Assembly (NCBI GenBank): GCA_017450435.1
Contig: JAFSTO010000043.1
Coordinates: forward strand, 43,047-107,046
Direction of reading: 5' to 3'
DNA length: 64,000 nt
Source of the DNA: Paludibacteraceae bacterium
GTDB lineage: Bacteria; Bacteroidota; Bacteroidia; Bacteroidales; Paludibacteraceae
Shown here: positions 1 to 64,000 of the stretch, piece by piece
How positions within the stretch are numbered: the stretch's first letter is position 1
Layout of the letters: each line of letters opens with the position of its first letter
The notes under the pieces: model-generated
What the model saw: the letters and a program-made list of their open reading frames with translations, nothing else
What the model was told of the DNA's origin: nothing
The model's database searches: none
Made by a program: the position numbers and the translations under genes

Positions 1-1667
1 GCCTGCAGGAATGTAGCCCATGATGCTCCCGGCATGATATAACCGCTATTTGACAAAGGAGATGAAGAGTTGAGAGCGTCAACACCGTTAGGCATGCCTA
101 TACCTGATGCAGATGTGTACTCGGTGCGCCAAACTCCATATTCAAAGCCTGCCATGGCATTGAAACTGTGTTTATCCCATTGGTAGCCGCCTTTCAATAT
201 ATTGGTGGTTCCAAATGAGCGACTGATACCGACACTCTTACCAACGTATCCGTTAGGGTAGGAAGTACTATAGGTACGCGGATCAATGTATTCCGATGAT
301 AGCCAATGACCGGCACCAAAAGTATTGGTTGTGGTAAAGTGAAGCCAATCGGTGAAATGAATGCCGAGTTGGAGAACACCACTGAAATCAAAGTTATCTG
401 ACTTGGCATAATTGTACTTGGTGCCATGTAGCGAGTTCCATGTCTCTTGGCTCCACCATTTGCCGCCGTTATCAGGACGTTTGCCTCTGTCTATGCGAAC
501 GTAGTTGTTTGTTAGGTTACCGGCTTCGTCGTACTCGTAAGGGCAGTCCCAAGGCATCTTATAATATGCATCACCAAGCATTGTCCATGAGGATGGGTAA
601 TTGACAGTGGATTTATTAAAGTCAACCTTTATGTTCATATCCAGCCACTTTGCAATGTCGGCTTTCAATGAGGCATGTCCGCTAACCTTTTGCATTCCTG
701 TAGTACGAAGTGTTCCGTCTTCCCCATAGTAGTCAAGAGAGGCGTAATAGCCGACATGCTCCGAACCGCCGTGTACTGCTATATTGTAGTTCTGGAGAAC
801 GCCAATCTTAAAGAACTCGTCCTGCCAATTATAGTCGGGTAGGTCGGATAATTTAGGATAGGTAGCGGCAAATACGCCTTTGGAATACAATGCACCATGG
901 AAGTTGTAGAGCTCCTCCGAACGCATCATCTTGTAGTTGCCGTAAAGTGCCTGCTTACCACCGGCGGTAGCTTTCAAGTCAACGTGCACCTTGTCGCCTT
1001 TCTTGCCGGATTTGGTTGTAACAACGATTACACCGCCGGCAGCGGCAGCACCATAGATACCTGTTGCACCGGCGTCTTTCAAAACGGAGATGGTCTCCAC
1101 ATCGTTAGGATTGAACGAGCCGCCCATCACACCGTCAACAACATATACAGGGTCAGAACCTGCGGTTATAGAACCGGTACCGCGGATACGAATCTGCGCA
1201 GCATCACCGGGCTGACCACCGGCGTTGGAAACAGTCAGACCGGCTACTTTACCTTGAAGCATATTGCCGATATCGCTGGTGGTGACATCGGTCAGAGCCT
1301 CTGAGTTGATGGTAACAACGGCTGAACTCAACTCGGCTTTTTTTACTGCTGAATAACCGAGGGAGACAACCTCTTGCAACTGCTGAGCATCCGACTCCAT
1401 GATGATTTGCATGCTCGGTACGGCACGTACCTCAATTGTTTTGTAACCGATGTACGAGAATTGTAACATCGCCTTGTCCGGAACGGTCAGTTCGAAGTTA
1501 CCATCGAAATCGGTTATTGTTCCGCTGGTGGTTCCTTGAACGAGGACACTAACGCCAATCATTGGCTCCTGACCATCAGCGTCGATAACCTTGCCCTTCA
1601 CGTTGATATCGGCAAATGCCGATACAGCGAGCATAAGGCTCAAAAAGATTACTGGTAATCGTTTCAT
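1..1667 (-). CDS. SusC/RagA-family TonB-dependent outer-membrane receptor (3' part off the left edge)
   Basis: The gene begins at an ATG ending at 1667 and stays open to the window edge, so about 555 N-terminal residues are present of a family usually near 1000. A signal peptide (MKRLPVIFLSLMLAVSAFA) is followed by a carboxypeptidase-regulatory-like beta-sandwich (about residues 20-100, with the typical DFDGNFEL and FSYIGYKT stretches). The TonB plug follows (about 110-230, with IRIRGTGS, PVYVVDGV and SVLKDAGATGIYGA), and then the start of the barrel. Such receptors import glycans across the outer membrane with a SusD lipoprotein, whose gene would lie beyond the edge. It is the last gene seen of a leftward run behind the alpha-galactosidase-like gene (100 bp gap). 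Family assignment is firm; the substrate is inferred from neighbours only. Confidence 0.95.
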   Translation of the reverse strand, partial: MKRLPVIFLSLMLAVSAFADINVKGKVIDADGQEPMIGVSVLVQGTTSGTITDFDGNFELTVPDKAMLQFSYIGYKTIEVRAVPSMQIIMESDAQQLQEVVSLGYSAVKKAELSSAVVTINSEALTDVTTSDIGNMLQGKVAGLTVSNAGGQPGDAAQIRIRGTGSITAGSDPVYVVDGVMGGSFNPNDVETISVLKDAGATGIYGAAAAGGVIVVTTKSGKKGDKVHVDLKATAGGKQALYGNYKMMRSEELYNFHGALYSKGVFAATYPKLSDLPDYNWQDEFFKIGVLQNYNIAVHGGSEHVGYYASLDYYGEDGTLRTTGMQKVSGHASLKADIAKWLDMNIKVDFNKSTVNYPSSWTMLGDAYYKMPWDCPYEYDEAGNLTNNYVRIDRGKRPDNGGKWWSQETWNSLHGTKYNYAKSDNFDFSGVLQLGIHFTDWLHFTTTNTFGAGHWLSSEYIDPRTYSTSYPNGYVGKSVGISRSFGTTNILKGGYQWDKHSFNAMAGFEYGVWRTEYTSASGIGMPNGVDALNSSSPLSNSGYIMPGASWATFLQ

Positions 1668-1767
1668 GGTTAATTTATTTAGGGGTTGATAGAATTCTTA
1701 TTGAGAATAAATAGTCGTTGATTATCTGCAGAACAAGAGTTGTTGAAGATAACATTTTGTCGTATGC

Positions 1768-3711
1768 TTATTCAGGTTGAACCGGTGTTAACTTCAGCAG
1801 ATAGTTTCTTTCGAATGTAACGTCAATCTTCGGATTGCTGCCTTCCACGGTGAACTCACGTGGCAGGTCGGCGGTATATTCGGCAGCAGTGTATGTCTTC
1901 TGTGGGTCCAGACCGCGCAGTTCAATGGTTCCACTATAAGTAGGAGCAGGCACCTCCGCTTTATCCACGTGCTCCGGGTCCATCGCACCTAACGGAGCCA
2001 CCGGGTCCACATAGAAGGCGTAATACAAAGCTCCGTTCTGGCGAATGACATGTGCCTCAGGGTAGTCGTAGCCCCATGTATAGAGATTGAGGTATTCGCC
2101 GCGGGAGAGGTTGTTTTCTTTGTATATACGCATCCATTTGCGGATAAGTTGCTCTTTCTCCTGTGTCAGCAGGAACGAGCCGTCCGGCGAATACGGGTTG
2201 TCCTTAGGGTAGGTAAATTTCGTACCTATTACGGCACCGGTACCTATCTGTGAAGCGAAGTCGTTGCCGCCGTCGGTCAGCTCTACATGGTCGCCGTAAT
2301 AAGCCAAGTCGGGAGCCATAGCAGCGTATGCCTTACGTTTCATTCGTACCTGACGAGACGACATCGGGTCAGACGCCACTGCCTGATTGATTTGCGGAAT
2401 AAGCCAATAATTGACGGCACAACCACACGGGCAGACCTGTATTACCGCATCGGGTTTGTAAGCACGCGCTTCATCATAGACCTTGCCGAAATATGTGGGC
2501 ATCTGCTCAGGTGCCTCCCATGCGCTGTTGAGTCCGCTTGCGGGGTTGTAGTCAGGTAGGCAACAATTGAGGTGCTGACCATCGATTTTCAATCCGTCGA
2601 AATCCCATGTCTGTAAGAACATCTTAAGCAGGTCATGTGTATAAGCGTCCACAGCAGGATTGACGGGAGACAGGTACCAGCTGTCCCACCATGTGATATA
2701 CTCTCGTGCCCACTCGTCGGTGAGTAGAAGCATCTCCGGGTGTTCTTTAACCAACTTAGTGTCCGGGTCGGCAGCGAGAGGTGCCCACCATAGTTTGGCT
2801 TTCATTCCGCGTTTGTGTATTTCGTCGGTCATGCGGCGCATATCTTTGTCACCGCCCGGAAAACGGCTGTTGGTGTTCCAATCGCCTTCGGCAATCTGGT
2901 AACCATCGTCCACGTCCACCCATCGGAACCCGAGTTCTGCCACTTTGTCTAAAGTGCCCACCACCTCGTCGATGGTGAACAAACGCTGGTATCCCCAGGC
3001 GCACCACACGGGCTCAAATGCTTCCGGCTCTGACGGCTTCATCTGAATACCCTCGTATTCTTGCATGTAGCGGGAGAATGTGCGAAGGGCGTTGTAATAA
3101 TCACCTTGATGTGTGTAGCGGAATGATTTGAAGCAAAAGAGTGTATCACCTTTCTCCAACACCACCGGCTCAGGAAGGTCGTAGTGCAGACATGCCGTCA
3201 CTTTGTTATCGTAGCGTTTCCACTCAACGGGCATTGAAATCATGCGCAGCACCGGTTCGAACAAACCGATAGCCACACCTTCGTCACGCTGCCAGAGGTC
3301 AAGCACAGGAATACCTCCGCCGTAGTCGGAGTTGTTCATGCCAAGGTAGTTTTGCTTGCTGAAGCCCTGCTTAATCGGTAAAACCCAATCCATGCGTGCA
3401 CTTGTGCTGCTGGGTTGCAGCGACCACACCACGCTATCACTTGGCTCAAGCACTGTATGACACAACTCGTATGCGCGAACGGTAACAGGTTGGCCATGGT
3501 TGACGTAGTAGGTTTCGATGACCTCTAAACCTTCATAACCGGCTACCGCTTGCACAGTGCTGTGTCTCTCAATATTAAAACCGTCATGCTTATAAGGGAA
3601 GGACTGACACGTCACTTCGTCGCATATAAGGCGGTCGGTAGAAACGGGTTGAGAGCAAGCTGCCAAGAGAAGCAGTAGAGAAGAGGATAATATCGGCAAA
3701 TAGTGTTTCAT
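1768..3711 (-). CDS. Clan GH-D glycoside hydrolase, alpha-galactosidase-like lipoprotein
   Basis: The protein has 647 residues. The ATG at 3711 is preferred over an upstream in-frame start because it opens directly on a lipoprotein signal peptide ending LLLLLAACSQ (cysteine near residue 19). An N-terminal beta-sandwich leads into a TIM barrel. The barrel carries WVDVDDGYQ, a MKAKLWWAPL strand, and DGLKIDGQ, where the Asp after KI fits the clan-D nucleophile. A later Asp in VELTDGGND fits the acid/base region. Families GH27 and GH36 hydrolyse terminal alpha-galactosides, and some members take alpha-GalNAc. The lipidated enzyme probably works at the cell surface or in the periplasm with the SusC receptor encoded next. 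The family boundary (GH36 or GH27) is not certain by eye. Confidence 0.8.
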   Translation of the reverse strand: MKHYLPILSSSLLLLLAACSQPVSTDRLICDEVTCQSFPYKHDGFNIERHSTVQAVAGYEGLEVIETYYVNHGQPVTVRAYELCHTVLEPSDSVVWSLQPSSTSARMDWVLPIKQGFSKQNYLGMNNSDYGGGIPVLDLWQRDEGVAIGLFEPVLRMISMPVEWKRYDNKVTACLHYDLPEPVVLEKGDTLFCFKSFRYTHQGDYYNALRTFSRYMQEYEGIQMKPSEPEAFEPVWCAWGYQRLFTIDEVVGTLDKVAELGFRWVDVDDGYQIAEGDWNTNSRFPGGDKDMRRMTDEIHKRGMKAKLWWAPLAADPDTKLVKEHPEMLLLTDEWAREYITWWDSWYLSPVNPAVDAYTHDLLKMFLQTWDFDGLKIDGQHLNCCLPDYNPASGLNSAWEAPEQMPTYFGKVYDEARAYKPDAVIQVCPCGCAVNYWLIPQINQAVASDPMSSRQVRMKRKAYAAMAPDLAYYGDHVELTDGGNDFASQIGTGAVIGTKFTYPKDNPYSPDGSFLLTQEKEQLIRKWMRIYKENNLSRGEYLNLYTWGYDYPEAHVIRQNGALYYAFYVDPVAPLGAMDPEHVDKAEVPAPTYSGTIELRGLDPQKTYTAAEYTADLPREFTVEGSNPKIDVTFERNYLLKLTPVQPE

Positions 3712-4012
3712 CGCTGCTGTGTTTTTTATGGTTTTGTTTTGGGCTGGGCGGTATCGGAAAAAGGTACGATTTTGCGCTACCGCTTTTTTGTGCGTATAAT
3801 TTTTCTGTTTCAATAGTGTTCAAACGGCGTTTAAAGGGTGTTTAAGGGGGCTTTGTAGAAGACTTAGAGGACTTAGAAATTGAAATCGTACGATTTTGCG
3901 CTACCGAGTGATTTTTTTGGGGGGGCGGTGGGTGGTGTGGTGCCGAATGGCATTCGGCGTAATTCGAAGAATATTTTTTTTGGGGGGGGACGACGGGAGT
4001 CGTTCCCTACTA
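3712..4012. other. Intergenic stretch with an 18-19 bp direct repeat and T/G homopolymer tracts
   Basis: No gene is seen. The 19-base sequence GTACGATTTTGCGCTACCG occurs twice, at 3764-3782 and 3888-3906. Two runs of T followed directly by G lie at about 3912-3925 and 3974-3990 (seven or eight of each base). A short CTTAGA-rich stretch at 3858-3880 resembles other intergenic stretches in the window. Confidence 0.6.
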
Positions 4013-5122
4013 TTATTTATATTCGGTGAGGATACGTTCTGCGTTGTCGTGGTAAATCTTTTTCAGTACCTCGTCAGGCAGATTGAAAGCAGAGAGTGCC
4101 CAATGATAATTGAAATCATGAATATAGAAATGCTCGTCGTTGGTTTCCAGCACTCGGAATATGTTCCGATACATATCCGCAGTCATACCATTGTCCGTTC
4201 CGAAGAGAACGCGGTCTTGATACTTTATAAGGAAGTCGCGTGTGGCGCGTGGGGTATGAGCGGACTCGGCTACACGGGCGGCAATGTCAACATACATATT
4301 AGGATATTTGTCGAGCATAGCGCCAAGACGTGGCAGGTCGTCGTTCATATTAAGGTAGTGGCATGCGATGAATATAGTGCTTGGGTTCTCGCGAACAGCA
4401 TTCTCGAAGGTGTTAACCAATCCATAGTATCCCATGCAGTTGGTGGTATCAACATGCCAAACGGCACCGTTAGGCAGTCCGTCGTTGGTTTCATCAATCG
4501 GCAGGTACATCCATATAGGTTCGCCGATATGGATACTGATAGGCATCTTCAGCTCCGCACATTTCTCTATCAGCGGTTTGATGCGCGGGTCATCAATATG
4601 TATGTCGCGGCCTTCCACCGGACGTGCATAGAGGTCTCCCTCGCCTTTGTCTCCCAGCTCGCCGATTCCTACAGCCCCCATAGCGTGGTAACGCTCAAGG
4701 GTCGCAAGCGATGCAGCAAGACCTTCGGGAGTGTCGATATCTGTATAGTCGAAGCAGCACCAAAGGCGGAAACGGTCTTTGTATGGAGCGTAAGCCTCAA
4801 CGACTTCCTCAAACGGACGACCTATCCAAGAGCAATGCATCACAGCGGTGTGTTCTACACCTACGGCATCCATCACCTTCACCCAGTCGGCTATATCCTG
4901 AGCATTGGCGGCGTAGTCGTGCGAGTGCATATCGATGATTGGGAACTTGGCCTTTTCTACGTATGTCTTCGGGATATTATTCACCACCTGAGGGCGGAAA
5001 TCTGTAACACGGATGGTGCTGACAGCATCAGTGGCATCAGTAGTTTCGTTTTCAACACTTGACTTGCTTGTGCAAGACACGATAACAAACAATAGGAATG
5101 GAATAAATAGTGACTTTTTCAT
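4013..5122 (-). CDS. Exported amidohydrolase (amidohydrolase-2 type TIM barrel), lipoprotein
   Basis: The protein has 369 residues. The ATG at 5122 gives a lipoprotein signal peptide ending LLFVIVSCTS; an in-frame GTG nine bases upstream is less likely. Metal-binding motifs of the amidohydrolase superfamily are visible: HSHDY near the barrel start (HxH), SIHIGEP, a His in FIACHYLN, and the late Asp in VLFGTDNG. The superfamily hydrolyses C-N or C-O bonds or decarboxylates; the substrate cannot be told here. Export argues against a cytoplasmic GalNAc-6-phosphate deacetylase role, although the locus otherwise looks like GalN metabolism. It is the first gene leftward from the regulated divergent promoter at 5145-5206. 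Confidence 0.82.
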   Translation of the reverse strand: MKKSLFIPFLLFVIVSCTSKSSVENETTDATDAVSTIRVTDFRPQVVNNIPKTYVEKAKFPIIDMHSHDYAANAQDIADWVKVMDAVGVEHTAVMHCSWIGRPFEEVVEAYAPYKDRFRLWCCFDYTDIDTPEGLAASLATLERYHAMGAVGIGELGDKGEGDLYARPVEGRDIHIDDPRIKPLIEKCAELKMPISIHIGEPIWMYLPIDETNDGLPNGAVWHVDTTNCMGYYGLVNTFENAVRENPSTIFIACHYLNMNDDLPRLGAMLDKYPNMYVDIAARVAESAHTPRATRDFLIKYQDRVLFGTDNGMTADMYRNIFRVLETNDEHFYIHDFNYHWALSAFNLPDEVLKKIYHDNAERILTEYK

Positions 5123-5144
5123 GGTATTCACATTTTTACGTGTG

Positions 5145-5206
5145 CAAAATTACAATATTTTCAATGTATTAACAAGAAACGCAATATGCTTTATAGCATG
5201 TTTTGA
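5145..5206 (-). promoter_or_regulatory. Leftward promoter with upstream dyad, shared with the SIS-gene promoter
   Basis: Reading leftward, the -7 box TAATTTTG lies at 5152-5145. The first 16 bases from the -7 box match the SIS promoter at 24842 exactly. Exactly 39 bp upstream (counted box start to element start) is a 23-base element, 5184-5206, with an ATGCT...AGCAT dyad, differing at one base from the element at 24881-24903. It probably binds a regulator common to both units. Confidence 0.75.
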
Positions 5207-5270
5207 AACATTTGCATGTAATATATAGATAATAAGTGCGTTATAATTTGCAAAATCGTCTTTTTCGGCA

Positions 5271-5340
5271 TTTCGTAATGTTTCGAAATGACGATTTGAA
5301 ACGTTTTTCTTTCGTAATTTGAAAAAAAGTTGTAACTTTG
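5271..5340 (+). promoter_or_regulatory. TTTCG-box operator candidate and DeoR-gene promoter
   Basis: Boxes TTTCGTAA and TTTCGAAA lie at 5271-5289, followed by ACGATTTGAAACG. The same order and spacing recur before the SIS gene at 24968-25000. The -7 box TAACTTTG is at 5333-5340, about 46 bp before the regulator ATG, so autoregulation is plausible. No clean -33 box is seen. Confidence 0.6.
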
Positions 5341-5386
5341 CAGTGTTCTACTATGTGTAAATTTGTCAGATAAACCATATTTAGTC

Positions 5387-6163
5387 ATGAACACATCGTC
5401 AGCCAAGGAGCGCCGTGCGCTTATCCTAAAAAAAATAGAGACTGAGCACGAGGTTATCGTCACCGATCTCAGTCGTGAAACAGGCATTTCGGAAGTAACA
5501 ATCCGTAAAGATCTGACAATCCTTCAGCGTCGCAATCTTCTTGTCCGTACTCGTGGCGGCGCAATGCGCCGGCCGGTGGAGAACATTTCTGAGGACACTG
5601 CAATCAGCAAAAAGAGTATGTTCAACTTCAAGGAGAAAGAGCGGATAGGTGAAGAAGCTGCCAAGATGATACAGGACGGCGACCATATCATGCTCGACTC
5701 CGGCACCACAACGCTTGAGGTGGCGCGACATTTGGATAATTTCAACAACCTGCATATATTGACAAACGCCATGAATATAGCCACCGAGCTGATGCGTTAC
5801 AAGCGCTTCGAGGTGATGCTTCTCGGCGGCACGGTGCGTGTCAACTCACATTCGATGGTGGGACCGATGGCACTGGCGAACCTGAAGAACTTCAGCGGCT
5901 ATAAGTTGTTTCTCGGTGTGGACTCATTTTCGCTAAATGATGGTGTATCAACCCCCAGTTTGGAAGAGGCGTTGCTTAATCAGATGATGATACAGCAGGC
6001 GGAGACGGTGATAGCGGTGTTCGACTCATCGAAGTTCAACAAACGCAGTTATTCACATGTGGCAGATGTCTCGCAATTGGATTGTATAATTACCGACAAG
6101 GCTATTCCGGTGGGAATGACCGGCAAACTCAGGCAAGCGGGAATTGAGGTAAGAGTAGTGTGA
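5387..6163 (+). CDS. DeoR-family transcriptional regulator (AgaR-like by context)
   Basis: The protein has 258 residues from the ATG at 5387; a TTG eight codons upstream is ignored because family members begin close to the winged helix. The N-terminal DeoR helix-turn-helix is clear (RRALILKKIE, VTDLSRETGISEVTIRKDL, LLVRTRGGAMRR). The sugar-phosphate-sensing DeoRC domain follows, with GDHIMLDSGTTTLEVARHL, ILTNAMNIATEL and VMLLGGTVR. Family members repress sugar operons and are released by a phosphorylated intermediate. It is divergent from the amidohydrolase gene, and its control region is mirrored before the AgaS-like gene. It is therefore the best candidate regulator of both units, with tagatose-6-phosphate or galactosamine-6-phosphate as a possible effector (inference). 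Confidence 0.93.
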   Translation: MNTSSAKERRALILKKIETEHEVIVTDLSRETGISEVTIRKDLTILQRRNLLVRTRGGAMRRPVENISEDTAISKKSMFNFKEKERIGEEAAKMIQDGDHIMLDSGTTTLEVARHLDNFNNLHILTNAMNIATELMRYKRFEVMLLGGTVRVNSHSMVGPMALANLKNFSGYKLFLGVDSFSLNDGVSTPSLEEALLNQMMIQQAETVIAVFDSSKFNKRSYSHVADVSQLDCIITDKAIPVGMTGKLRQAGIEVRVV

Positions 6164-6211
6164 ATGAATGTGCGGGCAGAGCCCTAATGTGGAATGTTGA
6201 AAATGCGAAAC

Positions 6212-6243
6212 AAAAAGGCTTCGGACAACCCCGAAGCCTTTTT
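6212..6243. terminator. Bidirectional intrinsic terminator between convergent genes
   Basis: Arms AAAAAGGCTTCGG and CCGAAGCCTTTTT surround a short loop. A-runs and T-runs on both sides let it serve both the DeoR gene and the converging secreted-protein gene. Confidence 0.9.
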
Positions 6244-6293
6244 GTTTTATCTGAACTTTGTACATTGTACATTGTTCCTTTGTACATTGCTTG

Positions 6294-9200
6294 TTACTTC
6301 ACTCTTACGCCGGTAATGGTGTAAACAGCGCCGTCGCGACGGATGTAAACCTGACCGTTCATGAAGAACTTCTCAGCCTTCGGAGCCTCATTGAGGTTGT
6401 CGAAGCCTGTTGCGGGTCCTTCATCTGCATGAACTTTAACGGCAGTGAAGTAAACGGACTGACTAACGCGTGTGATGTAGAACTCGGTAGCACCTACTCC
6501 GATTGCATTTATATGGATGTCAAGTGTCTCTATTGCTTTGGCTACAGTGGTAGCAGCTGAGCCGACAACCTGTGAACCGGCGCGGTCAAGGGATACTTGG
6601 AATGCTTGACCATCCTTTGGATTGCTGCTTGCAAAGCCGGTAATGCTAATCACGTCGCCGGCAGCCAAAGGACGATTGAGTTTGCAGAGAACATATTTCG
6701 AGTTTGTCTCACTCGGATTGCCATCAAGCTTATAGCCGAAGAGCTCTGTTCCGCTCATAATCTCAAACTTGTCTGCACCGAAGATGATTGTACCGCCGGT
6801 AGCCGCCGTCTCTGTATTCTTTGCGATGGTCTCGGTTACGGTATAAGCGAAGTAGGTGTCGTCAATCGGCGTTCCAAGAGTGATTGTGCTTGTTGTTGGC
6901 GCAGGAGTTACACATGAGTTGTTGGGCTTGACAGTTGCGTATGCATAGAACATCTCTTTAGATGCGGAAAGTACATATAAGTTCTCTGCGTAGTCAAATG
7001 CGAGACCATCAATGTTATTACCGAAGATATTTTCGGTCCTATATGCCTCGGTAAGTGTGGGGACACCAGTCTCTTCATCGTATGCAATGTTATATACAAC
7101 AACGCGGCTCTTGGTAGGAATAGCAAGTAATGTCTTGCTTTCGTTGATAGCAATAACACCACGATATGTTGTTACATCGCTTGACTGCGGGAGAACATCG
7201 GTGTTTGTACCGCTTTGTATAACGTAGTCGCGTACACCTGCTGCAGTAAGGTGATATACTGCTGCCCAAGTATCATATCCCCATCGGTGTTGACAGCCCC
7301 AGAAACCGCCCCGACCGTCAGATACAAACTGGTTGTCAGAAATACCGAGATCGTTGTCTCCACTAACAGTAACGAATGTGTCCGGTTGTTGAGCATAGTT
7401 AGTAGCGTTGCCTATGGCGTATTTATTGATACTACCAGTAGTTGCGGATGCAACAAAGTTATCTGCAGTGTAGAGCACTTTCTCTGCGCCCTGACCTTCT
7501 ACGGCCATAGATGAGATGGTAGTGTAAGTCGTTCCTTTCTGAGCAAGGTCCAGTACAGGAACAAAATCGGCAGATGGGTTAGCAGGATCCATTCTGTAAA
7601 CACCACCCCTGGTAGCATCCATACTATTGATATATACATATCCGTCTTTGTCAACTACAATGCGTTTGAAAGCTGTACGATCACTTGCCGTCATGTCTGT
7701 AAGTCCTCCGAGATAACCTGTTGTACCTTGCGAGGTAACGTCGTTTAGAAGTGCGTCATAAATGAATACACCACGTGTCATTGCTTTTGTGCGTGCAGTT
7801 GCACCATCGTTTGCACCATCTCTGGATTCTGATACATATATACGTCCGAAGTAAGGATTCTCGGGGTTGTTGTCAATAGCCAAGCCCTGAGGCAGATAAT
7901 AGTTGTATATACCATCAGTGTAATTGGTTATGACATTAGCCAATGTTGTGGTCGCATTAGATGTTGCTTTTACTGCCCAGTGGTATGTACCATCAGCCAC
8001 GTCGGAGAGGTCAATTTCAAAGCTGTTTGCGCCCTTGTTATAAGCGGAGTACGGAGCAGGGTAGGTTTTAATAACAACGCCATCGACATCAAGCAGCTGA
8101 ACTTCAACAGCCGTTGCTACTGCATTGAGCACATAACTTACGGTTGCTTTGTCATCTTCAACAGCGGATACTTGCAGACCGGAGGCGAAGATGTTAAGCT
8201 GTGTATCCGGAACTGCGGGACGCGGGTCAACCGGAGTCTCGGGTTTCTCGTTCTCGGCACCTACAGTATAGGCGATATCAACACGCTTGGCGGCCCCTGC
8301 ATACGGGAAATAGAAGAACGCACCTTCAAGAGCTGTACCATCCTCGTAGGTGTCAGTAGTAGTATAGGTAAACTTCAGTCCATCGGCAACCATATCTTGG
8401 AAACCGGCGCCGAGGTTGATTTGTGCAACCAGACCGGTAACGGCATTGGTGAACTCAGCCTCGAAGGTGAGAGTCTTGTCTGCGTTACGTGTGATGTTGT
8501 ACTCTATACCTGCCCACTGCACAGGATTGATAACTGTACCTTCTGTCAGGAAAGAGGTGGCACCATAGAATGTGGCGGGTTCAAGAGCAGGTTGCGGAGC
8601 TGCAAATATAATGCTGTTGAGCACTGCTTCTGACCATTGTGTTGCATTGGTGAGTTTTACAACATAATTGCCTGCTGCCGGTATAGTAATACTGCCAAGT
8701 TCTTTAATACCGGTATCCCAAGCCTGAGCTTCACCTACTGAACCGATTTCTGATGTGCCATCGGCAGAGAGTAGTGCTACTCCATAAGTATGACCATTAG
8801 AAGCGGTGAAGTCAATAGTAACATTGTAGGCACCGGCTTCTGCAAAACTTACATTCCATGTAGCGTATTCATTAGGAGCTGTGCCAGGTGTAAAAGCAAT
8901 TGCATTGTTAGCTACAGAGGCTCCGGAAGACAATAATGCATATGCCGGTTGAAGTGTACCCGGCAACGTAACAGAAACGCCTTGATAGTCTGCCGTGAAG
9001 ATGACATCTTTGAGTTTCATCGCCGACCATGCGGTAGCAGCGCGTACGCGTACCTTGTAGTTTCCGGCATCCAAGTCACTCAGATCCATGGCACCGATAG
9101 CGAATTGTCCCTTCTGCTCGGACGAACCCTTGTAACGAATAGCCTTAACCACATCATTAGATTGATTGAGAAGATCAAGCTGTACGCGCCAACTGTTGGT

Positions 9201-9470
9201 GTTATACACATCCACAGCGACATTGTACTTAATCGGTTCAATTGTTACTTCCCATTCTGCATAGAGAAGAGTGTCGTTGGAGCTGTCATGTGCACCCATG
9301 TCGAAGTACGTTCCGGCATAGTCTTGCCCTGCTTCAATAACAAAGTCCGGCATCTCCTCGGAACGATAACTTACGTTAGAAACATCCAACGTAGCAGGTA
9401 GGACGACAGTGGCTGCCACCATACCGGCTGCAAACAGCGTCGCAGCGCAAAAAGATAGAATCTTTTTCAT
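6294..9470 (-). CDS. Large secreted protein: CBM-like modules, beta-propeller-like region, C-terminal tag
   Basis: The protein has 1058 residues with a signal peptide (MKKILSFCAATLFAAGMVAA). Two or three jelly-roll modules, resembling carbohydrate-binding domains, occupy about residues 20-420 (repeats of the type GNYVVKLTNATQWSEAVLNSIIF). A fibronectin-like stretch is at about 425-530, followed by a beta-propeller/NHL-like region at about 535-880 (GRIYVSES, DKDGYVYINS, YTADNFV, LAFDYAENLYVLSAS). Another beta domain precedes the C-terminal tag NGQVYIRRDGAVYTITG. It has no recognisable catalytic motif, so binding or display is more likely than catalysis. It has its own promoter at 9524-9554 and is last in the leftward array, ending at a strong terminator. 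Its 27-base leader nearly matches that of the gene at 34366. Confidence 0.75.
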   Translation of the reverse strand: MKKILSFCAATLFAAGMVAATVVLPATLDVSNVSYRSEEMPDFVIEAGQDYAGTYFDMGAHDSSNDTLLYAEWEVTIEPIKYNVAVDVYNTNSWRVQLDLLNQSNDVVKAIRYKGSSEQKGQFAIGAMDLSDLDAGNYKVRVRAATAWSAMKLKDVIFTADYQGVSVTLPGTLQPAYALLSSGASVANNAIAFTPGTAPNEYATWNVSFAEAGAYNVTIDFTASNGHTYGVALLSADGTSEIGSVGEAQAWDTGIKELGSITIPAAGNYVVKLTNATQWSEAVLNSIIFAAPQPALEPATFYGATSFLTEGTVINPVQWAGIEYNITRNADKTLTFEAEFTNAVTGLVAQINLGAGFQDMVADGLKFTYTTTDTYEDGTALEGAFFYFPYAGAAKRVDIAYTVGAENEKPETPVDPRPAVPDTQLNIFASGLQVSAVEDDKATVSYVLNAVATAVEVQLLDVDGVVIKTYPAPYSAYNKGANSFEIDLSDVADGTYHWAVKATSNATTTLANVITNYTDGIYNYYLPQGLAIDNNPENPYFGRIYVSESRDGANDGATARTKAMTRGVFIYDALLNDVTSQGTTGYLGGLTDMTASDRTAFKRIVVDKDGYVYINSMDATRGGVYRMDPANPSADFVPVLDLAQKGTTYTTISSMAVEGQGAEKVLYTADNFVASATTGSINKYAIGNATNYAQQPDTFVTVSGDNDLGISDNQFVSDGRGGFWGCQHRWGYDTWAAVYHLTAAGVRDYVIQSGTNTDVLPQSSDVTTYRGVIAINESKTLLAIPTKSRVVVYNIAYDEETGVPTLTEAYRTENIFGNNIDGLAFDYAENLYVLSASKEMFYAYATVKPNNSCVTPAPTTSTITLGTPIDDTYFAYTVTETIAKNTETAATGGTIIFGADKFEIMSGTELFGYKLDGNPSETNSKYVLCKLNRPLAAGDVISITGFASSNPKDGQAFQVSLDRAGSQVVGSAATTVAKAIETLDIHINAIGVGATEFYITRVSQSVYFTAVKVHADEGPATGFDNLNEAPKAEKFFMNGQVYIRRDGAVYTITGVRVK

Positions 9471-9523
9471 AGTGTTTTAAATTTTGGTTAATATTGTAGT
9501 TAGCATGTTTTCGTAAACGTTTG

Positions 9524-9560
9524 CAAATATAACATTTTATTTTCGTGCAACAAAACGAAA
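9524..9560 (-). promoter_or_regulatory. Promoter of the propeller/CBM surface-protein gene
   Basis: Reading leftward, a TTTG at 9554-9551, a 19-bp spacer and a -7 box TATATTTG at 9531-9524 match the Bacteroides consensus. The -33 box lies between inverted TTTCGT (9541-9546) and ACGAAA (9555-9560), which could be an operator. Confidence 0.75.
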
Positions 9561-9608
9561 AAGCATATTTCTGCAAAAAAATGTTACTTTTTTGTTGGTG
9601 AAAAGTGT

Positions 9609-9650
9609 CGCCGAAGCACTCCGTGCTCTTAACCACAAGAGGCTTCGGCG
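9609..9650 (-). other. Three-way-junction-like structured element between two surface-protein genes
   Basis: Outer arms CGCCGAAGC (9609-9617) and GCTTCGGCG (9642-9650) enclose two smaller hairpins, GCAC/GTGC (9616-9626) and CTCTT/AAGAG (9626-9641). It lies just behind the stop of the beta-helix gene. No U-run follows directly, so it may be a 3' stabiliser or processing site rather than a plain terminator. Confidence 0.5.
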
Positions 9651-9658
9651 CGTTCATG

Positions 9659-11803
9659 TTACTTGATTTCTTGTCCGAGAGTGTTATATACATCGTCGCC
9701 GCGGCGTATGAGCAGCTGTCCGTTACGAATGACTTTCGCCGTACGGGTATCAGCACTCACGTTGTCAACATCAAGAGTGACATTGATAAAGAAGTAACCG
9801 CCGAACTCTGCCCAGTCAGGATTGCCTGCAGGACGGAAATAAACGGTTTTTTCGCCGGCATGTGCTGCGTCAACAACATATTCCTTACCAATACCTGCAG
9901 GATACCATGTCTCGTCTTCTCCGGAAACACCCACGACCTTGATACTCATGTCGGTTTCCAGCGTGGCATTGACAGTGTACTCACCTGCAAGTTCAGGGTT
10001 CTCAACGAACATATATTCGTCCGTCGCAGCCCATTCGGTCATGGAGCCTACAAGGTAATAGGTCGGCGGTTCGGGACACTCCGTTTCCTCAATGACCACA
10101 TCGTAGATTTGAATAACAGTTCCTTCTTGTGCATAACCGAAGTCGAGAATGAGGATACCGTTACTGCCTTGTTCTCCGACTACGCCGGTAACCACTTTGT
10201 CATAAGCAAACTCTTCTGACGCGGCGATATTGACGGATTGGTTCTCATAGATGACGTTCGGCAGATTATTGTCGTCCTGCCATTTGAGGGTAATGCCTGT
10301 GACATCTTTGTTCGCCAGCATCTTTAGTGCCACGTGATAGCACTTGCCGTCCTCAGCGTGTATGCCGTGGTATTTGACTTGCGCCTGCCATTGTCCGTAT
10401 TTGCCTTGCAAGATATACACTTCTGCCTTTTGCGTATTAGGATCATAGCTCAGATAAGAGAGCGTCTCTTCCTGCCAGTCGGCATTGCCGAACCATGTTT
10501 CCCATGGTCCGAGGTCAGCTGCCTCGGTGTAAATATATCCGTAGTGCCATCCATCGCCTCCTTGTCCGTCGGGACGGAAATAAATGGTATAATCACCGGA
10601 ACGGGTAACCTCATAGTTATTGTTTACACCTGTGGGATACCAGTCGGTATCGGCAATTGACAAACCGTCGGATTTGACAATCTTGAACGCGTTGCCGGCG
10701 TACAATGTCATTGATATCATATACTCGGCTTCGTTCGCCGGATTTACCGATAGTTTATATCCGGGCTGAACTTCCCATTGTGTAATATCACCTACCATAT
10801 AATACTCCATCTTCGGAATCCATCGTGGGTCGCCGATGTCAGACCCTTCGGAACCGGTACCGAGCACGGGTGAGCCGCCTTGAATACGATAGTCAGCATT
10901 AGCAGCATCCACGAACATAGGATCGGATTGAATACAAGCTGTAATAGTCGGACCGCTGTAAATACCTGTCATAGCATCATTCGTGTAGTTGTAGGTCAGA
11001 CAGTTTTTTACTTCGCCATTCGTGTTATATACCGCACGACCGCCTGCATACTCCTCCGGCATCATAAAAATGCAATTGGAAACAATGGGAGAAATGTTAG
11101 TAGGCACTTTGACTGCACCGTAATCAATGTTCTTCACTTCGCAATTATAAAACGTGCAATGGTCAATGAGCACCGAGCCTGTTGTGGCCTGGACATCAAT
11201 CACACCCAAAGACGGTGCATTGGCATCCGTAGTTATATTGGCGAATGTGGAGTTAGTGATTTCCAACCCCTCTATGCTTGCGTATTTCAGCGAAATACAG
11301 TTATACAGATTATCGTGGAAATAGCAGTTGTTAATCACAATTGAGTCCAACTGTCTGTCCGAGCGGGTATGGATAATTGCAGTGCTCTTCTGTTTCCATC
11401 CGAAAAACTCACATCCTTCCAGAAAGACCTTTTTACCGGTAGTGCCATCCGCCGGAACAATAATCTCGGAATATGATGCCAAGTCGCTGAGGTGACCGCA
11501 GTCAAACTTGATATTGTAGAAACGTGCCACACCTCCTGTTTTTAAACGAATAGGCACCTTAGGTTGTACGATAACTTCGGCACCATTCTCCGCCATGACA
11601 GTCACGTCCTTGCCGTGAAAAGCGATATAATCGCTGTTCGACTCAATATATGTACCTGCCGCCATAACGATAACATCACCTGAGCCGGCACTTGCCACCG
11701 CTTTACGCAATGCGTCCGATGTCCCCGTATTGATGTTTATCACAGCTGCATTCGCTACTAACGCTACCAGCATTGCAGCGAAAAGATTAAATAACTTTTT
11801 CAT
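9659..11803 (-). CDS. Secreted beta-helix protein with SusE/F-like starch-binding-type domains and C-terminal tag
   Basis: The protein has 714 residues with a signal peptide (MKKLFNLFAAMLVALVANA). A right-handed parallel beta-helix covers about residues 20-325, with repeating NNCYFHDN, ITNSTFANI, IDHCTFYNC and VSNCIFMMPEE turns. Two domains of the SusE/SusF type (YYMVGDITQW near 332, YYLVGSMTEW near 585, each ending in an IYFRPDG or VYFRPAG strand) flank a jelly-roll module. The tag NGQLLIRRGDDVYNTLGQ closes the protein. The helix is closely similar to that of the gene at 40273. The gene lies 33 bp behind the phosphoesterase gene, so they are probably cotranscribed. Beta-helices include polysaccharide lyases, but no catalytic residues are assigned here. 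Confidence 0.75.
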   Translation of the reverse strand: MKKLFNLFAAMLVALVANAAVININTGTSDALRKAVASAGSGDVIVMAAGTYIESNSDYIAFHGKDVTVMAENGAEVIVQPKVPIRLKTGGVARFYNIKFDCGHLSDLASYSEIIVPADGTTGKKVFLEGCEFFGWKQKSTAIIHTRSDRQLDSIVINNCYFHDNLYNCISLKYASIEGLEITNSTFANITTDANAPSLGVIDVQATTGSVLIDHCTFYNCEVKNIDYGAVKVPTNISPIVSNCIFMMPEEYAGGRAVYNTNGEVKNCLTYNYTNDAMTGIYSGPTITACIQSDPMFVDAANADYRIQGGSPVLGTGSEGSDIGDPRWIPKMEYYMVGDITQWEVQPGYKLSVNPANEAEYMISMTLYAGNAFKIVKSDGLSIADTDWYPTGVNNNYEVTRSGDYTIYFRPDGQGGDGWHYGYIYTEAADLGPWETWFGNADWQEETLSYLSYDPNTQKAEVYILQGKYGQWQAQVKYHGIHAEDGKCYHVALKMLANKDVTGITLKWQDDNNLPNVIYENQSVNIAASEEFAYDKVVTGVVGEQGSNGILILDFGYAQEGTVIQIYDVVIEETECPEPPTYYLVGSMTEWAATDEYMFVENPELAGEYTVNATLETDMSIKVVGVSGEDETWYPAGIGKEYVVDAAHAGEKTVYFRPAGNPDWAEFGGYFFINVTLDVDNVSADTRTAKVIRNGQLLIRRGDDVYNTLGQEIK

Positions 11804-11836
11804 ACAATCGAATTATTGGTTACGTTAATAGATGTA

Positions 11837-14800
11837 TTATTGCACTTCCATACCAAGTATGTTATATACATGGCCGTTCTTGAGGATAAATATCTGTCCG
11901 TTACGGATGAACTTCTCGCCTTCCTGCATCTGTGCTTCCACGTTTTCAATATCCACGAAAGGAGCAGTATGCGGCATGGTGCGTGTAATCTTCATCGAAT
12001 TAATGAGGTTGGCTGTGCCATTGGTGTTAGCCGTGTAGGAGTTGATATAAATGCCGTCTGCTTTCACGGTGAATTTGGTGAACGAAGGAGCACTCGGCTG
12101 TCCGAACATGCCGGTGAAGAGGTCGAAGTAGTTCGCTACATCATGGTGGCTACCGTCGTATAGCAGAGCACGATCGGTGGTGTACTTCTCCTCCATCTTC
12201 TCACGGCTGTACGGATAGTAACGTTTGCGTCCGCAGGTAGCGCCGATGAAATACATCGTACCATTGTCGGTGCAGTATGTGCCGCCCTCAATGCCCGTCA
12301 TGTTGGTATTGGTGTTGACTTCCACATGCGTAGTGTCGGTTACGGCACCCTCCACTACGGTACGTGTATCCGGATTAACCGGCCCGATAACCTCGTAGCA
12401 ATGGTCGTGCCCCTGAATGGCAAGGTCAATCTCACACTCCTTCAGGATAGGCAGCATAATCTTGCGGAACAGAGGTATCTCACTGTCAACAGAGTGTCCG
12501 GAACCTGAGAAGATATTCTTGTGCGAAAGCGTCACACGGTACTTGGTGTTAGGATGTAATGCTATCTGCTGCTTGAACCAGTTAGACACATCTGTCGAGA
12601 GATACGTGGATTTCATAGAAGTCTCTCCGCTTGACGAACGCCACCAGTCTTGCAGCGAATAGACGAGGAATAGAACATCGCCATATACGAAGCTATAGGT
12701 TATACCATGGAACTGCGGGCGATACTCCTCAGGCACAGACATTGCGAAATCGGTGTTCGTGTTGAAATGGTAATCATAGTTGAGCAACGGGCTGTCATCA
12801 TGGTTGCCGTCGGTAGGCACTATCGGCATCTTCATTATGACGGGCTTGATACTCTCCTCAAACCAGCGTTCCCACTCCCATTCGGAGTTGGCGTCAGTTC
12901 CTGTCTCTACGAAGTCACCGGGGAAGAGGCAGAATCGTGCGTCAGGCACTGTGTTGGCTGCAGCGGTGGCACACCACTTGGCGTTCTCTACGTATTCGGC
13001 ATCCTGTATATGGCTGTCGGACATGTAAAGGAACGAATATTCGCCTTGTGCCGCATTCTGCGTACGGAAATGTGCTATCTTGCTCCAATGTCCGTCATAT
13101 CCTACTCGCCAGCTGTATGCGGTACCCGGCGTTAGGTTGGTAGCCATAGCTTTATGACTGACATAACGGAAGGCAGTCTTCGACGCCATACCGGTAGCTT
13201 TCAATAGACCGGAGGTGGACACGGCGTAACGCAGAGGCACGGTAGTCGTCGCCTCGGCATCCAGTGTTAGCACGTCGTCACCGGCAAAATCAGCCGCAGT
13301 GGCATACGCCTTGGCAACGATCTGCACCTTGCCTTCGGTAACACCTTCGTTGGTGAACCAAGCGAACGCCATGTTGGTACGCGGATTACCGTTGATGTTA
13401 GCCACCATGTTATACGGCTCTTCTTTGCCAACCAGTTTTGTTGCCGCCTCATACATAGCTGCAAGTTTTTCGTCGATGGTGGCAATCATCTCGTCAGTCG
13501 CAGAGAAACTATCCACGCGTGCCGCCTCTTTTGCCACCCAGAAAGGAATGAACGACGGGATGGTATAGTCCTCAATCTTATACATCGTGTCGGCTGCCAG
13601 TACCTGAACAGGGTAGAGTACGGGCGGCTTAGGTGTGATAACAGCTACTACAGAATCTTTAAATCCGCCATCAACGCTTGTGGCGCGTATGATAGTTGTG
13701 CCTTCGCTAACTCCGGTAATCGTACCATGGTTGTCCACCGTGGCAATAGCGGTGTTGGCGCTTGACCAGTTGAGCGTACGGTTGGTAGCGTTGCGCGGAG
13801 TGAAAATCACACTTGCCGCAGCCATGCTCTCTACGTGCAGAGAGATTGTGTCCTGAAAGATATCAAATCCCTGCAGCGGTATGACCGGTGCATTGGGGTC
13901 ATACTCGTATGCACCTACATCCGAAGAGTTTCCCTTAGGACGAGCGACGCCGTTGATGTCTGAAGCAGGCGCCTTGCTGTCCAGACCTTTGTCTATCAAG
14001 AAAGAACCGGCTTCAATTGACCAGTCGGCTGCCTGCATCATTGCAATCTCTGCCGCATTGGCGGGCACACCGACAAAATTAGTAGGAGCCACAAAATGCG
14101 GACCGTCGGCTGCGTCGTTGTCGGCATTCAGCGTCAGGCTGACAAACGGCTCGGAGTTGAAGCCTTGGTCGGCAATGTTATTACTGGACGGAGCCCCCAA
14201 AATATAGTTGGCCGGCTCTGCAAAACCTTCCTCCGCGCGGTTGCCCCACATCACGGAGTTGAATACATACCCGTCGGAGTGAATACCGGCATACTTTGCA
14301 CCGTAGTTGTTAGTGAAAGTACAGTTGATTACCTCGCCAGCAGGGTTATACACGCCACCGGAGTTAGGCCAGCTATCGCCTGCCGTATTGTTATACAGCA
14401 CGCTGTTGCGGATACTGCCGCCACGCAGCACAACAGAAGCATACATGCCCTGGCAGCCACGGATGATACAGTTGTCAATCACGGCACCCGTATTGTGGAT
14501 AGCACCGCCGGAACCATTAGCCGTACACAACTCTATGAGACAGTTGCTGATGACGGTTGGCAGCGTCTTATCCGCTATGTCCACGTAAATAGCACCACCG
14601 GATGACAGCGAATGACAGTCACGCATTATACAGTTGTTCACCGTCATGTTGCCGCGTATGTAGAAGGCACTACCTGACGACGAGTATTCGGCATGCTCCA
14701 GAATCAGACCATCGTACAGTAGCGGGATAGTAGGTTCTGCCTCTGCCTTGATTAGAATCTTGCCAAGGTCCGAACCGTCCATGATTGTCTGGAAGATTTC

Positions 14801-15076
14801 GGGATTACGCAACCCCGAGGTGGCATCGTAGCCGCCGAGGATAGATATGAACTTGCCAGTGGTGATGGTCACTCGCTCATTGTACCTGCCGGCAGCAACG
14901 AACAGGGTGTCACCATCTGCACACTCGCCGAAACCTTTCGTAATCGTTTGTACAGCGGTAGCCCACGACAAGCCATCGTTGTTGTCATCGCCACCGGTCT
15001 GACTAACGAAATGATTAGCTGCTGACACACACAGCATTGCCGTGCAGAGTGTCAAAAGGAGTAGAACTTTCTTCAT
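11837..15076 (-). CDS. Secreted calcineurin-like phosphoesterase with beta-helix and Big_2 modules, C-terminal tag
   Basis: The protein has 1079 residues. The ATG at 15076 opens on a signal peptide (MKKVLLLLTLCTAMLCVSA); the 40 in-frame residues before it are translation of tandem repeats and are rejected. A DUF1565-type beta-helix (about 20-385) is followed by a bacterial Ig-like group 2 domain (about 395-475, with LNWSSANTAIATVDNHG). A purple-acid-phosphatase-like fibronectin domain comes next, then a metallophosphoesterase at about 675-960. Its motifs are SDSH, PGDFVE, DGNHDD and QGHDHCYE, so all metal ligands are present. The C-terminal tag is NGQIFILKNGHVYNILG. It is the third and most elaborate of three paralogous phosphoesterases and probably removes phosphate from an extracellular glycan (inference). 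Confidence 0.85.
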   Translation of the reverse strand: MKKVLLLLTLCTAMLCVSAANHFVSQTGGDDNNDGLSWATAVQTITKGFGECADGDTLFVAAGRYNERVTITTGKFISILGGYDATSGLRNPEIFQTIMDGSDLGKILIKAEAEPTIPLLYDGLILEHAEYSSSGSAFYIRGNMTVNNCIMRDCHSLSSGGAIYVDIADKTLPTVISNCLIELCTANGSGGAIHNTGAVIDNCIIRGCQGMYASVVLRGGSIRNSVLYNNTAGDSWPNSGGVYNPAGEVINCTFTNNYGAKYAGIHSDGYVFNSVMWGNRAEEGFAEPANYILGAPSSNNIADQGFNSEPFVSLTLNADNDAADGPHFVAPTNFVGVPANAAEIAMMQAADWSIEAGSFLIDKGLDSKAPASDINGVARPKGNSSDVGAYEYDPNAPVIPLQGFDIFQDTISLHVESMAAASVIFTPRNATNRTLNWSSANTAIATVDNHGTITGVSEGTTIIRATSVDGGFKDSVVAVITPKPPVLYPVQVLAADTMYKIEDYTIPSFIPFWVAKEAARVDSFSATDEMIATIDEKLAAMYEAATKLVGKEEPYNMVANINGNPRTNMAFAWFTNEGVTEGKVQIVAKAYATAADFAGDDVLTLDAEATTTVPLRYAVSTSGLLKATGMASKTAFRYVSHKAMATNLTPGTAYSWRVGYDGHWSKIAHFRTQNAAQGEYSFLYMSDSHIQDAEYVENAKWCATAAANTVPDARFCLFPGDFVETGTDANSEWEWERWFEESIKPVIMKMPIVPTDGNHDDSPLLNYDYHFNTNTDFAMSVPEEYRPQFHGITYSFVYGDVLFLVYSLQDWWRSSSGETSMKSTYLSTDVSNWFKQQIALHPNTKYRVTLSHKNIFSGSGHSVDSEIPLFRKIMLPILKECEIDLAIQGHDHCYEVIGPVNPDTRTVVEGAVTDTTHVEVNTNTNMTGIEGGTYCTDNGTMYFIGATCGRKRYYPYSREKMEEKYTTDRALLYDGSHHDVANYFDLFTGMFGQPSAPSFTKFTVKADGIYINSYTANTNGTANLINSMKITRTMPHTAPFVDIENVEAQMQEGEKFIRNGQIFILKNGHVYNILGMEVQ

Positions 15077-15110
15077 GATATAAGGGTTGATTGGGTGAAT
15101 TGCGTATATT

Positions 15111-15365
15111 TCAGCCAAGATTGGCTGAAGGCTTTTCTTCGTTGTTATTTCGGCCAAGATTGGCTGAAGGCGTTTCTTCGTTGTTATTTCGGCCAAGATT
15201 GGCTGAAGGCTTTTCTTTGTTGTTATTCGGCCAAGATTGGTTGAAGGCTGTTCTTCGTTGTTATTTCAGCCAAGATTGGCTGAATGCTTTTCTTTGTTAT
15301 TATTTCAGCCAAGATTGGCTGAAGGCTTTTCCTTGTTGTTATTTCAGCCAAGATTGGCTGAAGGT
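15111..15365. repeat. Seven tandem 39-bp repeats, each with a perfect 18-base hairpin
   Basis: The core GCCAAGATTGG starts at 15114, 15153, 15192, 15230, 15269, 15308 and 15347, a period of 39 bp with one single-base deletion. The full unit palindrome TCAGCCAAGATTGGCTGA has 8-base arms around GA; some copies start CGGCC and lose one pair. The block lies between two phosphoesterase genes, in the leader of the downstream one. Because 39 is divisible by 3, false 13-residue repeat ORFs appear in several frames. Confidence 0.95.
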
Positions 15366-15385
15366 TTTTTTAGGGGGGAGGGCTT

Positions 15386-17125
15386 TTATTGGTTTGGGGT
15401 GCTGTGGGGGGTGGTGCGGAGTACACGCATGGTATTGAAGAGGGTAACATTACCTTCGTCATCGTCTGCGGTGTAGGAGTTGAACTCAATGCAATCGTCC
15501 TTGACGGTAATTTTTGTAAACGACGGTGCCTCAGGTTGCCCGAACATGCCGGTGAAGAGGTCGAAGTAGTTCTCAACATCATGCTTTCCATTCGTAAAGT
15601 CCTGCTCCATTTTCTCCTTGGTGTGGGGATAATAGCGTTTGCGTCCACAGGTGGCTCCAATGAAATAGAGCGTGCCGTCGTTAGTGTTATATGTGCCGCC
15701 CTTGTAACCGGTGATGTTTCTATTCTTGTCAATAGTCACTTCTTCGCGGTCAGAGATAGCGTCAAGAATAGGAGTACAATTGTCAGGGTTGACCGGGCCG
15801 ATAACCTCGTAGGTATGGTCGTGTCCTTGCAGGGCAACGTCAATCTCGCAATCTTTCATCACGGGAAGCATGCATGCCCTGAATAGCGGCGGTTCTTCAT
15901 CGGTAGAATGGTCGGAGCCTGAGAAGAGATTGAAGTGAGCAAGTGAAAAACGATATTTGGTGTTAGGTGTTTCAGAAACGGTCTTACGGAACCAATATCC
16001 AACGTGGTCGGTAAGATAGACAGATGTTTTGTTGACATAGTTATATGCCTCTCGCCAAAAATCTTGCATAGAGAACACAAGGAACAATGCATCACCATAA
16101 GTGAAACTATACACTATACCCTCGAACTGCGGTTTGTTGGTGATTGAGAGGTTGAACTCATTATCAGTATTGAAGTGGTAAGTATAGTTTGTGTTAGGGC
16201 TGTCATCATGGTTGCCGTCGGTAGGCACAATCGGCATTTGCATGATAACGGGATTGAGCGACTCTTCGAACCAGCGCTCCCATTCCCACTCAGAGTTGTT
16301 GGCGTCACCGTCTTCGACAAAGTCACCGGGGAAGACGCAGAAGCGTGCTTCTGGCACAGTCTTGGCAGCAGCAATGGCGCACCGACGGGCATATCTAACA
16401 TATTCCGGATTCATGATATGACTATCTGACATGTAGATAAACGAATACTCGCCCTGTGTAGCATCTTCTGTGCGGAAATGCGCTATCTTGCTCCAATGTC
16501 CGTTATATCCTACACGCCACGAGTACTCGGTGCCAGGAGTGAGATTAGTGGCAATGGCTTTATGGCTGATATACTTGTATCTAACATTTGATTTGATGCC
16601 GGAAGCCTTAACTATATACATAGCTTTGCCGCTATATCTCAGCAGTTTCGTTTGAGTGTTTGTTGCCGGTACTGTTATAGCGCCGGTCTCAAAGTCGGTT
16701 TCAGTGGCATCAGCCTTAGCCACCAACTGCACTTCACCGTCGGTGATACCATCGTTGGTAAACCAACAAAAGGCCATTCGAGTCTTCGGGTCACCATTGA
16801 TATTGGCAACCATGCAATACGGTTCTTCTTTCGGCACCAGTTCCTTTACCTTGGCGTACATCTCGGCGAAGTTCTCTTCTGTAGGGTTCTGCCGTGCCGT
16901 TTCCTTAGCAATACATAAAGTGGTAAAACTGGGTATGGTATAATCCTCTACCTGATATAGAGAGTCTACTTCCAATACTTCTTTCGGTCCAACAGGTTCT
17001 GTGGGGTCGGCAGGTATAGTGTCTTTCGGAGTTTCTTGTCCAGGGTCAACAACCGGCGGCTCGTTATTACAAGCTGCAAAAGCAATAAAGCAAATGCTTA
17101 GTAAGGGCAGGTAATACTTTTTCAT
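15386..17125 (-). CDS. Calcineurin-like phosphoesterase lipoprotein (purple acid phosphatase type)
   Basis: The protein has 579 residues. A lipoprotein signal (ICFIAFAACNN) is followed by a Pro/Asp-rich linker rich in PVVDPGQETP-like sequence. A fibronectin-like domain (about 95-220, with CMVANINGDPKTRMAFCWFTNDG) precedes the metallophosphoesterase. Its motifs are SDSHIM near 232, PGDFVEDG, PTDGNHDD near 304, and LQGHDHTYE near 434. It is the simplest of three paralogues: it has no beta-helix and no C-terminal tag. The lipid anchor suggests surface or periplasmic attachment, while its paralogues have cleavable signal peptides. It sits 99 bp behind the next paralogue and before the tandem-repeat block. 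Confidence 0.88.
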   Translation of the reverse strand: MKKYYLPLLSICFIAFAACNNEPPVVDPGQETPKDTIPADPTEPVGPKEVLEVDSLYQVEDYTIPSFTTLCIAKETARQNPTEENFAEMYAKVKELVPKEEPYCMVANINGDPKTRMAFCWFTNDGITDGEVQLVAKADATETDFETGAITVPATNTQTKLLRYSGKAMYIVKASGIKSNVRYKYISHKAIATNLTPGTEYSWRVGYNGHWSKIAHFRTEDATQGEYSFIYMSDSHIMNPEYVRYARRCAIAAAKTVPEARFCVFPGDFVEDGDANNSEWEWERWFEESLNPVIMQMPIVPTDGNHDDSPNTNYTYHFNTDNEFNLSITNKPQFEGIVYSFTYGDALFLVFSMQDFWREAYNYVNKTSVYLTDHVGYWFRKTVSETPNTKYRFSLAHFNLFSGSDHSTDEEPPLFRACMLPVMKDCEIDVALQGHDHTYEVIGPVNPDNCTPILDAISDREEVTIDKNRNITGYKGGTYNTNDGTLYFIGATCGRKRYYPHTKEKMEQDFTNGKHDVENYFDLFTGMFGQPEAPSFTKITVKDDCIEFNSYTADDDEGNVTLFNTMRVLRTTPHSTPNQ

Positions 17126-17224
17126 ATTGTCTTGTTTTAAAATAGTCTTATAGATTTTTATATAGAGGAGCTAATAACAATTCAGTCGGACAAGCCGACA
17201 ATGTGCAAGCATAAAGCATGGCAC

Positions 17225-19753
17225 TTATTTGACGATTTTAATTGTGTTGAAGAGCTCTGTTGTTCCGTCCGGTAGTACTTTGAATGACTCAAGTAAGAGG
17301 TGCCGTTTCTTCACTGTAACTCGCGTATAGGAAGGAGCACCCGGTTGCCCGAACATGCCGGTAAAAAGGTCGAAGTAGTTGTCCACCTGATGAATGTGTT
17401 TTGAGTCTTCCATCTGCTCTCGAGTTAGCGGAGTATATCGCTTTGTGCCGCATGTAGCTCCAATGAAATAGAGCGTACCTCGGCTCACGTTGTATATGCC
17501 ACCACGTTTGCCGGTGAGGTTACTAACGGAGTCAATTGCTACTGTCTCTTGTCCGTGTATATCGTTTAGCAAAGGTTTGCGTGTGTCGGAATCTACCGGA
17601 CCGATAATCTCATAGGTGTGGTCGTGACCTTGCATGAGAAGGTCTATATGACAATCTTTCATTACCGGCAACAGTGTTTGGCGAAGTAGGGGCGTCTCTT
17701 TATCGCGCTGGTGGTCAGAACCTGAAAAAAGGTTCTTATGCACGAGCCCGAGCCTCCATTTAGTATCCTTATACAACTGTATTTGTCGTCTGAACCAGCA
17801 GCCGAGGTCGTCTGTCAGGTAGGTGGATGTTAGGGTAGAGTAACTGTAATCGCCGCGCCAAAAGTCCTGTTCGGAAAAGGCGATAAGCAGCATGTCACCA
17901 TAAACGAAGCTATAATTGATACCCGCGAACTGCGGACGAACCGTCGATGTGAGATTGAAGGATGTGTCGGTATTGAAATGATAGGTGTAGTTAAGCAACG
18001 GACTATCGTCGTGATTGCCGTCGGTAGGCACTATCGGCATCAGTTTTAAAACCGGCTTCAAAGCCTCTTCAAACCACCTCTCCCATTCCCATTCGGAGTT
18101 GTTAGCAGTACCTGTATCAACAAAATCGCCAGGGAAGACGCAGAATCGTGCGTCCCTCTCATATCGCGCCACAGCCTCTGCGCAACGACGCGCATCATCG
18201 ATATACTCTTGGTTCTGTATGTGACTGTCGGTCATATATATGAAAGAAAATTCTTTCTCTCGTTTTGCTGCTGTACGAAATTGTCGGATGTCGCTCCATG
18301 CACCGTTTTTTCCTACACGATAAGAGTATGCAGTGGCGGGTTGCAAATCTGTTGCAACAGCCTTGTGGCAGACATATCGAAAAGCAGTATGTTTGTCTAA
18401 TCCGATAGTTTTCAGCAAGCCTGATGTAGAGATGGCATAGTGTAGCGGAAGCGTTGTTTGTTCGTTGGCGTTAACTGTCAACACGTCTCCTTGCTCAAAG
18501 TCTATTTCCGATGCGTTCGCCTTGCGAACGAGTTGTACTACGCCGCCGTTAACACCTTCGTTGGTGAACCAGTTGAACGCCATACGTGAAGTAGGGTCGC
18601 CATTGATGTTGGCAACAACGCAGTAAGGCTGTGAAGCAGGAACGAGTGTAGCAGTGTCGGATAGGAGAAAAGCAATGAAAGACGGAATAGTGTAATCGGC
18701 GGAACGATAGACCTTGTCACCGATGTGTAGGTCGTAAGGGAATGTGATTATTTGTGCGGGGTAGTCTTTTCTCAGTGTCGCCGGCGGCATTGCGGCTATT
18801 TTGTGTGTCGGAGCACCAATGCTGTAGTCGGCAGCGAGCATGATATTTTCTTCGTCAGGAGTAATTGGCACTCCGGCAAAAGTGGCAGGGTCTCGGAAGT
18901 GCGGACCGTATGGGGCTTCGTTGTCAGTGGACAGCCATGGCCGACGGAAGAAGTGTTCTTCGAACCCCTCATCAGCATTACTCATGCCGGATATGCTTTC
19001 GTCTGACACATAATTAGCGGGATCAACGAAACCGTATTCGTTTCTATTACCCCACATTATGCAGTCAAATACAGAGCTCTCAGAGTGGATACCACCATAT
19101 CTGTCTCCATAGTTGTTGGCGATAGTGCATCTGAGTAGTGTTCCGTTGAAGTTCGCCACCCCTCCTGCATCCGGCCAGTAGTGTCCGGTGGCAGTGCAGT
19201 TATGAATAAGGCAATCTTCAAGCACGGCGCTGAGTGCAGAAGCCTCCGGAGCCTCGCCTTCTATCAACACACCGCCAGCCTGTTCACCGCTGCAGCCTCT
19301 GATTATACAGTGCCGCATAGTCACTTTGCCACGAAGCAAAGCCGCTCCGCCTCGCTGGTGGTGACGGGCGTTCTGAAGCACAAGATTTTCAATCAGGGTG
19401 GGAATTTTGCAGTCTTGCTCGCAAGTGATGAGTCTGGTGTTAAGTCCTTTGCCGTCAAGTACTGTCATACCTGGGTAGCAAGCAACATCTTTATGACTCG
19501 GGTTGTCGTGCCGGCAACCGCCAATGATGGTTATTCCGTCTTTTAAGACTATTCCTTCGTAATATAGCCCCTCTGCAATGAAAAGAGTGTCACCTGCCTT
19601 GCAGTTGTCTATCCCTAACATTATGCTCGATTGAGCAGTCGCCCATGAGCGACCGTCAGCACCATCAGAACCACGAGTGCTGACATACCAATTAGTAGCG
19701 GCTGCAGTTGCTACCGTAAGACAAAAGTTAAGTATGAACAGGGCTCTTTTCAT
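17225..19753 (-). CDS. Secreted calcineurin-like phosphoesterase with N-terminal beta-helix
   Basis: The protein has 842 residues with a signal peptide (MKRALFILNFCLTVATAAA). A DUF1565-like beta-helix at about 20-315 (TNWYVSTRGSDGADGRSWAT, then GGVANFNGTLLRCTIANNYG-like turns) is followed by a fibronectin-like domain. The phosphoesterase motifs are TDSHIQ near 508, PGDFVDTG, DGNHDD near 578 and MQGHDHTYE near 708. It shares its whole architecture with the gene at 11837 apart from the Ig-like domain and the C-terminal tag, which are absent here. Local duplication followed by module loss or gain is the simplest explanation. It lies behind the PfkB kinase gene with a 179-bp gap rich in CTTAGA repeats. 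Confidence 0.87.
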   Translation of the reverse strand: MKRALFILNFCLTVATAAATNWYVSTRGSDGADGRSWATAQSSIMLGIDNCKAGDTLFIAEGLYYEGIVLKDGITIIGGCRHDNPSHKDVACYPGMTVLDGKGLNTRLITCEQDCKIPTLIENLVLQNARHHQRGGAALLRGKVTMRHCIIRGCSGEQAGGVLIEGEAPEASALSAVLEDCLIHNCTATGHYWPDAGGVANFNGTLLRCTIANNYGDRYGGIHSESSVFDCIMWGNRNEYGFVDPANYVSDESISGMSNADEGFEEHFFRRPWLSTDNEAPYGPHFRDPATFAGVPITPDEENIMLAADYSIGAPTHKIAAMPPATLRKDYPAQIITFPYDLHIGDKVYRSADYTIPSFIAFLLSDTATLVPASQPYCVVANINGDPTSRMAFNWFTNEGVNGGVVQLVRKANASEIDFEQGDVLTVNANEQTTLPLHYAISTSGLLKTIGLDKHTAFRYVCHKAVATDLQPATAYSYRVGKNGAWSDIRQFRTAAKREKEFSFIYMTDSHIQNQEYIDDARRCAEAVARYERDARFCVFPGDFVDTGTANNSEWEWERWFEEALKPVLKLMPIVPTDGNHDDSPLLNYTYHFNTDTSFNLTSTVRPQFAGINYSFVYGDMLLIAFSEQDFWRGDYSYSTLTSTYLTDDLGCWFRRQIQLYKDTKWRLGLVHKNLFSGSDHQRDKETPLLRQTLLPVMKDCHIDLLMQGHDHTYEIIGPVDSDTRKPLLNDIHGQETVAIDSVSNLTGKRGGIYNVSRGTLYFIGATCGTKRYTPLTREQMEDSKHIHQVDNYFDLFTGMFGQPGAPSYTRVTVKKRHLLLESFKVLPDGTTELFNTIKIVK

Positions 19754-19932
19754 TGCAGTCTTTGTAATCTTTTCTGTACCTAAAGCGGGAAAATAGTGTT
19801 TGTGGGGGCTGTGAGGTAATGAGAGGAAAGCTCCGGGTAAGACTTGGGAATAGCTTAGAGATCTTAGATTACTTAGATGTTTTTAGAGGACACAGAAGAC
19901 TAAGAGAGCTTAGCAGACATAGAAATATTAGA
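19754..19932. repeat. CTTAGA-rich intergenic repeat stretch
   Basis: Between about 19850 and 19930 the hexamer CTTAGA and close variants recur roughly every 10-12 bases. Similar short clusters occur at 3858-3880, 20893-20938 and 39829-39846. No gene or promoter is recognised here. Confidence 0.5.
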
Positions 19933-20883
19933 TTATTGGATTGTCCAGCCGAATCGTTCTTTGCCAATACGTTCAACGTCTTCCCTTGAGGTGAAAGCCG
20001 TTGTACCTCCGGCAGCAGTGGTATTGACAGCACCTGTCATGTTGCCATATTGCTGACACAGTTCCAAAGGTTTGCCTGCCGCGAGTTGCGAAATAAAGCC
20101 GGAGTTGAAAGAGTCGCCTGCACCTATGCAGTCCACCACCCGTGTGTTAAGCAAGGCAGCCTGTAGGCGGTCGGGTTTGCCTTTCTGCAAGAGTAGCGAG
20201 CCGCGACTGCCACATTTGATAACAGCAGCGTTGGCATAAGGACGAATCTTTTCAACCGCTTCTTCCAGAGTATTGCTTCGGGTGAGGAACTTCAGTTCAG
20301 TCTCATTGGGCATAAAGACGGTGAGCATCGGCAGAATCTCCTTGTAGTCAAGTTGCCATGTCTCTTTCGGGTCCCACTGACTATCAAGTGACGTGGTGAC
20401 ACCATTCTCATTGCAGAGCATAAGAATCTTCTTTAAGTCGCGCCGTACACCGCTTTGCATGAATATAGAGGAGATGTGAATGTGCTTGGTTTTTATGAAG
20501 AGTTCCGGATTGATGTCACTGAGCGACATATAGTCCATCGCTCCCTGGTAAGTCAGATTGGCCCGGTCTTCGTCATAACTCATACAAATAGTTGCTCCTG
20601 TTGCATACTTATTTTGCCTGATAAGATAGCGTGTGTCCACGCCTTTGTTGCGGAGACTTGTTTCTACGAGGTCACCAAAACTGTCGTTGCCGATCATCCC
20701 GCAGAATGCAACACGCGAGCCGAGCGCAGCGGCATTCGCGGCAAAAATAGCGGTACTACTACCTAAGGTGAGGGTCATTTCGCCGGCAAACTTCTCTTTA
20801 CCTATTTCCGGCTGACCTTCAATCTGATTGAGGATAAGGTCAACGTTAAGTTCGCCGAGGGCTACTATATCAAATTCTTTCAT
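19933..20883 (-). CDS. PfkB-family (ribokinase-like) carbohydrate kinase
   Basis: The protein has 316 residues, normal for the family. The N-terminal signature VALGELNVDLI, the glycine-rich substrate-binding stretch and the C-terminal GAGDSFNSGF with the catalytic Asp are all present. Members phosphorylate fructose, ribose, tagatose-6-phosphate and related sugars with ATP in the cytoplasm. Placement with AgaS-like and GatZ-like genes makes tagatose-6-phosphate kinase, or a kinase for galactosamine or GalNAc, the leading options; the sequence alone cannot choose. It lies 49 bp behind the esterase gene in the same leftward run. Confidence 0.9.
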   Translation of the reverse strand: MKEFDIVALGELNVDLILNQIEGQPEIGKEKFAGEMTLTLGSSTAIFAANAAALGSRVAFCGMIGNDSFGDLVETSLRNKGVDTRYLIRQNKYATGATICMSYDEDRANLTYQGAMDYMSLSDINPELFIKTKHIHISSIFMQSGVRRDLKKILMLCNENGVTTSLDSQWDPKETWQLDYKEILPMLTVFMPNETELKFLTRSNTLEEAVEKIRPYANAAVIKCGSRGSLLLQKGKPDRLQAALLNTRVVDCIGAGDSFNSGFISQLAAGKPLELCQQYGNMTGAVNTTAAGGTTAFTSREDVERIGKERFGWTIQ

Positions 20884-20932
20884 GGTGTGTGGTGTTTTAG
20901 AGGATTTAGATTTTATAGGGGACTTAGAGTGT

Positions 20933-22315
20933 TTAGAGTCTGTTTTTGAAGAACGTCATTATCATGCCGAACCAGTTGGAGGGGTAGGCATGTTGCATTT
21001 CCGGATAGAAATGGTATTCCTTGTCGGTTGACTGAAGATTATTGTATGGTGCAATGTTTGTATGCGGCGGACAAGTACCGTCTTGCAATCCGCTGGTGGC
21101 CAACACGGCACATGAGATACGTGTTGCAAGGTTCTTTGTGTCGAAATAGGAAAGAAATGCGTACATCTGTTCATCGGTCATCGAACCTTGATTTGCCTTA
21201 GCTGTTTCAGCGGGCCAGCCAACAATCTTGAAATAGTCGGGAAAATCGCCGAGGAAAGCGACATTTGGCGCAATAGCCGTAAACGGATAGTCGCTGAGCG
21301 CAGCAGCAGCGTAGCACAGTGCCCCGCCTTGACTGGATCCTTCAGCAAAAAGCTTATCCATGTTGCTAGTCTCACGTGTTGCCATAAACCGAATAGCTTG
21401 TACGCAGTCCATGAATGCTCCGCGGTAGTAATAGCTGTCTTTATCACCGAAATGATATGCAAACCAGTCTCCATATATATTGTCGCAATCTTCAGTTATT
21501 CCCGGGTTGTTGGTTGATGCCGGTCGATTGTTAAGATATTGTCCGCGATGCGAGAGATAGAACTCTGCAAACTGCGAAGAACTACCTCCGGAAGGACATT
21601 CGCACCGGCTTGTGCTGCCTTGAGTGTCGTAGCCGTAGAAATGGAAAATCACAGGGTGTTTGCCGCCGTCTTGCGGTTCGCAATAATAGCCTCTTATGGT
21701 AACAGGCTCTCCTGTCAGTCCGTCCGGAACAGACTGCATCTCTACAAGATACACTTTGCGTGCGGCACTACTCTGTGATGTTATTTCCGTCAGTGTGGCA
21801 TTCATTTCAACCTCTTTGAGCTGCTGTTTTGCCGTATTCCAAAAGTCATCGTAGTCCGTCTGCTTGTCGGGTGCCGAAACGATGTCAAACGGGTCGATAC
21901 CAAAGTAGAATGCTCTTACATTCTTATCGTTGACGAAGCATGTGGCACGATAGAACCCCGGTGCAAGATTCTCTTCTGTTGTGACAATAATGTCTTTTGA
22001 ACCTTTTGCCGGCACCTCGTCGGTAAGAGAGACTGTAGTTACAGCTTTTTTCGTATCAGTACTGAAACGAACCTCCACCTCGGCTTTCATTGCAACACTG
22101 TTATGATTAACAGCGTGAATGGTAATCTGAGGTTTGTTGCTGTAAATCCAGTCGTTGGTAACAGGTACCGTAAGAGTCAGCGGACTAAGGTCCGCCGGCT
22201 CTACGGTTTGTTCTTGAGGATTAGGTTCTTCTTGCGGAGAAGGTCCGTTACAGCCGCCAAAAGCAATAAGGTTGAGCGGCAGCAAAAATGACAATATCTG
22301 AAGTTTGATTTTCAT
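20933..22315 (-). CDS. Acetylxylan-esterase-like alpha/beta hydrolase lipoprotein
   Basis: The protein has 460 residues. The lipoprotein signal ends in IAFGGCNG. An N-terminal beta-sandwich (about 40-145) precedes an AXE1-type alpha/beta hydrolase. This has HFYGYD (oxyanion region), a nucleophile Ser in AEGSSQGGALC, an Asp in TSGLQDGTCPPHTN and a His in EMQHAYPSN, giving a complete triad. The family removes acetyl groups from sugars, including xylo-oligosaccharides and cephalosporin C. Between amino-sugar genes it may deacetylate O-acetylated glycans outside the cell (inference). Spacing to both neighbours is about 50 bp. Confidence 0.85.
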   Translation of the reverse strand: MKIKLQILSFLLPLNLIAFGGCNGPSPQEEPNPQEQTVEPADLSPLTLTVPVTNDWIYSNKPQITIHAVNHNSVAMKAEVEVRFSTDTKKAVTTVSLTDEVPAKGSKDIIVTTEENLAPGFYRATCFVNDKNVRAFYFGIDPFDIVSAPDKQTDYDDFWNTAKQQLKEVEMNATLTEITSQSSAARKVYLVEMQSVPDGLTGEPVTIRGYYCEPQDGGKHPVIFHFYGYDTQGSTSRCECPSGGSSSQFAEFYLSHRGQYLNNRPASTNNPGITEDCDNIYGDWFAYHFGDKDSYYYRGAFMDCVQAIRFMATRETSNMDKLFAEGSSQGGALCYAAAALSDYPFTAIAPNVAFLGDFPDYFKIVGWPAETAKANQGSMTDEQMYAFLSYFDTKNLATRISCAVLATSGLQDGTCPPHTNIAPYNNLQSTDKEYHFYPEMQHAYPSNWFGMIMTFFKNRL

Positions 22316-22370
22316 GGTTAAATTCGGTAGGATAAAATCGAAAAAAACGGATGGAATCAGAATTATCGGA

Positions 22371-23600
22371 TTACTTTAAGTAGTCGTTAAGGTTGACAAT
22401 GTTAAATGCGTTGTAATACTTATCCATATTGTGCTCAATTCGCATCAGAACCACTTCTTCTGCTTGTATGCCGAGCCTGTTTAGATTATCATACAACATT
22501 TGTCGTGCCACCAAAGCCTCCGGTTTCTGCCAAATATACCGACAGCCTGTTTTGACGAGCCATAATTGTCGTTCCGGCGTGCACTCACTCAAGTCTTTGC
22601 CAACCTCATCGCCATGTAGCCATTTTTTCCAGCGGTTAGACTCATATACACACTGCCATAGCACTTTGGTCATATTGCTGAGTTGAGCCACTTTTCCTTC
22701 AGCGTGTAGTCGTTTCTCCTCTTCTTCCAATTCAGCCAGAGCGTCATATTCGTTCATGGTAAACTCCGGACCGACATTAGCGGCTCCCATTCCTGCTTTC
22801 GGATAGTCCTCCGGGTTGTCCACGTCGTCAGAGTAGTGTCCTTTGATATAGCTGCCATAAGGCCGTACCTTAGCCGTCAGTTTGCGAGCGACATCGGCAT
22901 CGAAGAAAGTGGTGTGGAGGTCAGTACCTACCTTTCCAACGATAAAACATGGCCAAACATCATCCAATCCCACTTCATGGAGTCCGGCCTTTAGTCCTTC
23001 AAGGAAAGTGTCGAATGTCTTTTCGTCAGCCAGTCCGCCGTGCACTTCTTCCGTGCCGACCTCATAAGAGATAGGCGGCAAGCCTTGTGCTTTACGGAAG
23101 TTTTCAGCATGCAGGATGAGTTCTACAGTACGTTTTACCACTACATGTATGTCGATTATCTGTCCTTTAGGAAGGAATATATCCACCGTCGGGTCAACGT
23201 GAATAAGGTCGTATCCTGCAAGAATAGCAGCTTCGTAGCTCTTCTTCACGCCATTCATAGCACGCTCGGTGTCCCAACGTTCAATTGACTGCTTGTCTTT
23301 GAGCCATGGTCCTCCGTGGTCAATAGCAACAACATACGGACCGGTATAGTGCACAGCAGCAGCTTCGCGAGCAAGAATCTTTGTAAACTCCTCTTGTGTC
23401 ATACCGGTGTATCCGCCATCACAATCAACCTGATTAAGAGTGGTGGCGAAATAAATCGGAGCATTGTTCCGCTTAGCAGCGCGAAACGATGCTTTTATAA
23501 CCGACAACGAGTTGGGGCAGGCGGCAAACAAAGTGCGAGGAACCCCTGTTTTCTCCTTCAGTTCCTCCATTACGCGGAGGATGTTCTCAGTTTTTTTCAT
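22371..23600 (-). CDS. gatZ: GatZ/KbaZ-like tagatose-bisphosphate aldolase-family protein
   Basis: The protein has 409 residues, close to E. coli GatZ/KbaZ. Family landmarks include TLFAACPNSLSVIKASFRAA near the start, ATTLNQVDCDGGYTGMT, VVAIDHGGPW, LIHVDPTVD and YEVGTEEVHGGL; the His and Glu residues fit a metal site of a class II aldolase-like barrel. In enteric bacteria this protein supports the catalytic GatY/KbaY aldolase, but no such gene is present in this window. I recall family members reported as tagatose-6-phosphate/fructose-6-phosphate 4-epimerases, which would let this protein act alone. It follows the AgaS-like gene by 49 bp. Confidence 0.88.
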   Translation of the reverse strand: MKKTENILRVMEELKEKTGVPRTLFAACPNSLSVIKASFRAAKRNNAPIYFATTLNQVDCDGGYTGMTQEEFTKILAREAAAVHYTGPYVVAIDHGGPWLKDKQSIERWDTERAMNGVKKSYEAAILAGYDLIHVDPTVDIFLPKGQIIDIHVVVKRTVELILHAENFRKAQGLPPISYEVGTEEVHGGLADEKTFDTFLEGLKAGLHEVGLDDVWPCFIVGKVGTDLHTTFFDADVARKLTAKVRPYGSYIKGHYSDDVDNPEDYPKAGMGAANVGPEFTMNEYDALAELEEEEKRLHAEGKVAQLSNMTKVLWQCVYESNRWKKWLHGDEVGKDLSECTPERQLWLVKTGCRYIWQKPEALVARQMLYDNLNRLGIQAEEVVLMRIEHNMDKYYNAFNIVNLNDYLK

Positions 23601-23649
23601 AATAGTATTTTGTTTTAACTATGTGACAGTTTTGTTAGAGTGGGTGTTT

Positions 23650-24768
23650 TTATTCGTATATAGTAACCCCTTCCACCACACGATGAATATTCCCGCTGAC
23701 AGACGGTGCATCCGGGTTCAGTCCGTGTGCGAGAGAGGCGTAGTATCCGAGTAGTTGTCCGACAAGCACGTATGGTACGATGCCATAGAAGTCGGTTTCT
23801 GCCTTGCAATATGGCATTTTAACCACGAGGTCAGCTTTTACCTCCGGCAGACCCGGGTCCTTGCCGCTGATAACCAACACTTGTGCAACTGGTTTGTTGT
23901 TGCTGTCAACCTGCCTGACGAGGTCACGCTCATAGCGCAAGACCTTTTCTTCGTCAGTCATAAGATACACAACAATCGATTTGTCGTTAACCACAGCTTT
24001 AGGTCCGTGTCGGAAACCGAGGAAAGAATCGAACTTGCAGACCACGCCTCCATCGGTCAGCTCCTGCAGTTTGAGGTGGCACTCTTCAGCAATGCCTTTT
24101 AGAGCTCCGGAGCCGAGGAATACACCTCTTTCAAACGTCCGCTCGGCTATCTTGCGAAGGCGGTCTTCGTATTCAGAAATGACAAATTCGGCGTTTTTAA
24201 CGGACTTTTCTATCATTTGTTCATCGCTTTCCAAATTGTCGATATGACTAAGCATCATACATGTAAGAAGCATGGTGGAGAAGCTGCTTGTCATGGCAAG
24301 AGACTTGTCGTCGGTCTCCTCAGGGAGTAGCAGAAGAAGGATGTTATCCTTACCGCTTTCGGCAGCCAGTTTGCCGTTTTTGTTGCACGTTATATATATG
24401 TGTGCAATGTTTTTGCACAGTTTGTTGGCGATATTCACAGCCCCTACACTCTCCGGGCTGTTACCTGAGCGTGCAAAACTGATGAGTAGCAATGGTCGTT
24501 CAGAATCGAGCAAATACTCTGCATGAGTAATGAGATCGGTTGTCGGCACAGCTCGTACACTGGTCCATATACCACGCATTACCGGCTCGATGGCGTCACC
24601 AATAAAGGCAGATGTTCCGGCACCTGTCAGAACGATGTCGGTCTGAGGGGTGAGATACTTGTGCATGAAAGCACTAATCTCTGCTTTGTGTTCGAGCAGA
24701 GCATGATACTCCTTGCGCCACATCGCAGGCTGCTGATGAATCTCGTTGTAAGTGAAGTGAGTGTTCAT
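23650..24768 (-). CDS. agaS: AgaS-like SIS-domain sugar isomerase/deaminase
   Basis: The protein has 372 residues from the ATG at 24768; an in-frame TTG eight codons upstream is less likely. Two SIS domains are visible: the first around VLTGAGTSAFIG and LLISFARSGNSPESV, the second around VFLGSGALKGIAEE with the catalytic-type LQELTDGGV...FRHGPKAVV. This order and length match AgaS, which converts galactosamine-6-phosphate to tagatose-6-phosphate with release of ammonia. It heads the leftward operon and has a promoter matching that of the amidohydrolase gene. The GlmS-like C-terminal half alone would be a weaker explanation. Confidence 0.9.
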   Translation of the reverse strand: MNTHFTYNEIHQQPAMWRKEYHALLEHKAEISAFMHKYLTPQTDIVLTGAGTSAFIGDAIEPVMRGIWTSVRAVPTTDLITHAEYLLDSERPLLLISFARSGNSPESVGAVNIANKLCKNIAHIYITCNKNGKLAAESGKDNILLLLLPEETDDKSLAMTSSFSTMLLTCMMLSHIDNLESDEQMIEKSVKNAEFVISEYEDRLRKIAERTFERGVFLGSGALKGIAEECHLKLQELTDGGVVCKFDSFLGFRHGPKAVVNDKSIVVYLMTDEEKVLRYERDLVRQVDSNNKPVAQVLVISGKDPGLPEVKADLVVKMPYCKAETDFYGIVPYVLVGQLLGYYASLAHGLNPDAPSVSGNIHRVVEGVTIYE

Positions 24769-24841
24769 ATTCGTTGATTTTAGTTGTTTCAAATGGTTAT
24801 TAATAAGATTCAGTAAAGGTCAAAACCTTATAATTCGATTG

Positions 24842-25001
24842 CAAAATTACAATATTTAAATTGCGTTTCGAAAGTTTCATATATGCTTTATAGCATATTT
24901 TGATAAAAATGGTTCTAACACGCTGATTATATAATAATTATTTTTTTTAAAATATTTAGTTTTATTCTTTCGTAACCTTTCGAAAACGATTTCGGAACGT
25001 A
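24842..25001 (-). promoter_or_regulatory. AgaS-operon control region, homologous to the DeoR/amidohydrolase region
   Basis: Reading leftward, the -7 box TAATTTTG is at 24849-24842. A perfect ATATGCT...AGCATAT dyad lies at 24881-24898, within a 23-base element shared with 5184-5206. TTTCGTAA and TTTCGAAA boxes start at 24968. Distances from -7 box to dyad (39) and dyad to TTTCG boxes (87) are identical to those at 5145-5303. Confidence 0.8.
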
Positions 25002-25043
25002 GTAAATGACGAGCGTTAATAAACAAGAAACATAGAATACAAT

Positions 25044-25078
25044 TAACCGCTATTTGAATGGTGTTCAAACAGCGGTTA
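25044..25078 (-). terminator. Hairpin behind glyA
   Basis: Fifteen-base arms TAACCGCTATTTGAA and TTCAAACAGCGGTTA (one mismatch) surround TGGTG, 23 bp behind the glyA stop. There is no U-run in the leftward direction, so the terminator role is tentative. Confidence 0.5.
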
Positions 25079-25100
25079 AATGGTATTAAATTAAATCATA

Positions 25101-26381
25101 TTACCATGCAAAAAGCGGTCGGTCTTGCATCATACGGTTGACTTCAGCTTTTACCTGAGCAATAACAGCGTCAGAATTATGCGAGAGCAAAACCCGGTCG
25201 ATGAGTTCAACGATTAGCGTCATGTCGTTTTCAGTCAGTCCTCGTGTTGTTATGGCCGGAGTGCCGAAACGGAGGCCGGATGTTTGGAACGGACTACGGC
25301 TATCGAACGGAACCATGTTTTTGTTTGTAGTTATGTCAGCGGCAACGAGGGCTTTCTCCGCCTCTTTGCCTGTCAGTTCCGGCAGTTTTGTTCGCAGGTC
25401 AAGCAGCATACAATGGTTGTCGGTACCACCGGAGATAATTTTATACCCCTTGTCGATAAAAGCTTGCGCCATTGTTGCAGCATTCTTCTTCACTTGCTCT
25501 TGGTAAAGCTTGAATTGCGGTTGCAGTGCTTCTCCGAAAGCTACGGCTTTGGCAGCGATAACATGCTCTAACGGTCCGCCTTGCGTGCCTGGAAAGACGG
25601 CAGAATCGAGTAGTGAAGACATCATCTTGATCTCGCCCTTCGGCGTGGTTTTTCCCCAAGGGTTCGGAAAATCTTTTCCCATCAGAATAACACCTCCACG
25701 TGGTCCGCGTAGTGTTTTGTGTGTTGTGGAGGTGACGATATGAGCATATTTAAGCGGGTTGTCCAAAAGTCCGGCAGCGATGAGTCCTGCCGGATGAGCC
25801 ATATCAACCATAAATATAGCACCTATTTCGTCCGCCACCCGGCGAATCCGTGCGTAGTCCCATTCGCGGCTATATGCACTTGCTCCTGCGATGATGATTT
25901 TAGGCCTCTCAGCCAGTGCACGTTCTTGCAGCTGCTCATAATCAACCCGTCCGTCTTCCTCGCGAACGTTGTATTCGAGCGCGTGGAACATTATTCCCGA
26001 GAAATTCACCGGAGACCCGTGCGAAAGGTGTCCTCCGTGTGAGAGATTCAGTCCGAGGAACTTATCGCCGGCTTTAAGACACGCCATGAATACAGCCATG
26101 TTGGCCTGTGCTCCGGAGTGTGGCTGTACGTTGACATACTCAGCGCCATATAGCTGTTTGAGTCGCTGTCGTGCCAATTCCTCTACTTTATCGACCACCT
26201 CACATCCTCCATAGTAGCGTTTGCCGGGGTAACCTTCAGCATATTTGTTAGTAAGAACACTGCCCATTGCGGACATAACATCCTCTGAAACAAAGTTTTC
26301 TGAGGCGATGAGTTCAATTCCCCTACGCTGACGGTCACGCTCTTGAGAAATGAGGTTGAAAAGCAGGTCATCGTGTTGCAT
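25101..26381 (-). CDS. glyA: Serine hydroxymethyltransferase
   Basis: The protein has 426 residues, normal length. The PLP lysine lies in [49 protein letters not shown] and VDMAHPAGL are diagnostic. The enzyme interconverts serine and glycine with transfer of a one-carbon unit to tetrahydrofolate in the cytoplasm. The gene has its own promoter, which overlaps that of the divergent GH3-type cassette. Glycine supply could link it to acyl-amide formation next door (inference). No unusual residues are seen. Confidence 0.98.
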
Positions 26382-26429
26382 AGTATAAATATTTAGAGGT
26401 GAAATAATAAAAATCAGTTATTTTTTTCA

Positions 26430-26477
26430 CAAAATTACAATAAAATTTTGACACACCAAAATTTTTTAATATCTTTG
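26430..26477. promoter_or_regulatory. Overlapping divergent promoters of glyA and the GH3-type cassette
   Basis: Leftward: TTTG at 26460-26457, 19-bp spacer, TAATTTTG at 26437-26430. Rightward: TTTG at 26447-26450, 19-bp spacer, TATCTTTG at 26470-26477. Each -33 box lies inside the spacer of the other promoter, so simultaneous occupancy by two polymerases looks impossible. Confidence 0.85.
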
Positions 26478-26484
26478 CTAAAAT

Positions 26485-26685
26485 TTAAGGGCACTTCTAA
26501 AAATTCCTCGTTTTTAGGAAATAGCTCGATTAATAAAACTTAGGTACTTTTATCCTGCTTTTGGCTTTCTCTTGGTATCTTGCTGACATTCCCTCAGTCA
26601 CAATGCCCGCATTGCTCTTTATCTCAAGTCAACAATCTACTCAAGATAAAACTCAAAATAAAGCAATTTTCAGAAGTGCCCTTAA
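26485..26685. mobile_element. MITE-like element with 21-bp terminal inverted repeats and TTAA ends
   Basis: The left end (26485-26505) and the right end (26665-26685) are inverted copies with one mismatch, beginning TTAAGGGCACTTCT. The outer TTAA on both sides could be a target duplication of the YTAR type used by IS5-like elements. The roughly 200-bp interior has no transposase gene. It occupies almost the whole 5' leader of the GH3-type gene, from just past the -7 box to 16 bp before the ATG. Confidence 0.7.
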
Positions 26686-26701
26686 ACAACCTTTAACCAA
26701 C

Positions 26702-28597
26702 ATGACAAGACGTAAACCTTACTTAGACAATAACGGCAAAAGTCTCCCTTTCCCATGGCTGATAAATTTTGTATTGCTATTGGCAGGTGGCATAGAAACC
26801 CTTCGTTTACGTTTTTGGTCGCGTAAGCCTCGTCATGCAGCCGAGAAGACCCTACGCGATATTCTAACAATCTCTCGTGATACGGTGTATGGTAAAGAGC
26901 ATCATTTCGATGTTATTTTGTCCGCCACATCTTCAGCGGCTTTGTTTCGCTTGTATCGCCATTTTGTACCGGAGAATGATTTTGAGGCACTTCGTCCGTA
27001 TGTAGAGCGTCATAAGAACGGCGAGGAGAACGTGTTGTTTCCCGGCAAGCCGGACATGTATGCAACAACGAGCGGCACAACATCGCAGCCCAAATGGGTG
27101 CCGATGACGCACAAGTATCTGAAAGACGTGTATGGCAAGATGTCGCATATATGGACATGGAACTTTGTTAAACATCGTTCAAGAATTTTCGGCGGTCATA
27201 TATTTCCCATAGTAGGCAAAGAGATAGAAGGTTATGCACCTGACGGTACGATTTTCGGTTCGGTGAGCGGCGTGTTGGTTCGTGATATTCCCACAATTAT
27301 AAAGAAACACTATACCGCCCCTGCAGATGTAATGTCGATAGGTGATTATGGTGCCCGCAACTACGCATTGATGCGCCTTGCTTTGCAGCACAGAGACGTT
27401 ACTTTATGGGCAACAGCGAACCCGTCAACAATCTTAGAGTTACTACGATGCGTGGATGAGAATATAGAGGAAATGATAGTTGATATAGAGCGAGGTACGC
27501 TGTCAGAAAAGTTTGAAATAGAGCCGGACATTCGCAAGAGCCTTGCTCCGTATATGCGCCCTATGCCGCAGCGTGCGGAAGAACTCCGCCAACTGCGTAG
27601 TAAGTCGGCAGACGGCAAGATAAAACCGAAAGACTGGTGGCCGTGGCTTCAGTATCTGTCAACATGGAAATGCGGTAATACGAAGATTTACATGGAGAAA
27701 TACATGGATGCCTTTGATTGGGACCGCACATTCTATCAAGAATTAGGATATATAGCCACGGAATGTAGGTTCGGTTTCTCACTTGACGACAGCAATGAGT
27801 CGGTGTTGTTCCCGCAGTTTCACTATTATGAGTTTGTGGAGGAGAGTGAGATACAGTCTCCCCGTAAGCATTTCCTGCAGATAGACGAACTGGAGGTAGG
27901 CAAGCGTTATTGTGCGTACGTGACCACATATTCAGGTTTGTTCCGCTATAATATGAACGACCTGATAGAGGTGGGCGGGCACTATAAGAACACCCCTACA
28001 GTTCACATGATATCAAAGGTGAACGGCATAGTGTCACTGACCGGAGAGAAACTATATGAGCCGCAGTTTATCGAGGCGGTGCATGACGCGGAGAAGGAAA
28101 CGGGGATTTTGACGAAATTCTTCGTTGGATTTGCAGACGTTGACGAGTCGAAATATCATTTCTATTTTGAGTTCCAAAGCGAAGATATATCTCAGGAATC
28201 AGCCAAGACCTTTGGAATGGTGGTGGATAAGTATCTACAGCAGATTAACATTGAATATGAGTCAAAACGTCAATCGTTCCGCTTGCATGACCCTGAGGTT
28301 CATATTCTCCTTTCCAACGCATATTCGCGCTTCAAGTCGGCATGTCTGCAGGATGGTTTCCGCGATGGTCAATTTAAGTTTAACCTTTTGATGCAGGATG
28401 AGGCACGCAGGCGTAAGTTTGCCTTGATAGAGCGCATATACGACCGCCAGAACGGCTTCTCTGACAGGTGGTTAGACCGTGTACAACGGTGGGATGAACG
28501 TATTGATGAGCGTCGTAAACGTCGTGAGGAGCGCTCGAAAGAAAAAGAGAACAAACGCAAAACGAAGCGTGCAGCGCCTACAGATGGAAATAAATAA
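26702..28597 (+). CDS. GH3-family acyl acid-amido synthetase-like protein
   Basis: The protein has 631 residues from the ATG at 26702; an in-frame TTG 47 codons upstream lies inside the MITE-like element and is rejected. Adenylate-forming motifs of the GH3 family are visible: YATTSGTTSQPKWVP near residue 120, ATECRFGFSLDDSNES near 355, and TTYSGLFRYNMNDLIEVGG near 410 with SLTGEKLYE after it. Plant GH3 enzymes join amino acids to acyl acids; bacterial members are poorly characterised. The C-terminus is highly charged and Arg/Lys-rich (RRKRREERSKEKENKRKTKR). The HAD and PlsC-like genes follow within 15 bp and by overlap, suggesting one pathway, perhaps an acyl-amino-acid lipid. Confidence 0.85.
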   Translation: MTRRKPYLDNNGKSLPFPWLINFVLLLAGGIETLRLRFWSRKPRHAAEKTLRDILTISRDTVYGKEHHFDVILSATSSAALFRLYRHFVPENDFEALRPYVERHKNGEENVLFPGKPDMYATTSGTTSQPKWVPMTHKYLKDVYGKMSHIWTWNFVKHRSRIFGGHIFPIVGKEIEGYAPDGTIFGSVSGVLVRDIPTIIKKHYTAPADVMSIGDYGARNYALMRLALQHRDVTLWATANPSTILELLRCVDENIEEMIVDIERGTLSEKFEIEPDIRKSLAPYMRPMPQRAEELRQLRSKSADGKIKPKDWWPWLQYLSTWKCGNTKIYMEKYMDAFDWDRTFYQELGYIATECRFGFSLDDSNESVLFPQFHYYEFVEESEIQSPRKHFLQIDELEVGKRYCAYVTTYSGLFRYNMNDLIEVGGHYKNTPTVHMISKVNGIVSLTGEKLYEPQFIEAVHDAEKETGILTKFFVGFADVDESKYHFYFEFQSEDISQESAKTFGMVVDKYLQQINIEYESKRQSFRLHDPEVHILLSNAYSRFKSACLQDGFRDGQFKFNLLMQDEARRRKFALIERIYDRQNGFSDRWLDRVQRWDERIDERRKRREERSKEKENKRKTKRAAPTDGNK

Positions 28598-28611
28598 GAG
28601 GCACTCATTCA

Positions 28612-29229
28612 ATGAAATTTGAGTTAGACAATATTGATGTAGTAGTGAGCGACTTGGACGGCACCCTTTACGACAAACGCCACATAGCGGCACGACTTAT
28701 AAAGCGCGATATCCGACACTTGCATTATCTGTTGTCCGAGCGATTAGCCCGTAAGCATCTGCGCGGAAAGTCGTTCGGGAGTGCAGATGCTTTTTATTCG
28801 GCATATTTCGAGGAGATGGCTCGTGGCAGGATGTTCACAGCCGATGATGCCCGGCGGTGGTATGCGGACACATATATGCCGACGATGGTGGATATTATCC
28901 GAAAACACTACACCGTGCAGAATTGGGTTCCGGAGTTGATTAGAGAATGTAAGGAAAGGCAAGTGCCGATAGTAGTGTATTCCGACTACGATTTTGTATC
29001 AGAAAAACTTCAGGCACTGCATCTTGATGAAAAAAATTTTGCTTTTGTCGTATCAGCTCCGTCGCTTGGAGGACTAAAACCATCGAAAGAGTCGGCAATG
29101 GCAATTATCAACCGATTGGGCGCAAAAGCAGAACGCACTCTTTTTCTTGGCGACAGAGATGACACCGATGGCGGATCGGCAAGAGCTGTGGGTGCTAAAT
29201 GTCAGCTTATAAAAAACACAGACAAATGA
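28612..29229 (+). CDS. HAD-superfamily hydrolase
   Basis: The protein has 205 residues. The nucleophile motif SDLDGTLYDKR, a motif-II-like VVYSDYD, a Lys in GGLKPSKE and the acidic FLGDRDDTDGGSARA motif make a complete HAD phosphatase set with a helical cap. The substrate is unknown. It starts 14 bp behind the GH3-type gene and its TGA overlaps the ATG of the acyltransferase gene, so translation is probably coupled. A role as phosphatase in a lipid pathway is inferred only from this position. Confidence 0.88.
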   Translation: MKFELDNIDVVVSDLDGTLYDKRHIAARLIKRDIRHLHYLLSERLARKHLRGKSFGSADAFYSAYFEEMARGRMFTADDARRWYADTYMPTMVDIIRKHYTVQNWVPELIRECKERQVPIVVYSDYDFVSEKLQALHLDEKNFAFVVSAPSLGGLKPSKESAMAIINRLGAKAERTLFLGDRDDTDGGSARAVGAKCQLIKNTDK

Positions 29230-30080
29230 AGATAAATAATTTTGAGGTTGAGCAGGGAACTTACGTTCCTGATATGGGATTGGAATATTCGGAGACAGAC
29301 CCGTACGTAAGAATGTATCGTCCTGTGTACGACAGGGAATATCGTGTTGACGAAAATTATCCGTTTGTGGATGATTCACTGAAGTACAGAATACTAAATG
29401 TATTTTCATACATCTTTATATTATATATATCGCTTGGAATATGGCTTCGCCTGAATACAGGTTTGCGTTTCAAAGGCCGTGAGAACCTGAAGAAATACAA
29501 AGATGTGCTCAAAGGCGGATATATAACCATTTCCAACCACTGTTTGAGACATGATTGTGAGTCGGTGTTGATAGGTGTAGGCGCTAAACACACAACACGT
29601 ATTCCGATGTTTCAGAAGAATTTCGAGACGAAAGACCAGTTTTTTCTTCGCGTAGTAGGCGGCATTCCCATACCTCCGGCAGAAGAGGGTTTGTCGGCTA
29701 TGAAGTGTTTTAATTCGGCCTTTGATGAGTTTCATCGTCGTGGTTGGTCGTTTCATATTTTCCCGGAGATGTCGAAGTGGCCGTGGTATCCTGCACTTCG
29801 TCCATTTCAGAAGGGCGCTTTCACGATGTCATATAAGTATGGTATGCCGATAGTGCCTTGTGCGATAACATATCGTCCAAGGACAGGCATCTATCGTTTG
29901 TTTGGAAAGAAAGAAGAGCCGCTAATAACTGTAGAGATAGGCGAGCCGATATTGCCACAAAAGGACGCGCCACGCAAGGCGGAGGTGGATAGAATGCGCG
30001 AAGAAGCACATAACGCCATGCTGAAGATGATGCATATCAAACAGAACCCGTGGAAGGCCGCTCCTGACGACGAAAGATAA
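29226..30080 (+). CDS. PlsC-family acyltransferase
   Basis: The protein has 284 residues from the ATG at 29226, which shares ATGA with the HAD stop; an ATG nine codons upstream is possible. A membrane segment at about 60-80 (YIFILYISLGIWL) is followed by the acyltransferase motif NHCLRHD (HX4D) and the substrate motif IFPEMSKWPW, then VPCAITYRP. The family moves acyl groups onto glycerol phosphates or other hydroxyls at the inner membrane. The Met in place of the usual Gly in FPEG suggests an acceptor other than lysophosphatidate. It closes the GH3/HAD/PlsC cassette. Confidence 0.87.
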   Translation: MKINNFEVEQGTYVPDMGLEYSETDPYVRMYRPVYDREYRVDENYPFVDDSLKYRILNVFSYIFILYISLGIWLRLNTGLRFKGRENLKKYKDVLKGGYITISNHCLRHDCESVLIGVGAKHTTRIPMFQKNFETKDQFFLRVVGGIPIPPAEEGLSAMKCFNSAFDEFHRRGWSFHIFPEMSKWPWYPALRPFQKGAFTMSYKYGMPIVPCAITYRPRTGIYRLFGKKEEPLITVEIGEPILPQKDAPRKAEVDRMREEAHNAMLKMMHIKQNPWKAAPDDER

Positions 30081-30107
30081 GTTTTTATCACAGATTTTGC
30101 TTTTTTC

Positions 30108-30138
30108 TTGCATATATCATAAAAAAGCAGTATCTTTG
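30108..30138 (+). promoter_or_regulatory. Promoter of the tRNA-Gly/tRNA-Ala pair
   Basis: TTG at 30108-30110, a 20-bp spacer and TATCTTTG at 30131-30138, preceded by AAAAAAGCAG as at other tRNA promoters here. Confidence 0.8.
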
Positions 30139-30181
30139 CAGCGTGAAATGAAACTTGAAGTGCTTTTAAGTATGTCGTCAT

Positions 30182-30252
30182 GCGGCATTAGCACATCGGT
30201 AGTGCATCAGCTTCCCAAGCTGAGGAGGAGGGTTCGACTCCCTTATGCCGCT
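30182..30252 (+). tRNA. tRNA-Gly (CCC)
   Basis: A full cloverleaf is present: acceptor GCGGCAT/ATGCCGC, anticodon loop TTCCCAA, T-loop TTCGACT and discriminator T, as is usual for glycine. CCA is not encoded. Confidence 0.95.
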
Positions 30253-30317
30253 CAAGGATATGGTCAATCTGCAAGTAAAATATCTGCTGCAGAGTTAACC
30301 ATTGAAAACATCAAATC

Positions 30318-30390
30318 GGGGTTCTAGCTCATCTGGTAGAGCGCAACAATGGCATTGTTGAGGTGAGGGGTTCGAGTCCCCTGAGCTCCA
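30318..30390 (+). tRNA. tRNA-Ala (GGC)
   Basis: Acceptor GGGGTTC/GAGCTCC pairs with two G-U wobbles. The anticodon stem CAACA/TGTTG holds the loop ATGGCAT (anticodon GGC), with a normal TTCGAGT T-loop and discriminator A. It lies 65 bp behind tRNA-Gly with no separate promoter seen. Confidence 0.95.
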
Positions 30391-30437
30391 CAAAAGCGAG
30401 GATTAAAGGTGTTGTGCCGAATTTTTTTACGAAAATG

Positions 30438-30469
30438 TTTGGCTATATCAAAAAAAAGCAGTACCTTTG
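30438..30469 (+). promoter_or_regulatory. Promoter of tRNA-Glu
   Basis: TTTG at 30438-30441, a 20-bp spacer and TACCTTTG at 30462-30469, with AAAAAAAGCAG before the -7 box. Confidence 0.85.
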
Positions 30470-30499
30470 CACTCGCTTTCGAAAAGAAGTATAATAACC

Positions 30500-30571
30500 G
30501 GTGCTATCGTCTAGCGGTTAGGACAAAAGATTCTCAATCTTTAAACCGGGGTTCGATTCCCCGTAGCACTA
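30500..30571 (+). tRNA. tRNA-Glu (CTC)
   Basis: Acceptor GGTGCTA/TAGCACT, the anticodon loop TTCTCAA (anticodon CTC) and the T-loop TTCGATT are all present; the D-arm TCTAGCGGTTAGGA is typical of tRNA-Glu. Confidence 0.95.
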
Positions 30572-30582
30572 CAAAACAAACT

Positions 30583-30620
30583 AAACAGACTGCTGATAAT
30601 CAGCGGTCTGTTTGGTTTTA
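30583..30620 (+). terminator. Terminator of tRNA-Glu
   Basis: Fourteen-base arms, AAACAGACTGCTGA and TCAGCGGTCTGTTT (one G-T pair), with loop TAA, followed by GGTTTTAA. Confidence 0.8.
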
Positions 30621-30636
30621 ATGCTGTACCTGTCTA

Positions 30637-30936
30637 TTACTCAATCATCTTGATTATTTTTGCCGGCACCCCACCAACGATAGCGTTTGCCGGCACGTCT
30701 TTTGTTACCACAGCCCCTGCTGCAACAATGGCATTGTCGCCGATAGTGACTCCCTGTAGAACAGTGACATTCGCTCCGAGCCATACTTTTTTGCCTATGT
30801 GTATCGGTCGTGCTATCATACCCGCCCGCTGTGCTGGGTCGGGTAGGTGGTTGAGCGTACAGAGTGTGGCATTATGACCAATAAGTGCGTCATCGTCAAT
30901 GAAGATACCACCTTGGTCTTGGAATTTGCAGCCCAT
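30637..30936 (-). pseudogene. 5'-truncated hexapeptide-repeat sugar O-acetyltransferase
   Basis: Only 99 residues follow the first ATG, against about 190 for maltose/galactoside O-acetyltransferases. The left-handed beta-helix half is intact ([54 protein letters not shown]). Family-like sequence (RIFIN) continues upstream of the ATG for a few codons to a stop near 30979, inside the end of the NUDIX gene. The N-terminal half is therefore missing. It is probably a remnant, although a short trimeric beta-helix protein cannot be fully excluded. Confidence 0.7.
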
Positions 30937-30970
30937 GTTGATAAAAATGCGCTTAGTGGACAGTGATGAT

Positions 30971-31426
30971 TTACAAACCTAACATTTTCATCGCGTCTTT
31001 AAGTATTATTTCGTGGTCGAAAGCGAGTTTTGGCAGTTCGTTCAATGGCCACCATTGTGCGTCAGCGGCATCGTCTGCTGCCTTAGCCTCCGGCATGGTT
31101 GTTATGGCGGCATAGGCAGCAGTGATGACGCGTCCTCGCGGGTCGCGCTCCACATCGGAATAGATGCCCACCAACTGCATGCCACTCAGTACTATGCCAG
31201 TTTCCTCTTCCAATTCTCGCTCGGCACAACGATTGACCGTCTCATTCATATTGAGAAACCCTCCCGGGAAAGCCCAGTATCCCTTATACGGTTCATTTCC
31301 ACGCTGTATGAGCAGCACGAAGGTCAGCCCGTCCCGCTCTGCAAAGAGCACACTGTCTGCAGTTACCGATGCACGCGGATAGCGATAGGCAAACATGCCG
31401 TCTTGTGTTTTCTTGTAGTCTGTCAT
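30971..31426 (-). CDS. NUDIX hydrolase
   Basis: The protein has 151 residues from the ATG at 31426, which lies 26 bp past the -7 box; the longer reading frame would begin inside the promoter. The NUDIX box is complete: [20 protein letters not shown] followed by ETGI. The start [13 protein letters not shown] and the late [14 protein letters not shown] resemble family members acting on ADP-ribose or 8-oxo nucleotides. The substrate is not determinable. Its 3' end abuts the truncated acetyltransferase. Confidence 0.92.
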
Positions 31427-31451
31427 AGTTTTGCTAATATTAAATGATTTG

Positions 31452-31483
31452 CAAAGATACACTTTTTAACTGATAAAAACAAA
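31452..31483 (-). promoter_or_regulatory. NUDIX gene promoter
   Basis: Leftward TTTG at 31483-31480, a 20-bp spacer and TATCTTTG at 31459-31452. Confidence 0.85.
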
Positions 31484-31897
31484 AAAGAAGAAAAACTTTT
31501 TCGAAAATACAACATTGTGCTAAACAAAAATTTGAGCAAAGATACAAAAACAAAGAGCAAATGTCAATATGTAGAATATAATTATATGTAGGCATAACGC
31601 CGGCTAAATGTTACTGTCGTTTTGAGGATAAAAACAGAAAAGGCTCGAATAATTCTGCGATTATTTAGGAAATGTGGGTGGGGATATGGTCCGAGTTTTA
31701 TAATAACCTTCTCCCGGCATGTATGCCGAGAGCTGAACGAATCTCAACATAGCACATTGTGTTATACATTTAAAACAAAAAAGCACAAATAATCAAAAAA
31801 AACATTCAAAAAGTTGTTCAAGTCAAAAAAAAGTGATACTTTTGTAATTGGTATGTCTTATTATGATAAATGAACATACATAATTACAAACAGACCT
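31484..31897 (+). promoter_or_regulatory. AT-rich intergenic region with the promoter of the TPR/AraC gene
   Basis: A rightward promoter is visible at 31814-31844: TTG, 20 bp, TACTTTTG. The rest (31484-31813) is AT-rich, and no gene is seen. Confidence 0.65.
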
Positions 31898-33592
31898 ATG
31901 ATTAAGCCCCATTCCATTAGGATATTTCATACTCTAATAGTACAACTTGCCGTTATAGTGAGCGCAACAGCATCCAGTCAGAAAGCGGAGCCTATTGACA
32001 CTTTGCTGGAGCGGTTTGACGATAGACCGTGTTTGAATACAGCGCGGGAATTCTTTGCCTATATGGACCAAGAGGAGTTTATGGACGAGCCGGTTGTCTT
32101 CACTGCCTCCACTCCTTTGGACACCATGAAAGCGCTGGTGTGGTATTGGGCCGGAGAATGGTACTATGCCGAGCAGGATTATCCGTTAGCTGAGAAGAAC
32201 CTGCTGAGGGCGTTGGAGTTGATGGAGTATTCTGACGAGAAATCCATCTCTGACAACCTGTCGATGTTAGGTCTGACTTACATGCGCCAGTCTAAATACG
32301 ACGAAGCTCTGCGATATATGCAGCGCTGCTATCAGTTGGACAGCAGTAGCGGTGACCCGGCCCGCATCAGTTCATCGCTCAATACGATAGCCGGAACGCT
32401 ATTGGCAGCAGGTAATCCCGAAGAGGCTGAGGGATATATCCTCCGCGCGATTACTTATGCCAAGCATGCGGACAACCCTTCCCGTATGGCAGTTATCTAT
32501 GGCATGGCAAGCGAGATAGAGAACCGGCTGGAGCATCAAGAACAGGCTCTGCTCTATGCCGACAGTGCGTGTCAGGTGGAAGCGACAACAGGCAACCGGT
32601 ATAAGATGGCGGTGCGGCAAACGCAGAAAGCTTCAATCCTCGTAGGGATGGAACGTTATGAAGAGGCGGAGAATATATTGGTCAATGTAGTGCCTTATTT
32701 CCGTAGTACCGGTGACCAACTGTCATTAGCGATAGCTCTCAATAAACGTGGTCAGGCGGCGAGCGGTATGGGACGTCAGGGTGAGGCTGTGGAGTACCTC
32801 GGTGAAGCGATAGTTATCTGTCAACGTATAGGTAATCCATATAATGAAGCCTATGCGCAGCGTGCGATATACAATATATTATATAAATCCGATCCCGAAG
32901 CAGCTCGTGCTCATTTAGAGCGCTATCATCAGCTAAAGGACTCACTTTATTCGCATGCGACAGCAGCGCAGTTGGCTCGGTTTAATGCCGAGTTCGGCAG
33001 GGATGAGTTGGAGAAAGAGAAAGAGCAGTTAACTCGCCGCAACCATCGGTTAGTGTGGATAGGAACGATAGTCAGCATTAGTGTATTCATCTGCATTGTG
33101 GTTGCTATCATCTGGTTCCGCAAACGTCAGAGCAAAATCAACGAACTGATGAGTGACATGATGACAGAACTGAACGAGGCACGACATTCTTCGACGCCGG
33201 AACAGGAGACACCCAAATTAGAAGAGCCGAAGGTTCCAGAGGAATATCTGACTCCTGAGGACAAGCGGTTCCTCAAAAAACTAATCCTATCAGTCACCCG
33301 TATGATGGATCACCAAGTAGTGACGGTGACTCAGGTAGCAGACAAGATGTGTATGTCTCCCAAGACCCTTAACCGCCGTCTGCAGTACCTCACGGGCGAA
33401 GGAGCAAAACGCTATATCATGCGCATACAATTGGAGCAGGCGAAAATCATGTTGCTTCAGAACCTTGATATTCCTATTGTAGATATAGGCAACTGTTGCG
33501 GGTTTGATGACCATAGTTCGTTCACGCGAACCTTCACTCAGAACGTTGGTATGTCACCTTCGGACTACCGTTTGAATCGCGGAAAAGGCTAA
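31898..33592 (+). CDS. Membrane-anchored TPR protein with C-terminal AraC-type DNA-binding domain
   Basis: The protein has 564 residues. An N-terminal signal or anchor segment (LIVQLAVIVSATASS) precedes about six tetratricopeptide repeats (residues 70-350; for example MLGLTYMRQSKYDEALRYM). A transmembrane helix lies near 388-410 (LVWIGTIVSISVFICIVVAI), then a Glu/Pro-rich linker. The C-terminal AraC pair of helix-turn-helices ends SSFTRTFTQNVGMSPSDYR. This layout is common in Bacteroidota regulators that sense a periplasmic signal and act on DNA at the membrane. Its targets are unknown; the nearby surface-protein genes are candidates. Confidence 0.9.
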   Translation: MIKPHSIRIFHTLIVQLAVIVSATASSQKAEPIDTLLERFDDRPCLNTAREFFAYMDQEEFMDEPVVFTASTPLDTMKALVWYWAGEWYYAEQDYPLAEKNLLRALELMEYSDEKSISDNLSMLGLTYMRQSKYDEALRYMQRCYQLDSSSGDPARISSSLNTIAGTLLAAGNPEEAEGYILRAITYAKHADNPSRMAVIYGMASEIENRLEHQEQALLYADSACQVEATTGNRYKMAVRQTQKASILVGMERYEEAENILVNVVPYFRSTGDQLSLAIALNKRGQAASGMGRQGEAVEYLGEAIVICQRIGNPYNEAYAQRAIYNILYKSDPEAARAHLERYHQLKDSLYSHATAAQLARFNAEFGRDELEKEKEQLTRRNHRLVWIGTIVSISVFICIVVAIIWFRKRQSKINELMSDMMTELNEARHSSTPEQETPKLEEPKVPEEYLTPEDKRFLKKLILSVTRMMDHQVVTVTQVADKMCMSPKTLNRRLQYLTGEGAKRYIMRIQLEQAKIMLLQNLDIPIVDIGNCCGFDDHSSFTRTFTQNVGMSPSDYRLNRGKG

Positions 33593-34049
33593 GTCAAGTT
33601 CCCAAACAATTGTTTTTTTGCTTAATTCAAAAAAAACAGCACCTTCGCCGCACATCTACTCCGAGAAAGGTTGCAATTGCAACAGTAATCGTAATACACT
33701 ACAAGTGCTATGAATATAACATTCTCACTCCGCCATACACGCGATTCTTTTCGAAAGATTGTACTGATTGAGGGATTCTCTCTTCCTTGGACGGATAGCG
33801 ATGGAGTCACATATATGGGGGGGCGTACCATATCTTCTTAATACTAAAAATCCTTGTTCTAAACCCTGGAATTAGAGCTTTTATGCCACTTTGTCCGTTT
33901 TTGTAAAATATCTGTCCGCTTTTGCAAAAGCGATTTCAGAAAATTCCACTACTTTTGCACTCGATAAAATCGGGTGCATTTTTTTTGCTGCCCGCTAAAA
34001 CAACAAATGAATTTTCCTGTATAGTGAGTTGACCGGTAAGGGAACGAGT
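33593..34049 (+). other. Intergenic region with weak promoter-like sites
   Basis: A TACTTTTG box at 33950-33957 could drive the small gene at 34050, although no TTTG is found at the usual distance. A 43-codon ATG frame at 33710-33841 has no recognisable features and is not called. A degenerate promoter-like stretch (AACAGCACCTTCG) lies near 33640. Confidence 0.4.
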
Positions 34050-34220
34050 ATGGAAGATAAGAAAAACAACAATCATTCAGTGCCGGAGTCGTCCGCTGCC
34101 TCAGAACATCGTCATGAGGCGGCGAAGGACTATACAAGGAAGTTGGTAGAGGAGATACTCTCTTCGCAAGCCGCAAAAAATACGAAAAATTCCGGTGGAA
34201 CGAATACTTCCAATTCCTAA
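34050..34220 (+). CDS. Small hydrophilic hypothetical protein
   Basis: The frame encodes 56 residues from the ATG at 34050, rich in Ser, Asn, Lys and Glu, with a central helix-prone segment (AAKDYTRKLVEEILSSQAAK) and a Ser/Thr/Asn tail. There is no signal peptide or membrane segment. A TACTTTTG box lies about 93 bp upstream. I do not recognise it. It precedes the BspA-like surface gene by 145 bp. Confidence 0.4.
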   Translation: MEDKKNNNHSVPESSAASEHRHEAAKDYTRKLVEEILSSQAAKNTKNSGGTNTSNS

Positions 34221-34324
34221 GAATAGAATGCCTATTCTTCACCGATATTATGGTTCCCATCGGCAAGATTAACACCAAATATTAGTGACGGAAATAGGAA
34301 TAATTTGAAGAAAAATCAATTATC

Positions 34325-34365
34325 GAGGGTTAGCCCTCACAATATTAACAAAAATCTCAAACACT
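34325..34365 (+). promoter_or_regulatory. Leader element shared with the gene at 9470
   Basis: A GAGGG-TTAG-CCCTC hairpin (34325-34338) is followed by a 27-base leader (34339-34365) that matches the leader of the leftward gene at 9471-9497 at 24 of 27 positions, directly against each ATG. Confidence 0.6.
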
Positions 34366-37300
34366 ATGAGAAAAACAATTACTTTACTCTTTGCCCTCCT
34401 GGTGCTCACCGTCAGTTCATGGGCAACAACCGTCACATGGGACGGAACAGATTTAAGCAGTATTTCGTTAAATTGTCCCAATGTAGGGGATAAATTCGAA
34501 TCATCTTCCATTGATGGTATTAAAGCTTCTTTGGAAAGAACCGGAGGAGGTACCGCTTGTTATTTTAATTCGAATAACAATGGAGAGGTTTGGATAACTG
34601 GCGGTGGAGAACTTACGTTTATCTCCTCTGTCGGTGATATCTCCGGTATTGTGATTACCTGCAGTTACGTATATTATGATCCTAGTGGTTATGCTCAGAC
34701 TTCATCAGGTTTTGATACCGGCTGGAAGTATGACAGCACGACACAAACCTTTACGTGGGACGCGAGTAAGACACCTACCGGTGCTCCTTCTTCTCAAGTT
34801 ACTATTTTTGGCAGTATTGATTTTAATCCTTCCTCTATCGTATTTACTATTGCTTCGGCAGCACCTGCTACGCCCATTGCTCCTGTAACATGGGAAGCGA
34901 GCGACATCAATTTCTACATTAACTGGGATCATGGATCTGTTGGTAATCATTCGAATACCCTTAAGAATATCACTATCACCGCTGATGGAGGAAATGATGA
35001 TTATAGCCAATTTGGAAATGTATATTCTAATGTACGGTCTCTTAGTGTAGAGAATAATGCCACACTTACCTTCTCCAGTTCGTTAGGCGACTTTAAAAGC
35101 ATTGTTATCTCGTATAATCCCTTATATATGGCGGAGTTGGATGATTTGGGTGCAGGATGGACTGTAAATAATCATCAATTGACATGGACAGGCGATGCTT
35201 CATCAGTCGTTCTGGCAACTAATGGTAACAGTTCTTCTTCTATTTATTTGGAACAAATAACATCCGTTGTATTCTATTTTGATACTCCTCCTGCTTCAGT
35301 TCCAACCACAACTATCAAGTGGGAAGGCTCGGATCTCACAGGCATTGACCTCTACTCATCCGCTTCTGAGACAGTTAACACTATTAAAGTCGCTACGAAG
35401 GCTCCGTTAAGTGGGGATTATAGCCATTTTATGACATATGCGGGCAATACTTCTTTCAGCATTAATAATGGCGGAACGGTCACTTTTTACCCGACTTCGG
35501 GACAGTTGACAAGTATTGTGATTGAAACTAACAGTATCCAGCAGGGGTTGGACGACCTTGCAGCCGGCTCCGGATGGACTTACAATGACCACAGACTTGT
35601 ATGGTCCGGTAGTGCATCGTCCGTAACATTGGCAGTAAATGGTGCATCAGGTAGCGTATCTTGTCAAAATATCCAGTCTATTGAATTTACCGTAGCTGAT
35701 GTTCCGGTTGCAAATTCTACCATCACATGGGAAGAACGCCAAGTAAGCCACGTATCGCTATATGCAGATGAGGTGGGCAATACTCAAAAAGCACCATTAA
35801 TTAAAAATATTTTCGTTTCTCTGACACGTGAAAGCGAAGGGTATGGGACGAGCTGCCAATTCACGGAAAAATATCTTGCTATTGAAAACTGTGGAGAACT
35901 GAAATTCCAGTCCGTTGCAGGAGATATTCAAGGCATTGTAATCAATGGTAGCAATACCGATGCAGATAATCTTTCAGCTGACTGGACGTATGATGACGTA
36001 GCTAATACCCTTACATGGGCTGGTACAGCTTCTGATGAGGTTACACTCTCCGGAACTATCTACTTCGACATTTCCTCCATTGAGTTCACTTATACCCCGG
36101 CTCCCGCTCCGCGTTTGGGCGAGATTATAAACGGCTTCTACGAAATCACCGGTGCACACACGGCGAAAGTCTTTACTGCCGCAGGTAGTATCCCGGATTA
36201 CATAGAAGATGATGAGGTAACCTATTATATCACAGAGATTGGTGATTATGCGTATTATAATGACCCAACAGAGGGCTATTTCTATTTCGGTGCGAATATT
36301 GCCAAAGTGGGTGCACATGCATTTGAGGGTTGTAGCCGAGCTATCGAGTTTACATTCCGCAGTACGGTGTTGGATGAAATCGGTGATGAGGCATTCAAGA
36401 ACTGCAAACTTCTTGGATGGTTAAATTTCGATACTCAAATGCCTCCTGTGCTCGGCAGCAATGCCTTCTCCGGCGACGGGTTCCTGAATCATATCAATGT
36501 TTATCCGTCAAGCTCTGTCTTGAATGATTATAAGGCTGCCGCAGGTTGGTCCACATACGCCGACAAGATTACTCTTTCGTATCCTTTCCCCGCTACAGTC
36601 GGCGAACAGTTCTTCTTCGATAATCAGAATACCACCAACATATATGCGGTTTCGTCCGTTTCCCCCAAAGAGATAAAGGTAATGCCATACACCGCAGAAG
36701 TGAATGCTCTCTATCCTATTACACGCACAGGTACACTGATTATCCCGGAAGAGGCTGCTTATCTGAACACAGGATTTAGCGTTACCGGCATCGGTGCCAA
36801 TGCCTACAAAGACAGCGCACGTTTTGATGTTGTGATGATACCGCAGGCTGTCAAGTCTATCGAGGCTGGTGCTTTCCTTAATTGTACGGGCGTAGAGAAT
36901 GTATTCTTCCTCTGGAACGACCCGAATACCGTCACTTGGTATGATGGTGATAAAGGTCTTGAGTTCAAGACTGCAACTAACGGCGGTACTAAAATCTTCG
37001 TTCCTGAAGGAACATTGGCTGCTTATCAGGCATGGGCGCCGGCTTGGGCAGGCTGCATGTACGAAGGAGGAATTTTGGAAGTGGACGCTACTGCCGGACA
37101 AGACCCGGATAAAACGACTCGTTACTACCGTACTTTCTTCGATAGCAGTAAAGACTACATGATGCCCCCGAGCGTTTGGGCATACGTAGGCTATGTGCGG
37201 AACAACGAATTCATCTTGCGTCCTATCGCATTTGACGGAGACATCGTACCTGCCGGAACGGCTGTTGTCCTCGAATCGGAAACTCCTACCTACAGTTTGA

Positions 37301-37722
37301 TTGCAATGGATCCAGAGGCTTCGCCTTATCCCGGTCGCAACGATTTGGAAGGTCTGGATGCCAATACAGCGGCAAGTGTAGTGGCTGCTGATCACGGTGT
37401 TTCTACGGACAATATCTATGTGCTTGGCAAGTCAGCTACTATCGGAACAGACAATTTAATAGGTATGGGTCTATATCGCTACACCGGCACTACCTTAGGC
37501 GCACACAAAGCTTATCTCATCTATAATGGTCCGGGCTCCGGTTCGAGCGACCAGCAGAATGCGCCTGCACGTTTCCTCTTCAAGCGTGAGGATATGGCTA
37601 CAGACATCTATCAAGTACAAAGTGGTGAACAAGTACAAAGTAAAAAAGTGCTGCGTGATGGTCAGCTTTTCATACTCCGTGGTGACAAAGTGTACAATGC
37701 ACAAGGTCAGGTTGTAAAGTAA
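34366..37722 (+). CDS. BspA-like secreted surface protein: four beta-sandwich repeats, LRR_5 region, C-terminal tag
   Basis: The protein has 1118 residues with a signal peptide (MRKTITLLFALLVLTVSSWA). Four repeats of about 140 residues (roughly 22-165, 172-308, 316-455, 462-595) each begin with TVTWDGTDLS-like sequence (VTWEASDIN, IKWEGSDLT, ITWEERQVS). Each contains a GDISGIVI-like strand and a WTYDD...LTWAG strand. A leucine-rich BspA-type region follows (about 600-900; ITEIGDYAYYND, KVGAHAFEGCSRA, DEIGDEAFKNC, GIGANAYKDS, SIEAGAFLNC). A final beta domain carries the tag DGQLFILRGDKVYNAQGQ. BspA-like proteins bind host proteins or other bacteria; no enzyme motif is seen. A tiny peptide gene follows 39 bp downstream. 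Confidence 0.82.
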   Translation: MRKTITLLFALLVLTVSSWATTVTWDGTDLSSISLNCPNVGDKFESSSIDGIKASLERTGGGTACYFNSNNNGEVWITGGGELTFISSVGDISGIVITCSYVYYDPSGYAQTSSGFDTGWKYDSTTQTFTWDASKTPTGAPSSQVTIFGSIDFNPSSIVFTIASAAPATPIAPVTWEASDINFYINWDHGSVGNHSNTLKNITITADGGNDDYSQFGNVYSNVRSLSVENNATLTFSSSLGDFKSIVISYNPLYMAELDDLGAGWTVNNHQLTWTGDASSVVLATNGNSSSSIYLEQITSVVFYFDTPPASVPTTTIKWEGSDLTGIDLYSSASETVNTIKVATKAPLSGDYSHFMTYAGNTSFSINNGGTVTFYPTSGQLTSIVIETNSIQQGLDDLAAGSGWTYNDHRLVWSGSASSVTLAVNGASGSVSCQNIQSIEFTVADVPVANSTITWEERQVSHVSLYADEVGNTQKAPLIKNIFVSLTRESEGYGTSCQFTEKYLAIENCGELKFQSVAGDIQGIVINGSNTDADNLSADWTYDDVANTLTWAGTASDEVTLSGTIYFDISSIEFTYTPAPAPRLGEIINGFYEITGAHTAKVFTAAGSIPDYIEDDEVTYYITEIGDYAYYNDPTEGYFYFGANIAKVGAHAFEGCSRAIEFTFRSTVLDEIGDEAFKNCKLLGWLNFDTQMPPVLGSNAFSGDGFLNHINVYPSSSVLNDYKAAAGWSTYADKITLSYPFPATVGEQFFFDNQNTTNIYAVSSVSPKEIKVMPYTAEVNALYPITRTGTLIIPEEAAYLNTGFSVTGIGANAYKDSARFDVVMIPQAVKSIEAGAFLNCTGVENVFFLWNDPNTVTWYDGDKGLEFKTATNGGTKIFVPEGTLAAYQAWAPAWAGCMYEGGILEVDATAGQDPDKTTRYYRTFFDSSKDYMMPPSVWAYVGYVRNNEFILRPIAFDGDIVPAGTAVVLESETPTYSLIAMDPEASPYPGRNDLEGLDANTAASVVAADHGVSTDNIYVLGKSATIGTDNLIGMGLYRYTGTTLGAHKAYLIYNGPGSGSSDQQNAPARFLFKREDMATDIYQVQSGEQVQSKKVLRDGQLFILRGDKVYNAQGQVVK

Positions 37723-37761
37723 TGGTTAATGAATGATGTATAATATTTAAATAGTATTATT

Positions 37762-37902
37762 ATGAAAAAGCTTTATAATCAACCAGAGGTAAATGTAATA
37801 TCCATCGAAATGATGTCTATAATCTGCGTAAGCGGCGGAGGTGGTGGTGTGGTGTTAGGAGCGCCTATAACCCCTGACGCAACAACGGACACACAACTAT
37901 AG
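37762..37902 (+). CDS. Tiny Gly-rich peptide behind a tagged surface protein
   Basis: The peptide has 46 residues. It starts MKKLYNQPE, has a hydrophobic middle with one Cys (SIICVSGGGGG) and ends in an acidic Thr/Asp tail. It resembles the 49-residue product at 43356 (MKRQYIQPE start, one Cys, Gly-rich middle, acidic Pro/Glu tail). Each lies just behind a tagged surface-protein gene and just before a strong terminator. There is no cleavable signal peptide. It could be a modified peptide precursor, a signalling peptide or a partner of the upstream protein; none of these is established. Confidence 0.7.
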   Translation: MKKLYNQPEVNVISIEMMSIICVSGGGGGVVLGAPITPDATTDTQL

Positions 37903-37931
37903 AAGTTTAACAAGCCAACTTGCACTAATCA

Positions 37932-37971
37932 GCATCCGTCTAATATCACACGAGGCGGGTGCTTTTTTTAT
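37932..37971 (+). terminator. Intrinsic terminator behind the first tiny peptide gene
   Basis: Arms GCATCCGTCT and AGGCGGGTGC pair over ten positions with G-T pairs, followed by TTTTTTTATT. Confidence 0.88.
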
Positions 37972-38090
37972 TGCAAAAAAGCACACTCTTGCATTTTTAT
38001 TCTCGTTGCTGACGTACCGAGCATTTGACAAAAAGTTGTCAGTGCCGGGATGCAGAAGGCGATGGTTGGTGAGATGAGAGGATAGGAGGC

Positions 38091-39122
38091 TTAATGGCGT
38101 TGGTTAGCGGTGCGAATTTTTTGCGACATCTGCTTTGCCCACTTATCATTGCCCGGGAGTTGGTAGCGGCAATTGCCGTTAGCAGAAGGATAAAAAAGAG
38201 TAACGCCATCAGGTGTGAGCGAGACGGTGCCACGACTTGAGAGTTGAAAGAGGTCGTCTCCCTCAACGGCATTGATAATAACCATCGGGTCCCACATCCG
38301 AACGTTGATAATAGGATGTCGTTTTAGATATATTTGTTTGACAGGATGAATATCCGTCCAAGAGATATCGTTGAGAACTTGTTCTTTAGTATAATGTACC
38401 TGATTGCCCACTTCTATCGGTGAAAAAACGATGTCAACATCATTCGGCCAAAGGCGAAAGACGGTTTCGGCAAAGGCAAATCCCTGAGCAAGGTTATATT
38501 CCTTAACATCTTGTGAGGTGAAACATCCCGCCATTATATATAAGCACTTGACCTTTTGCTGCACCAGCTCAATACCGTTAAGTGGTGATATTGAATCAGG
38601 AGTAGATTCCAAAAGATGTGCAAGCGAAGTGAGAAACCCGATGGCGCAAACGGTAACGCTATGATCGGGCTGCGCTGCTAATAATTGTCGGTATAACTGC
38701 CATCCGTCAGACAAGGTGGAGTAGTCGCTAATGGTGCAAGGGAAGAGTGGGGCACCGGTTGTATCAGTTAAGTGAAGCAAATACCTATAATCAGTGAAAA
38801 CCTTAGGGCTGTCAATGCCATTACGTTCCAAACCAATGGGGGTGTCGGGGTAACCGAAATAATTATTGAAAACATCAATGCATGCCGCGTTGTCTTCTCC
38901 CTCTCTGTCAACAATGATACCAAGTAGTTGACAAGCATTTCGGCGTTGATATTCGTAGAGCATTTCTATTGCGAAGACGTCATCTGTACAGCCGCCAATG
39001 TCCGTATCAAGGATAATGAGCGGGGTGGCATTGACGGAAATGGTATTCCTGCCTGCCTGATGAGAGCAGGATGAAATCGCGATACTAAGGGATAGTAATA
39101 TTATATTTAGGTGTTGGAACAT
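38091..39122 (-). CDS. Nucleoside-hydrolase-like (IUNH family) lipoprotein
   Basis: The protein has 343 residues. The ATG at 39122 gives a lipoprotein signal ending SIAISSCSHQ; an in-frame GTG 18 codons upstream is less likely. The Ca-binding N-terminal motif reads LDTDIGGCTDDVFA rather than the usual DTDPGxDDA, with both late Asp residues kept. The domain continues with VTVCAIGFLTSLAHLL and a late WDPMVIINA, matching the family. Inosine-uridine hydrolases cleave N-ribosyl bonds; exported Bacteroidota members may act on other N- or O-glycosides. It stands alone between the accessory surface genes and converges on the peptide-gene terminator. Confidence 0.82.
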   Translation of the reverse strand: MFQHLNIILLSLSIAISSCSHQAGRNTISVNATPLIILDTDIGGCTDDVFAIEMLYEYQRRNACQLLGIIVDREGEDNAACIDVFNNYFGYPDTPIGLERNGIDSPKVFTDYRYLLHLTDTTGAPLFPCTISDYSTLSDGWQLYRQLLAAQPDHSVTVCAIGFLTSLAHLLESTPDSISPLNGIELVQQKVKCLYIMAGCFTSQDVKEYNLAQGFAFAETVFRLWPNDVDIVFSPIEVGNQVHYTKEQVLNDISWTDIHPVKQIYLKRHPIINVRMWDPMVIINAVEGDDLFQLSSRGTVSLTPDGVTLFYPSANGNCRYQLPGNDKWAKQMSQKIRTANQRH

Positions 39123-39166
39123 CTTTTTGCATTTGAATTTTGGAAAAATATCTCTCGCCGGGGTTG

Positions 39167-39272
39167 ATTTGTTCACTAATTAAACAGATTTAACGAATTT
39201 TAATTTCCTACAAGTGATAATCACATCATTACGTTTTTATTTGTTCAGTAATTAAAACAGATTTAACGAATT
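39167..39272. repeat. Direct repeat pair containing TTTGTTCA and CAGATTTAACGAATT
   Basis: Copies at about 39167-39200 and 39239-39272 match except for one inserted A and a C/G change. The segment ACGTTTTTATTTGTTCA recurs at 39434-39449, where its TTTG serves as the -33 box of the tRNA-Ser promoter. The region 39123-39441 has no gene. Confidence 0.75.
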
Positions 39273-39441
39273 AAAATACATTTTCTTTTATTCGTTCAAA
39301 ATGACCTAATATAATTCAGAATTATATTTTAGGCTCCAGAGGTGGAAACATGAGTAATAGACTGAAATAATAGCAAAGGTAACTAATTTATTGCAGAAAA
39401 AAACGACGAGGTAAAATGAAGTGCATTTTTTTACGTTTTTA

Positions 39442-39473
39442 TTTGTTCAATTAAAAAAAAAGCAGTACCTTTG
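39442..39473 (+). promoter_or_regulatory. Promoter of tRNA-Ser
   Basis: TTTG at 39442-39445, a 20-bp spacer and TACCTTTG at 39466-39473, with AAAAGCAG before the -7 box. Confidence 0.85.
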
Positions 39474-39582
39474 CAGTCGCTTTGAAAAAAGTGCAGTTTG
39501 GTAACTAACCAAGCAGCTTAAAGAGCATTATGGACGATGGATTTTTCGTTTTATAGTGTGGTTGAGAAGACCGGTTCTTTAA

Positions 39583-39669
39583 GGTGAGATGGGTGAGTGG
39601 CTGAAACCAACAGTTTGCTAAACTGTCGTACGGGTAACCGTACCGGGGGTTCGAATCCCCCTCTCACCG
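39583..39669 (+). tRNA. tRNA-Ser (GCT)
   Basis: An 87-base class II tRNA: acceptor GGTGAGA/TCTCACC, anticodon stem ACAGT/ACTGT with loop TTGCTAA (anticodon GCT), a long variable arm TACGGGTAACCGTA, T-loop TTCGAAT and discriminator G as required for serine. Confidence 0.96.
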
Positions 39670-39680
39670 CTGAAAGCGGT

Positions 39681-39726
39681 AAAAAAAGAGACTGATTCTG
39701 ATGGAGTCAGTCTCTTTTTTGTTTTT
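39681..39726 (+). terminator. Terminator of tRNA-Ser
   Basis: AAAAAGAGACTGA and TCAGTCTCTTTTT arms with a short loop and a following T-rich run. Confidence 0.9.
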
Positions 39727-40272
39727 AGAGGGACAGTCTTAGTGGGAGATAGTTCGGGGAGCACCTGACTAATTCCGTGTTTCAATATAGATGTTAAATT
39801 CGGAAAAATACGGCTGCGCCGTTAGAAGATTTAGAAGACTTAGATGGGTAGAGAGAGACGGTAAAGAATACCGTCTCTACCCTTGGGTGAAACAAGGTTG
39901 GACGGGTTAGAGAGAGACTTTAGGGGGTCCGGTCCGTTTTTTTCGAAATGTTACGAAATGTTATTCTTTGTAGAAAGGTTTCTGAGGAATACAGGGTGGA
40001 AAAGTGGAAACTTCTTTTTGATTATAAAACAAATATGTGTTGATGTATTGTTTTGTATGGCGTAAATTTTACTGTTAATTTTGCAGTATGTTTTAAAACA
40101 CAAGATGTTTTGTTTTGGGGGAATATATATTTTTGTATCTTTGCTTGGTTGATTGTATTTTATCATGATACTGCTGTTCATTGTGAAAAGAACAAAACCA
40201 TGAACTTCCTTGAGCGCTTTATGAGCGTTGCACCTTAGTTTTAAATAAAACACCATTAAACACATAACTACC
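39727..40272 (+). other. Intergenic region with an ACCGTCTCTAC hairpin and the promoter of the beta-helix gene
   Basis: A CTTAGA cluster lies near 39829-39846. An imperfect hairpin at 39846-39882 pairs GGGTAGAGA...GACGGTA with TACCGTCTCTACCC. A promoter with TTTG at 40114-40117, 18 bp and TATCTTTG at 40136-40143 precedes a leader of about 120 bases. No convincing gene is seen. Confidence 0.6.
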
Positions 40273-43200
40273 ATGAAAAACAAAGTACTATTTGTTTCCC
40301 TGTTATTCTTACTACCTTCATTACTATCTTATTCTGCGGTGATTAACATTTCCTCTGCCACTCCTGATGCGCTCCGTACAGCGCTCAATGGTGCCGCCAC
40401 AGGTGATGTTATTGAAATGGCTGCAGGTACGTACGTTGAGTCGAACAGTAACTACATTGCCTTTGCAGGCAAGAACGTGACTGTACGTGCTGCCGAGGGC
40501 GCAGAGGTTATTATTCAACCACAAGTATCTATAACCCTGGCAGAAGGCGCTGTCGCTCGTTTTGAGAACGTCAAGTTCGATGTGTCGCGTCTTATGGAAT
40601 TAGCTACATGGTATGAGCATCTTATCTATCCATCGGACGCTAATGAAGACAACAAACTGGAGTTGGAGGGATGCGAGTTCTATGGCTTTAATATAAATAA
40701 GTCGATGATTTATTGTTCAACAAGCAACCGTTTAGCTTCTGTTACCATCAACAACTGCTACTTTCACAACATCATGAAGAGCATTCTGTTCGTTGAGAAC
40801 ACAACAGCGATGAATGTGCAGATTAAGAATAGTACGTTTGCTAATATCTCAACTGATGCAGAAAGTTATTGGGCAGGTCCTATCGACGTGAGAGCTGAAT
40901 CTTCCTCCTACCTTGTTGACCATTGTACGTTCTACAATGTTCTACCAATGAACACAGACTATAGCGCTACAGGTAAAATCACCATTACTGACGGTGTTGT
41001 TTCCAACTGTATATTTATGTTGCCGGAAAGTACCGATGGAGTTCGAGCTATCCGTGGCGTGGCTCAGGCAAACAACTGCCTTGTTTATAACTATCTGAAA
41101 GACTCCGGCTGGGGTATTCATAGTAGCGTTACGAAGAGCAACTGTATCAACGGTCAAGATCCGCTTTTTGTTGACGCGGCTAATGGGGACTTTCATCTTG
41201 CAAATAACTGGCTGACAGGAAATGTTTCACCGGCATGTGGGGCAGGAAGTGACGGGAGCGACCTTGGCGACCCTCGTTGGCACACAGAGGCTGTATATCC
41301 TGAAACAGATTTTGAAAGTAGTTATGCCTTTACGGCAAGTAAAGCAATACTCGCCGGCAATATTGCTTACGAAACAAACGAATCAGCCCCCATCCATCCT
41401 TATATCAGGTATATTCATACAAGTGAGACAACGGGTACAGCGACATGGAAGATAAAAGTAAATAGAGCATGTTATGTTTCTGCTACTATAAACATGGCAG
41501 GAAACACTTGGACAGAAGATCCTTCGGATTCTAAAATGTATGAAGATGGCAATCATATATTTATAGTTGAGGTACATGACCAAGACAATAACCTTATAGA
41601 GTCTGTTCGAGAAGGGCCGGATAATGATAACGGATATGCTACTTATCCAACAGTAAATATCCCCGGTACAATCCATTTTGCGGAACCCGGTGTGTACACC
41701 ATTAAACTCTTGAATCCGCGAAATGAGACACGTTGTGGTGTCGCTAACGTAACACTCTCTTATGCAGGTGGCGACGTGGTGGCGTTGTCTGAATCAACAA
41801 CTAACACTTTGAACGTTGTGGATGCTTTAATCTCAAGCGGTTGTACCCGGGCAGACGGACAGATTAGTGCAGCGTCATGGCCGTCAGCCGATGTTAAATG
41901 GAATGTTTCAACAGCGGCATCTTCGTTCTATGATGTGACACTTAATATTAACACCACAAATGCACATCAGTTTAAGATAGAGTTATTTGAAGACGAAGCA
42001 GCTGAGCCAATTGCGACTGTGGCGGAAGCCGGTTATAACGCAGCAACAGGCAATCCGTTAGCTCTAAGTTTGGGTCGTATATATCTTAGCGGTGGCAAGA
42101 ATTATGTTGTGAAGGTAACCAATCAAACCAGTGGTTCGGCGGCTAAAGTTGTAGATGTTACCTTAGATCCTGTACCTACGCCAGTAACCTCAATACCTGC
42201 AGCACTGGCAGCAGACAATGCTGTGTTGAGTGCGTTGGCTTACGTTGATGAAGAAGATGAGATACACTTTACTCCGGAAGACAAACTAGGTTACGTACTT
42301 GAGCAGTTTGCGGTATGGAAGGTAAATGTGAGCGAAGCTTACGCCGGCACGTTCCTCTTTACGATGAATATGACAAGCGAAAATGGTCATGCACAGAGCT
42401 ATAGAATAACAGTGTTAGACGAAGAAGAGCAAGTGGTTGACGTATATGACAAGAACCCTGATGGCAGTGGTGACAAGACAATAACCCACTACCTGCATCT
42501 TGCAGCCGGAACATATTCGGTGCGAGTACAAAGCACTCATTCGTGGTCGAATGGTCATATAGTAAGCATTAACGTAACACAACCGGAGCTGCTTCAATTG
42601 GAAGAGACCGCGGAAAACAATGATATTCTTGCGGCTCACTTTGACGAAGCTGCTGCAGATATTCAAGTCAATCGTACATTGGTGTCGGGAATGTATAACA
42701 CTATTTGTCTGCCGTTTGATTTGAATTCAACACAAATAAGAGAGGCGCTGGGTGAGGTGGTCCTAATGTCGCTTGAGAGTACGGAGTTGGACGGTGGAAT
42801 ATTGACCCTTAACTTTGCAAACGAGTCTTCTATATATAGAGGAATTCCGTACATAATCAAGCCTGCAAGACAGATTGTAAATCCTGTCTTTAAGGATGCG
42901 GTTATAAAAGTGACAGAACCGACCGATGTAACGCAAGGTAATGTTACATTCGTTGGAACACTTATACAAGGAACGATATCAGCAAGCCCGAATAATCTAT
43001 TTGTAGGTAGTGGTGACAAACTATATTTCCCGACCGGAGACATGACAATAAAAGGCTTCCGCGCGTGGTTTAGGATAGCAGAGAGTGTGCCTGCCGGCGT
43101 AATACAGCGTGCGAGGATAGCTGAAGGAGGAAATATAGTTACAGAATTAGAGTTGATAGACGGTGCATGGTTAAAGACTGAAAATATGACATCTAATGCA

Positions 43201-43287
43201 ACACTAAAAATAATAAATAAAGGGCAAATCTATATTATCCGGGATGGCGTTAATTATAATGTTGTCGGACAGAAAATAAAAGATTAG
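40273..43287 (+). CDS. Secreted beta-helix surface protein with CBM-like modules and C-terminal tag
   Basis: The protein has 1004 residues with a signal peptide (MKNKVLFVSLLFLLPSLLSYS). The beta-helix at about 22-345 is closely similar to that of the gene at 9659 (AVINISSATPDALRTAL against AVININTGTSDALRKAV; shared YIAFAGKNVTV, DHCTFYN, NCIFMLPE, DPLFVDAANGD). Three jelly-roll modules of CBM type follow (about 350-500, 505-630, 635-765). A Bacteroidota beta domain comes next (about 790-960; MYNTICLPFDLN, GIPYIIKPA). The tag is KGQIYIIRDGVNYNVVGQ. No catalytic residues are assigned. A tiny peptide gene follows. Confidence 0.78.
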   Translation: MKNKVLFVSLLFLLPSLLSYSAVINISSATPDALRTALNGAATGDVIEMAAGTYVESNSNYIAFAGKNVTVRAAEGAEVIIQPQVSITLAEGAVARFENVKFDVSRLMELATWYEHLIYPSDANEDNKLELEGCEFYGFNINKSMIYCSTSNRLASVTINNCYFHNIMKSILFVENTTAMNVQIKNSTFANISTDAESYWAGPIDVRAESSSYLVDHCTFYNVLPMNTDYSATGKITITDGVVSNCIFMLPESTDGVRAIRGVAQANNCLVYNYLKDSGWGIHSSVTKSNCINGQDPLFVDAANGDFHLANNWLTGNVSPACGAGSDGSDLGDPRWHTEAVYPETDFESSYAFTASKAILAGNIAYETNESAPIHPYIRYIHTSETTGTATWKIKVNRACYVSATINMAGNTWTEDPSDSKMYEDGNHIFIVEVHDQDNNLIESVREGPDNDNGYATYPTVNIPGTIHFAEPGVYTIKLLNPRNETRCGVANVTLSYAGGDVVALSESTTNTLNVVDALISSGCTRADGQISAASWPSADVKWNVSTAASSFYDVTLNINTTNAHQFKIELFEDEAAEPIATVAEAGYNAATGNPLALSLGRIYLSGGKNYVVKVTNQTSGSAAKVVDVTLDPVPTPVTSIPAALAADNAVLSALAYVDEEDEIHFTPEDKLGYVLEQFAVWKVNVSEAYAGTFLFTMNMTSENGHAQSYRITVLDEEEQVVDVYDKNPDGSGDKTITHYLHLAAGTYSVRVQSTHSWSNGHIVSINVTQPELLQLEETAENNDILAAHFDEAAADIQVNRTLVSGMYNTICLPFDLNSTQIREALGEVVLMSLESTELDGGILTLNFANESSIYRGIPYIIKPARQIVNPVFKDAVIKVTEPTDVTQGNVTFVGTLIQGTISASPNNLFVGSGDKLYFPTGDMTIKGFRAWFRIAESVPAGVIQRARIAEGGNIVTELELIDGAWLKTENMTSNATLKIINKGQIYIIRDGVNYNVVGQKIKD

Positions 43288-43355
43288 GTACATTGTTGTT
43301 ATTTTTTAAAAGAATAAAAGTTATTACAAACAAACTAATCAAAAAAACACAGATT

Positions 43356-43505
43356 ATGAAAAGACAATATATACAACCCGAAAGCCGTCAGATGATGTTT
43401 TTATCCGGTAGCGTATGTCAAATAGGTTCAGTACATGGTGGACAATTTCAAATAGGCGGTGCAGTTAACCCTGAAGAGAATCCGGAAAATATAGAACCGA
43501 TGTAA
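43356..43505 (+). CDS. Tiny Gly-containing peptide behind a tagged surface protein (second copy)
   Basis: The peptide has 49 residues from the ATG at 43356; a TTG 21 codons upstream is rejected because the ATG copy aligns with the peptide at 37762. It starts MKRQYIQPESRQ, has FLSGSVCQIGSVHGGQFQIG in the middle and a Pro/Glu-rich end (NPEENPENIEPM). It lies 68 bp behind the beta-helix gene and 80 bp before a strong terminator. Function is unknown. Confidence 0.7.
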   Translation: MKRQYIQPESRQMMFLSGSVCQIGSVHGGQFQIGGAVNPEENPENIEPM

Positions 43506-43585
43506 CAAATAAGGGTATCATTTGAAGTACTCAAATATAGTGTAGGAGTGCTATGATTGACTGACAAGTAAATCGGTCATGAACG

Positions 43586-43622
43586 ATAGGCGGCATGTTT
43601 TTTAAGCATGCCGCCTATTTTG
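43586..43622 (+). terminator. Intrinsic terminator behind the second tiny peptide gene
   Basis: Twelve-base perfect arms ATAGGCGGCATG and CATGCCGCCTAT around TTTTTTAAG, followed by TTTTG. Confidence 0.92.
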
Positions 43623-44224
43623 TATTTATAAATGAGAGAAGCTAAGACGAAAATGCTCATGGATTGTAATTATATCCGCTTGGCACTGACGCCCCAAGAA
43701 GGTGACAAAGAGGATAAAAAGAGAATAGGAGAGTAAAATGCTTGGCGCTGACGTACCAAAAAAATGACATAAATGGAAACATATACCCCATACAAAAACA
43801 CAAAACAGGGTAGGGCAGAATGTCACAATTGTATATAAACCATTTGTGAAATGTCTAATAGTTTACACATGAAACAAGCATAAAATTCACACATAACACC
43901 CACAAATAACACAGAACAGTGAAACGAAACACATTTGAGTAATAAGTATATCAATGAGAGTTTTTACGCAACGTCTGCGAGCGTGGAATATGCTGAATAT
44001 CAATAGTTACAAATATTATTTAAAGTTGTACTTTATATTTCATACACCCCTATGCGTGTGGTTAATTATTACCTGAGGTATTTGTTGCGATTTATTTATG
44101 TATGTCTTTGTTTATGAGTTATATATAATACATATATCAAGTGGTACTTTTGTATAAATAACAGTTGATTTATAGGGCTTTATACATTTGTTAATTATGT
44201 GTTAACAACTATGTAAAATCACAG
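43623..44224. other. AT-rich intergenic region with a degenerate tandem repeat
   Basis: No gene is seen. Two related stretches, CTTGGCACTGACGCCCC at 43679-43695 and CTTGGCGCTGACGTACC at 43741-43757, are each followed by a TGACA; GCTGACGTACC also occurs at 38008-38018. A TACTTTTG box at 44145-44152 lacks a matching -33 box. Confidence 0.5.
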
Positions 44225-44296
44225 ATGTGAAATTTTACATTACCAATTTAATTTTAAATTTACATTTGCAAATGTGAAATATTTTACTTATCTTTG
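44225..44296 (+). promoter_or_regulatory. Promoter and palindromic operator candidates of the XRE gene
   Basis: TTTG at 44265-44268, a 20-bp spacer and TATCTTTG at 44289-44296. The -33 box lies inside a perfect palindrome ACATTTGCAAATGT (44263-44276). A second near-palindrome, ATGTGAAATTTTACAT, is at 44225-44240. The leader to the ATG is about 300 bases. Confidence 0.7.
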
Positions 44297-44596
44297 CAGT
44301 CGGATTGATGACATAATTTTATACAGATTTTGAACATAAGGCACGAATTGTATTTGACCGAAGGATTTTATGTGTTGAAGAATATAACGTCTTAAATCAA
44401 AGAAAATATGCGGGGATAGAGGGGTAGAGGATGTTGAGGACTGAAAATGTTGCGAGGCGGGTGTGGGGATGAGAGACGTTAAAAAAACAAGGTTGACCGG
44501 TTTGGTGAAACTATGTTGGTATGTTTGGCCGGGACAAGGTGGGGGGATGTGGGAAGTACGTATAAATAGTATGATAATTAAACTTCTTTAAGATAT

Positions 44597-45109
44597 ATGA
44601 ACACACCTACAGAATTAGAACGCCTACAAGCGTTGATGAAAACGGAAAATCTAAATGCAAAAGATTTTGCGACGGAGGTTGGAATATCTCCATCAACGAT
44701 GTCTAATATCCTTAGCGGGAGAAATAAACCGAGTTTGGATGTTTTGCAACGCGTATTAACACGTTTCCGTTTGGTAAGCCCCGAATGGCTGATTTTGGGT
44801 ATCGGGTCAATGTACAAAAGCAAAAATGCAGGTCAAGACCAGACATTGTTTGACATAGCGCCGACAGAACCGGATGCGAATAAGAATAAATCTGAAGGCT
44901 TGCCAGGACCAACGTCTGCAATTGTGCCGGACGGGATTTATGCCGGTGATGTATATGAACGTGGTATGGCATCAAATGAAAAAAGAAGTCGAAAAGAGAA
45001 TCATGTAGTTCCCGAAACGAGTGGCACAGAGAAATACAGAGAGAAAAAAATAAAAAAGGTAATCGTATTTTTCGATGATGGCAGTTTCGATGAGATTTCG
45101 AAAGAATAA
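44597..45109 (+). CDS. XRE-family (Cro/C1-type) transcriptional regulator
   Basis: The protein has 170 residues. The N-terminal helix-turn-helix (LNAKDFATEVGISPSTMSNI, then LSGRNKPSLDVLQRVLTRF) is followed by SPEWLILGIGSMY, typical of a Bacteroidota group of small DNA-binding proteins. A long polar, probably disordered linker leads to a C-terminal strand pair (KKVIVFFDDGSFDEI). It stands alone behind a long leader with palindromic sites overlapping its promoter, which suggests autoregulation. Confidence 0.88.
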   Translation: MNTPTELERLQALMKTENLNAKDFATEVGISPSTMSNILSGRNKPSLDVLQRVLTRFRLVSPEWLILGIGSMYKSKNAGQDQTLFDIAPTEPDANKNKSEGLPGPTSAIVPDGIYAGDVYERGMASNEKRSRKENHVVPETSGTEKYREKKIKKVIVFFDDGSFDEISKE

Positions 45110-45249
45110 AAAAAGTCTTCCAGCTATCGTAGTATTTTTTCGTCCGATTACATTTCTATTGATAATTTACATTATGTTAAATAATATAATATGAAATGTA
45201 CTCTATTTTGATGAAATGCTAAAATAAAAGCGGGGAAAGTTTGCAAATA

Positions 45250-45281
45250 TTTGAGTATATTGAAAAATATTTGTAATTTTG
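45250..45281 (+). promoter_or_regulatory. Promoter of rarA
   Basis: TTTG at 45250-45253, a 20-bp spacer and TAATTTTG at 45274-45281. The leader to the rarA start is about 240 bases and holds the direct repeats below. Confidence 0.75.
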
Positions 45282-45322
45282 CATTAGTAGCGTCGTTGCA
45301 CGCGGATTTTTGAGAGCTATAG

Positions 45323-45439
45323 ATTACCGTCTCTACATGCGGATGTAAGTGCTTAAGTTTGCAAATTTGAGAGACGGTAAGCGCCACGCAAAATAAACAG
45401 CCCCAATTACCGTCTCTACATGCGGATGTAAGTGCTTAA
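45323..45439. repeat. 34-bp perfect direct repeat with an inverted core between copies
   Basis: Copies at 45323-45356 and 45406-45439 are identical (ATTACCGTCTCTACATGCGG then ATGTAAGTGCTTAA). Between them GAGAGACGGTAA (45369-45380) is complementary to the start of either copy, allowing alternative hairpins. The same ACCGTCTCTAC core occurs at 39870-39880. Confidence 0.85.
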
Positions 45440-45526
45440 TTACCATCAATACATTAAATCTCTCATGTGCAGATTAAATACCATAAATCACTCAGATATA
45501 TTGCTATTAAATAATTATTATACGTT

Positions 45527-46876
45527 ATGATGCCACTTGCAGAACGGATGCGTCCGAAACGGTTATCTGATTATATTGGTCAAAAACACCTTGTTGGTGA
45601 AGGAACGGTATTACGGCAGATGATAGAAAGCGGGAACCTGTCCTCATTTATCCTATGGGGACCTCCGGGCGTAGGAAAGACCACATTAGCTCATATTATA
45701 GCTTCAGAACTGGATAGGCCTTTCTATACCCTATCAGCTGTGACTTCCGGAGTAAAGGACGTAAGGGATGTAATAGACAAGGCCAAACGAAGCAATCAGC
45801 TGATGCGCAGCGGCTTATTTCAAAGTGGACAACAGTTAGACGAAAAGACAGTTCAAAATCAAGGTAACCCTATATTATTTATAGACGAGATACACCGTTT
45901 TTCGAAGTCTCAGCAAGACTCTCTCTTAGGAGCGGTAGAAGATGGTACGATAACACTAATAGGTGCGACGACCGAGAACCCGTCGTTTGAGGTTATTTCT
46001 CCCCTACTCTCCAGATGCGCGGTATATGTGCTCAAGCCATTGGGGAAAGCAGATATGTTGGAGCTCATGGAACGGGCATTGACTGAAGATAAGGTATTAA
46101 AAACAAAGAACATAAAAATAGCAGAACAGGACAGTCTGTTTCGCTATGCCGGAGGTGATGCAAGAAAATTGCTGAATATAATTGACTTAGTTGTAAGTAC
46201 CGCCAAGCCGACTAAAGATGGCGATGAAGATATACTGATTATTAACAACAAAACAGTAACTGACAGTCTTCAACAGAACCCGTTGGCATACGATAAAGAC
46301 GGAGAAATGCACTATGACATTATTTCTGCATTTATCAAGTCCATTCGTGGTAGTGACCCTGATGCTGCAATATATTGGTTGGCGCGTATGGTTGCCGCAG
46401 GTGAGGATCCGAAGTTCATTGCACGAAGACTTGTTATTTCCGCCTCTGAAGATATTGGTCTTGCTAATCCTAATGCATTGTTGATTGCAAACAGTGCATT
46501 TGACGCCGTCAGCAAAATAGGTTGGCCTGAGGGTAGAATTCCCCTTGCAATGGCCACAGTATATTTAGCCACATCGCAAAAATCGAATTCAGCATATTTG
46601 GCAATAGACTCCGCTCTTTCAACAGTTAAGGAAACCGGCAACATGCCGGTGCCGCTTCATTTGCGGAATGCGCCGACGGAGTTGATGGAAGAACTGGGGT
46701 ACGGGGAAAACTATAAATATGCGCATGACTATCCCAATCATTTTGTCAAGCAGCAGTTTTTGCCGGATGGTCTTACTGATTACCATTTCTGGCATGCACA
46801 AGGCAGTCCTGCGGAAAAAAAAATGGCTGATTGGATGAAATATTTGTGGGGCGAAGATAGGAGCGGAAAAGAATAA
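45527..46876 (+). CDS. rarA: Replication-associated recombination protein A (AAA+ ATPase)
   Basis: The protein has 449 residues from tandem ATG codons (45527/45530). AAA+ motifs are Walker A WGPPGVGKTTLA, Walker B ILFIDEIHRF, sensor GATTENPSFE and the arginine finger region LLSRCAVY. The C-terminal tetramerisation region has GSDPDAAIYWLARM, EDIGLANP and HLRNAPTELM, all diagnostic of RarA/MgsA. It acts at stalled replication forks with SSB and clamp-loader functions. It precedes hemW by 80 bp. A leader with structured repeats is unusual for this gene. Confidence 0.97.
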   Translation: MMPLAERMRPKRLSDYIGQKHLVGEGTVLRQMIESGNLSSFILWGPPGVGKTTLAHIIASELDRPFYTLSAVTSGVKDVRDVIDKAKRSNQLMRSGLFQSGQQLDEKTVQNQGNPILFIDEIHRFSKSQQDSLLGAVEDGTITLIGATTENPSFEVISPLLSRCAVYVLKPLGKADMLELMERALTEDKVLKTKNIKIAEQDSLFRYAGGDARKLLNIIDLVVSTAKPTKDGDEDILIINNKTVTDSLQQNPLAYDKDGEMHYDIISAFIKSIRGSDPDAAIYWLARMVAAGEDPKFIARRLVISASEDIGLANPNALLIANSAFDAVSKIGWPEGRIPLAMATVYLATSQKSNSAYLAIDSALSTVKETGNMPVPLHLRNAPTELMEELGYGENYKYAHDYPNHFVKQQFLPDGLTDYHFWHAQGSPAEKKMADWMKYLWGEDRSGKE

Positions 46877-46956
46877 GTATAAAGGCTACACTCATCTCTG
46901 ACATGATGAGCAGACAACGTAGATAGAATATTGAGAAATAGAAGTAATTCGGACAG

Positions 46957-48114
46957 ATGGCGGGATGTTACGTACATATACCTTTTTGTAAGTCGCGATG
47001 TCGGTATTGCGACTTTTTTTCGACGACAAAATTATCTCGCAGTAACGATTATATTAACGCAGTGATGCAGGAATTATCGTTACGCAAAACAATCTTTTCA
47101 GACATTCTTCGTGAACGAGACGAACGACTAACGACAGTCTATTTTGGTGGCGGAACGCCGAGTGCGCTGTGCGAAGATAATATTGTCCGCATATTAAACG
47201 CTATTCTCGGCGCACTTGACGCACAAAATACAATACAAGAGGTTACGGTTGAGGTTAATCCATCGGATGTCACCCCTACTCTTCTTGGTGCGTATCGTGA
47301 TGCCGGGGTAAACAGACTCAGTATAGGTGTGCAGACCTTTGATGACGACAGATTACGAATGATAGGTCGTCGTCATGACAGGTCGATGGCTATACGCGCA
47401 ATAGAAGAAGCGCGTCGTGCCGGATTTGACAATATATCTATAGACCTGATGTATGGTCTTCCAAATGAAAATCTGTCCGATTGGAATTCTGATATAGACG
47501 AGGCTATAGCAATAGGTGCAGAGCATATCTCTGCATATTGTTTAACGTATGAAGAGGGAACGCCGTTATACATGTCAATGATTCGCGGCGAGGTAAGCGA
47601 ATTGGATGATGATATACTAAATCAGATGCATGACACAGTTGTTGACCGATTGTCAGCAGCGGGTATATATCAGTATGAAATCAGCAATTTTGCACGTCCG
47701 GGTTTCTATTCCCGCCATAACAGCAGTTATTGGACCGGTTCGCCTTATTTAGGTCTTGGTGCCGGAGCATACAATTATGACGGGCAACATGTCAGACAGA
47801 ATAACATTACAGACCTTGACATCTATATTAAATCAACAAACAAAGCCTATCAGGCCGGTTCGGCACAATATTTGCCAATTGAAAGAGAGGTGCTCGGAAG
47901 TTGCGAATGCTATAATGAGGTAGTGATGCTTGGTCTTCGTACGTGCGCCGGCGTCAATATTAACAAAATTGCTGATGATTATCAAAATAGATTTATTAAG
48001 ATAGCAGAGGGTTATGTCGCTAAAGGATTATTAGCAAAAGATGGTGACTACTACAAAGCCACACGTAGCGGACAACATATCTTAAATATAATAATAGAAG
48101 ATTTGATGATATGA
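46957..48114 (+). CDS. hemW: HemW-type radical SAM heme chaperone
   Basis: The protein has 385 residues. It starts MAGCYVHIPFCKSRCRYCDF, with the CxxxCxxC cluster motif and the aromatic after the third Cys. VYFGGGTPS, VEVNPSD, RLSIGVQTFDD and DLMYGLP are radical-SAM landmarks. The C-terminal HemN-like region has YEISNFARPG and GLGAGAYNYDG. HemW proteins bind heme and deliver it to respiratory proteins; they lack the extra N-terminal residues of true coproporphyrinogen dehydrogenase HemN. Its TGA overlaps the ATG of the penicillin-binding protein gene (ATGA). Confidence 0.94.
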   Translation: MAGCYVHIPFCKSRCRYCDFFSTTKLSRSNDYINAVMQELSLRKTIFSDILRERDERLTTVYFGGGTPSALCEDNIVRILNAILGALDAQNTIQEVTVEVNPSDVTPTLLGAYRDAGVNRLSIGVQTFDDDRLRMIGRRHDRSMAIRAIEEARRAGFDNISIDLMYGLPNENLSDWNSDIDEAIAIGAEHISAYCLTYEEGTPLYMSMIRGEVSELDDDILNQMHDTVVDRLSAAGIYQYEISNFARPGFYSRHNSSYWTGSPYLGLGAGAYNYDGQHVRQNNITDLDIYIKSTNKAYQAGSAQYLPIEREVLGSCECYNEVVMLGLRTCAGVNINKIADDYQNRFIKIAEGYVAKGLLAKDGDYYKATRSGQHILNIIIEDLMI

Positions 48115-50381
48115 ATAGTTTCAAAAAAGTGTTTTCAATCTGCCTCTGGAGCCTATTCGGTATAGGTATATTGACGGTCTTTTTGGTGTTCTTTGGAATT
48201 TCAAAAGGCTGGTTTGGGTATTTACCCCCGATAGATGAACTTCAGAATCCGAAAAATCGCTATGCAAGTGAAGTATTTTCAGCAGATATGGTGTCACTCG
48301 GTCGTTATTATCGTAAGGAAAATCGTGTAGGAGTGACCTACGATCAGATTTCTCCATATATGATCAATGCATTGGTGGCAACGGAAGATGTGCGTTTCTA
48401 TTCTCATTCAGGAATTGACTCGAAAGCCGTTTTTCGTGCATTACTTACTTTAGGCAAAGCCGGAGGCGGTTCTACAATAACCCAGCAGTTGTCGAAGCAG
48501 TTGTATTCGCCGACAGCCGACAATGTATTTGAGCGTCTGATGCAAAAACCAAATGAATGGGTTATAGCTGCGCAATTGGAGCGTTTGTATTCAAAGGAAG
48601 AGATAATAACGATGTATCTCAATCAGTTTGATTTCTTATATAACGCAGTAGGCATCAAATCCGCCGCTCAGGTATATTTTGGTACGTCTCCGGCAGCACT
48701 CAAGGCAGAAGAGGCTGCAATGCTGGTAGGCATGTGTAAGAACCCGTCATACTACAACCCTATTCGTCGTCCGGAGCGTGCACTGAACAGAAGAAATACC
48801 GTATTGAATCAGATGGCCAAATATGGCTACATGGAGGAGTCGGTTTGTGATTCTCTCAAGCAATTGCCGCTTGACATTCGTTATCATTCTGTTGACCATA
48901 AACAAGGTCTCGCACCATATTTTCGCGAATATCTGCGTAGTGTGTTGACGGCTAAGGAGCCGAAGGAGAGCAATTATTCATCGTGGAACAAGAGTCAATA
49001 TGCGATAGACAAACGCCAGTGGGACAGCAACCCACTCTATGGTTTCTGCAACAAAAACACCAAGCCGGATGGTAGTTATTATGATATTTATAATGACGGT
49101 TTGCGCATATACACAACAATTGACTCTCGTATGCAGCGCTATGCAGAGGAAGCAGTAAGTGAACATATACAATATCTTCAAGGCCGTTTTTTCAAGGAGA
49201 AACAGCGAAGCAAGACAGCGCCCTTCTCCCGCAGTCTAAGTCAGAAAGAGGTGGAAGATATAATGCAGCGTAGTATTCGTCAGACAGAGCGTTACCGCAT
49301 GATGAAGAAAGCCGGCAAAACCGAGCATGAAATAGAAGAGGCGTTTAACACACCTGTAGAGATGCAGGTGTTCTCTTATAATGGGATGATAGATACTGTG
49401 CTAACCCCGTTAGACAGTATTCGTTGGCAGAAATATTTTCTTCGGTGCGGTTTTATGTCAATGGATCCTCATTCCGGTCATGTTAAGGCATACGTTGGCG
49501 GTCCGGATTTTGCACACTTCCAGTATGACATGGCAACAGTAGGCAAGCGTCAGGTAGGTTCGACCGTTAAACCATATATATATACATTAGCGATGGACGA
49601 GGGTATGTGGCCATGCGATACGACATCATACGTGCCTGTGACATTGGTTGACGGCAATGGCATAGAATGGACTCCGAAGGAGAGTCATAAGGTTCCGGAA
49701 GATGAGGTAGGCAAGACAGTTACATTGACATGGGGGTTGGCTCAGTCAAGCAACTGGATGTCGGCATATCTAATGTCGTTGTTTACGCCTGAGCAGCTTG
49801 TTCGGTTAATGCGTTCGTTTGGTATAGAGGGTCAGTTGGACCCCGTTGTCAGCTTGTGTCTTGGGCCGTGTGAAGTGTCGGTTGCCGAGATGGTGGATGC
49901 TTATACTGCGTTTGCTAATAAAGGTATTAGAACCGAGCAATTATATGTAACTCGTATAGAAGACAATAACGGCAATGTGTTAGCCACATTTTCTCCTCAC
50001 ACCTACGAAATTATAAGCGAACAGACTGCATATAAAATGATATACATGCTTCGCAATGTAGTTGACCACGGAACAGGTGTTAGGAACCGATTTAAATATG
50101 GTTTAAAGGTAGCGATGGGTGGCAAGACGGGAACGAGTCAGAATAACTCAGATGGTTGGTTTATGGGTTTCACTCCTTCGCTTGTCAGCGGCTGTTGGGT
50201 TGGCGGTGAAGACCGAGCAATACATTTTGATAACATGTCGGATGGTCAGGGAGCCAATACCTCTCTACCGATATTTGCACTGTATATGCAGAAGGTGTTT
50301 GCGGATGAGTCGCTCGGTTACACGGAGGATGAACAATTCGAAATACCAGAATGGTTTGACGCTCAGGCTGGTTGCCGATAA
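48111..50381 (+). CDS. mrcA: Class A penicillin-binding protein (transglycosylase/transpeptidase)
   Basis: The protein has 756 residues with an N-terminal membrane anchor (SICLWSLFGIGILTVFLVFF). The GT51 glycosyltransferase domain (about 60-240) shows ATEDVRFYSHSGID with the catalytic Glu, GGSTITQQLSKQLY and KEEIITMYLNQ. The transpeptidase domain shows the SxxK serine in VGSTVKPY, SSN in AQSSNWMSA and KTGTS. It polymerises and crosslinks peptidoglycan in the periplasm. An insertion between domains rich in charged residues (about 340-420) is longer than usual. It is translationally coupled to hemW. Confidence 0.96.
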   Translation: MNSFKKVFSICLWSLFGIGILTVFLVFFGISKGWFGYLPPIDELQNPKNRYASEVFSADMVSLGRYYRKENRVGVTYDQISPYMINALVATEDVRFYSHSGIDSKAVFRALLTLGKAGGGSTITQQLSKQLYSPTADNVFERLMQKPNEWVIAAQLERLYSKEEIITMYLNQFDFLYNAVGIKSAAQVYFGTSPAALKAEEAAMLVGMCKNPSYYNPIRRPERALNRRNTVLNQMAKYGYMEESVCDSLKQLPLDIRYHSVDHKQGLAPYFREYLRSVLTAKEPKESNYSSWNKSQYAIDKRQWDSNPLYGFCNKNTKPDGSYYDIYNDGLRIYTTIDSRMQRYAEEAVSEHIQYLQGRFFKEKQRSKTAPFSRSLSQKEVEDIMQRSIRQTERYRMMKKAGKTEHEIEEAFNTPVEMQVFSYNGMIDTVLTPLDSIRWQKYFLRCGFMSMDPHSGHVKAYVGGPDFAHFQYDMATVGKRQVGSTVKPYIYTLAMDEGMWPCDTTSYVPVTLVDGNGIEWTPKESHKVPEDEVGKTVTLTWGLAQSSNWMSAYLMSLFTPEQLVRLMRSFGIEGQLDPVVSLCLGPCEVSVAEMVDAYTAFANKGIRTEQLYVTRIEDNNGNVLATFSPHTYEIISEQTAYKMIYMLRNVVDHGTGVRNRFKYGLKVAMGGKTGTSQNNSDGWFMGFTPSLVSGCWVGGEDRAIHFDNMSDGQGANTSLPIFALYMQKVFADESLGYTEDEQFEIPEWFDAQAGCR

Positions 50382-50398
50382 GTAAGAAATCTTGAGTA

Positions 50399-52423
50399 TT
50401 GAAACGAATCAGAATAATATTTTTGGGGTTGTGTGTATCAATCTTATGCCATGCCCAGATGAATACTGACCGGCTGACGGCTATTGGTCGTAATGCATTG
50501 TATTATGACGATTATGTTCTTTCAATACAATATTTTAATCAGGTAATCAAGCTCAAACCATACCTTGCTGAGCCGTATCTCTATCGCGCGATAGCCAAGA
50601 TTCAACTCGGCGATTTGAACGGTGCTGAACGCGACTGCTCTCAAGCTATTTCCAATAGTCCGTTCATGCCCGGTGCCTATTATACTCGCGGGTTCATATA
50701 TCGAGGATTAAACGAATTGGAAAAGGCGGAAAACGATTTTACTGAGGCTCTGATGTTTTCACCTGAGAATAAGACCTATATGTTGTTGAGGGCGGACGTA
50801 AGGTCGGCCGCCGGTAAGTATGAAAAGGCATTGGAGGACATCAATTTTCTGCTAATGAAGGAACCCGAATCGGCTTCTTATAACTTCGAGAAGGGCGTCA
50901 TCAGTATGCAGATGAACGACACGTTGGCTGCATTGCATTGCTTCAGCAAGGCAGTAGAGAACGACGGCCAGAATGCTGCGAACTGGAGTGCAAAGGGACT
51001 GGTGAATAGCATGTTAGGTCACGATGATGAAGCATTACTTGATTTAACGCAGGCGGTAAATCTTGGCACGACATGGGCAGGTGATTACATCAATCGTGGT
51101 ATAATCTTTTACCGTCGTCATAACTACCGTGGTGCAATGGCGGATTATGACAAGGCAGTGGAGTTGGCACCTGAGAACGCTCAGAGTCATTATAACCGAG
51201 GCGTTCTGCGACAAGAACTTGGCGACTATAACAACGCTCTTGCTGATTTTGACAAGGCTCTGGATTTAGACCCGGAGAATGTGGAGATACATTATCAACG
51301 CGGACTTGTCAATATGCAGTTGAAGCATTGGGAAGCGGCGTTGGCTGATTTTAACTCCTTGATTGACAAGTATCCGTATTTCCTTCCCTCCTATTATCTG
51401 GCTTCGCAGGCCAAGGCTGCTCTTGGTGACAACAAAGGGGCCTTTAGGTACAGGCAGAAAGCTGAGGAATTAGAGAAAAACAAAGACAAGATTGTTACGC
51501 GGCAGGTTAATACAGATGTGCAACTTGCCGAGGCTCAACCTCAGAAAAAAGACAGGCGTAAGGAGTTTTCCAATCGTGCAGCACAGAACCAGCAGGAAAA
51601 GCCGGAAGACGAGAGATACAAATCAGCGACCCGAGGGGCAGTGCAGAAGAAGTATGCCGAGGTTGTCAATCAGCCTAATATGTCGCTCAGTTATTATGCT
51701 CAGCAGGATGCTATGCGTCGCACGGCTTATTATCATTATAGCATAGATGACTACAACCGTTACTCTACCCTACCAGCCCCATTGTTATTCACACTGCAGG
51801 AGATTGCATTAACGGCAGACATGGTTAATCGTCATTTTGAGCAGATTAGCCGGTTGACGGATAAGCTGGAGCGAGGTATGACTTATAGTGATATCAATCG
51901 AGCAGAGTTATTTTTCGCTCGTGCCATGGAGTTTGCTTTGGTCCAGGATTATAAGTCAGCAATAGAAGATTGCAATCGCGCTATATATTTACTTCCGTCC
52001 TCTTTACCGGCAGATACACGCGAGCAGGGGTTGTGGATAGCCGCATATTTCTGCCGTGCCAATTGGCGATATAAGCTAATTGATTATCAGCGGAGTGCCG
52101 ATGACGAAAGTGATACCGAGCAATTAAAATTAGACTTTGAGTTGATGCTGCGTGATTACGACCAGCTTATTCTCAACAAGGCAGACTTTGCCTTTGCATA
52201 TTATAATAAAGCGAATATGCTATGCTTACAACGTGATTTCAAGGCCGCCGTAGAGTACTACAGCAAAGCCATAGAGGTAGATGCAGAGTTTGCAGAAGCG
52301 TATTATAACCGTGGTCTGACCTTCATTTATATTGAGGATAATGACAAAGGATTGACTGATTTGTCAAAGGCAGGAGAGTTAGGTATCTATCAGGCATATA
52401 ACCTGATAAGCAGGTTTAAGTAA
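50399..52423 (+). CDS. Secreted tetratricopeptide-repeat protein
   Basis: The protein has 674 residues. A TTG start at 50399 is chosen because it alone includes the signal peptide (MKRIRIIFLGLCVSILCHA); the first ATG lies just after the predicted cleavage site. About ten TPR units run from residue 25 to 340 (for example AQSHYNRGVLRQELGDYNNA). A polar linker of about 60 residues precedes two or three more TPRs at the C-terminus (AEAYYNRGLTFIYIEDNDKG). Such proteins act as scaffolds. Position 17 bp behind the PBP gene suggests a cell-envelope role. Confidence 0.88.
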   Translation: MKRIRIIFLGLCVSILCHAQMNTDRLTAIGRNALYYDDYVLSIQYFNQVIKLKPYLAEPYLYRAIAKIQLGDLNGAERDCSQAISNSPFMPGAYYTRGFIYRGLNELEKAENDFTEALMFSPENKTYMLLRADVRSAAGKYEKALEDINFLLMKEPESASYNFEKGVISMQMNDTLAALHCFSKAVENDGQNAANWSAKGLVNSMLGHDDEALLDLTQAVNLGTTWAGDYINRGIIFYRRHNYRGAMADYDKAVELAPENAQSHYNRGVLRQELGDYNNALADFDKALDLDPENVEIHYQRGLVNMQLKHWEAALADFNSLIDKYPYFLPSYYLASQAKAALGDNKGAFRYRQKAEELEKNKDKIVTRQVNTDVQLAEAQPQKKDRRKEFSNRAAQNQQEKPEDERYKSATRGAVQKKYAEVVNQPNMSLSYYAQQDAMRRTAYYHYSIDDYNRYSTLPAPLLFTLQEIALTADMVNRHFEQISRLTDKLERGMTYSDINRAELFFARAMEFALVQDYKSAIEDCNRAIYLLPSSLPADTREQGLWIAAYFCRANWRYKLIDYQRSADDESDTEQLKLDFELMLRDYDQLILNKADFAFAYYNKANMLCLQRDFKAAVEYYSKAIEVDAEFAEAYYNRGLTFIYIEDNDKGLTDLSKAGELGIYQAYNLISRFK

Positions 52424-52434
52424 AGTAACGGTTT

Positions 52435-53313
52435 ATGAATGGAAGGCGTCTATTTTCCCTTATTTTTACTACGCTGATGTGCCATTGCATAAATAGCCAG
52501 GTGTTATATAAAGTGTCAGGTAACGGTGCGTCAGCCAAGTCATATATACTTGCTACAAACCGCCTGACGGATATTGTTTTTCTGGATTCTATTCCCAATC
52601 TATTCAAGTGTTATTCTGCCTGTAACAAGGTTGTTACAGAGTTTGCTCTGCAGGACTATGAGGCTCTTGCAGCGCTTCGTCAGGCTGCTTTGTTACCGGA
52701 CTCTGTGCGACTGAAGAACTTTTATAGCGAAGATGAATACAATGAGATAGACGAGGCCCTGCGCGTGACATTGAATATGGGTCTTGACAAATTAGGGAGA
52801 ATGAAACCTCAGTATTTGACAGAGATGTACAGAATGGAACTGCTGAGGAAATGGGTTGATTATGATGATAATCGCAGTAGTAGTCATTTTTTTGAAGCCG
52901 TGGCAGTTGAGCAGAATAAACCGATATACGGGTTGGATGATTTAGGCGAGACGATGTACATGACTTTTGACCGTGAGCCTTTTCATTGGCAATGCAATGA
53001 GTTGCTGAATATTATCCGATATCCTGAACTTGAAGTTCGCCAGGAAAAGACTTTACGCGACTTATACAGAATGGGCCGCCTTCTTGATATATCATATCAA
53101 GTAAGCGGTCCGGATAATAAATCTTCTATATCATTCTCTGACTACCAGATATATGTGCGTCGCAACAAACAATGGGTAAAACGACTTTCACCATACCTCC
53201 GTGATGGCAAAGCATTCGTTGTGTTGGATGCGATATACTTAGGCGGCGAAGGCGGTTTGATTGCGCAATTGCAAGCAGCAGGTTGGAAAGTACGCCCTGT
53301 CAACAAGAGATAG
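52435..53313 (+). CDS. TraB/GumN-like protein with altered active-site motifs
   Basis: The protein has 292 residues with a signal peptide (LFSLIFTTLMCHCINS). The frame follows the TraB/PrgY/GumN (TIKI) fold: LYKVSGNGASAKSYILATNR at the start and RNKQWVKRLSPYL...VLDAIYLGGEGGLIAQL at the end. The family normally has GTxH early and GxxHLxGxxG late; here these read ATNR and DAIYLGGEGG, so both conserved His residues are missing. It may be an inactive relative. It lies 11 bp behind the TPR gene. Confidence 0.75.
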   Translation: MNGRRLFSLIFTTLMCHCINSQVLYKVSGNGASAKSYILATNRLTDIVFLDSIPNLFKCYSACNKVVTEFALQDYEALAALRQAALLPDSVRLKNFYSEDEYNEIDEALRVTLNMGLDKLGRMKPQYLTEMYRMELLRKWVDYDDNRSSSHFFEAVAVEQNKPIYGLDDLGETMYMTFDREPFHWQCNELLNIIRYPELEVRQEKTLRDLYRMGRLLDISYQVSGPDNKSSISFSDYQIYVRRNKQWVKRLSPYLRDGKAFVVLDAIYLGGEGGLIAQLQAAGWKVRPVNKR

Positions 53314-53320
53314 AAGCTTG

Positions 53321-54133
53321 TCAGCTGCAATATATAGAAATCACTATCATCAGCCAAATAGCCGGCATGGCGAGCAGAAAAGAGTCAAAACGGTCAAGCA
53401 CTCCTCCGTGTCCCGGCAAAAACTTACCGGAGTCTTTTACCCCAATAGAACGTTTCAAGAGACTTTCCATCAAGTCGCCGAACGTGCCGAACAGACTGAC
53501 AACGAAAGCGAAAATCAACCATTGCCATAGCGCGTAGTAATCAATAAAGAAGGAAAACACACCACCGGCTATGAGCGATGTGCAAAAGCCGCCGATTAAG
53601 CCTTCCCATGTTTTTCCCGGACTAACGACAGGTATCATTTTGTGTTTTCCAATCAGTGACCCAACGCAATAGGCTCCGGTGTCATTTGCCCATATACAGA
53701 CGAAGAGTGCCAGCAGTAGCCACCTTGTGTTTTCCCAACACTCCATATTGAGGATGTTAGCAGCCAGTCCAAATGGTAAGGCTATCATTACTTGCGATAT
53801 AAGCAGGTTACCCCACATCTGCACCGGGGCGCTTGCTTTTCCTAATGATGCTCTAATGACTTCAGCCATTAGTGCAGCCATCAGCACAATGACAAAAGCC
53901 ATAGACCACCAATAGTGGTTAGTGGCAAGTGACATATATAGGCAAATAGAAGACACAATACTGATTGCCGTATGCCAAGCGGTGCTGCTGACAAGGGAAT
54001 GATACTCGCGTACTGCAAGGATGGAAAACATCAGGAACAATATACACGTAAATCTATAGCTTAGAACTATAGAGGCGATAATTACGGTAATAAATATAGC
54101 ACCGGATATAGTGCGTTGAATAAGATTGGACAT
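53321..54133 (-). CDS. cdsA: Phosphatidate cytidylyltransferase
   Basis: The protein has 270 residues, with seven or eight membrane helices. The signature is complete: SPGKTWEGLIGG, then FGDLMESLLKR, GVKDSGKFLPGHGGVLDR and FDS. It forms CDP-diacylglycerol from CTP and phosphatidate at the inner membrane, the entry to phospholipid head-group synthesis. It lies 33 bp behind ettA in the same direction and converges with the TraB-like gene with only 7 bp between stops. Confidence 0.96.
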   Translation of the reverse strand: MSNLIQRTISGAIFITVIIASIVLSYRFTCILFLMFSILAVREYHSLVSSTAWHTAISIVSSICLYMSLATNHYWWSMAFVIVLMAALMAEVIRASLGKASAPVQMWGNLLISQVMIALPFGLAANILNMECWENTRWLLLALFVCIWANDTGAYCVGSLIGKHKMIPVVSPGKTWEGLIGGFCTSLIAGGVFSFFIDYYALWQWLIFAFVVSLFGTFGDLMESLLKRSIGVKDSGKFLPGHGGVLDRFDSFLLAMPAIWLMIVISIYCS

Positions 54134-54166
54134 TGTATTTACTTAAAATAATATGAGGACAACGTA

Positions 54167-55846
54167 TTAGTCTGCAATGAGTTTCTTATATCTAATACGT
54201 TTTGGCTCAGCGGCGTCTTCACCGAGCCGCATACGTTTGTTTGCTTCGTAGTCAGAATACGAACCCTCAAAGAAGAACACCTTAGAGTCGCCTTCATAGG
54301 CAAGGATATGGGTACATATACGGTCAAGAAACCAGCGGTCGTGAGAAATAACAACCGCACAACCGGCGAAGTTTTCCAAGCCTTCTTCCAAGGCACGTAA
54401 AGTATTAACATCTATATCGTTGGTCGGCTCATCAAGAAGTAGCACATTAGCTTCTGACTTCAAGGTCAGAGCAAGGTGCAGACGGTTTCGTTCTCCGCCT
54501 GAAAGTACGCCGCATTTCTTTTCCTGATCAGCTCCGGTGAAGTTAAATCTCGACAGATACGCCCTGGCATTCACTTCTCTTCCGCCCACACGTATATACT
54601 CTGTGCCACCGGAAATAGTTTCAAAAACCGACTTGTTAGGGTCGATACCGGAGTGAACCTGGTCAACATACCCCACTCTAACCGTTTCTCCCACTTCAAA
54701 GACGCCTTTGTCAACAGTCTCTTGCCCCATAATCATGCGGAACAAGGTTGTTTTACCGGCACCGTTAGGTCCGATTACACCAACAATACCATTAGGCGGC
54801 AACATAAAATTGAGGTCTTCGAACAGCACTCTGTCCCCGAAAGCTTTGCTAACTCCTACAGCATTGATAACCTTGTTGCCGAGTCGTGGTCCGTTTGGTA
54901 TGAAGATTTCCAGTTTTTCTTCTCTTTCTTTTTGTTCTTCATTAAGCATCTTGTCGTATGCACCGAGACGCGCCTTGCTCTTTGCCTGTCGAGCCTTGGG
55001 CGCCATTCTGACCCATTCCAGCTCACGTTCCAATGTTTTTCTGCGCTTCGAAGCCTGCTTTTCTTCTTGAGCCATACGTGCGGTTTTTTGCTCTAACCAT
55101 GAAGAATAGTTGCCTTGCCAAGGAATACCCTCACCACGGTCTAACTCAAGAATCCAACCGGCTACATTATCAAGGAAATAGCGGTCGTGCGTAATACAGA
55201 TGACTGTACCGGCATATTGGTGTAAATGTTGCTCTAACCAGTCTATTGATTCAGCATCGAGGTGGTTGGTCGGCTCATCAAGCAGAAGGATGTCAGGTTG
55301 TTGTAGCAGAAGTCTGCACAGAGCAATACGCCTACGCTCGCCACCGGAAAGATTTTTCACCAAAGCATCTTCATCCGGACAGCGCAGAGCATCCATTGCT
55401 CTACCGAGTTTGACATCAAGGTTCCATGCATCAGCGTGATCTAAAGCCTCTTGCAACTCGGCTTGACGAGCTATAAGTTTATCAAAATCCGCGTCAGGTT
55501 CTGCAAATGCTGCATTAACGGCATCATACTCTCCCAGCATGTCAACAATAGGTTGTACACCTTCCTGCACAATCTGCTTGACGGTTTTGTCAGGATCCAG
55601 CTTCGGGTCCTGCTCGAGATATCCAACCGAATATCCGGGCGAAAACACCACATTACCTTCGTAATTCTGCTCTACACCGGCTATTATTTTCAACAGAGTT
55701 GATTTACCGGCTCCGTTCAAACCAATAATGCCGATTTTGGCACCGTAAAAGAAACTGAGATAAATGTTGTTAAGGACTTTTTTCTGTGGTGAGAAACTCT
55801 TGCTAACTCCTACCATAGAAAAGATTATCTTCTTGTCATCAGCCAT
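54167..55846 (-). CDS. ettA: ABC-F ATPase, energy-dependent translational throttle protein EttA
   Basis: The protein has 559 residues. There are two ABC cassettes: Walker A GLNGAGKSTLL and GPNGAGKTTLF; signatures LSGGERRRIALC and LSGGERNRLHLA; Walker B DILLLDEPTNHLD and NVLLLDEPTNDID. The arm and linker (SKRRKTLERELEWVRMAPKA) match EttA, and there are no membrane helices. EttA binds the ribosomal E site and gates the first elongation step according to the ATP/ADP ratio. The promoter at 55899-55929 is fused to a terminator hairpin. Confidence 0.96.
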   Translation of the reverse strand: MADDKKIIFSMVGVSKSFSPQKKVLNNIYLSFFYGAKIGIIGLNGAGKSTLLKIIAGVEQNYEGNVVFSPGYSVGYLEQDPKLDPDKTVKQIVQEGVQPIVDMLGEYDAVNAAFAEPDADFDKLIARQAELQEALDHADAWNLDVKLGRAMDALRCPDEDALVKNLSGGERRRIALCRLLLQQPDILLLDEPTNHLDAESIDWLEQHLHQYAGTVICITHDRYFLDNVAGWILELDRGEGIPWQGNYSSWLEQKTARMAQEEKQASKRRKTLERELEWVRMAPKARQAKSKARLGAYDKMLNEEQKEREEKLEIFIPNGPRLGNKVINAVGVSKAFGDRVLFEDLNFMLPPNGIVGVIGPNGAGKTTLFRMIMGQETVDKGVFEVGETVRVGYVDQVHSGIDPNKSVFETISGGTEYIRVGGREVNARAYLSRFNFTGADQEKKCGVLSGGERNRLHLALTLKSEANVLLLDEPTNDIDVNTLRALEEGLENFAGCAVVISHDRWFLDRICTHILAYEGDSKVFFFEGSYSDYEANKRMRLGEDAAEPKRIRYKKLIAD

Positions 55847-55868
55847 ATTAAGTATTGTATATAGTTAC

Positions 55869-55929
55869 AAAAAAAGTATCGGACCGACAAGTCCGATACA
55901 AAGGTAGTTTTTTTTTCTGACATACACAA
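55869..55929 (-). promoter_or_regulatory. ettA promoter overlapping the terminator of the upstream gene
   Basis: Leftward, TTG at 55929-55927, a 20-bp spacer and TACCTTTG at 55906-55899. Directly adjoining is a perfect 9-bp hairpin GTATCGGAC/GTCCGATAC (55899-55876) followed in the leftward RNA by seven U (55875-55869). The hairpin probably ends transcripts of the gene at 55973, while ettA transcripts begin within it. Confidence 0.75.
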
Positions 55930-55972
55930 TTAAATTGCAAAATAATTGTTATTTACAAGCATAATTGTCATT

Positions 55973-57205
55973 TCAGAATAGTGGAACTAATTCACGTGTA
56001 ATTCTTTTTCTTAGAGCGGTTCCGGGTAATGGTTGAGCTGGTGCCGTTACGTTAGTGACACGCTGGGTCGCCTTGACATCAATTGGTATTTGCATGTCAC
56101 GCGTGCCAATCAGTACGCCGGTGGCTGACAGGTTCTTTTCCTTGTGGTAAACCATGCCATTAACACGCTGATATATAGTATTGAGTGTTACGTATGCACG
56201 GGCTTTGCGCAGGCGAAACTTCTCAATATTATTCTCTGACATATTCAGCAGATTAAGCATTTCTAAGTCACGAGACTTAAACTTATACCCGAACGGGATA
56301 TTTACAGCCATTTCCAATTCTTCAGCGAACCGCAGGACACTGAGCGATTCGGAATCAAGGATGTAGTGCCGTTTATATGAGTATTTGAATATTCCGATAA
56401 AGTTTTTCTTTTCGGTATGTGTCAGAACCGTTTCATTTTCGCTTTCGTTTGATACTTCCCAATGGCGTACATCGTTCATTGTTTTTTCAAAGTCATACCG
56501 AATATTCCCTATCGCCCACAGCCCTTGATGCACCACCACCCCTGAATCAACTTCATTAGCCATTCTTTTTACGTTTTTGTCCAACCATTCAGCTTCAAGG
56601 ATGTTGTCGGCCTTGTTACGAATGCTTTGAGGGAAGAATCGCTTGCAGTGTTCGCCGACAAACTGCACTGAATCACGTCCCTCTGTCCCTTGTTTAGGTA
56701 TGTTGACGGCAGAAGCAATCATTTGTTCCATTCCCCATGGGGTACCGGCAGAGTTCATTCTGACATCGGACACTATCCGATAACCGGCAGGTTCATCAGA
56801 GAAATCATAACTCATCCTTGTGTACACCCGCCTAAGTAAGTCTTTCATTTTTTTGCGCTTATTGCGCTGTTTGCCTGCTTTGGCGGTTATAACTGTCTCT
56901 TGCAAAGCAATAGGCTGCTCTGTAAGCACAATATCAGAACCTTGCAATCGGGATAATGGTATTTCACGTTTAGAATAGCCTATAAACGAGATAATCACTA
57001 TTTCCTGCGGAGGATAATCCGTTTCAAGAACAAAGGTGCCGTCCGAACCTGTGGCGGTACCGACAACCGGATCACGCAAAAGATATACGGTAGCAAAAGA
57101 AATCGGTTGATTAGATGTATCCACCACTCTACCCTTATATTCTGCCGCAGAGATGCCAAGCAAAGAGATAAGTGATAGAAACAACAAACTAATTATTTTT
57201 TTCAT
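55973..57205 (-). CDS. Exported protein with CarboxypepD_reg-like domain
   Basis: The protein has 410 residues with a signal peptide (MKKIISLLFLSLISLLGISA). A carboxypeptidase-regulatory-like beta-sandwich (about 22-108; YKGRVVDTSNQPISFATVYL, GSDGTFVLE, ISFIGYSKREI) is followed by a basic segment (KQRNKRKKMKDLLRRVY). A beta-rich region of about 270 residues has no motif that I recognise. The architecture resembles the N-terminal part of Bacteroidota outer-membrane proteins without the barrel. It follows the RelA gene by 30 bp, so they may be cotranscribed. Confidence 0.75.
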   Translation of the reverse strand: MKKIISLLFLSLISLLGISAAEYKGRVVDTSNQPISFATVYLLRDPVVGTATGSDGTFVLETDYPPQEIVIISFIGYSKREIPLSRLQGSDIVLTEQPIALQETVITAKAGKQRNKRKKMKDLLRRVYTRMSYDFSDEPAGYRIVSDVRMNSAGTPWGMEQMIASAVNIPKQGTEGRDSVQFVGEHCKRFFPQSIRNKADNILEAEWLDKNVKRMANEVDSGVVVHQGLWAIGNIRYDFEKTMNDVRHWEVSNESENETVLTHTEKKNFIGIFKYSYKRHYILDSESLSVLRFAEELEMAVNIPFGYKFKSRDLEMLNLLNMSENNIEKFRLRKARAYVTLNTIYQRVNGMVYHKEKNLSATGVLIGTRDMQIPIDVKATQRVTNVTAPAQPLPGTALRKRITRELVPLF

Positions 57206-57235
57206 GTTTTTAACTTACAATAAACTGATCAAAAC

Positions 57236-59332
57236 TCACGCACGGCTGACATCTTTCACTCCTTTCACTCCGGCAATCTTGCGTTGCACGGAATCCAACT
57301 GTACCGCAGATGATAGAAGCAGCGTAAGATGCCCTTCGAAGATACCATCGTGCGAGTCGATTGATATAGTTCGCAACAGAACCCCGTTTTCCTTATTGAT
57401 TAGCGAAGTGATGCCGGACACAATGCCGATGTCATCATGTCCCACAACACGTAGCGTTATTGGATAATAGTTGCCGACCGCTTTGCCCGACCACTTAGCC
57501 GGCACAACGCGATAGGGAAAACGAGTTTTCATATCGGCTGCATTAGGACAATCCATACGATGTATCTTAACACCGGAAGTAATACTAACAAAGCCAAAGA
57601 TAGGATCGCCGTATATCGGATTACAACATTTGGCGAGTTTGTAGTCAACCTTTTGCAAATTGCTGTCAATAACCAGTTCGTCGTGTTGTCCACCATGTTG
57701 TTCGTCAGGTTGTTGCTGTACAAAATTCTGTGCAGACACACCTGAGGTGCTTTGCTCTGTTGCGGACTCCTGCTCTTGTTGATATTTTTCCCTAACAAGG
57801 GCGATATCCAACTTTCCGTTAGCAAGAGCCTGGTAGAAGTCGGAAGTCGCCTTATAACCCATTTTTTTTGCGAGGTGGCTGATGGCGGCCTCGTCGTACT
57901 CAATCTTCCAGTTCTTGAATCGTCTTTCCAAGAGTTCGCGCCCATCGGCAGCATCTTTATATTCAAGCTCTTTCAGTGCTTGTCTAATCTTGTTGCGTGC
58001 TTTGCCGGTTTTTACTATCTTCAGCCAAGCCTCTGTCGGTCTTTGTATTGCCGATTGCAGTATCTCCACCTGGTCACCGTTATGGAGAACATATTTGATA
58101 GGAACATTCCGTCCGGCAATCTTACCTCCGACACACCGGCAGCCTAACCCGCTATGTATAGCAAAGGCAAAATCAAGCACCGTTGAACCCTTTGGCAGCT
58201 TGAACAGGTCGCCATTGGGGGTAAAAACAAACACTTCCTCATCGTATAGGTTGAGTTTGAAATCCGACAAAGCCGCAGATGAGTCTGTTTGTTCGGACTC
58301 CAGCATCTCTCTTACGCTTTTAAGGAAAGCGTCTAAGCCTTCTTCGCTCTTTCCCCCCTTATATTTCCAATGTGCTGCCACGCCTTTTTCGGCTATCTCA
58401 TCCATGCGTTCTGTACGTATTTGCACTTCAACCCATTTGTTTTCCGGTCCAAGAACAGTGGTATGGAGCGACTCATAGCCGTTGGATTTGGGGATAGACA
58501 GCCAGTCGCGCAAACGCTTTGGATTAGGCTGATACATATCTGCTATAATAGAATATACCTGCCAGCACTCTGCTTTTTCCTTTTCCGGTGCAGAGTCAAG
58601 AATAATGCGAATTGCAAACAAGTCATAAATACCGTCCACTCCGCATTGTTGTTTCTGCATCTTATTGTAGATAGAGTGTATTGACTTGGTGCGCCCCTTA
58701 ATGTGAAACTTTAGTCCAAGCGAATCAAGTTTTTCTTTTACAGGTCGAATGAATGCTTCAATATACGCATCGCGTTGCTGCTTTTTCTCGTTAAGTGCCC
58801 GAGCAATATCCTTATAAACGACATAGTTGGAATACTTGAGTGAGAGGTCTTCCAGTTCCGTTTTGATTGTATAAAGTCCGAGCCTGTGTGCCAATGGGGC
58901 ATATAGAAATGATGTCTCTTTTGCCACGTATCTCTTGTTGTCGCTGTCCGGTTCGTTGTTCAGATAGCGCATAAGGGCAGTGCGTTCTGCTATCATTATC
59001 AACACAACACGCACATCTTCAGCAAGAGCAAGCAGCAATTGGCGAAAATTTTCAGTCTCCATTGTCTTGGTGCTTTTGTTGACATTGGCAACACGCGCCA
59101 AGCCTTCAATCAACCCCACAACCTCTTTTCCGAAAACGTTTTGCACCTGATTTATATCGGCTTCTTTAAGCGCAATGGCAGCAACAACGGTCTTGCCCAA
59201 GCCTATTTCGTCTGTGACAATATCGATTGATGTCTGGCGGATTTGCTGTTCTTTTGCCGACAGTCCTGACAACGACTGAAGAAGCAGCGATTCTTCTGTG
59301 TTACTTAAAGGGAAATGTAAATCAAATTTCAT
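57236..59332 (-). CDS. relA: RelA/SpoT-family (p)ppGpp synthetase with degenerate HD domain
   Basis: The protein has 698 residues. The synthetase domain is complete (about 200-330): RTKSIHSIYNKM, IYDLFAIRIIL, PKSNGYESLHTTV, VEVQIRTERMDEIAEKGVA. The N-terminal HD region keeps the helical pattern (FGKEVVGLIEGLARV, LLLALAEDVRVVLIMIAERT) but has ALKEAD where hydrolases have HDVVEDT, so hydrolysis is not expected. A TGS domain (about 365-430; FVFTPNGDLFKLPKGSTVLD), a Cys-containing region (AKCCNPIYGDP) and a C-terminal ACT domain follow. It makes the stringent-response alarmone from ATP and GDP/GTP, probably on stalled ribosomes. Confidence 0.93.
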   Translation of the reverse strand: MKFDLHFPLSNTEESLLLQSLSGLSAKEQQIRQTSIDIVTDEIGLGKTVVAAIALKEADINQVQNVFGKEVVGLIEGLARVANVNKSTKTMETENFRQLLLALAEDVRVVLIMIAERTALMRYLNNEPDSDNKRYVAKETSFLYAPLAHRLGLYTIKTELEDLSLKYSNYVVYKDIARALNEKKQQRDAYIEAFIRPVKEKLDSLGLKFHIKGRTKSIHSIYNKMQKQQCGVDGIYDLFAIRIILDSAPEKEKAECWQVYSIIADMYQPNPKRLRDWLSIPKSNGYESLHTTVLGPENKWVEVQIRTERMDEIAEKGVAAHWKYKGGKSEEGLDAFLKSVREMLESEQTDSSAALSDFKLNLYDEEVFVFTPNGDLFKLPKGSTVLDFAFAIHSGLGCRCVGGKIAGRNVPIKYVLHNGDQVEILQSAIQRPTEAWLKIVKTGKARNKIRQALKELEYKDAADGRELLERRFKNWKIEYDEAAISHLAKKMGYKATSDFYQALANGKLDIALVREKYQQEQESATEQSTSGVSAQNFVQQQPDEQHGGQHDELVIDSNLQKVDYKLAKCCNPIYGDPIFGFVSITSGVKIHRMDCPNAADMKTRFPYRVVPAKWSGKAVGNYYPITLRVVGHDDIGIVSGITSLINKENGVLLRTISIDSHDGIFEGHLTLLLSSAVQLDSVQRKIAGVKGVKDVSRA

Positions 59333-59417
59333 AGCGGTTTAGTTTAAGTAACCATAAAAAAATGATAAAATCATTTATTTTCTTTCAACGAATGTAGGAT
59401 ATATCATTTTTTTTTAT

Positions 59418-59425
59418 TAACTTTG
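59418..59425 (+). promoter_or_regulatory. -7 box for the rightward pair at 59531
   Basis: TAACTTTG followed by CACTCGC as at other promoters here; the -33 element is not clear. The predicted leader is about 100 bases. Confidence 0.55.
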
Positions 59426-59530
59426 CACTCGCTTTTGAGGAAATAAGCCTGCATAACGGGTACAATAAACATTGTGCAAGATTTATTCCAAAATATATCT
59501 CTCAGAATAAAATTATTAAAAAATAATACA

Positions 59531-60226
59531 ATGAAAACAACTGTTCGTATTCTTTTGGGGCTCTCCATCTGCTTTTTATGCTACATTTGCGTGATGAGTG
59601 TTATGACCCCTATTAATTTTGAAAACACACGTGCTGCCCGTGAAGGGGCTGTGATTAAGAACCTCGTTGACATTCGCACCGCCGAGGTCGAGTTTCGTGC
59701 ACAACATGGCAGGTACACCGCAAACTTGGACTCGCTGATAATGTTTGTATGTACAGGTGAGAAAAAAGAGGTTGTGAAAGAGGGTGCACTTACCGACAAA
59801 CAACTTGAGTCCGGTCTTACAGAATTGAAGGCTGTAAACATGATAAAGAAAGCCGAGAAGACCGGCAACTGGAAGGATGTGGACGCCAATGGATTACGCG
59901 GCTTCAAGCGTGATACCATTTCCACCCCGCTACTGCAGGCACTTTACAAAGGCGAATATGACGAGAACACTATTAAAAACATCCTGACTATTCCTTATAC
60001 AGAAGGTGTACGTTATGAAGCTGTGGTTAATGATAACTATTCCACTCAGCAGGGAATACATGTTCCATTGGTTGAGGTACGTGCACACTTTAACACATGG
60101 TTAGGTGACCAGGATGATCAAGAGCGTGTTAACCTTATTGACCGTGAAGAGAAGTTAGGCCACTATCCCGGTCTGCGCTTCGGTTCAATTGACGAACCTA
60201 ACAACAATGCCGGAAACTGGGAGTAA
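59531..60226 (+). CDS. Membrane-anchored hypothetical protein
   Basis: The protein has 231 residues. The ATG at 59531 is chosen over a GTG 19 codons upstream because it begins directly before the membrane segment (VRILLGLSICFLCYICVMSV). The extracytoplasmic part starts with a long helix (AAREGAVIKNLVDIRTAEVEFRA) followed by HGRYTANLDSL, reminiscent of pseudopilin-like proteins, but no prepilin cleavage motif is seen. The rest is polar with no known motif. The following gene starts 1 bp after the stop. Confidence 0.7.
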   Translation: MKTTVRILLGLSICFLCYICVMSVMTPINFENTRAAREGAVIKNLVDIRTAEVEFRAQHGRYTANLDSLIMFVCTGEKKEVVKEGALTDKQLESGLTELKAVNMIKKAEKTGNWKDVDANGLRGFKRDTISTPLLQALYKGEYDENTIKNILTIPYTEGVRYEAVVNDNYSTQQGIHVPLVEVRAHFNTWLGDQDDQERVNLIDREEKLGHYPGLRFGSIDEPNNNAGNWE

Positions 60227-60227
60227 T

Positions 60228-60743
60228 ATGTTAAGCAATGTTGTCTCTTCAGACAACAGCAAACCCACCTCGGACGGAGGTGGGTTTGCTTTGTTGTGGA
60301 CACCGTTTGTGCTTGTTCCTGAACAGTTGCTTGACAGCGACAATCATGACCTTTGGCTGAACTTCCTGCGCCGCCGTATCCCTCGTGACCAAAAGATTGC
60401 ACAACGTTTGTTTTCACAATGGCGTTGTGCATGTTTATATGAGGTAAAGAATGACGAGCAGCAACATATTATTGCGCTACTACTGCAGAAAGCTATTGAG
60501 AAAGAGTTAGAGACTGTCGTCTGCGCTGTACGACAAGGAGAACGAGTAGCGCTGGTGTGTATCAAAGATGGTGCATTGCAGCTGGGCAATATATACGAGG
60601 CTGCAACAAAAGAGCAGCTGTTGTTTTGGGTTCTGACCATATACAAACAGCTACAACTGCCGGACTCTACCCCCCTGTATATCCAATGTGGCGACGGAAC
60701 ACGCAAACTGCTTTATTCGCATCTTGACACGCGAGAGTTATAA
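60228..60743 (+). CDS. DUF3822-like protein with hairpins at its 5' end
   Basis: The protein has 171 residues from the ATG at 60228. The stretches LWTPFVLVPEQLL, LQLGNIYEAATKEQLLFWVL and YKQLQLPDSTPLYIQCGDG resemble the Bacteroidota DUF3822 family, whose members are usually about 250 residues, so this is short. Two hairpins (60240-60257 and 60258-60290) fall inside the first 21 codons; the second looks like a terminator, so the true start may be a TTG near 60291-60294. The function is unknown. Confidence 0.6.
   Translation: MLSNVVSSDNSKPTSDGGGFALLWTPFVLVPEQLLDSDNHDLWLNFLRRRIPRDQKIAQRLFSQWRCACLYEVKNDEQQHIIALLLQKAIEKELETVVCAVRQGERVALVCIKDGALQLGNIYEAATKEQLLFWVLTIYKQLQLPDSTPLYIQCGDGTRKLLYSHLDTREL
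60240..60290 (+). terminator. Two hairpins, the second terminator-like, inside the start of the next frame
   Basis: GTTGTCT/AGACAAC (60240-60257) is followed directly by a perfect 14-bp stem AGCAAACCCACCTC/GAGGTGGGTTTGCT (60258-60290) and then TTGTTG. It lies 14-64 bp behind the stop of the gene at 59531. Confidence 0.6.
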
Positions 60744-60774
60744 TAAAAAAGTTTGCCCGTTTGCATATAATGGC

Positions 60775-61362
60775 TCAAGAGTCATAAATCTCCGAATAGC
60801 TGACATATCCGTTCAGTACTGCATAGACAGTAAGCGCCGCTACTGAGTGAACTCCTAATTTTTCGGTTATATGCGCACGGTGTGTAATAACAGTGTTTTG
60901 GCTGATGCATAACGCATCAGCTATTTCTTTATTCAGCATACCCTTAGCCACACACTGAAGAACCTGTACTTCTCGTTTTGAAAGAGTGACCCCATTGGAA
61001 GGCTCTTTCTCTAAGGCCTTGTGCAAGTTTAAGAGGTTCTGCAAGAGGTGCTGCTGGTTCGCAGTAACATCTAATGTCGGGAAATCAGCCATTGCGGCAA
61101 ACGGTGTGGTACGTCTGACCAAAGCAATCGTCATTTGTGGAAGAGAGAGGAAATAGTTTCTATGCAGAGCCAGAATGCTATCTGAGACAAAGAAATGTAC
61201 AAAATACGGTCGTCGTCCGTCAGAGCGTTCTATGTCGTGCCGACAATCGTCAAAACTATTATACACAATCACTTCTGCCGATGGATAAAACATGTTCAGG
61301 CAGTTCTTTAGGCCAAGGGCTACGAGATACTCATTCTCTAATACGGCAATGGTTGTTTGCAT
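60775..61362 (-). CDS. LuxR/NarL-type transcriptional regulator with pseudo-receiver domain
   Basis: The protein has 195 residues from the ATG at 61362; a TTG 15 codons upstream is less likely. The C-terminal GerE helix-turn-helix is intact (LSKREVQVLQCVAKGMLNKE, IADALCISQNTVITHRAHIT). The N-terminal domain has receiver-like strands (TIAVLENEYLVALGLKNCL), but the strand that should end with the phosphorylated Asp reads YFVHFFVSDS, without an Asp at the expected place. Regulation by ordinary phosphotransfer is therefore doubtful. It is last in the ruvX/polymerase run. Confidence 0.85.
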   Translation of the reverse strand: MQTTIAVLENEYLVALGLKNCLNMFYPSAEVIVYNSFDDCRHDIERSDGRRPYFVHFFVSDSILALHRNYFLSLPQMTIALVRRTTPFAAMADFPTLDVTANQQHLLQNLLNLHKALEKEPSNGVTLSKREVQVLQCVAKGMLNKEIADALCISQNTVITHRAHITEKLGVHSVAALTVYAVLNGYVSYSEIYDS

Positions 61363-61399
61363 ATTTGATGTGGGGTGTTGGGTTATTGGGACAGAAAAA

Positions 61400-61555
61400 T
61401 CATTCAAAATTCTCGAAAGTGCGTTCTATTGCATCATCAAATCCGGTCAATGCAGCAAAGGCTCCGAACTGCGCCGCCCTACTCTGCATTGACATCGGTT
61501 TGTGCGTCTTTGACACATGATGCGGCAAATTGATTATGTCGTCGTAGTCTGACAT
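61400..61555 (-). CDS. YolD-like small protein next to the Y-family polymerase
   Basis: The protein has 51 residues from the ATG at 61555. The sequence [37 protein letters not shown] matches a small protein that commonly sits beside UmuC-type polymerases in gut bacteria (YolD-like family). It begins 20 bp behind the polymerase stop and ends 37 bp before the regulator ATG, consistent with an operon. A regulatory or partner role for the polymerase is inferred from this association. Confidence 0.8.
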
Positions 61556-61575
61556 ACGTTTTTTCTTAGGTTATG

Positions 61576-63072
61576 TTACGCCTTGTGTCCACCTATCTGA
61601 AGGTTACGTTCACGGGCTGTAGCACCGTCTCTGAAGTTCAATCCACGGAGAATGGCGTTTTTTCCGAAACTGTTTTTAATATCCAATATCGTTTGTTGTA
61701 TGCGTTTTTCCTTCTCAGATGTTTCATTTTCATTCGGTGATGCAACAGACTGTTCTTCTTGCGCAAACAAATTGAGTTGTTGTTCAGATATCAATGGTTT
61801 GCTATTCTCGCTTAAGATATGGTTAGCTGTAATGTTGAGCCGACGGATAAGCATATTGTTTTGCACAATGCTGTCAAACAATTCTGAGACGCCGCGCATA
61901 ATAGTGTATGCCGAAGATGTGGGAACGGGGATATTAAATGTGCCGTGAGCATGCTTAGGAACGAGACGCCCATAATGGTCTTTAGTAACTTGACCGGTAT
62001 ATTGTTCGTCATTGCTACGCTTGATAGTGGCATTATCAAAACCTATATCAATGATTATTTGGTCTGTGAGCAGTTTCTTTTGCATCAGTTGCAGTGCCAT
62101 TGTCTCTGCCATCTCTTTTATCACCACTGCTGCATTATCCTTGGTGTATGGTTCGCTCAGTACTTGTCCGGTGCTGAGCGAATGTGATGAAGGTTTATAG
62201 CTTTTGATATCGGCTATAGTGCATGGTTCCCAACCCCATGCATGGTCTATAAGAAGTTCGGCGCTCACGCCAAACAACTTGTAAAGCAGGTCTTCGTTAG
62301 TGAGCGAGCAGCGTGCCACCTGTCCCATGGTGTTTATACCATATCGTTCCAGTGTTCTGGCAGTACCCCGCCCTACTCTCCAGAATGAGGTCAACGGAGT
62401 GTGGTTCCACAGCTGACGTCGGTAGCTCATCTCGTCCAACTCTGCAATACGCACTCCGTTAGAGTCGGCAGGTATGTGTTTGGCGACAATATCCATCGCA
62501 ACCTTGCTTAGATAGATATTCGTTCCTATACCGGCTGTGGCCGTAATACCTGTTTTGTCGAGTACACACTTGATGACTTCCGAAGTCAGCTCCTTTGCAG
62601 TCTTCTTATATAGGTTAAGGTACTGAGTGGCATCAATAAACACTTCGTCCACGGAATAGACATGTATGTCTTCGGCAGCAAAGAAACTGAGATATACCTC
62701 ATAAACCTTCGTGCTTACTTCCATATATCTGCTCATTCGCGGCTTTGCTACTATATAATCCAATTTCCATGAAGGATGCTGCAACAGTTCGCTCTGTATA
62801 TACGATTTCCCGGTTGTGCTGTCACCTGCTATATTTCGGAGCCGTTGTCTATTGACATCTTCCACTTTTTGCACCACCTCAAACAGACGCGGTCGTCCCG
62901 AGATGCCGTATGACTTGAGTGATGGTGACACGGCAAGACATATCGTCTTGTCAGTCCGGCTGCTATCAGCCACCACCAGATTAGTATCCAGCGGATTAAG
63001 CCCTCGCTCCACACACTCAACAGAGGCATAAAACGACTTCAGGTCAATTGCTATGTAGGTTTGATGTTCCGT
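61576..63072 (-). CDS. Y-family DNA polymerase (DinB/UmuC type), apparent ACG start
   Basis: The catalytic palm needs TYIAIDLKSFYASVECVERG, whose Asp is a metal ligand. This stretch is in frame but has no ATG, GTG or TTG before it back to a stop at 63100-63102. An ACG at 63072-63070 stands where homologues begin, giving (M)EHQTYIAID. The only later conventional start, GTG at 63012, would delete the first catalytic Asp. The rest is complete: YSVDEVFIDAT (second acidic pair), GIGTNIYLSKVAMD, helix-hairpin-helix GRGTARTLERYGI and the little-finger domain. These enzymes copy damaged DNA. An ACG start, a recent inactivating mutation or a sequence error are all possible. Confidence 0.85.
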   Translation of the reverse strand, partial: TEHQTYIAIDLKSFYASVECVERGLNPLDTNLVVADSSRTDKTICLAVSPSLKSYGISGRPRLFEVVQKVEDVNRQRLRNIAGDSTTGKSYIQSELLQHPSWKLDYIVAKPRMSRYMEVSTKVYEVYLSFFAAEDIHVYSVDEVFIDATQYLNLYKKTAKELTSEVIKCVLDKTGITATAGIGTNIYLSKVAMDIVAKHIPADSNGVRIAELDEMSYRRQLWNHTPLTSFWRVGRGTARTLERYGINTMGQVARCSLTNEDLLYKLFGVSAELLIDHAWGWEPCTIADIKSYKPSSHSLSTGQVLSEPYTKDNAAVVIKEMAETMALQLMQKKLLTDQIIIDIGFDNATIKRSNDEQYTGQVTKDHYGRLVPKHAHGTFNIPVPTSSAYTIMRGVSELFDSIVQNNMLIRRLNITANHILSENSKPLISEQQLNLFAQEEQSVASPNENETSEKEKRIQQTILDIKNSFGKNAILRGLNFRDGATARERNLQIGGHKA

Positions 63073-63114
63073 ATGAAGAGAATCGGTTATATAGGTATTC
63101 TATTTTAACGAGAA

Positions 63115-63525
63115 TCAGTTTCGTGCTAACCAGTCTTCCAATATTATACACGCTGCCAACTTGTCCACCACCGCCTTGTCCTGCCGCTGCTTCTTTTTCA
63201 TGCCCCCGTCAATCATTGCTTTGTGAGCCAGCACAGAAGTGAAGCGTTCGTCCGCTTCATATAAAGGCATGTTGGGAAATGCCTTTCGAAACAATGTCAC
63301 AAACTGGCGTATATAGCGCATTGACTCGCTGTCCTCACCGTTCATCTGTCTCGGATGACCGATAACCACCTCGTCCACGGTCTCTTTTCCTAAATACGTC
63401 TTCAGCCACTGTAGTAAGTCCTTAGTTGCCACTGTCTCAAGCGGACCGGCACTTATTCGCAGCGGATCAGTTACTGCCAACCCTGTCCGCTTGCGCCCGT
63501 AATCTATTGCTAATATTCGTCCCAC
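63115..63525 (-). CDS. ruvX: RuvX/YqgF putative Holliday-junction resolvase
   Basis: The protein has 136 residues from the GTG at 63525, which gives MGRILAIDYGRKRTGLAVTD, the normal family start; a GTG at 63558 that overlaps the glycosyltransferase stop would add 11 residues. The RNase-H-like motifs are AIDYG (catalytic Asp), VVIGHPRQMNG, YEADERFTS and the late DKLAACIIL. The family processes rRNA or branched DNA. It starts the leftward run with the Y-family polymerase 42 bp behind it. Confidence 0.93.
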   Translation of the reverse strand: MGRILAIDYGRKRTGLAVTDPLRISAGPLETVATKDLLQWLKTYLGKETVDEVVIGHPRQMNGEDSESMRYIRQFVTLFRKAFPNMPLYEADERFTSVLAHKAMIDGGMKKKQRQDKAVVDKLAACIILEDWLARN

Positions 63526-63554
63526 AATGGTTAGATTAAATGTTGGATTCTTGC

Positions 63555-64000
63555 TCACCGCTTGTTTTTCAAGTGCACTAATATGCAGAATAAGCGTGGA
63601 GAAATATTTATCAATATGCGTTTCCGTTGTGCAGATGGTGTCAGGTGGTGGTTGACAATTGGAAAGACTTTTAGCTGATTCAGTTCTTCGATATACCTGT
63701 CTTTTAAATCATAGAAATTTATGGCCACAGAAGTCAACACGCTGATAACGGTATTGGCAATCTGTCCGTCAAGCCAACTTGTGTCACTCATTTCTGATTT
63801 AAAGTTATGCATCTTACCGATTATCCAAATCTGGTCGTCTAACCGTTTTTTTATTTTATCAGGTGCCGGATTGAAAGTAGCGCTGTTGGAACGAACAAAA
63901 TAGTTATAGGCTACGACATTAACAGATGTGATTCTTTTAACATTCATCAACATCTGAATTGTCCAATATGTGTCTTCGCCTAAGGCGATGCCATGCATAA
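63555..64000 (-). CDS. Glycosyltransferase family 2-like protein, C-terminal part (cut by the right edge)
   Basis: The frame is open to the window edge, so the N-terminal catalytic half is missing. The visible start, IALGEDTYWTIQMLMNVKRI and then VAYNYFVRSNSAT, fits the GED acceptor motif region and the following Tyr-rich strand of GT2 enzymes that build capsule or LPS. The C-terminus is basic (KRILINISPRLFCILVHLKNKR). Its stop overlaps the possible upstream GTG of ruvX. Confidence 0.75.
   Translation of the reverse strand, partial: MHGIALGEDTYWTIQMLMNVKRITSVNVVAYNYFVRSNSATFNPAPDKIKKRLDDQIWIIGKMHNFKSEMSDTSWLDGQIANTVISVLTSVAINFYDLKDRYIEELNQLKVFPIVNHHLTPSAQRKRILINISPRLFCILVHLKNKR

Follow-up and report, generated by a model that had tools for sequence, protein, structure and literature searches.

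Evidence for a probable galactosamine regulon under an AgaR-like protein and Cur in a Bacteroidales genus, with operator spacing that suggests DNA looping

Two distant promoter regions were found in the window, which is the whole 64,000-nucleotide stretch of Paludibacteraceae DNA that was analysed. Region A precedes an amidohydrolase gene and, on the other side, the gene for an AgaR-like regulator of the DeoR family, and region B precedes an agaS-like gene (Table 1). Both probably belong to a galactosamine/GalNAc regulon under AgaR and Cur, in which AgaR most likely represses by bridging a palindromic operator and half-sites. The involvement of two regulators is well supported, and AgaR probably acts as a repressor via an upstream operator that is helically phased.

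Table 1. Positions in the window of the genes and regulatory elements discussed in the text
Feature	Coordinates	Strand	Remarks
Amidohydrolase gene, first target	4013..5131	-	Pfam PF04909 (Amidohydro_2), 70.2 bits
-7 box TAATTTTG, amidohydrolase promoter	5145..5152	-	Position relative to dyad conserved
Cur-type dyad, promoter A	5184..5201		Matches published motif
AgaR-type palindromic operator, common to amidohydrolase and agaR promoters	5271..5288		
-7 box TAACTTTG, agaR promoter	5333..5340	+	62 bp from operator start
AgaR-like DeoR-family regulator	5363..6163	+	NF040755 (AgaR), 254.4 bits; Pfam DeoRC and HTH_DeoR
PfkB-family sugar kinase	19933..20883	-	PF00294
AXE1-type esterase	20933..22315	-	PF05448
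AgaZ/GatZ/KbaZ-like protein	22371..23600	-	PF08013; TIGR02810, 82.5 bits, below cut-off
AgaS-like SIS-domain protein	23650..24792	-	TIGR02815, 359 bits, cut-off of 529 not reached
-7 box TAATTTTG, agaS promoter	24842..24849	-	
TTTCGAAA half-operator at -33 position, agaS promoter	24866..24873		
Cur-type dyad, promoter B	24881..24898		
AgaR-type palindromic operator, agaS promoter	24968..24985		
Third exact AgaR-type operator	39941..39958		
Candidate -7 box TAATTTTG	40076..40083	+	135 bp after third operator (A and B: 136 bp); not preceded by a dyad
Alternative third promoter	40086..40143	+	Cur-like dyad with 2 mismatches, 40086-40103; -7 box TATCTTTG, 40136-40143
DUF5123-containing secreted-type protein, third target	40273..43287	+	

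The genes that run leftward from the agaS promoter encode, in order, the AgaS-like protein, the AgaZ/KbaZ-like protein, the AXE1-type esterase, the PfkB-family kinase, and beta-helix and purple acid phosphatase proteins. Judged by family resemblance, this gene set looks like a galactosamine/GalNAc route. In some relatives, the amidohydrolase gene sits within the agaS operon. The regulator was matched best by NF040755 among 11 families, yet the score was 5.6 bits under the 260-bit cut-off, and the protein is therefore termed AgaR-like and not an AgaR equivalog. Its matches to PF00455 (176.1 bits) and PF08220 (39.4 bits) were both above cut-off. The source bacterium is uncultured and of rumen or gut type, and its named relatives are rumen and gut Bacteroidales, many of them assigned to Paludibacteraceae.

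An ungapped alignment of positions 5143-5288 with 24840-24985 gave 94 identities in 146 positions, with a maximum of 74 (mean 63.6, s.d. 3.1) in 300 first-order Markov pairs of like composition that served as a chance control. Three blocks share one offset of 19,697 bp, namely 5143-5160 and 24840-24857 (18/18 identical), 5184-5206 and 24881-24903 (22/23), and 5271-5288 and 24968-24985 (16/18). The -7 box TAATTTTG in the first block is on the minus strand, so each region is a promoter that reads leftward. An earlier, sequence-only reading of this DNA had noted 16 identical bases from the -7 box, an identity that is real though its extent is 18 bases. The 23-base dyad element that it described as differing at one base was recovered as such, and the single offset bears out its equal spacing of -7 box, dyad and TTTCG boxes. 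However, the ACGATTT boxes that it placed at the same spacing (5291 and 24986) have an offset of 19,695 bp and are 2 bp out of register.

The TTTCG boxes form one 18-bp palindrome, TTTCGWAANNTTWCGAAA, which fits the sites better than plain direct repeats, and the latter description was rejected. In the source assembly (2.65 Mb, 96% complete), exact copies number three, and all are in the window. The palindromic form, like the third copy at 39941-39958, had been overlooked in the sequence-only reading. A panel of 151 genomes of the genus, which includes the source genome and was sampled evenly from a larger group, was searched for the palindrome, and exact copies were present in 47 genomes and copies of a reversed-pattern control in none (0/151). 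The agaR gene was found in 56/151 genomes and agaS (at least 60% identity) in 58/151. Of the 47 genomes with the operator 43 carry agaR, versus 13 of the 104 others (Fisher p = 2e-21), and agaS accompanies agaR in 56/56 cases. The 13 agaR genomes without an exact operator, several of which have operators with 1-2 mismatches, count against the preferred explanation, as do three operator genomes with neither agaR nor agaS. A role for the exact palindrome across the order was also considered and rejected, as 15/295 genomes, the source included, carried it and the reversed control likewise gave 15, the level of background.

Among the 75 operator sites listed (of 76), 46 precede agaS or agaR by no more than 700 bp. 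Inspection of 26 of the other 29 revealed a -7 box 134-153 bp downstream of the operator at 20 sites, the one in the window included. Pfam matches were obtained for 18 of the 20 adjoining proteins, comprising six DUF4874/DUF4832 proteins, six with DUF5123, DUF4957 or both (of which one scored below cut-off), four purple acid phosphatases, one other metallophosphatase and one AXE1 esterase. The layout at the third site in the window counts against the preferred explanation, as the operator is either 135 bp from a -7 box that lacks a dyad, or 195 bp from TATCTTTG, whose dyad has 2 mismatches and lies 145 bp from the operator and 50 bp before the box.

The operator also precedes agaR itself, as had been stated earlier for the TTTCG boxes. 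The distance from operator start to the agaR -7 box was 62-64 bp in 43/49 promoters, 73 bp in two, and 42, 53, 54 and 60 bp in one each, a count from which rows below 54% identity and 7/56 cases without an operator or -7 box were dropped, and in which the -7 box nearest to 62 bp was picked, which favours 62. An operator that tracks the AgaR-like gene over 151 genomes and precedes it is what would be expected if, as proposed earlier, the DeoR protein binds the TTTCG boxes. The presence of one operator before sugar-phosphate genes and before genes for secreted-type glycan-related proteins likewise supports, on comparative evidence, the earlier suggestion that glycan and sugar-phosphate genes respond together.

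The dyad consensus across the aga promoters matches the published motif of the Crp-family regulator BT4338/Cur, given as the 22-bp palindrome wwwTATGTTnTAnAACATAwww (PMC3878776). Removal of this motif at fusA2 is reported to have abolished both binding and activation by BT4338 (PMC6989115). Promoters with a dyad and a -7 box were found in 110/151 genomes of the genus, with six in the source genome and a single hit overall for the reversed control. The dyad is thus a global site and does not define the galactosamine regulon. A dyad-specific regulator limited to the regulon, which had been entertained, was ruled out by this distribution and by the match to the Cur motif. The sequence-only reading had left the dyad to a second regulator or to the same one, and the match points to another regulator, BT4338/Cur. 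One protein of the source genome (L135:1486-2202) scored above the HTH_Crp_2 cut-off, with 2gau as its closest solved relative, and this protein may be the Cur/BT4338 orthologue. Visual inspection of the promoter of its gene showed no dyad. The arms TATGCT/AGCATA were commoner in dyads that accompany an operator (76/162 arm bases) than in those that do not (7/44).

Operator, dyad and -7 box occur together in 51/57 agaS promoters (68 before copies were removed) and 41/51 amidohydrolase promoters, when up to 2 mismatches were allowed in the operator and 3 in the dyad, and the distance from dyad start to -7 box was set at 48-51 bp. At least one element is missing in the remaining 6/57 and 10/51, and some of the amidohydrolase genes concerned lie inside operons. 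The distance from dyad start to -7 box was 49-50 bp in the 51 agaS promoters and 49-51 bp in the 41 amidohydrolase promoters, and in an unconstrained search the box lay 49-50 bp from the dyad in 51/52. The elements of both promoter types are thus kept in related species, and the lack of such conservation, which the sequence-only reading had named as a ground for refutation, was not seen. With respect to spacing in orthologous loci, the distance from dyad to -7 box is nearly constant, and that from operator to dyad varies in classes.

Half-sites were examined in 81 promoters with a Cur-type dyad and an operator 20-190 bp upstream (2 mismatches allowed) and in 22 controls without an operator, a sample taken from the listed dyad loci. 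At -9/-8, immediately ahead of the dyad, TTTCG is found in 41/81 promoters with an operator and in 0/22 controls (p = 3e-6). A copy on the -33 element (+25/+26) occurs in 13/81 and 0/22, respectively, which alone is not significant (p = 0.065). One or other half-site is found in 45/81 versus 0/22 (p = 7e-7), and 36/81 have none. A first control, in which promoters with imperfect operators were counted as controls, gave no difference (30/60 versus 15/43, p = 0.16). The half-site at +25 from the dyad is present in 15/51 agaS promoters and mostly absent from amidohydrolase promoters. This absence, the result at +25/+26 alone and the first control count against the preferred explanation.

The distance from operator to dyad in amidohydrolase promoters was 77-79 bp (12 promoters), 86-89 bp (28) or 99 bp (1), and never 80-85 bp. 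In agaS promoters, it was 75-77 bp (33), 84-89 bp (13) or 111 bp (5), of which 84-86 and 111 bp are off an exact turn and count against the preferred explanation. The class of other promoters (30) includes 11 at 99 bp, with clusters at 85-89, 97-103 and 113-114 bp and further distances of 43, 145, 147 and 154 bp. Quick protein trees, in which many forks are weak, indicated at least eight changes of spacing class for amidohydrolase promoters and at least four for agaS promoters, and this small number for agaS again counts against the preferred explanation.

Helical phase was tested over distances of 30-180 bp and periods of 8-14 bp, with relatives collapsed by rule at three levels and with 2/103 promoters that fall outside the three classes left out. 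For amidohydrolase promoters, the best period was 10.6-11.0 bp, with p = 2.5e-4, the floor of the test, at all three levels. The class of other promoters gave p values of 0.00025-0.002 near 11 bp, yet its best period was 14.0 bp. The agaS promoters had a best period of 8.6-8.7 bp, with p = 0.10-0.11 (not significant) at the strictest collapsing and values down to 0.00025. A single period for every class was not supported, and this uneven phasing counts against the preferred explanation. The pooled classes gave 11.4-11.5 bp. Lac loops in vivo are reported to have 11.1-11.6 bp per turn (PMC1762422), and DeoR of E. coli is described as looping DNA (PMC8053113). The evidence for a phase constraint on spacing is good but incomplete, and the shifts of about one DNA turn, which are clearest for amidohydrolase promoters, suggest looping but do not prove it.

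Across the order, agaR was found in 13/393 genomes at E 1e-55, the source included. Outside the genus, in a Barnesiella record and one relative, an operator with 1-2 mismatches precedes the agaS -7 box by 126-127 bp, and TTACGAAA or TTTCGATTCGAAA is present ~25 bp before that box, near -33. No dyad was seen in the agaS promoters of these two genomes. In an Alistipes record, the distance from operator to agaS -7 box is 151 bp. A different pattern marks four further Bacteroidales records (L202, L204, L208 and L212), in which TTTCGTTTTGTTTC repeats are found near the -7 box of agaR. These repeats resemble the consensus of E. coli AgaR, which is made up of TTTC repeats.

In the mechanism proposed, an AgaR-like DeoR protein would bind both the 18-bp palindrome and half-sites of the related form TTTCGAAA, and a Cur/BT4338-type Crp protein would bind the dyad and activate once the preferred carbon source is short. 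An AgaR multimer could bridge the distal palindrome and the weaker half-sites, which are on the -33 element or adjoin the dyad. Bridged AgaR would exclude Cur and polymerase, and a galactosamine-derived sugar phosphate is the predicted effector that would release it. A fuller version, in which this is a looping switch of a Bacteroidota type, with AgaR bridging the strong distal palindrome and the Cur-flanking half-sites, with the Cur site within the repressor loop or at its foot, and with operator and promoter held on one helical face by evolution, and in which the secreted DUF4874/DUF4832 and DUF4957/DUF5123 proteins are enzymes acting on galactosamine-containing polymers, is offered tentatively, with slightly less than even confidence.

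The regulon could also be controlled by AgaR and Cur without a loop, with AgaR acting from a single palindrome or touching Cur, and with the spacings being inherited insertions and deletions. This would agree with the agaS and other classes, whose best periods differ from that of the amidohydrolase promoters, and with the 36 promoters that carry no half-site. However, half-sites at fixed offsets were confined to promoters with an operator, the amidohydrolase spacing avoids 80-85 bp despite its repeated class changes, and spacers of equal length are on average just 40-52% identical. A regulon without a loop is thus unlikely, though a realistic alternative. It is very improbable that A and B were recently copied from one ancestral promoter, which would make their equal spacing functionally meaningless. 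Such an origin could account for the equal spacing within the source genome and for the 18-base identity that includes the -7 box, but the likeness is confined to the blocks, with only 7/23 and 31/64 identities in the stretches between them, and both promoters retain the blocks in relatives at spacings that differ. This conservation in relatives already disfavours duplication.

A further possibility is that AgaR is an activator that cooperates with Cur from the phased upstream site. The operator covers neither the -7 box nor the -33 element, and its centre, which precedes the agaR -7 box by ~53 bp, is in a position that would suit an activator too. Against this, AgaR of E. coli is reported as a repressor, acting on agaZ, agaS and its own gene (PMC4694137). 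Also, the -33 element carries a half-site in the 15 agaS promoters mentioned above, and TTTCG repeats are near the agaR -7 box in the four more distant Bacteroidales. Activation by AgaR is therefore improbable, and repression by a bridge between palindrome and half-sites is preferred.

No report of an AgaR regulon in Bacteroidota was found in text searches that combined AgaR or DeoR with Bacteroides or Bacteroidetes, or with aga genes, with most subscription papers outside their scope. If the preferred explanation is correct, it would give a Bacteroidales genus of rumen and gut its own AgaR-type operator and regulon and connect the carbon-starvation network of Cur to a repressor of the DeoR family. 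It would also give a regulatory clue to the substrates of several proteins of unknown function, and the natural series of spacings in dozens of species would make looping in Bacteroidota directly testable.

In the AgaR systems of E. coli and other Proteobacteria, too, the regulator is of the DeoR family and neighbours agaS/agaZ-type genes, the boxes are of TTTCG type and the position is autoregulatory, but here the operator is an 18-bp palindrome far upstream that is paired with a Crp-type site and is common to secreted glycan-related genes. In Bacteroides, the same Cur/BT4338 dyad consensus is described before sugar genes and beside sites for local regulators (PMC3878776; PMC6989115), whereas the local partners listed in those accounts are AraR, XylR and FucR, with no DeoR-family partner among them. 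DeoR and LacI of E. coli are reported to join operators over short distances, with a phase dependence of ~11 bp in vivo for lac (PMC8053113; PMC1762422), but looping was measured there and is deduced here from natural spacing, and the DeoR operators described are ~600 bp apart. The BT4240-50 GalNAc/mucin locus of B. thetaiotaomicron also serves GalNAc metabolism in Bacteroidales (PMC11992087), but it is a polysaccharide utilisation locus and encodes a GalNAc kinase, and the AgaR/Cur layout was not seen in the available part of its description (PMC11992087). The system found here is one of known parts in a new arrangement.

A leftward run of genes in the window encodes beta-helix proteins with DUF4957/DUF5123, Big_2 proteins and purple acid phosphatases, and these are the same kinds of protein as the AgaR-type targets found elsewhere. 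No exact AgaR-type operator was present immediately upstream of the 6294-9470 part of this run, where the sole site was a copy with three mismatches.

Features of the window
Feature	Position	Remark
Beta-helix, Big_2 and phosphatase gene run	6294-19753	leftward
Operator copy	9509	3 mismatches
tRNA-Ser (gct) gene	39583-39670	immediately upstream of the third operator (39941)

An exact operator but no match to either agaR or agaS was found in three genomes of the same genus (G069, G092 and G133; loci L282, L288 and L296, respectively), and in two of them the operator neighbours were DUF4957/DUF5123 proteins. Incomplete assemblies or a different regulator may account for this. Secreted-type DUF4874/DUF4832 proteins were located downstream of the operator in several genomes (loci L263, L264, L266, L284, L289 and L299), and this position behind a predicted AgaR-type operator hints that the substrates of these domains are polymers containing galactosamine.

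When the Cur-type dyads of the fetched loci were sorted by presence of an AgaR-type operator, C or G occupied the dyad arm position in 76 of 162 arm bases with the operator versus 7 of 44 without it (p = 2e-4).

In four more distant Bacteroidales records from outside the genus (L202, L204, L208 and L212), TTTCGTTTTGTTTC direct repeats close to the agaR -7 box replace the distal palindrome, suggesting from sequence that both the form and the place of the AgaR-type operator have shifted within the order.
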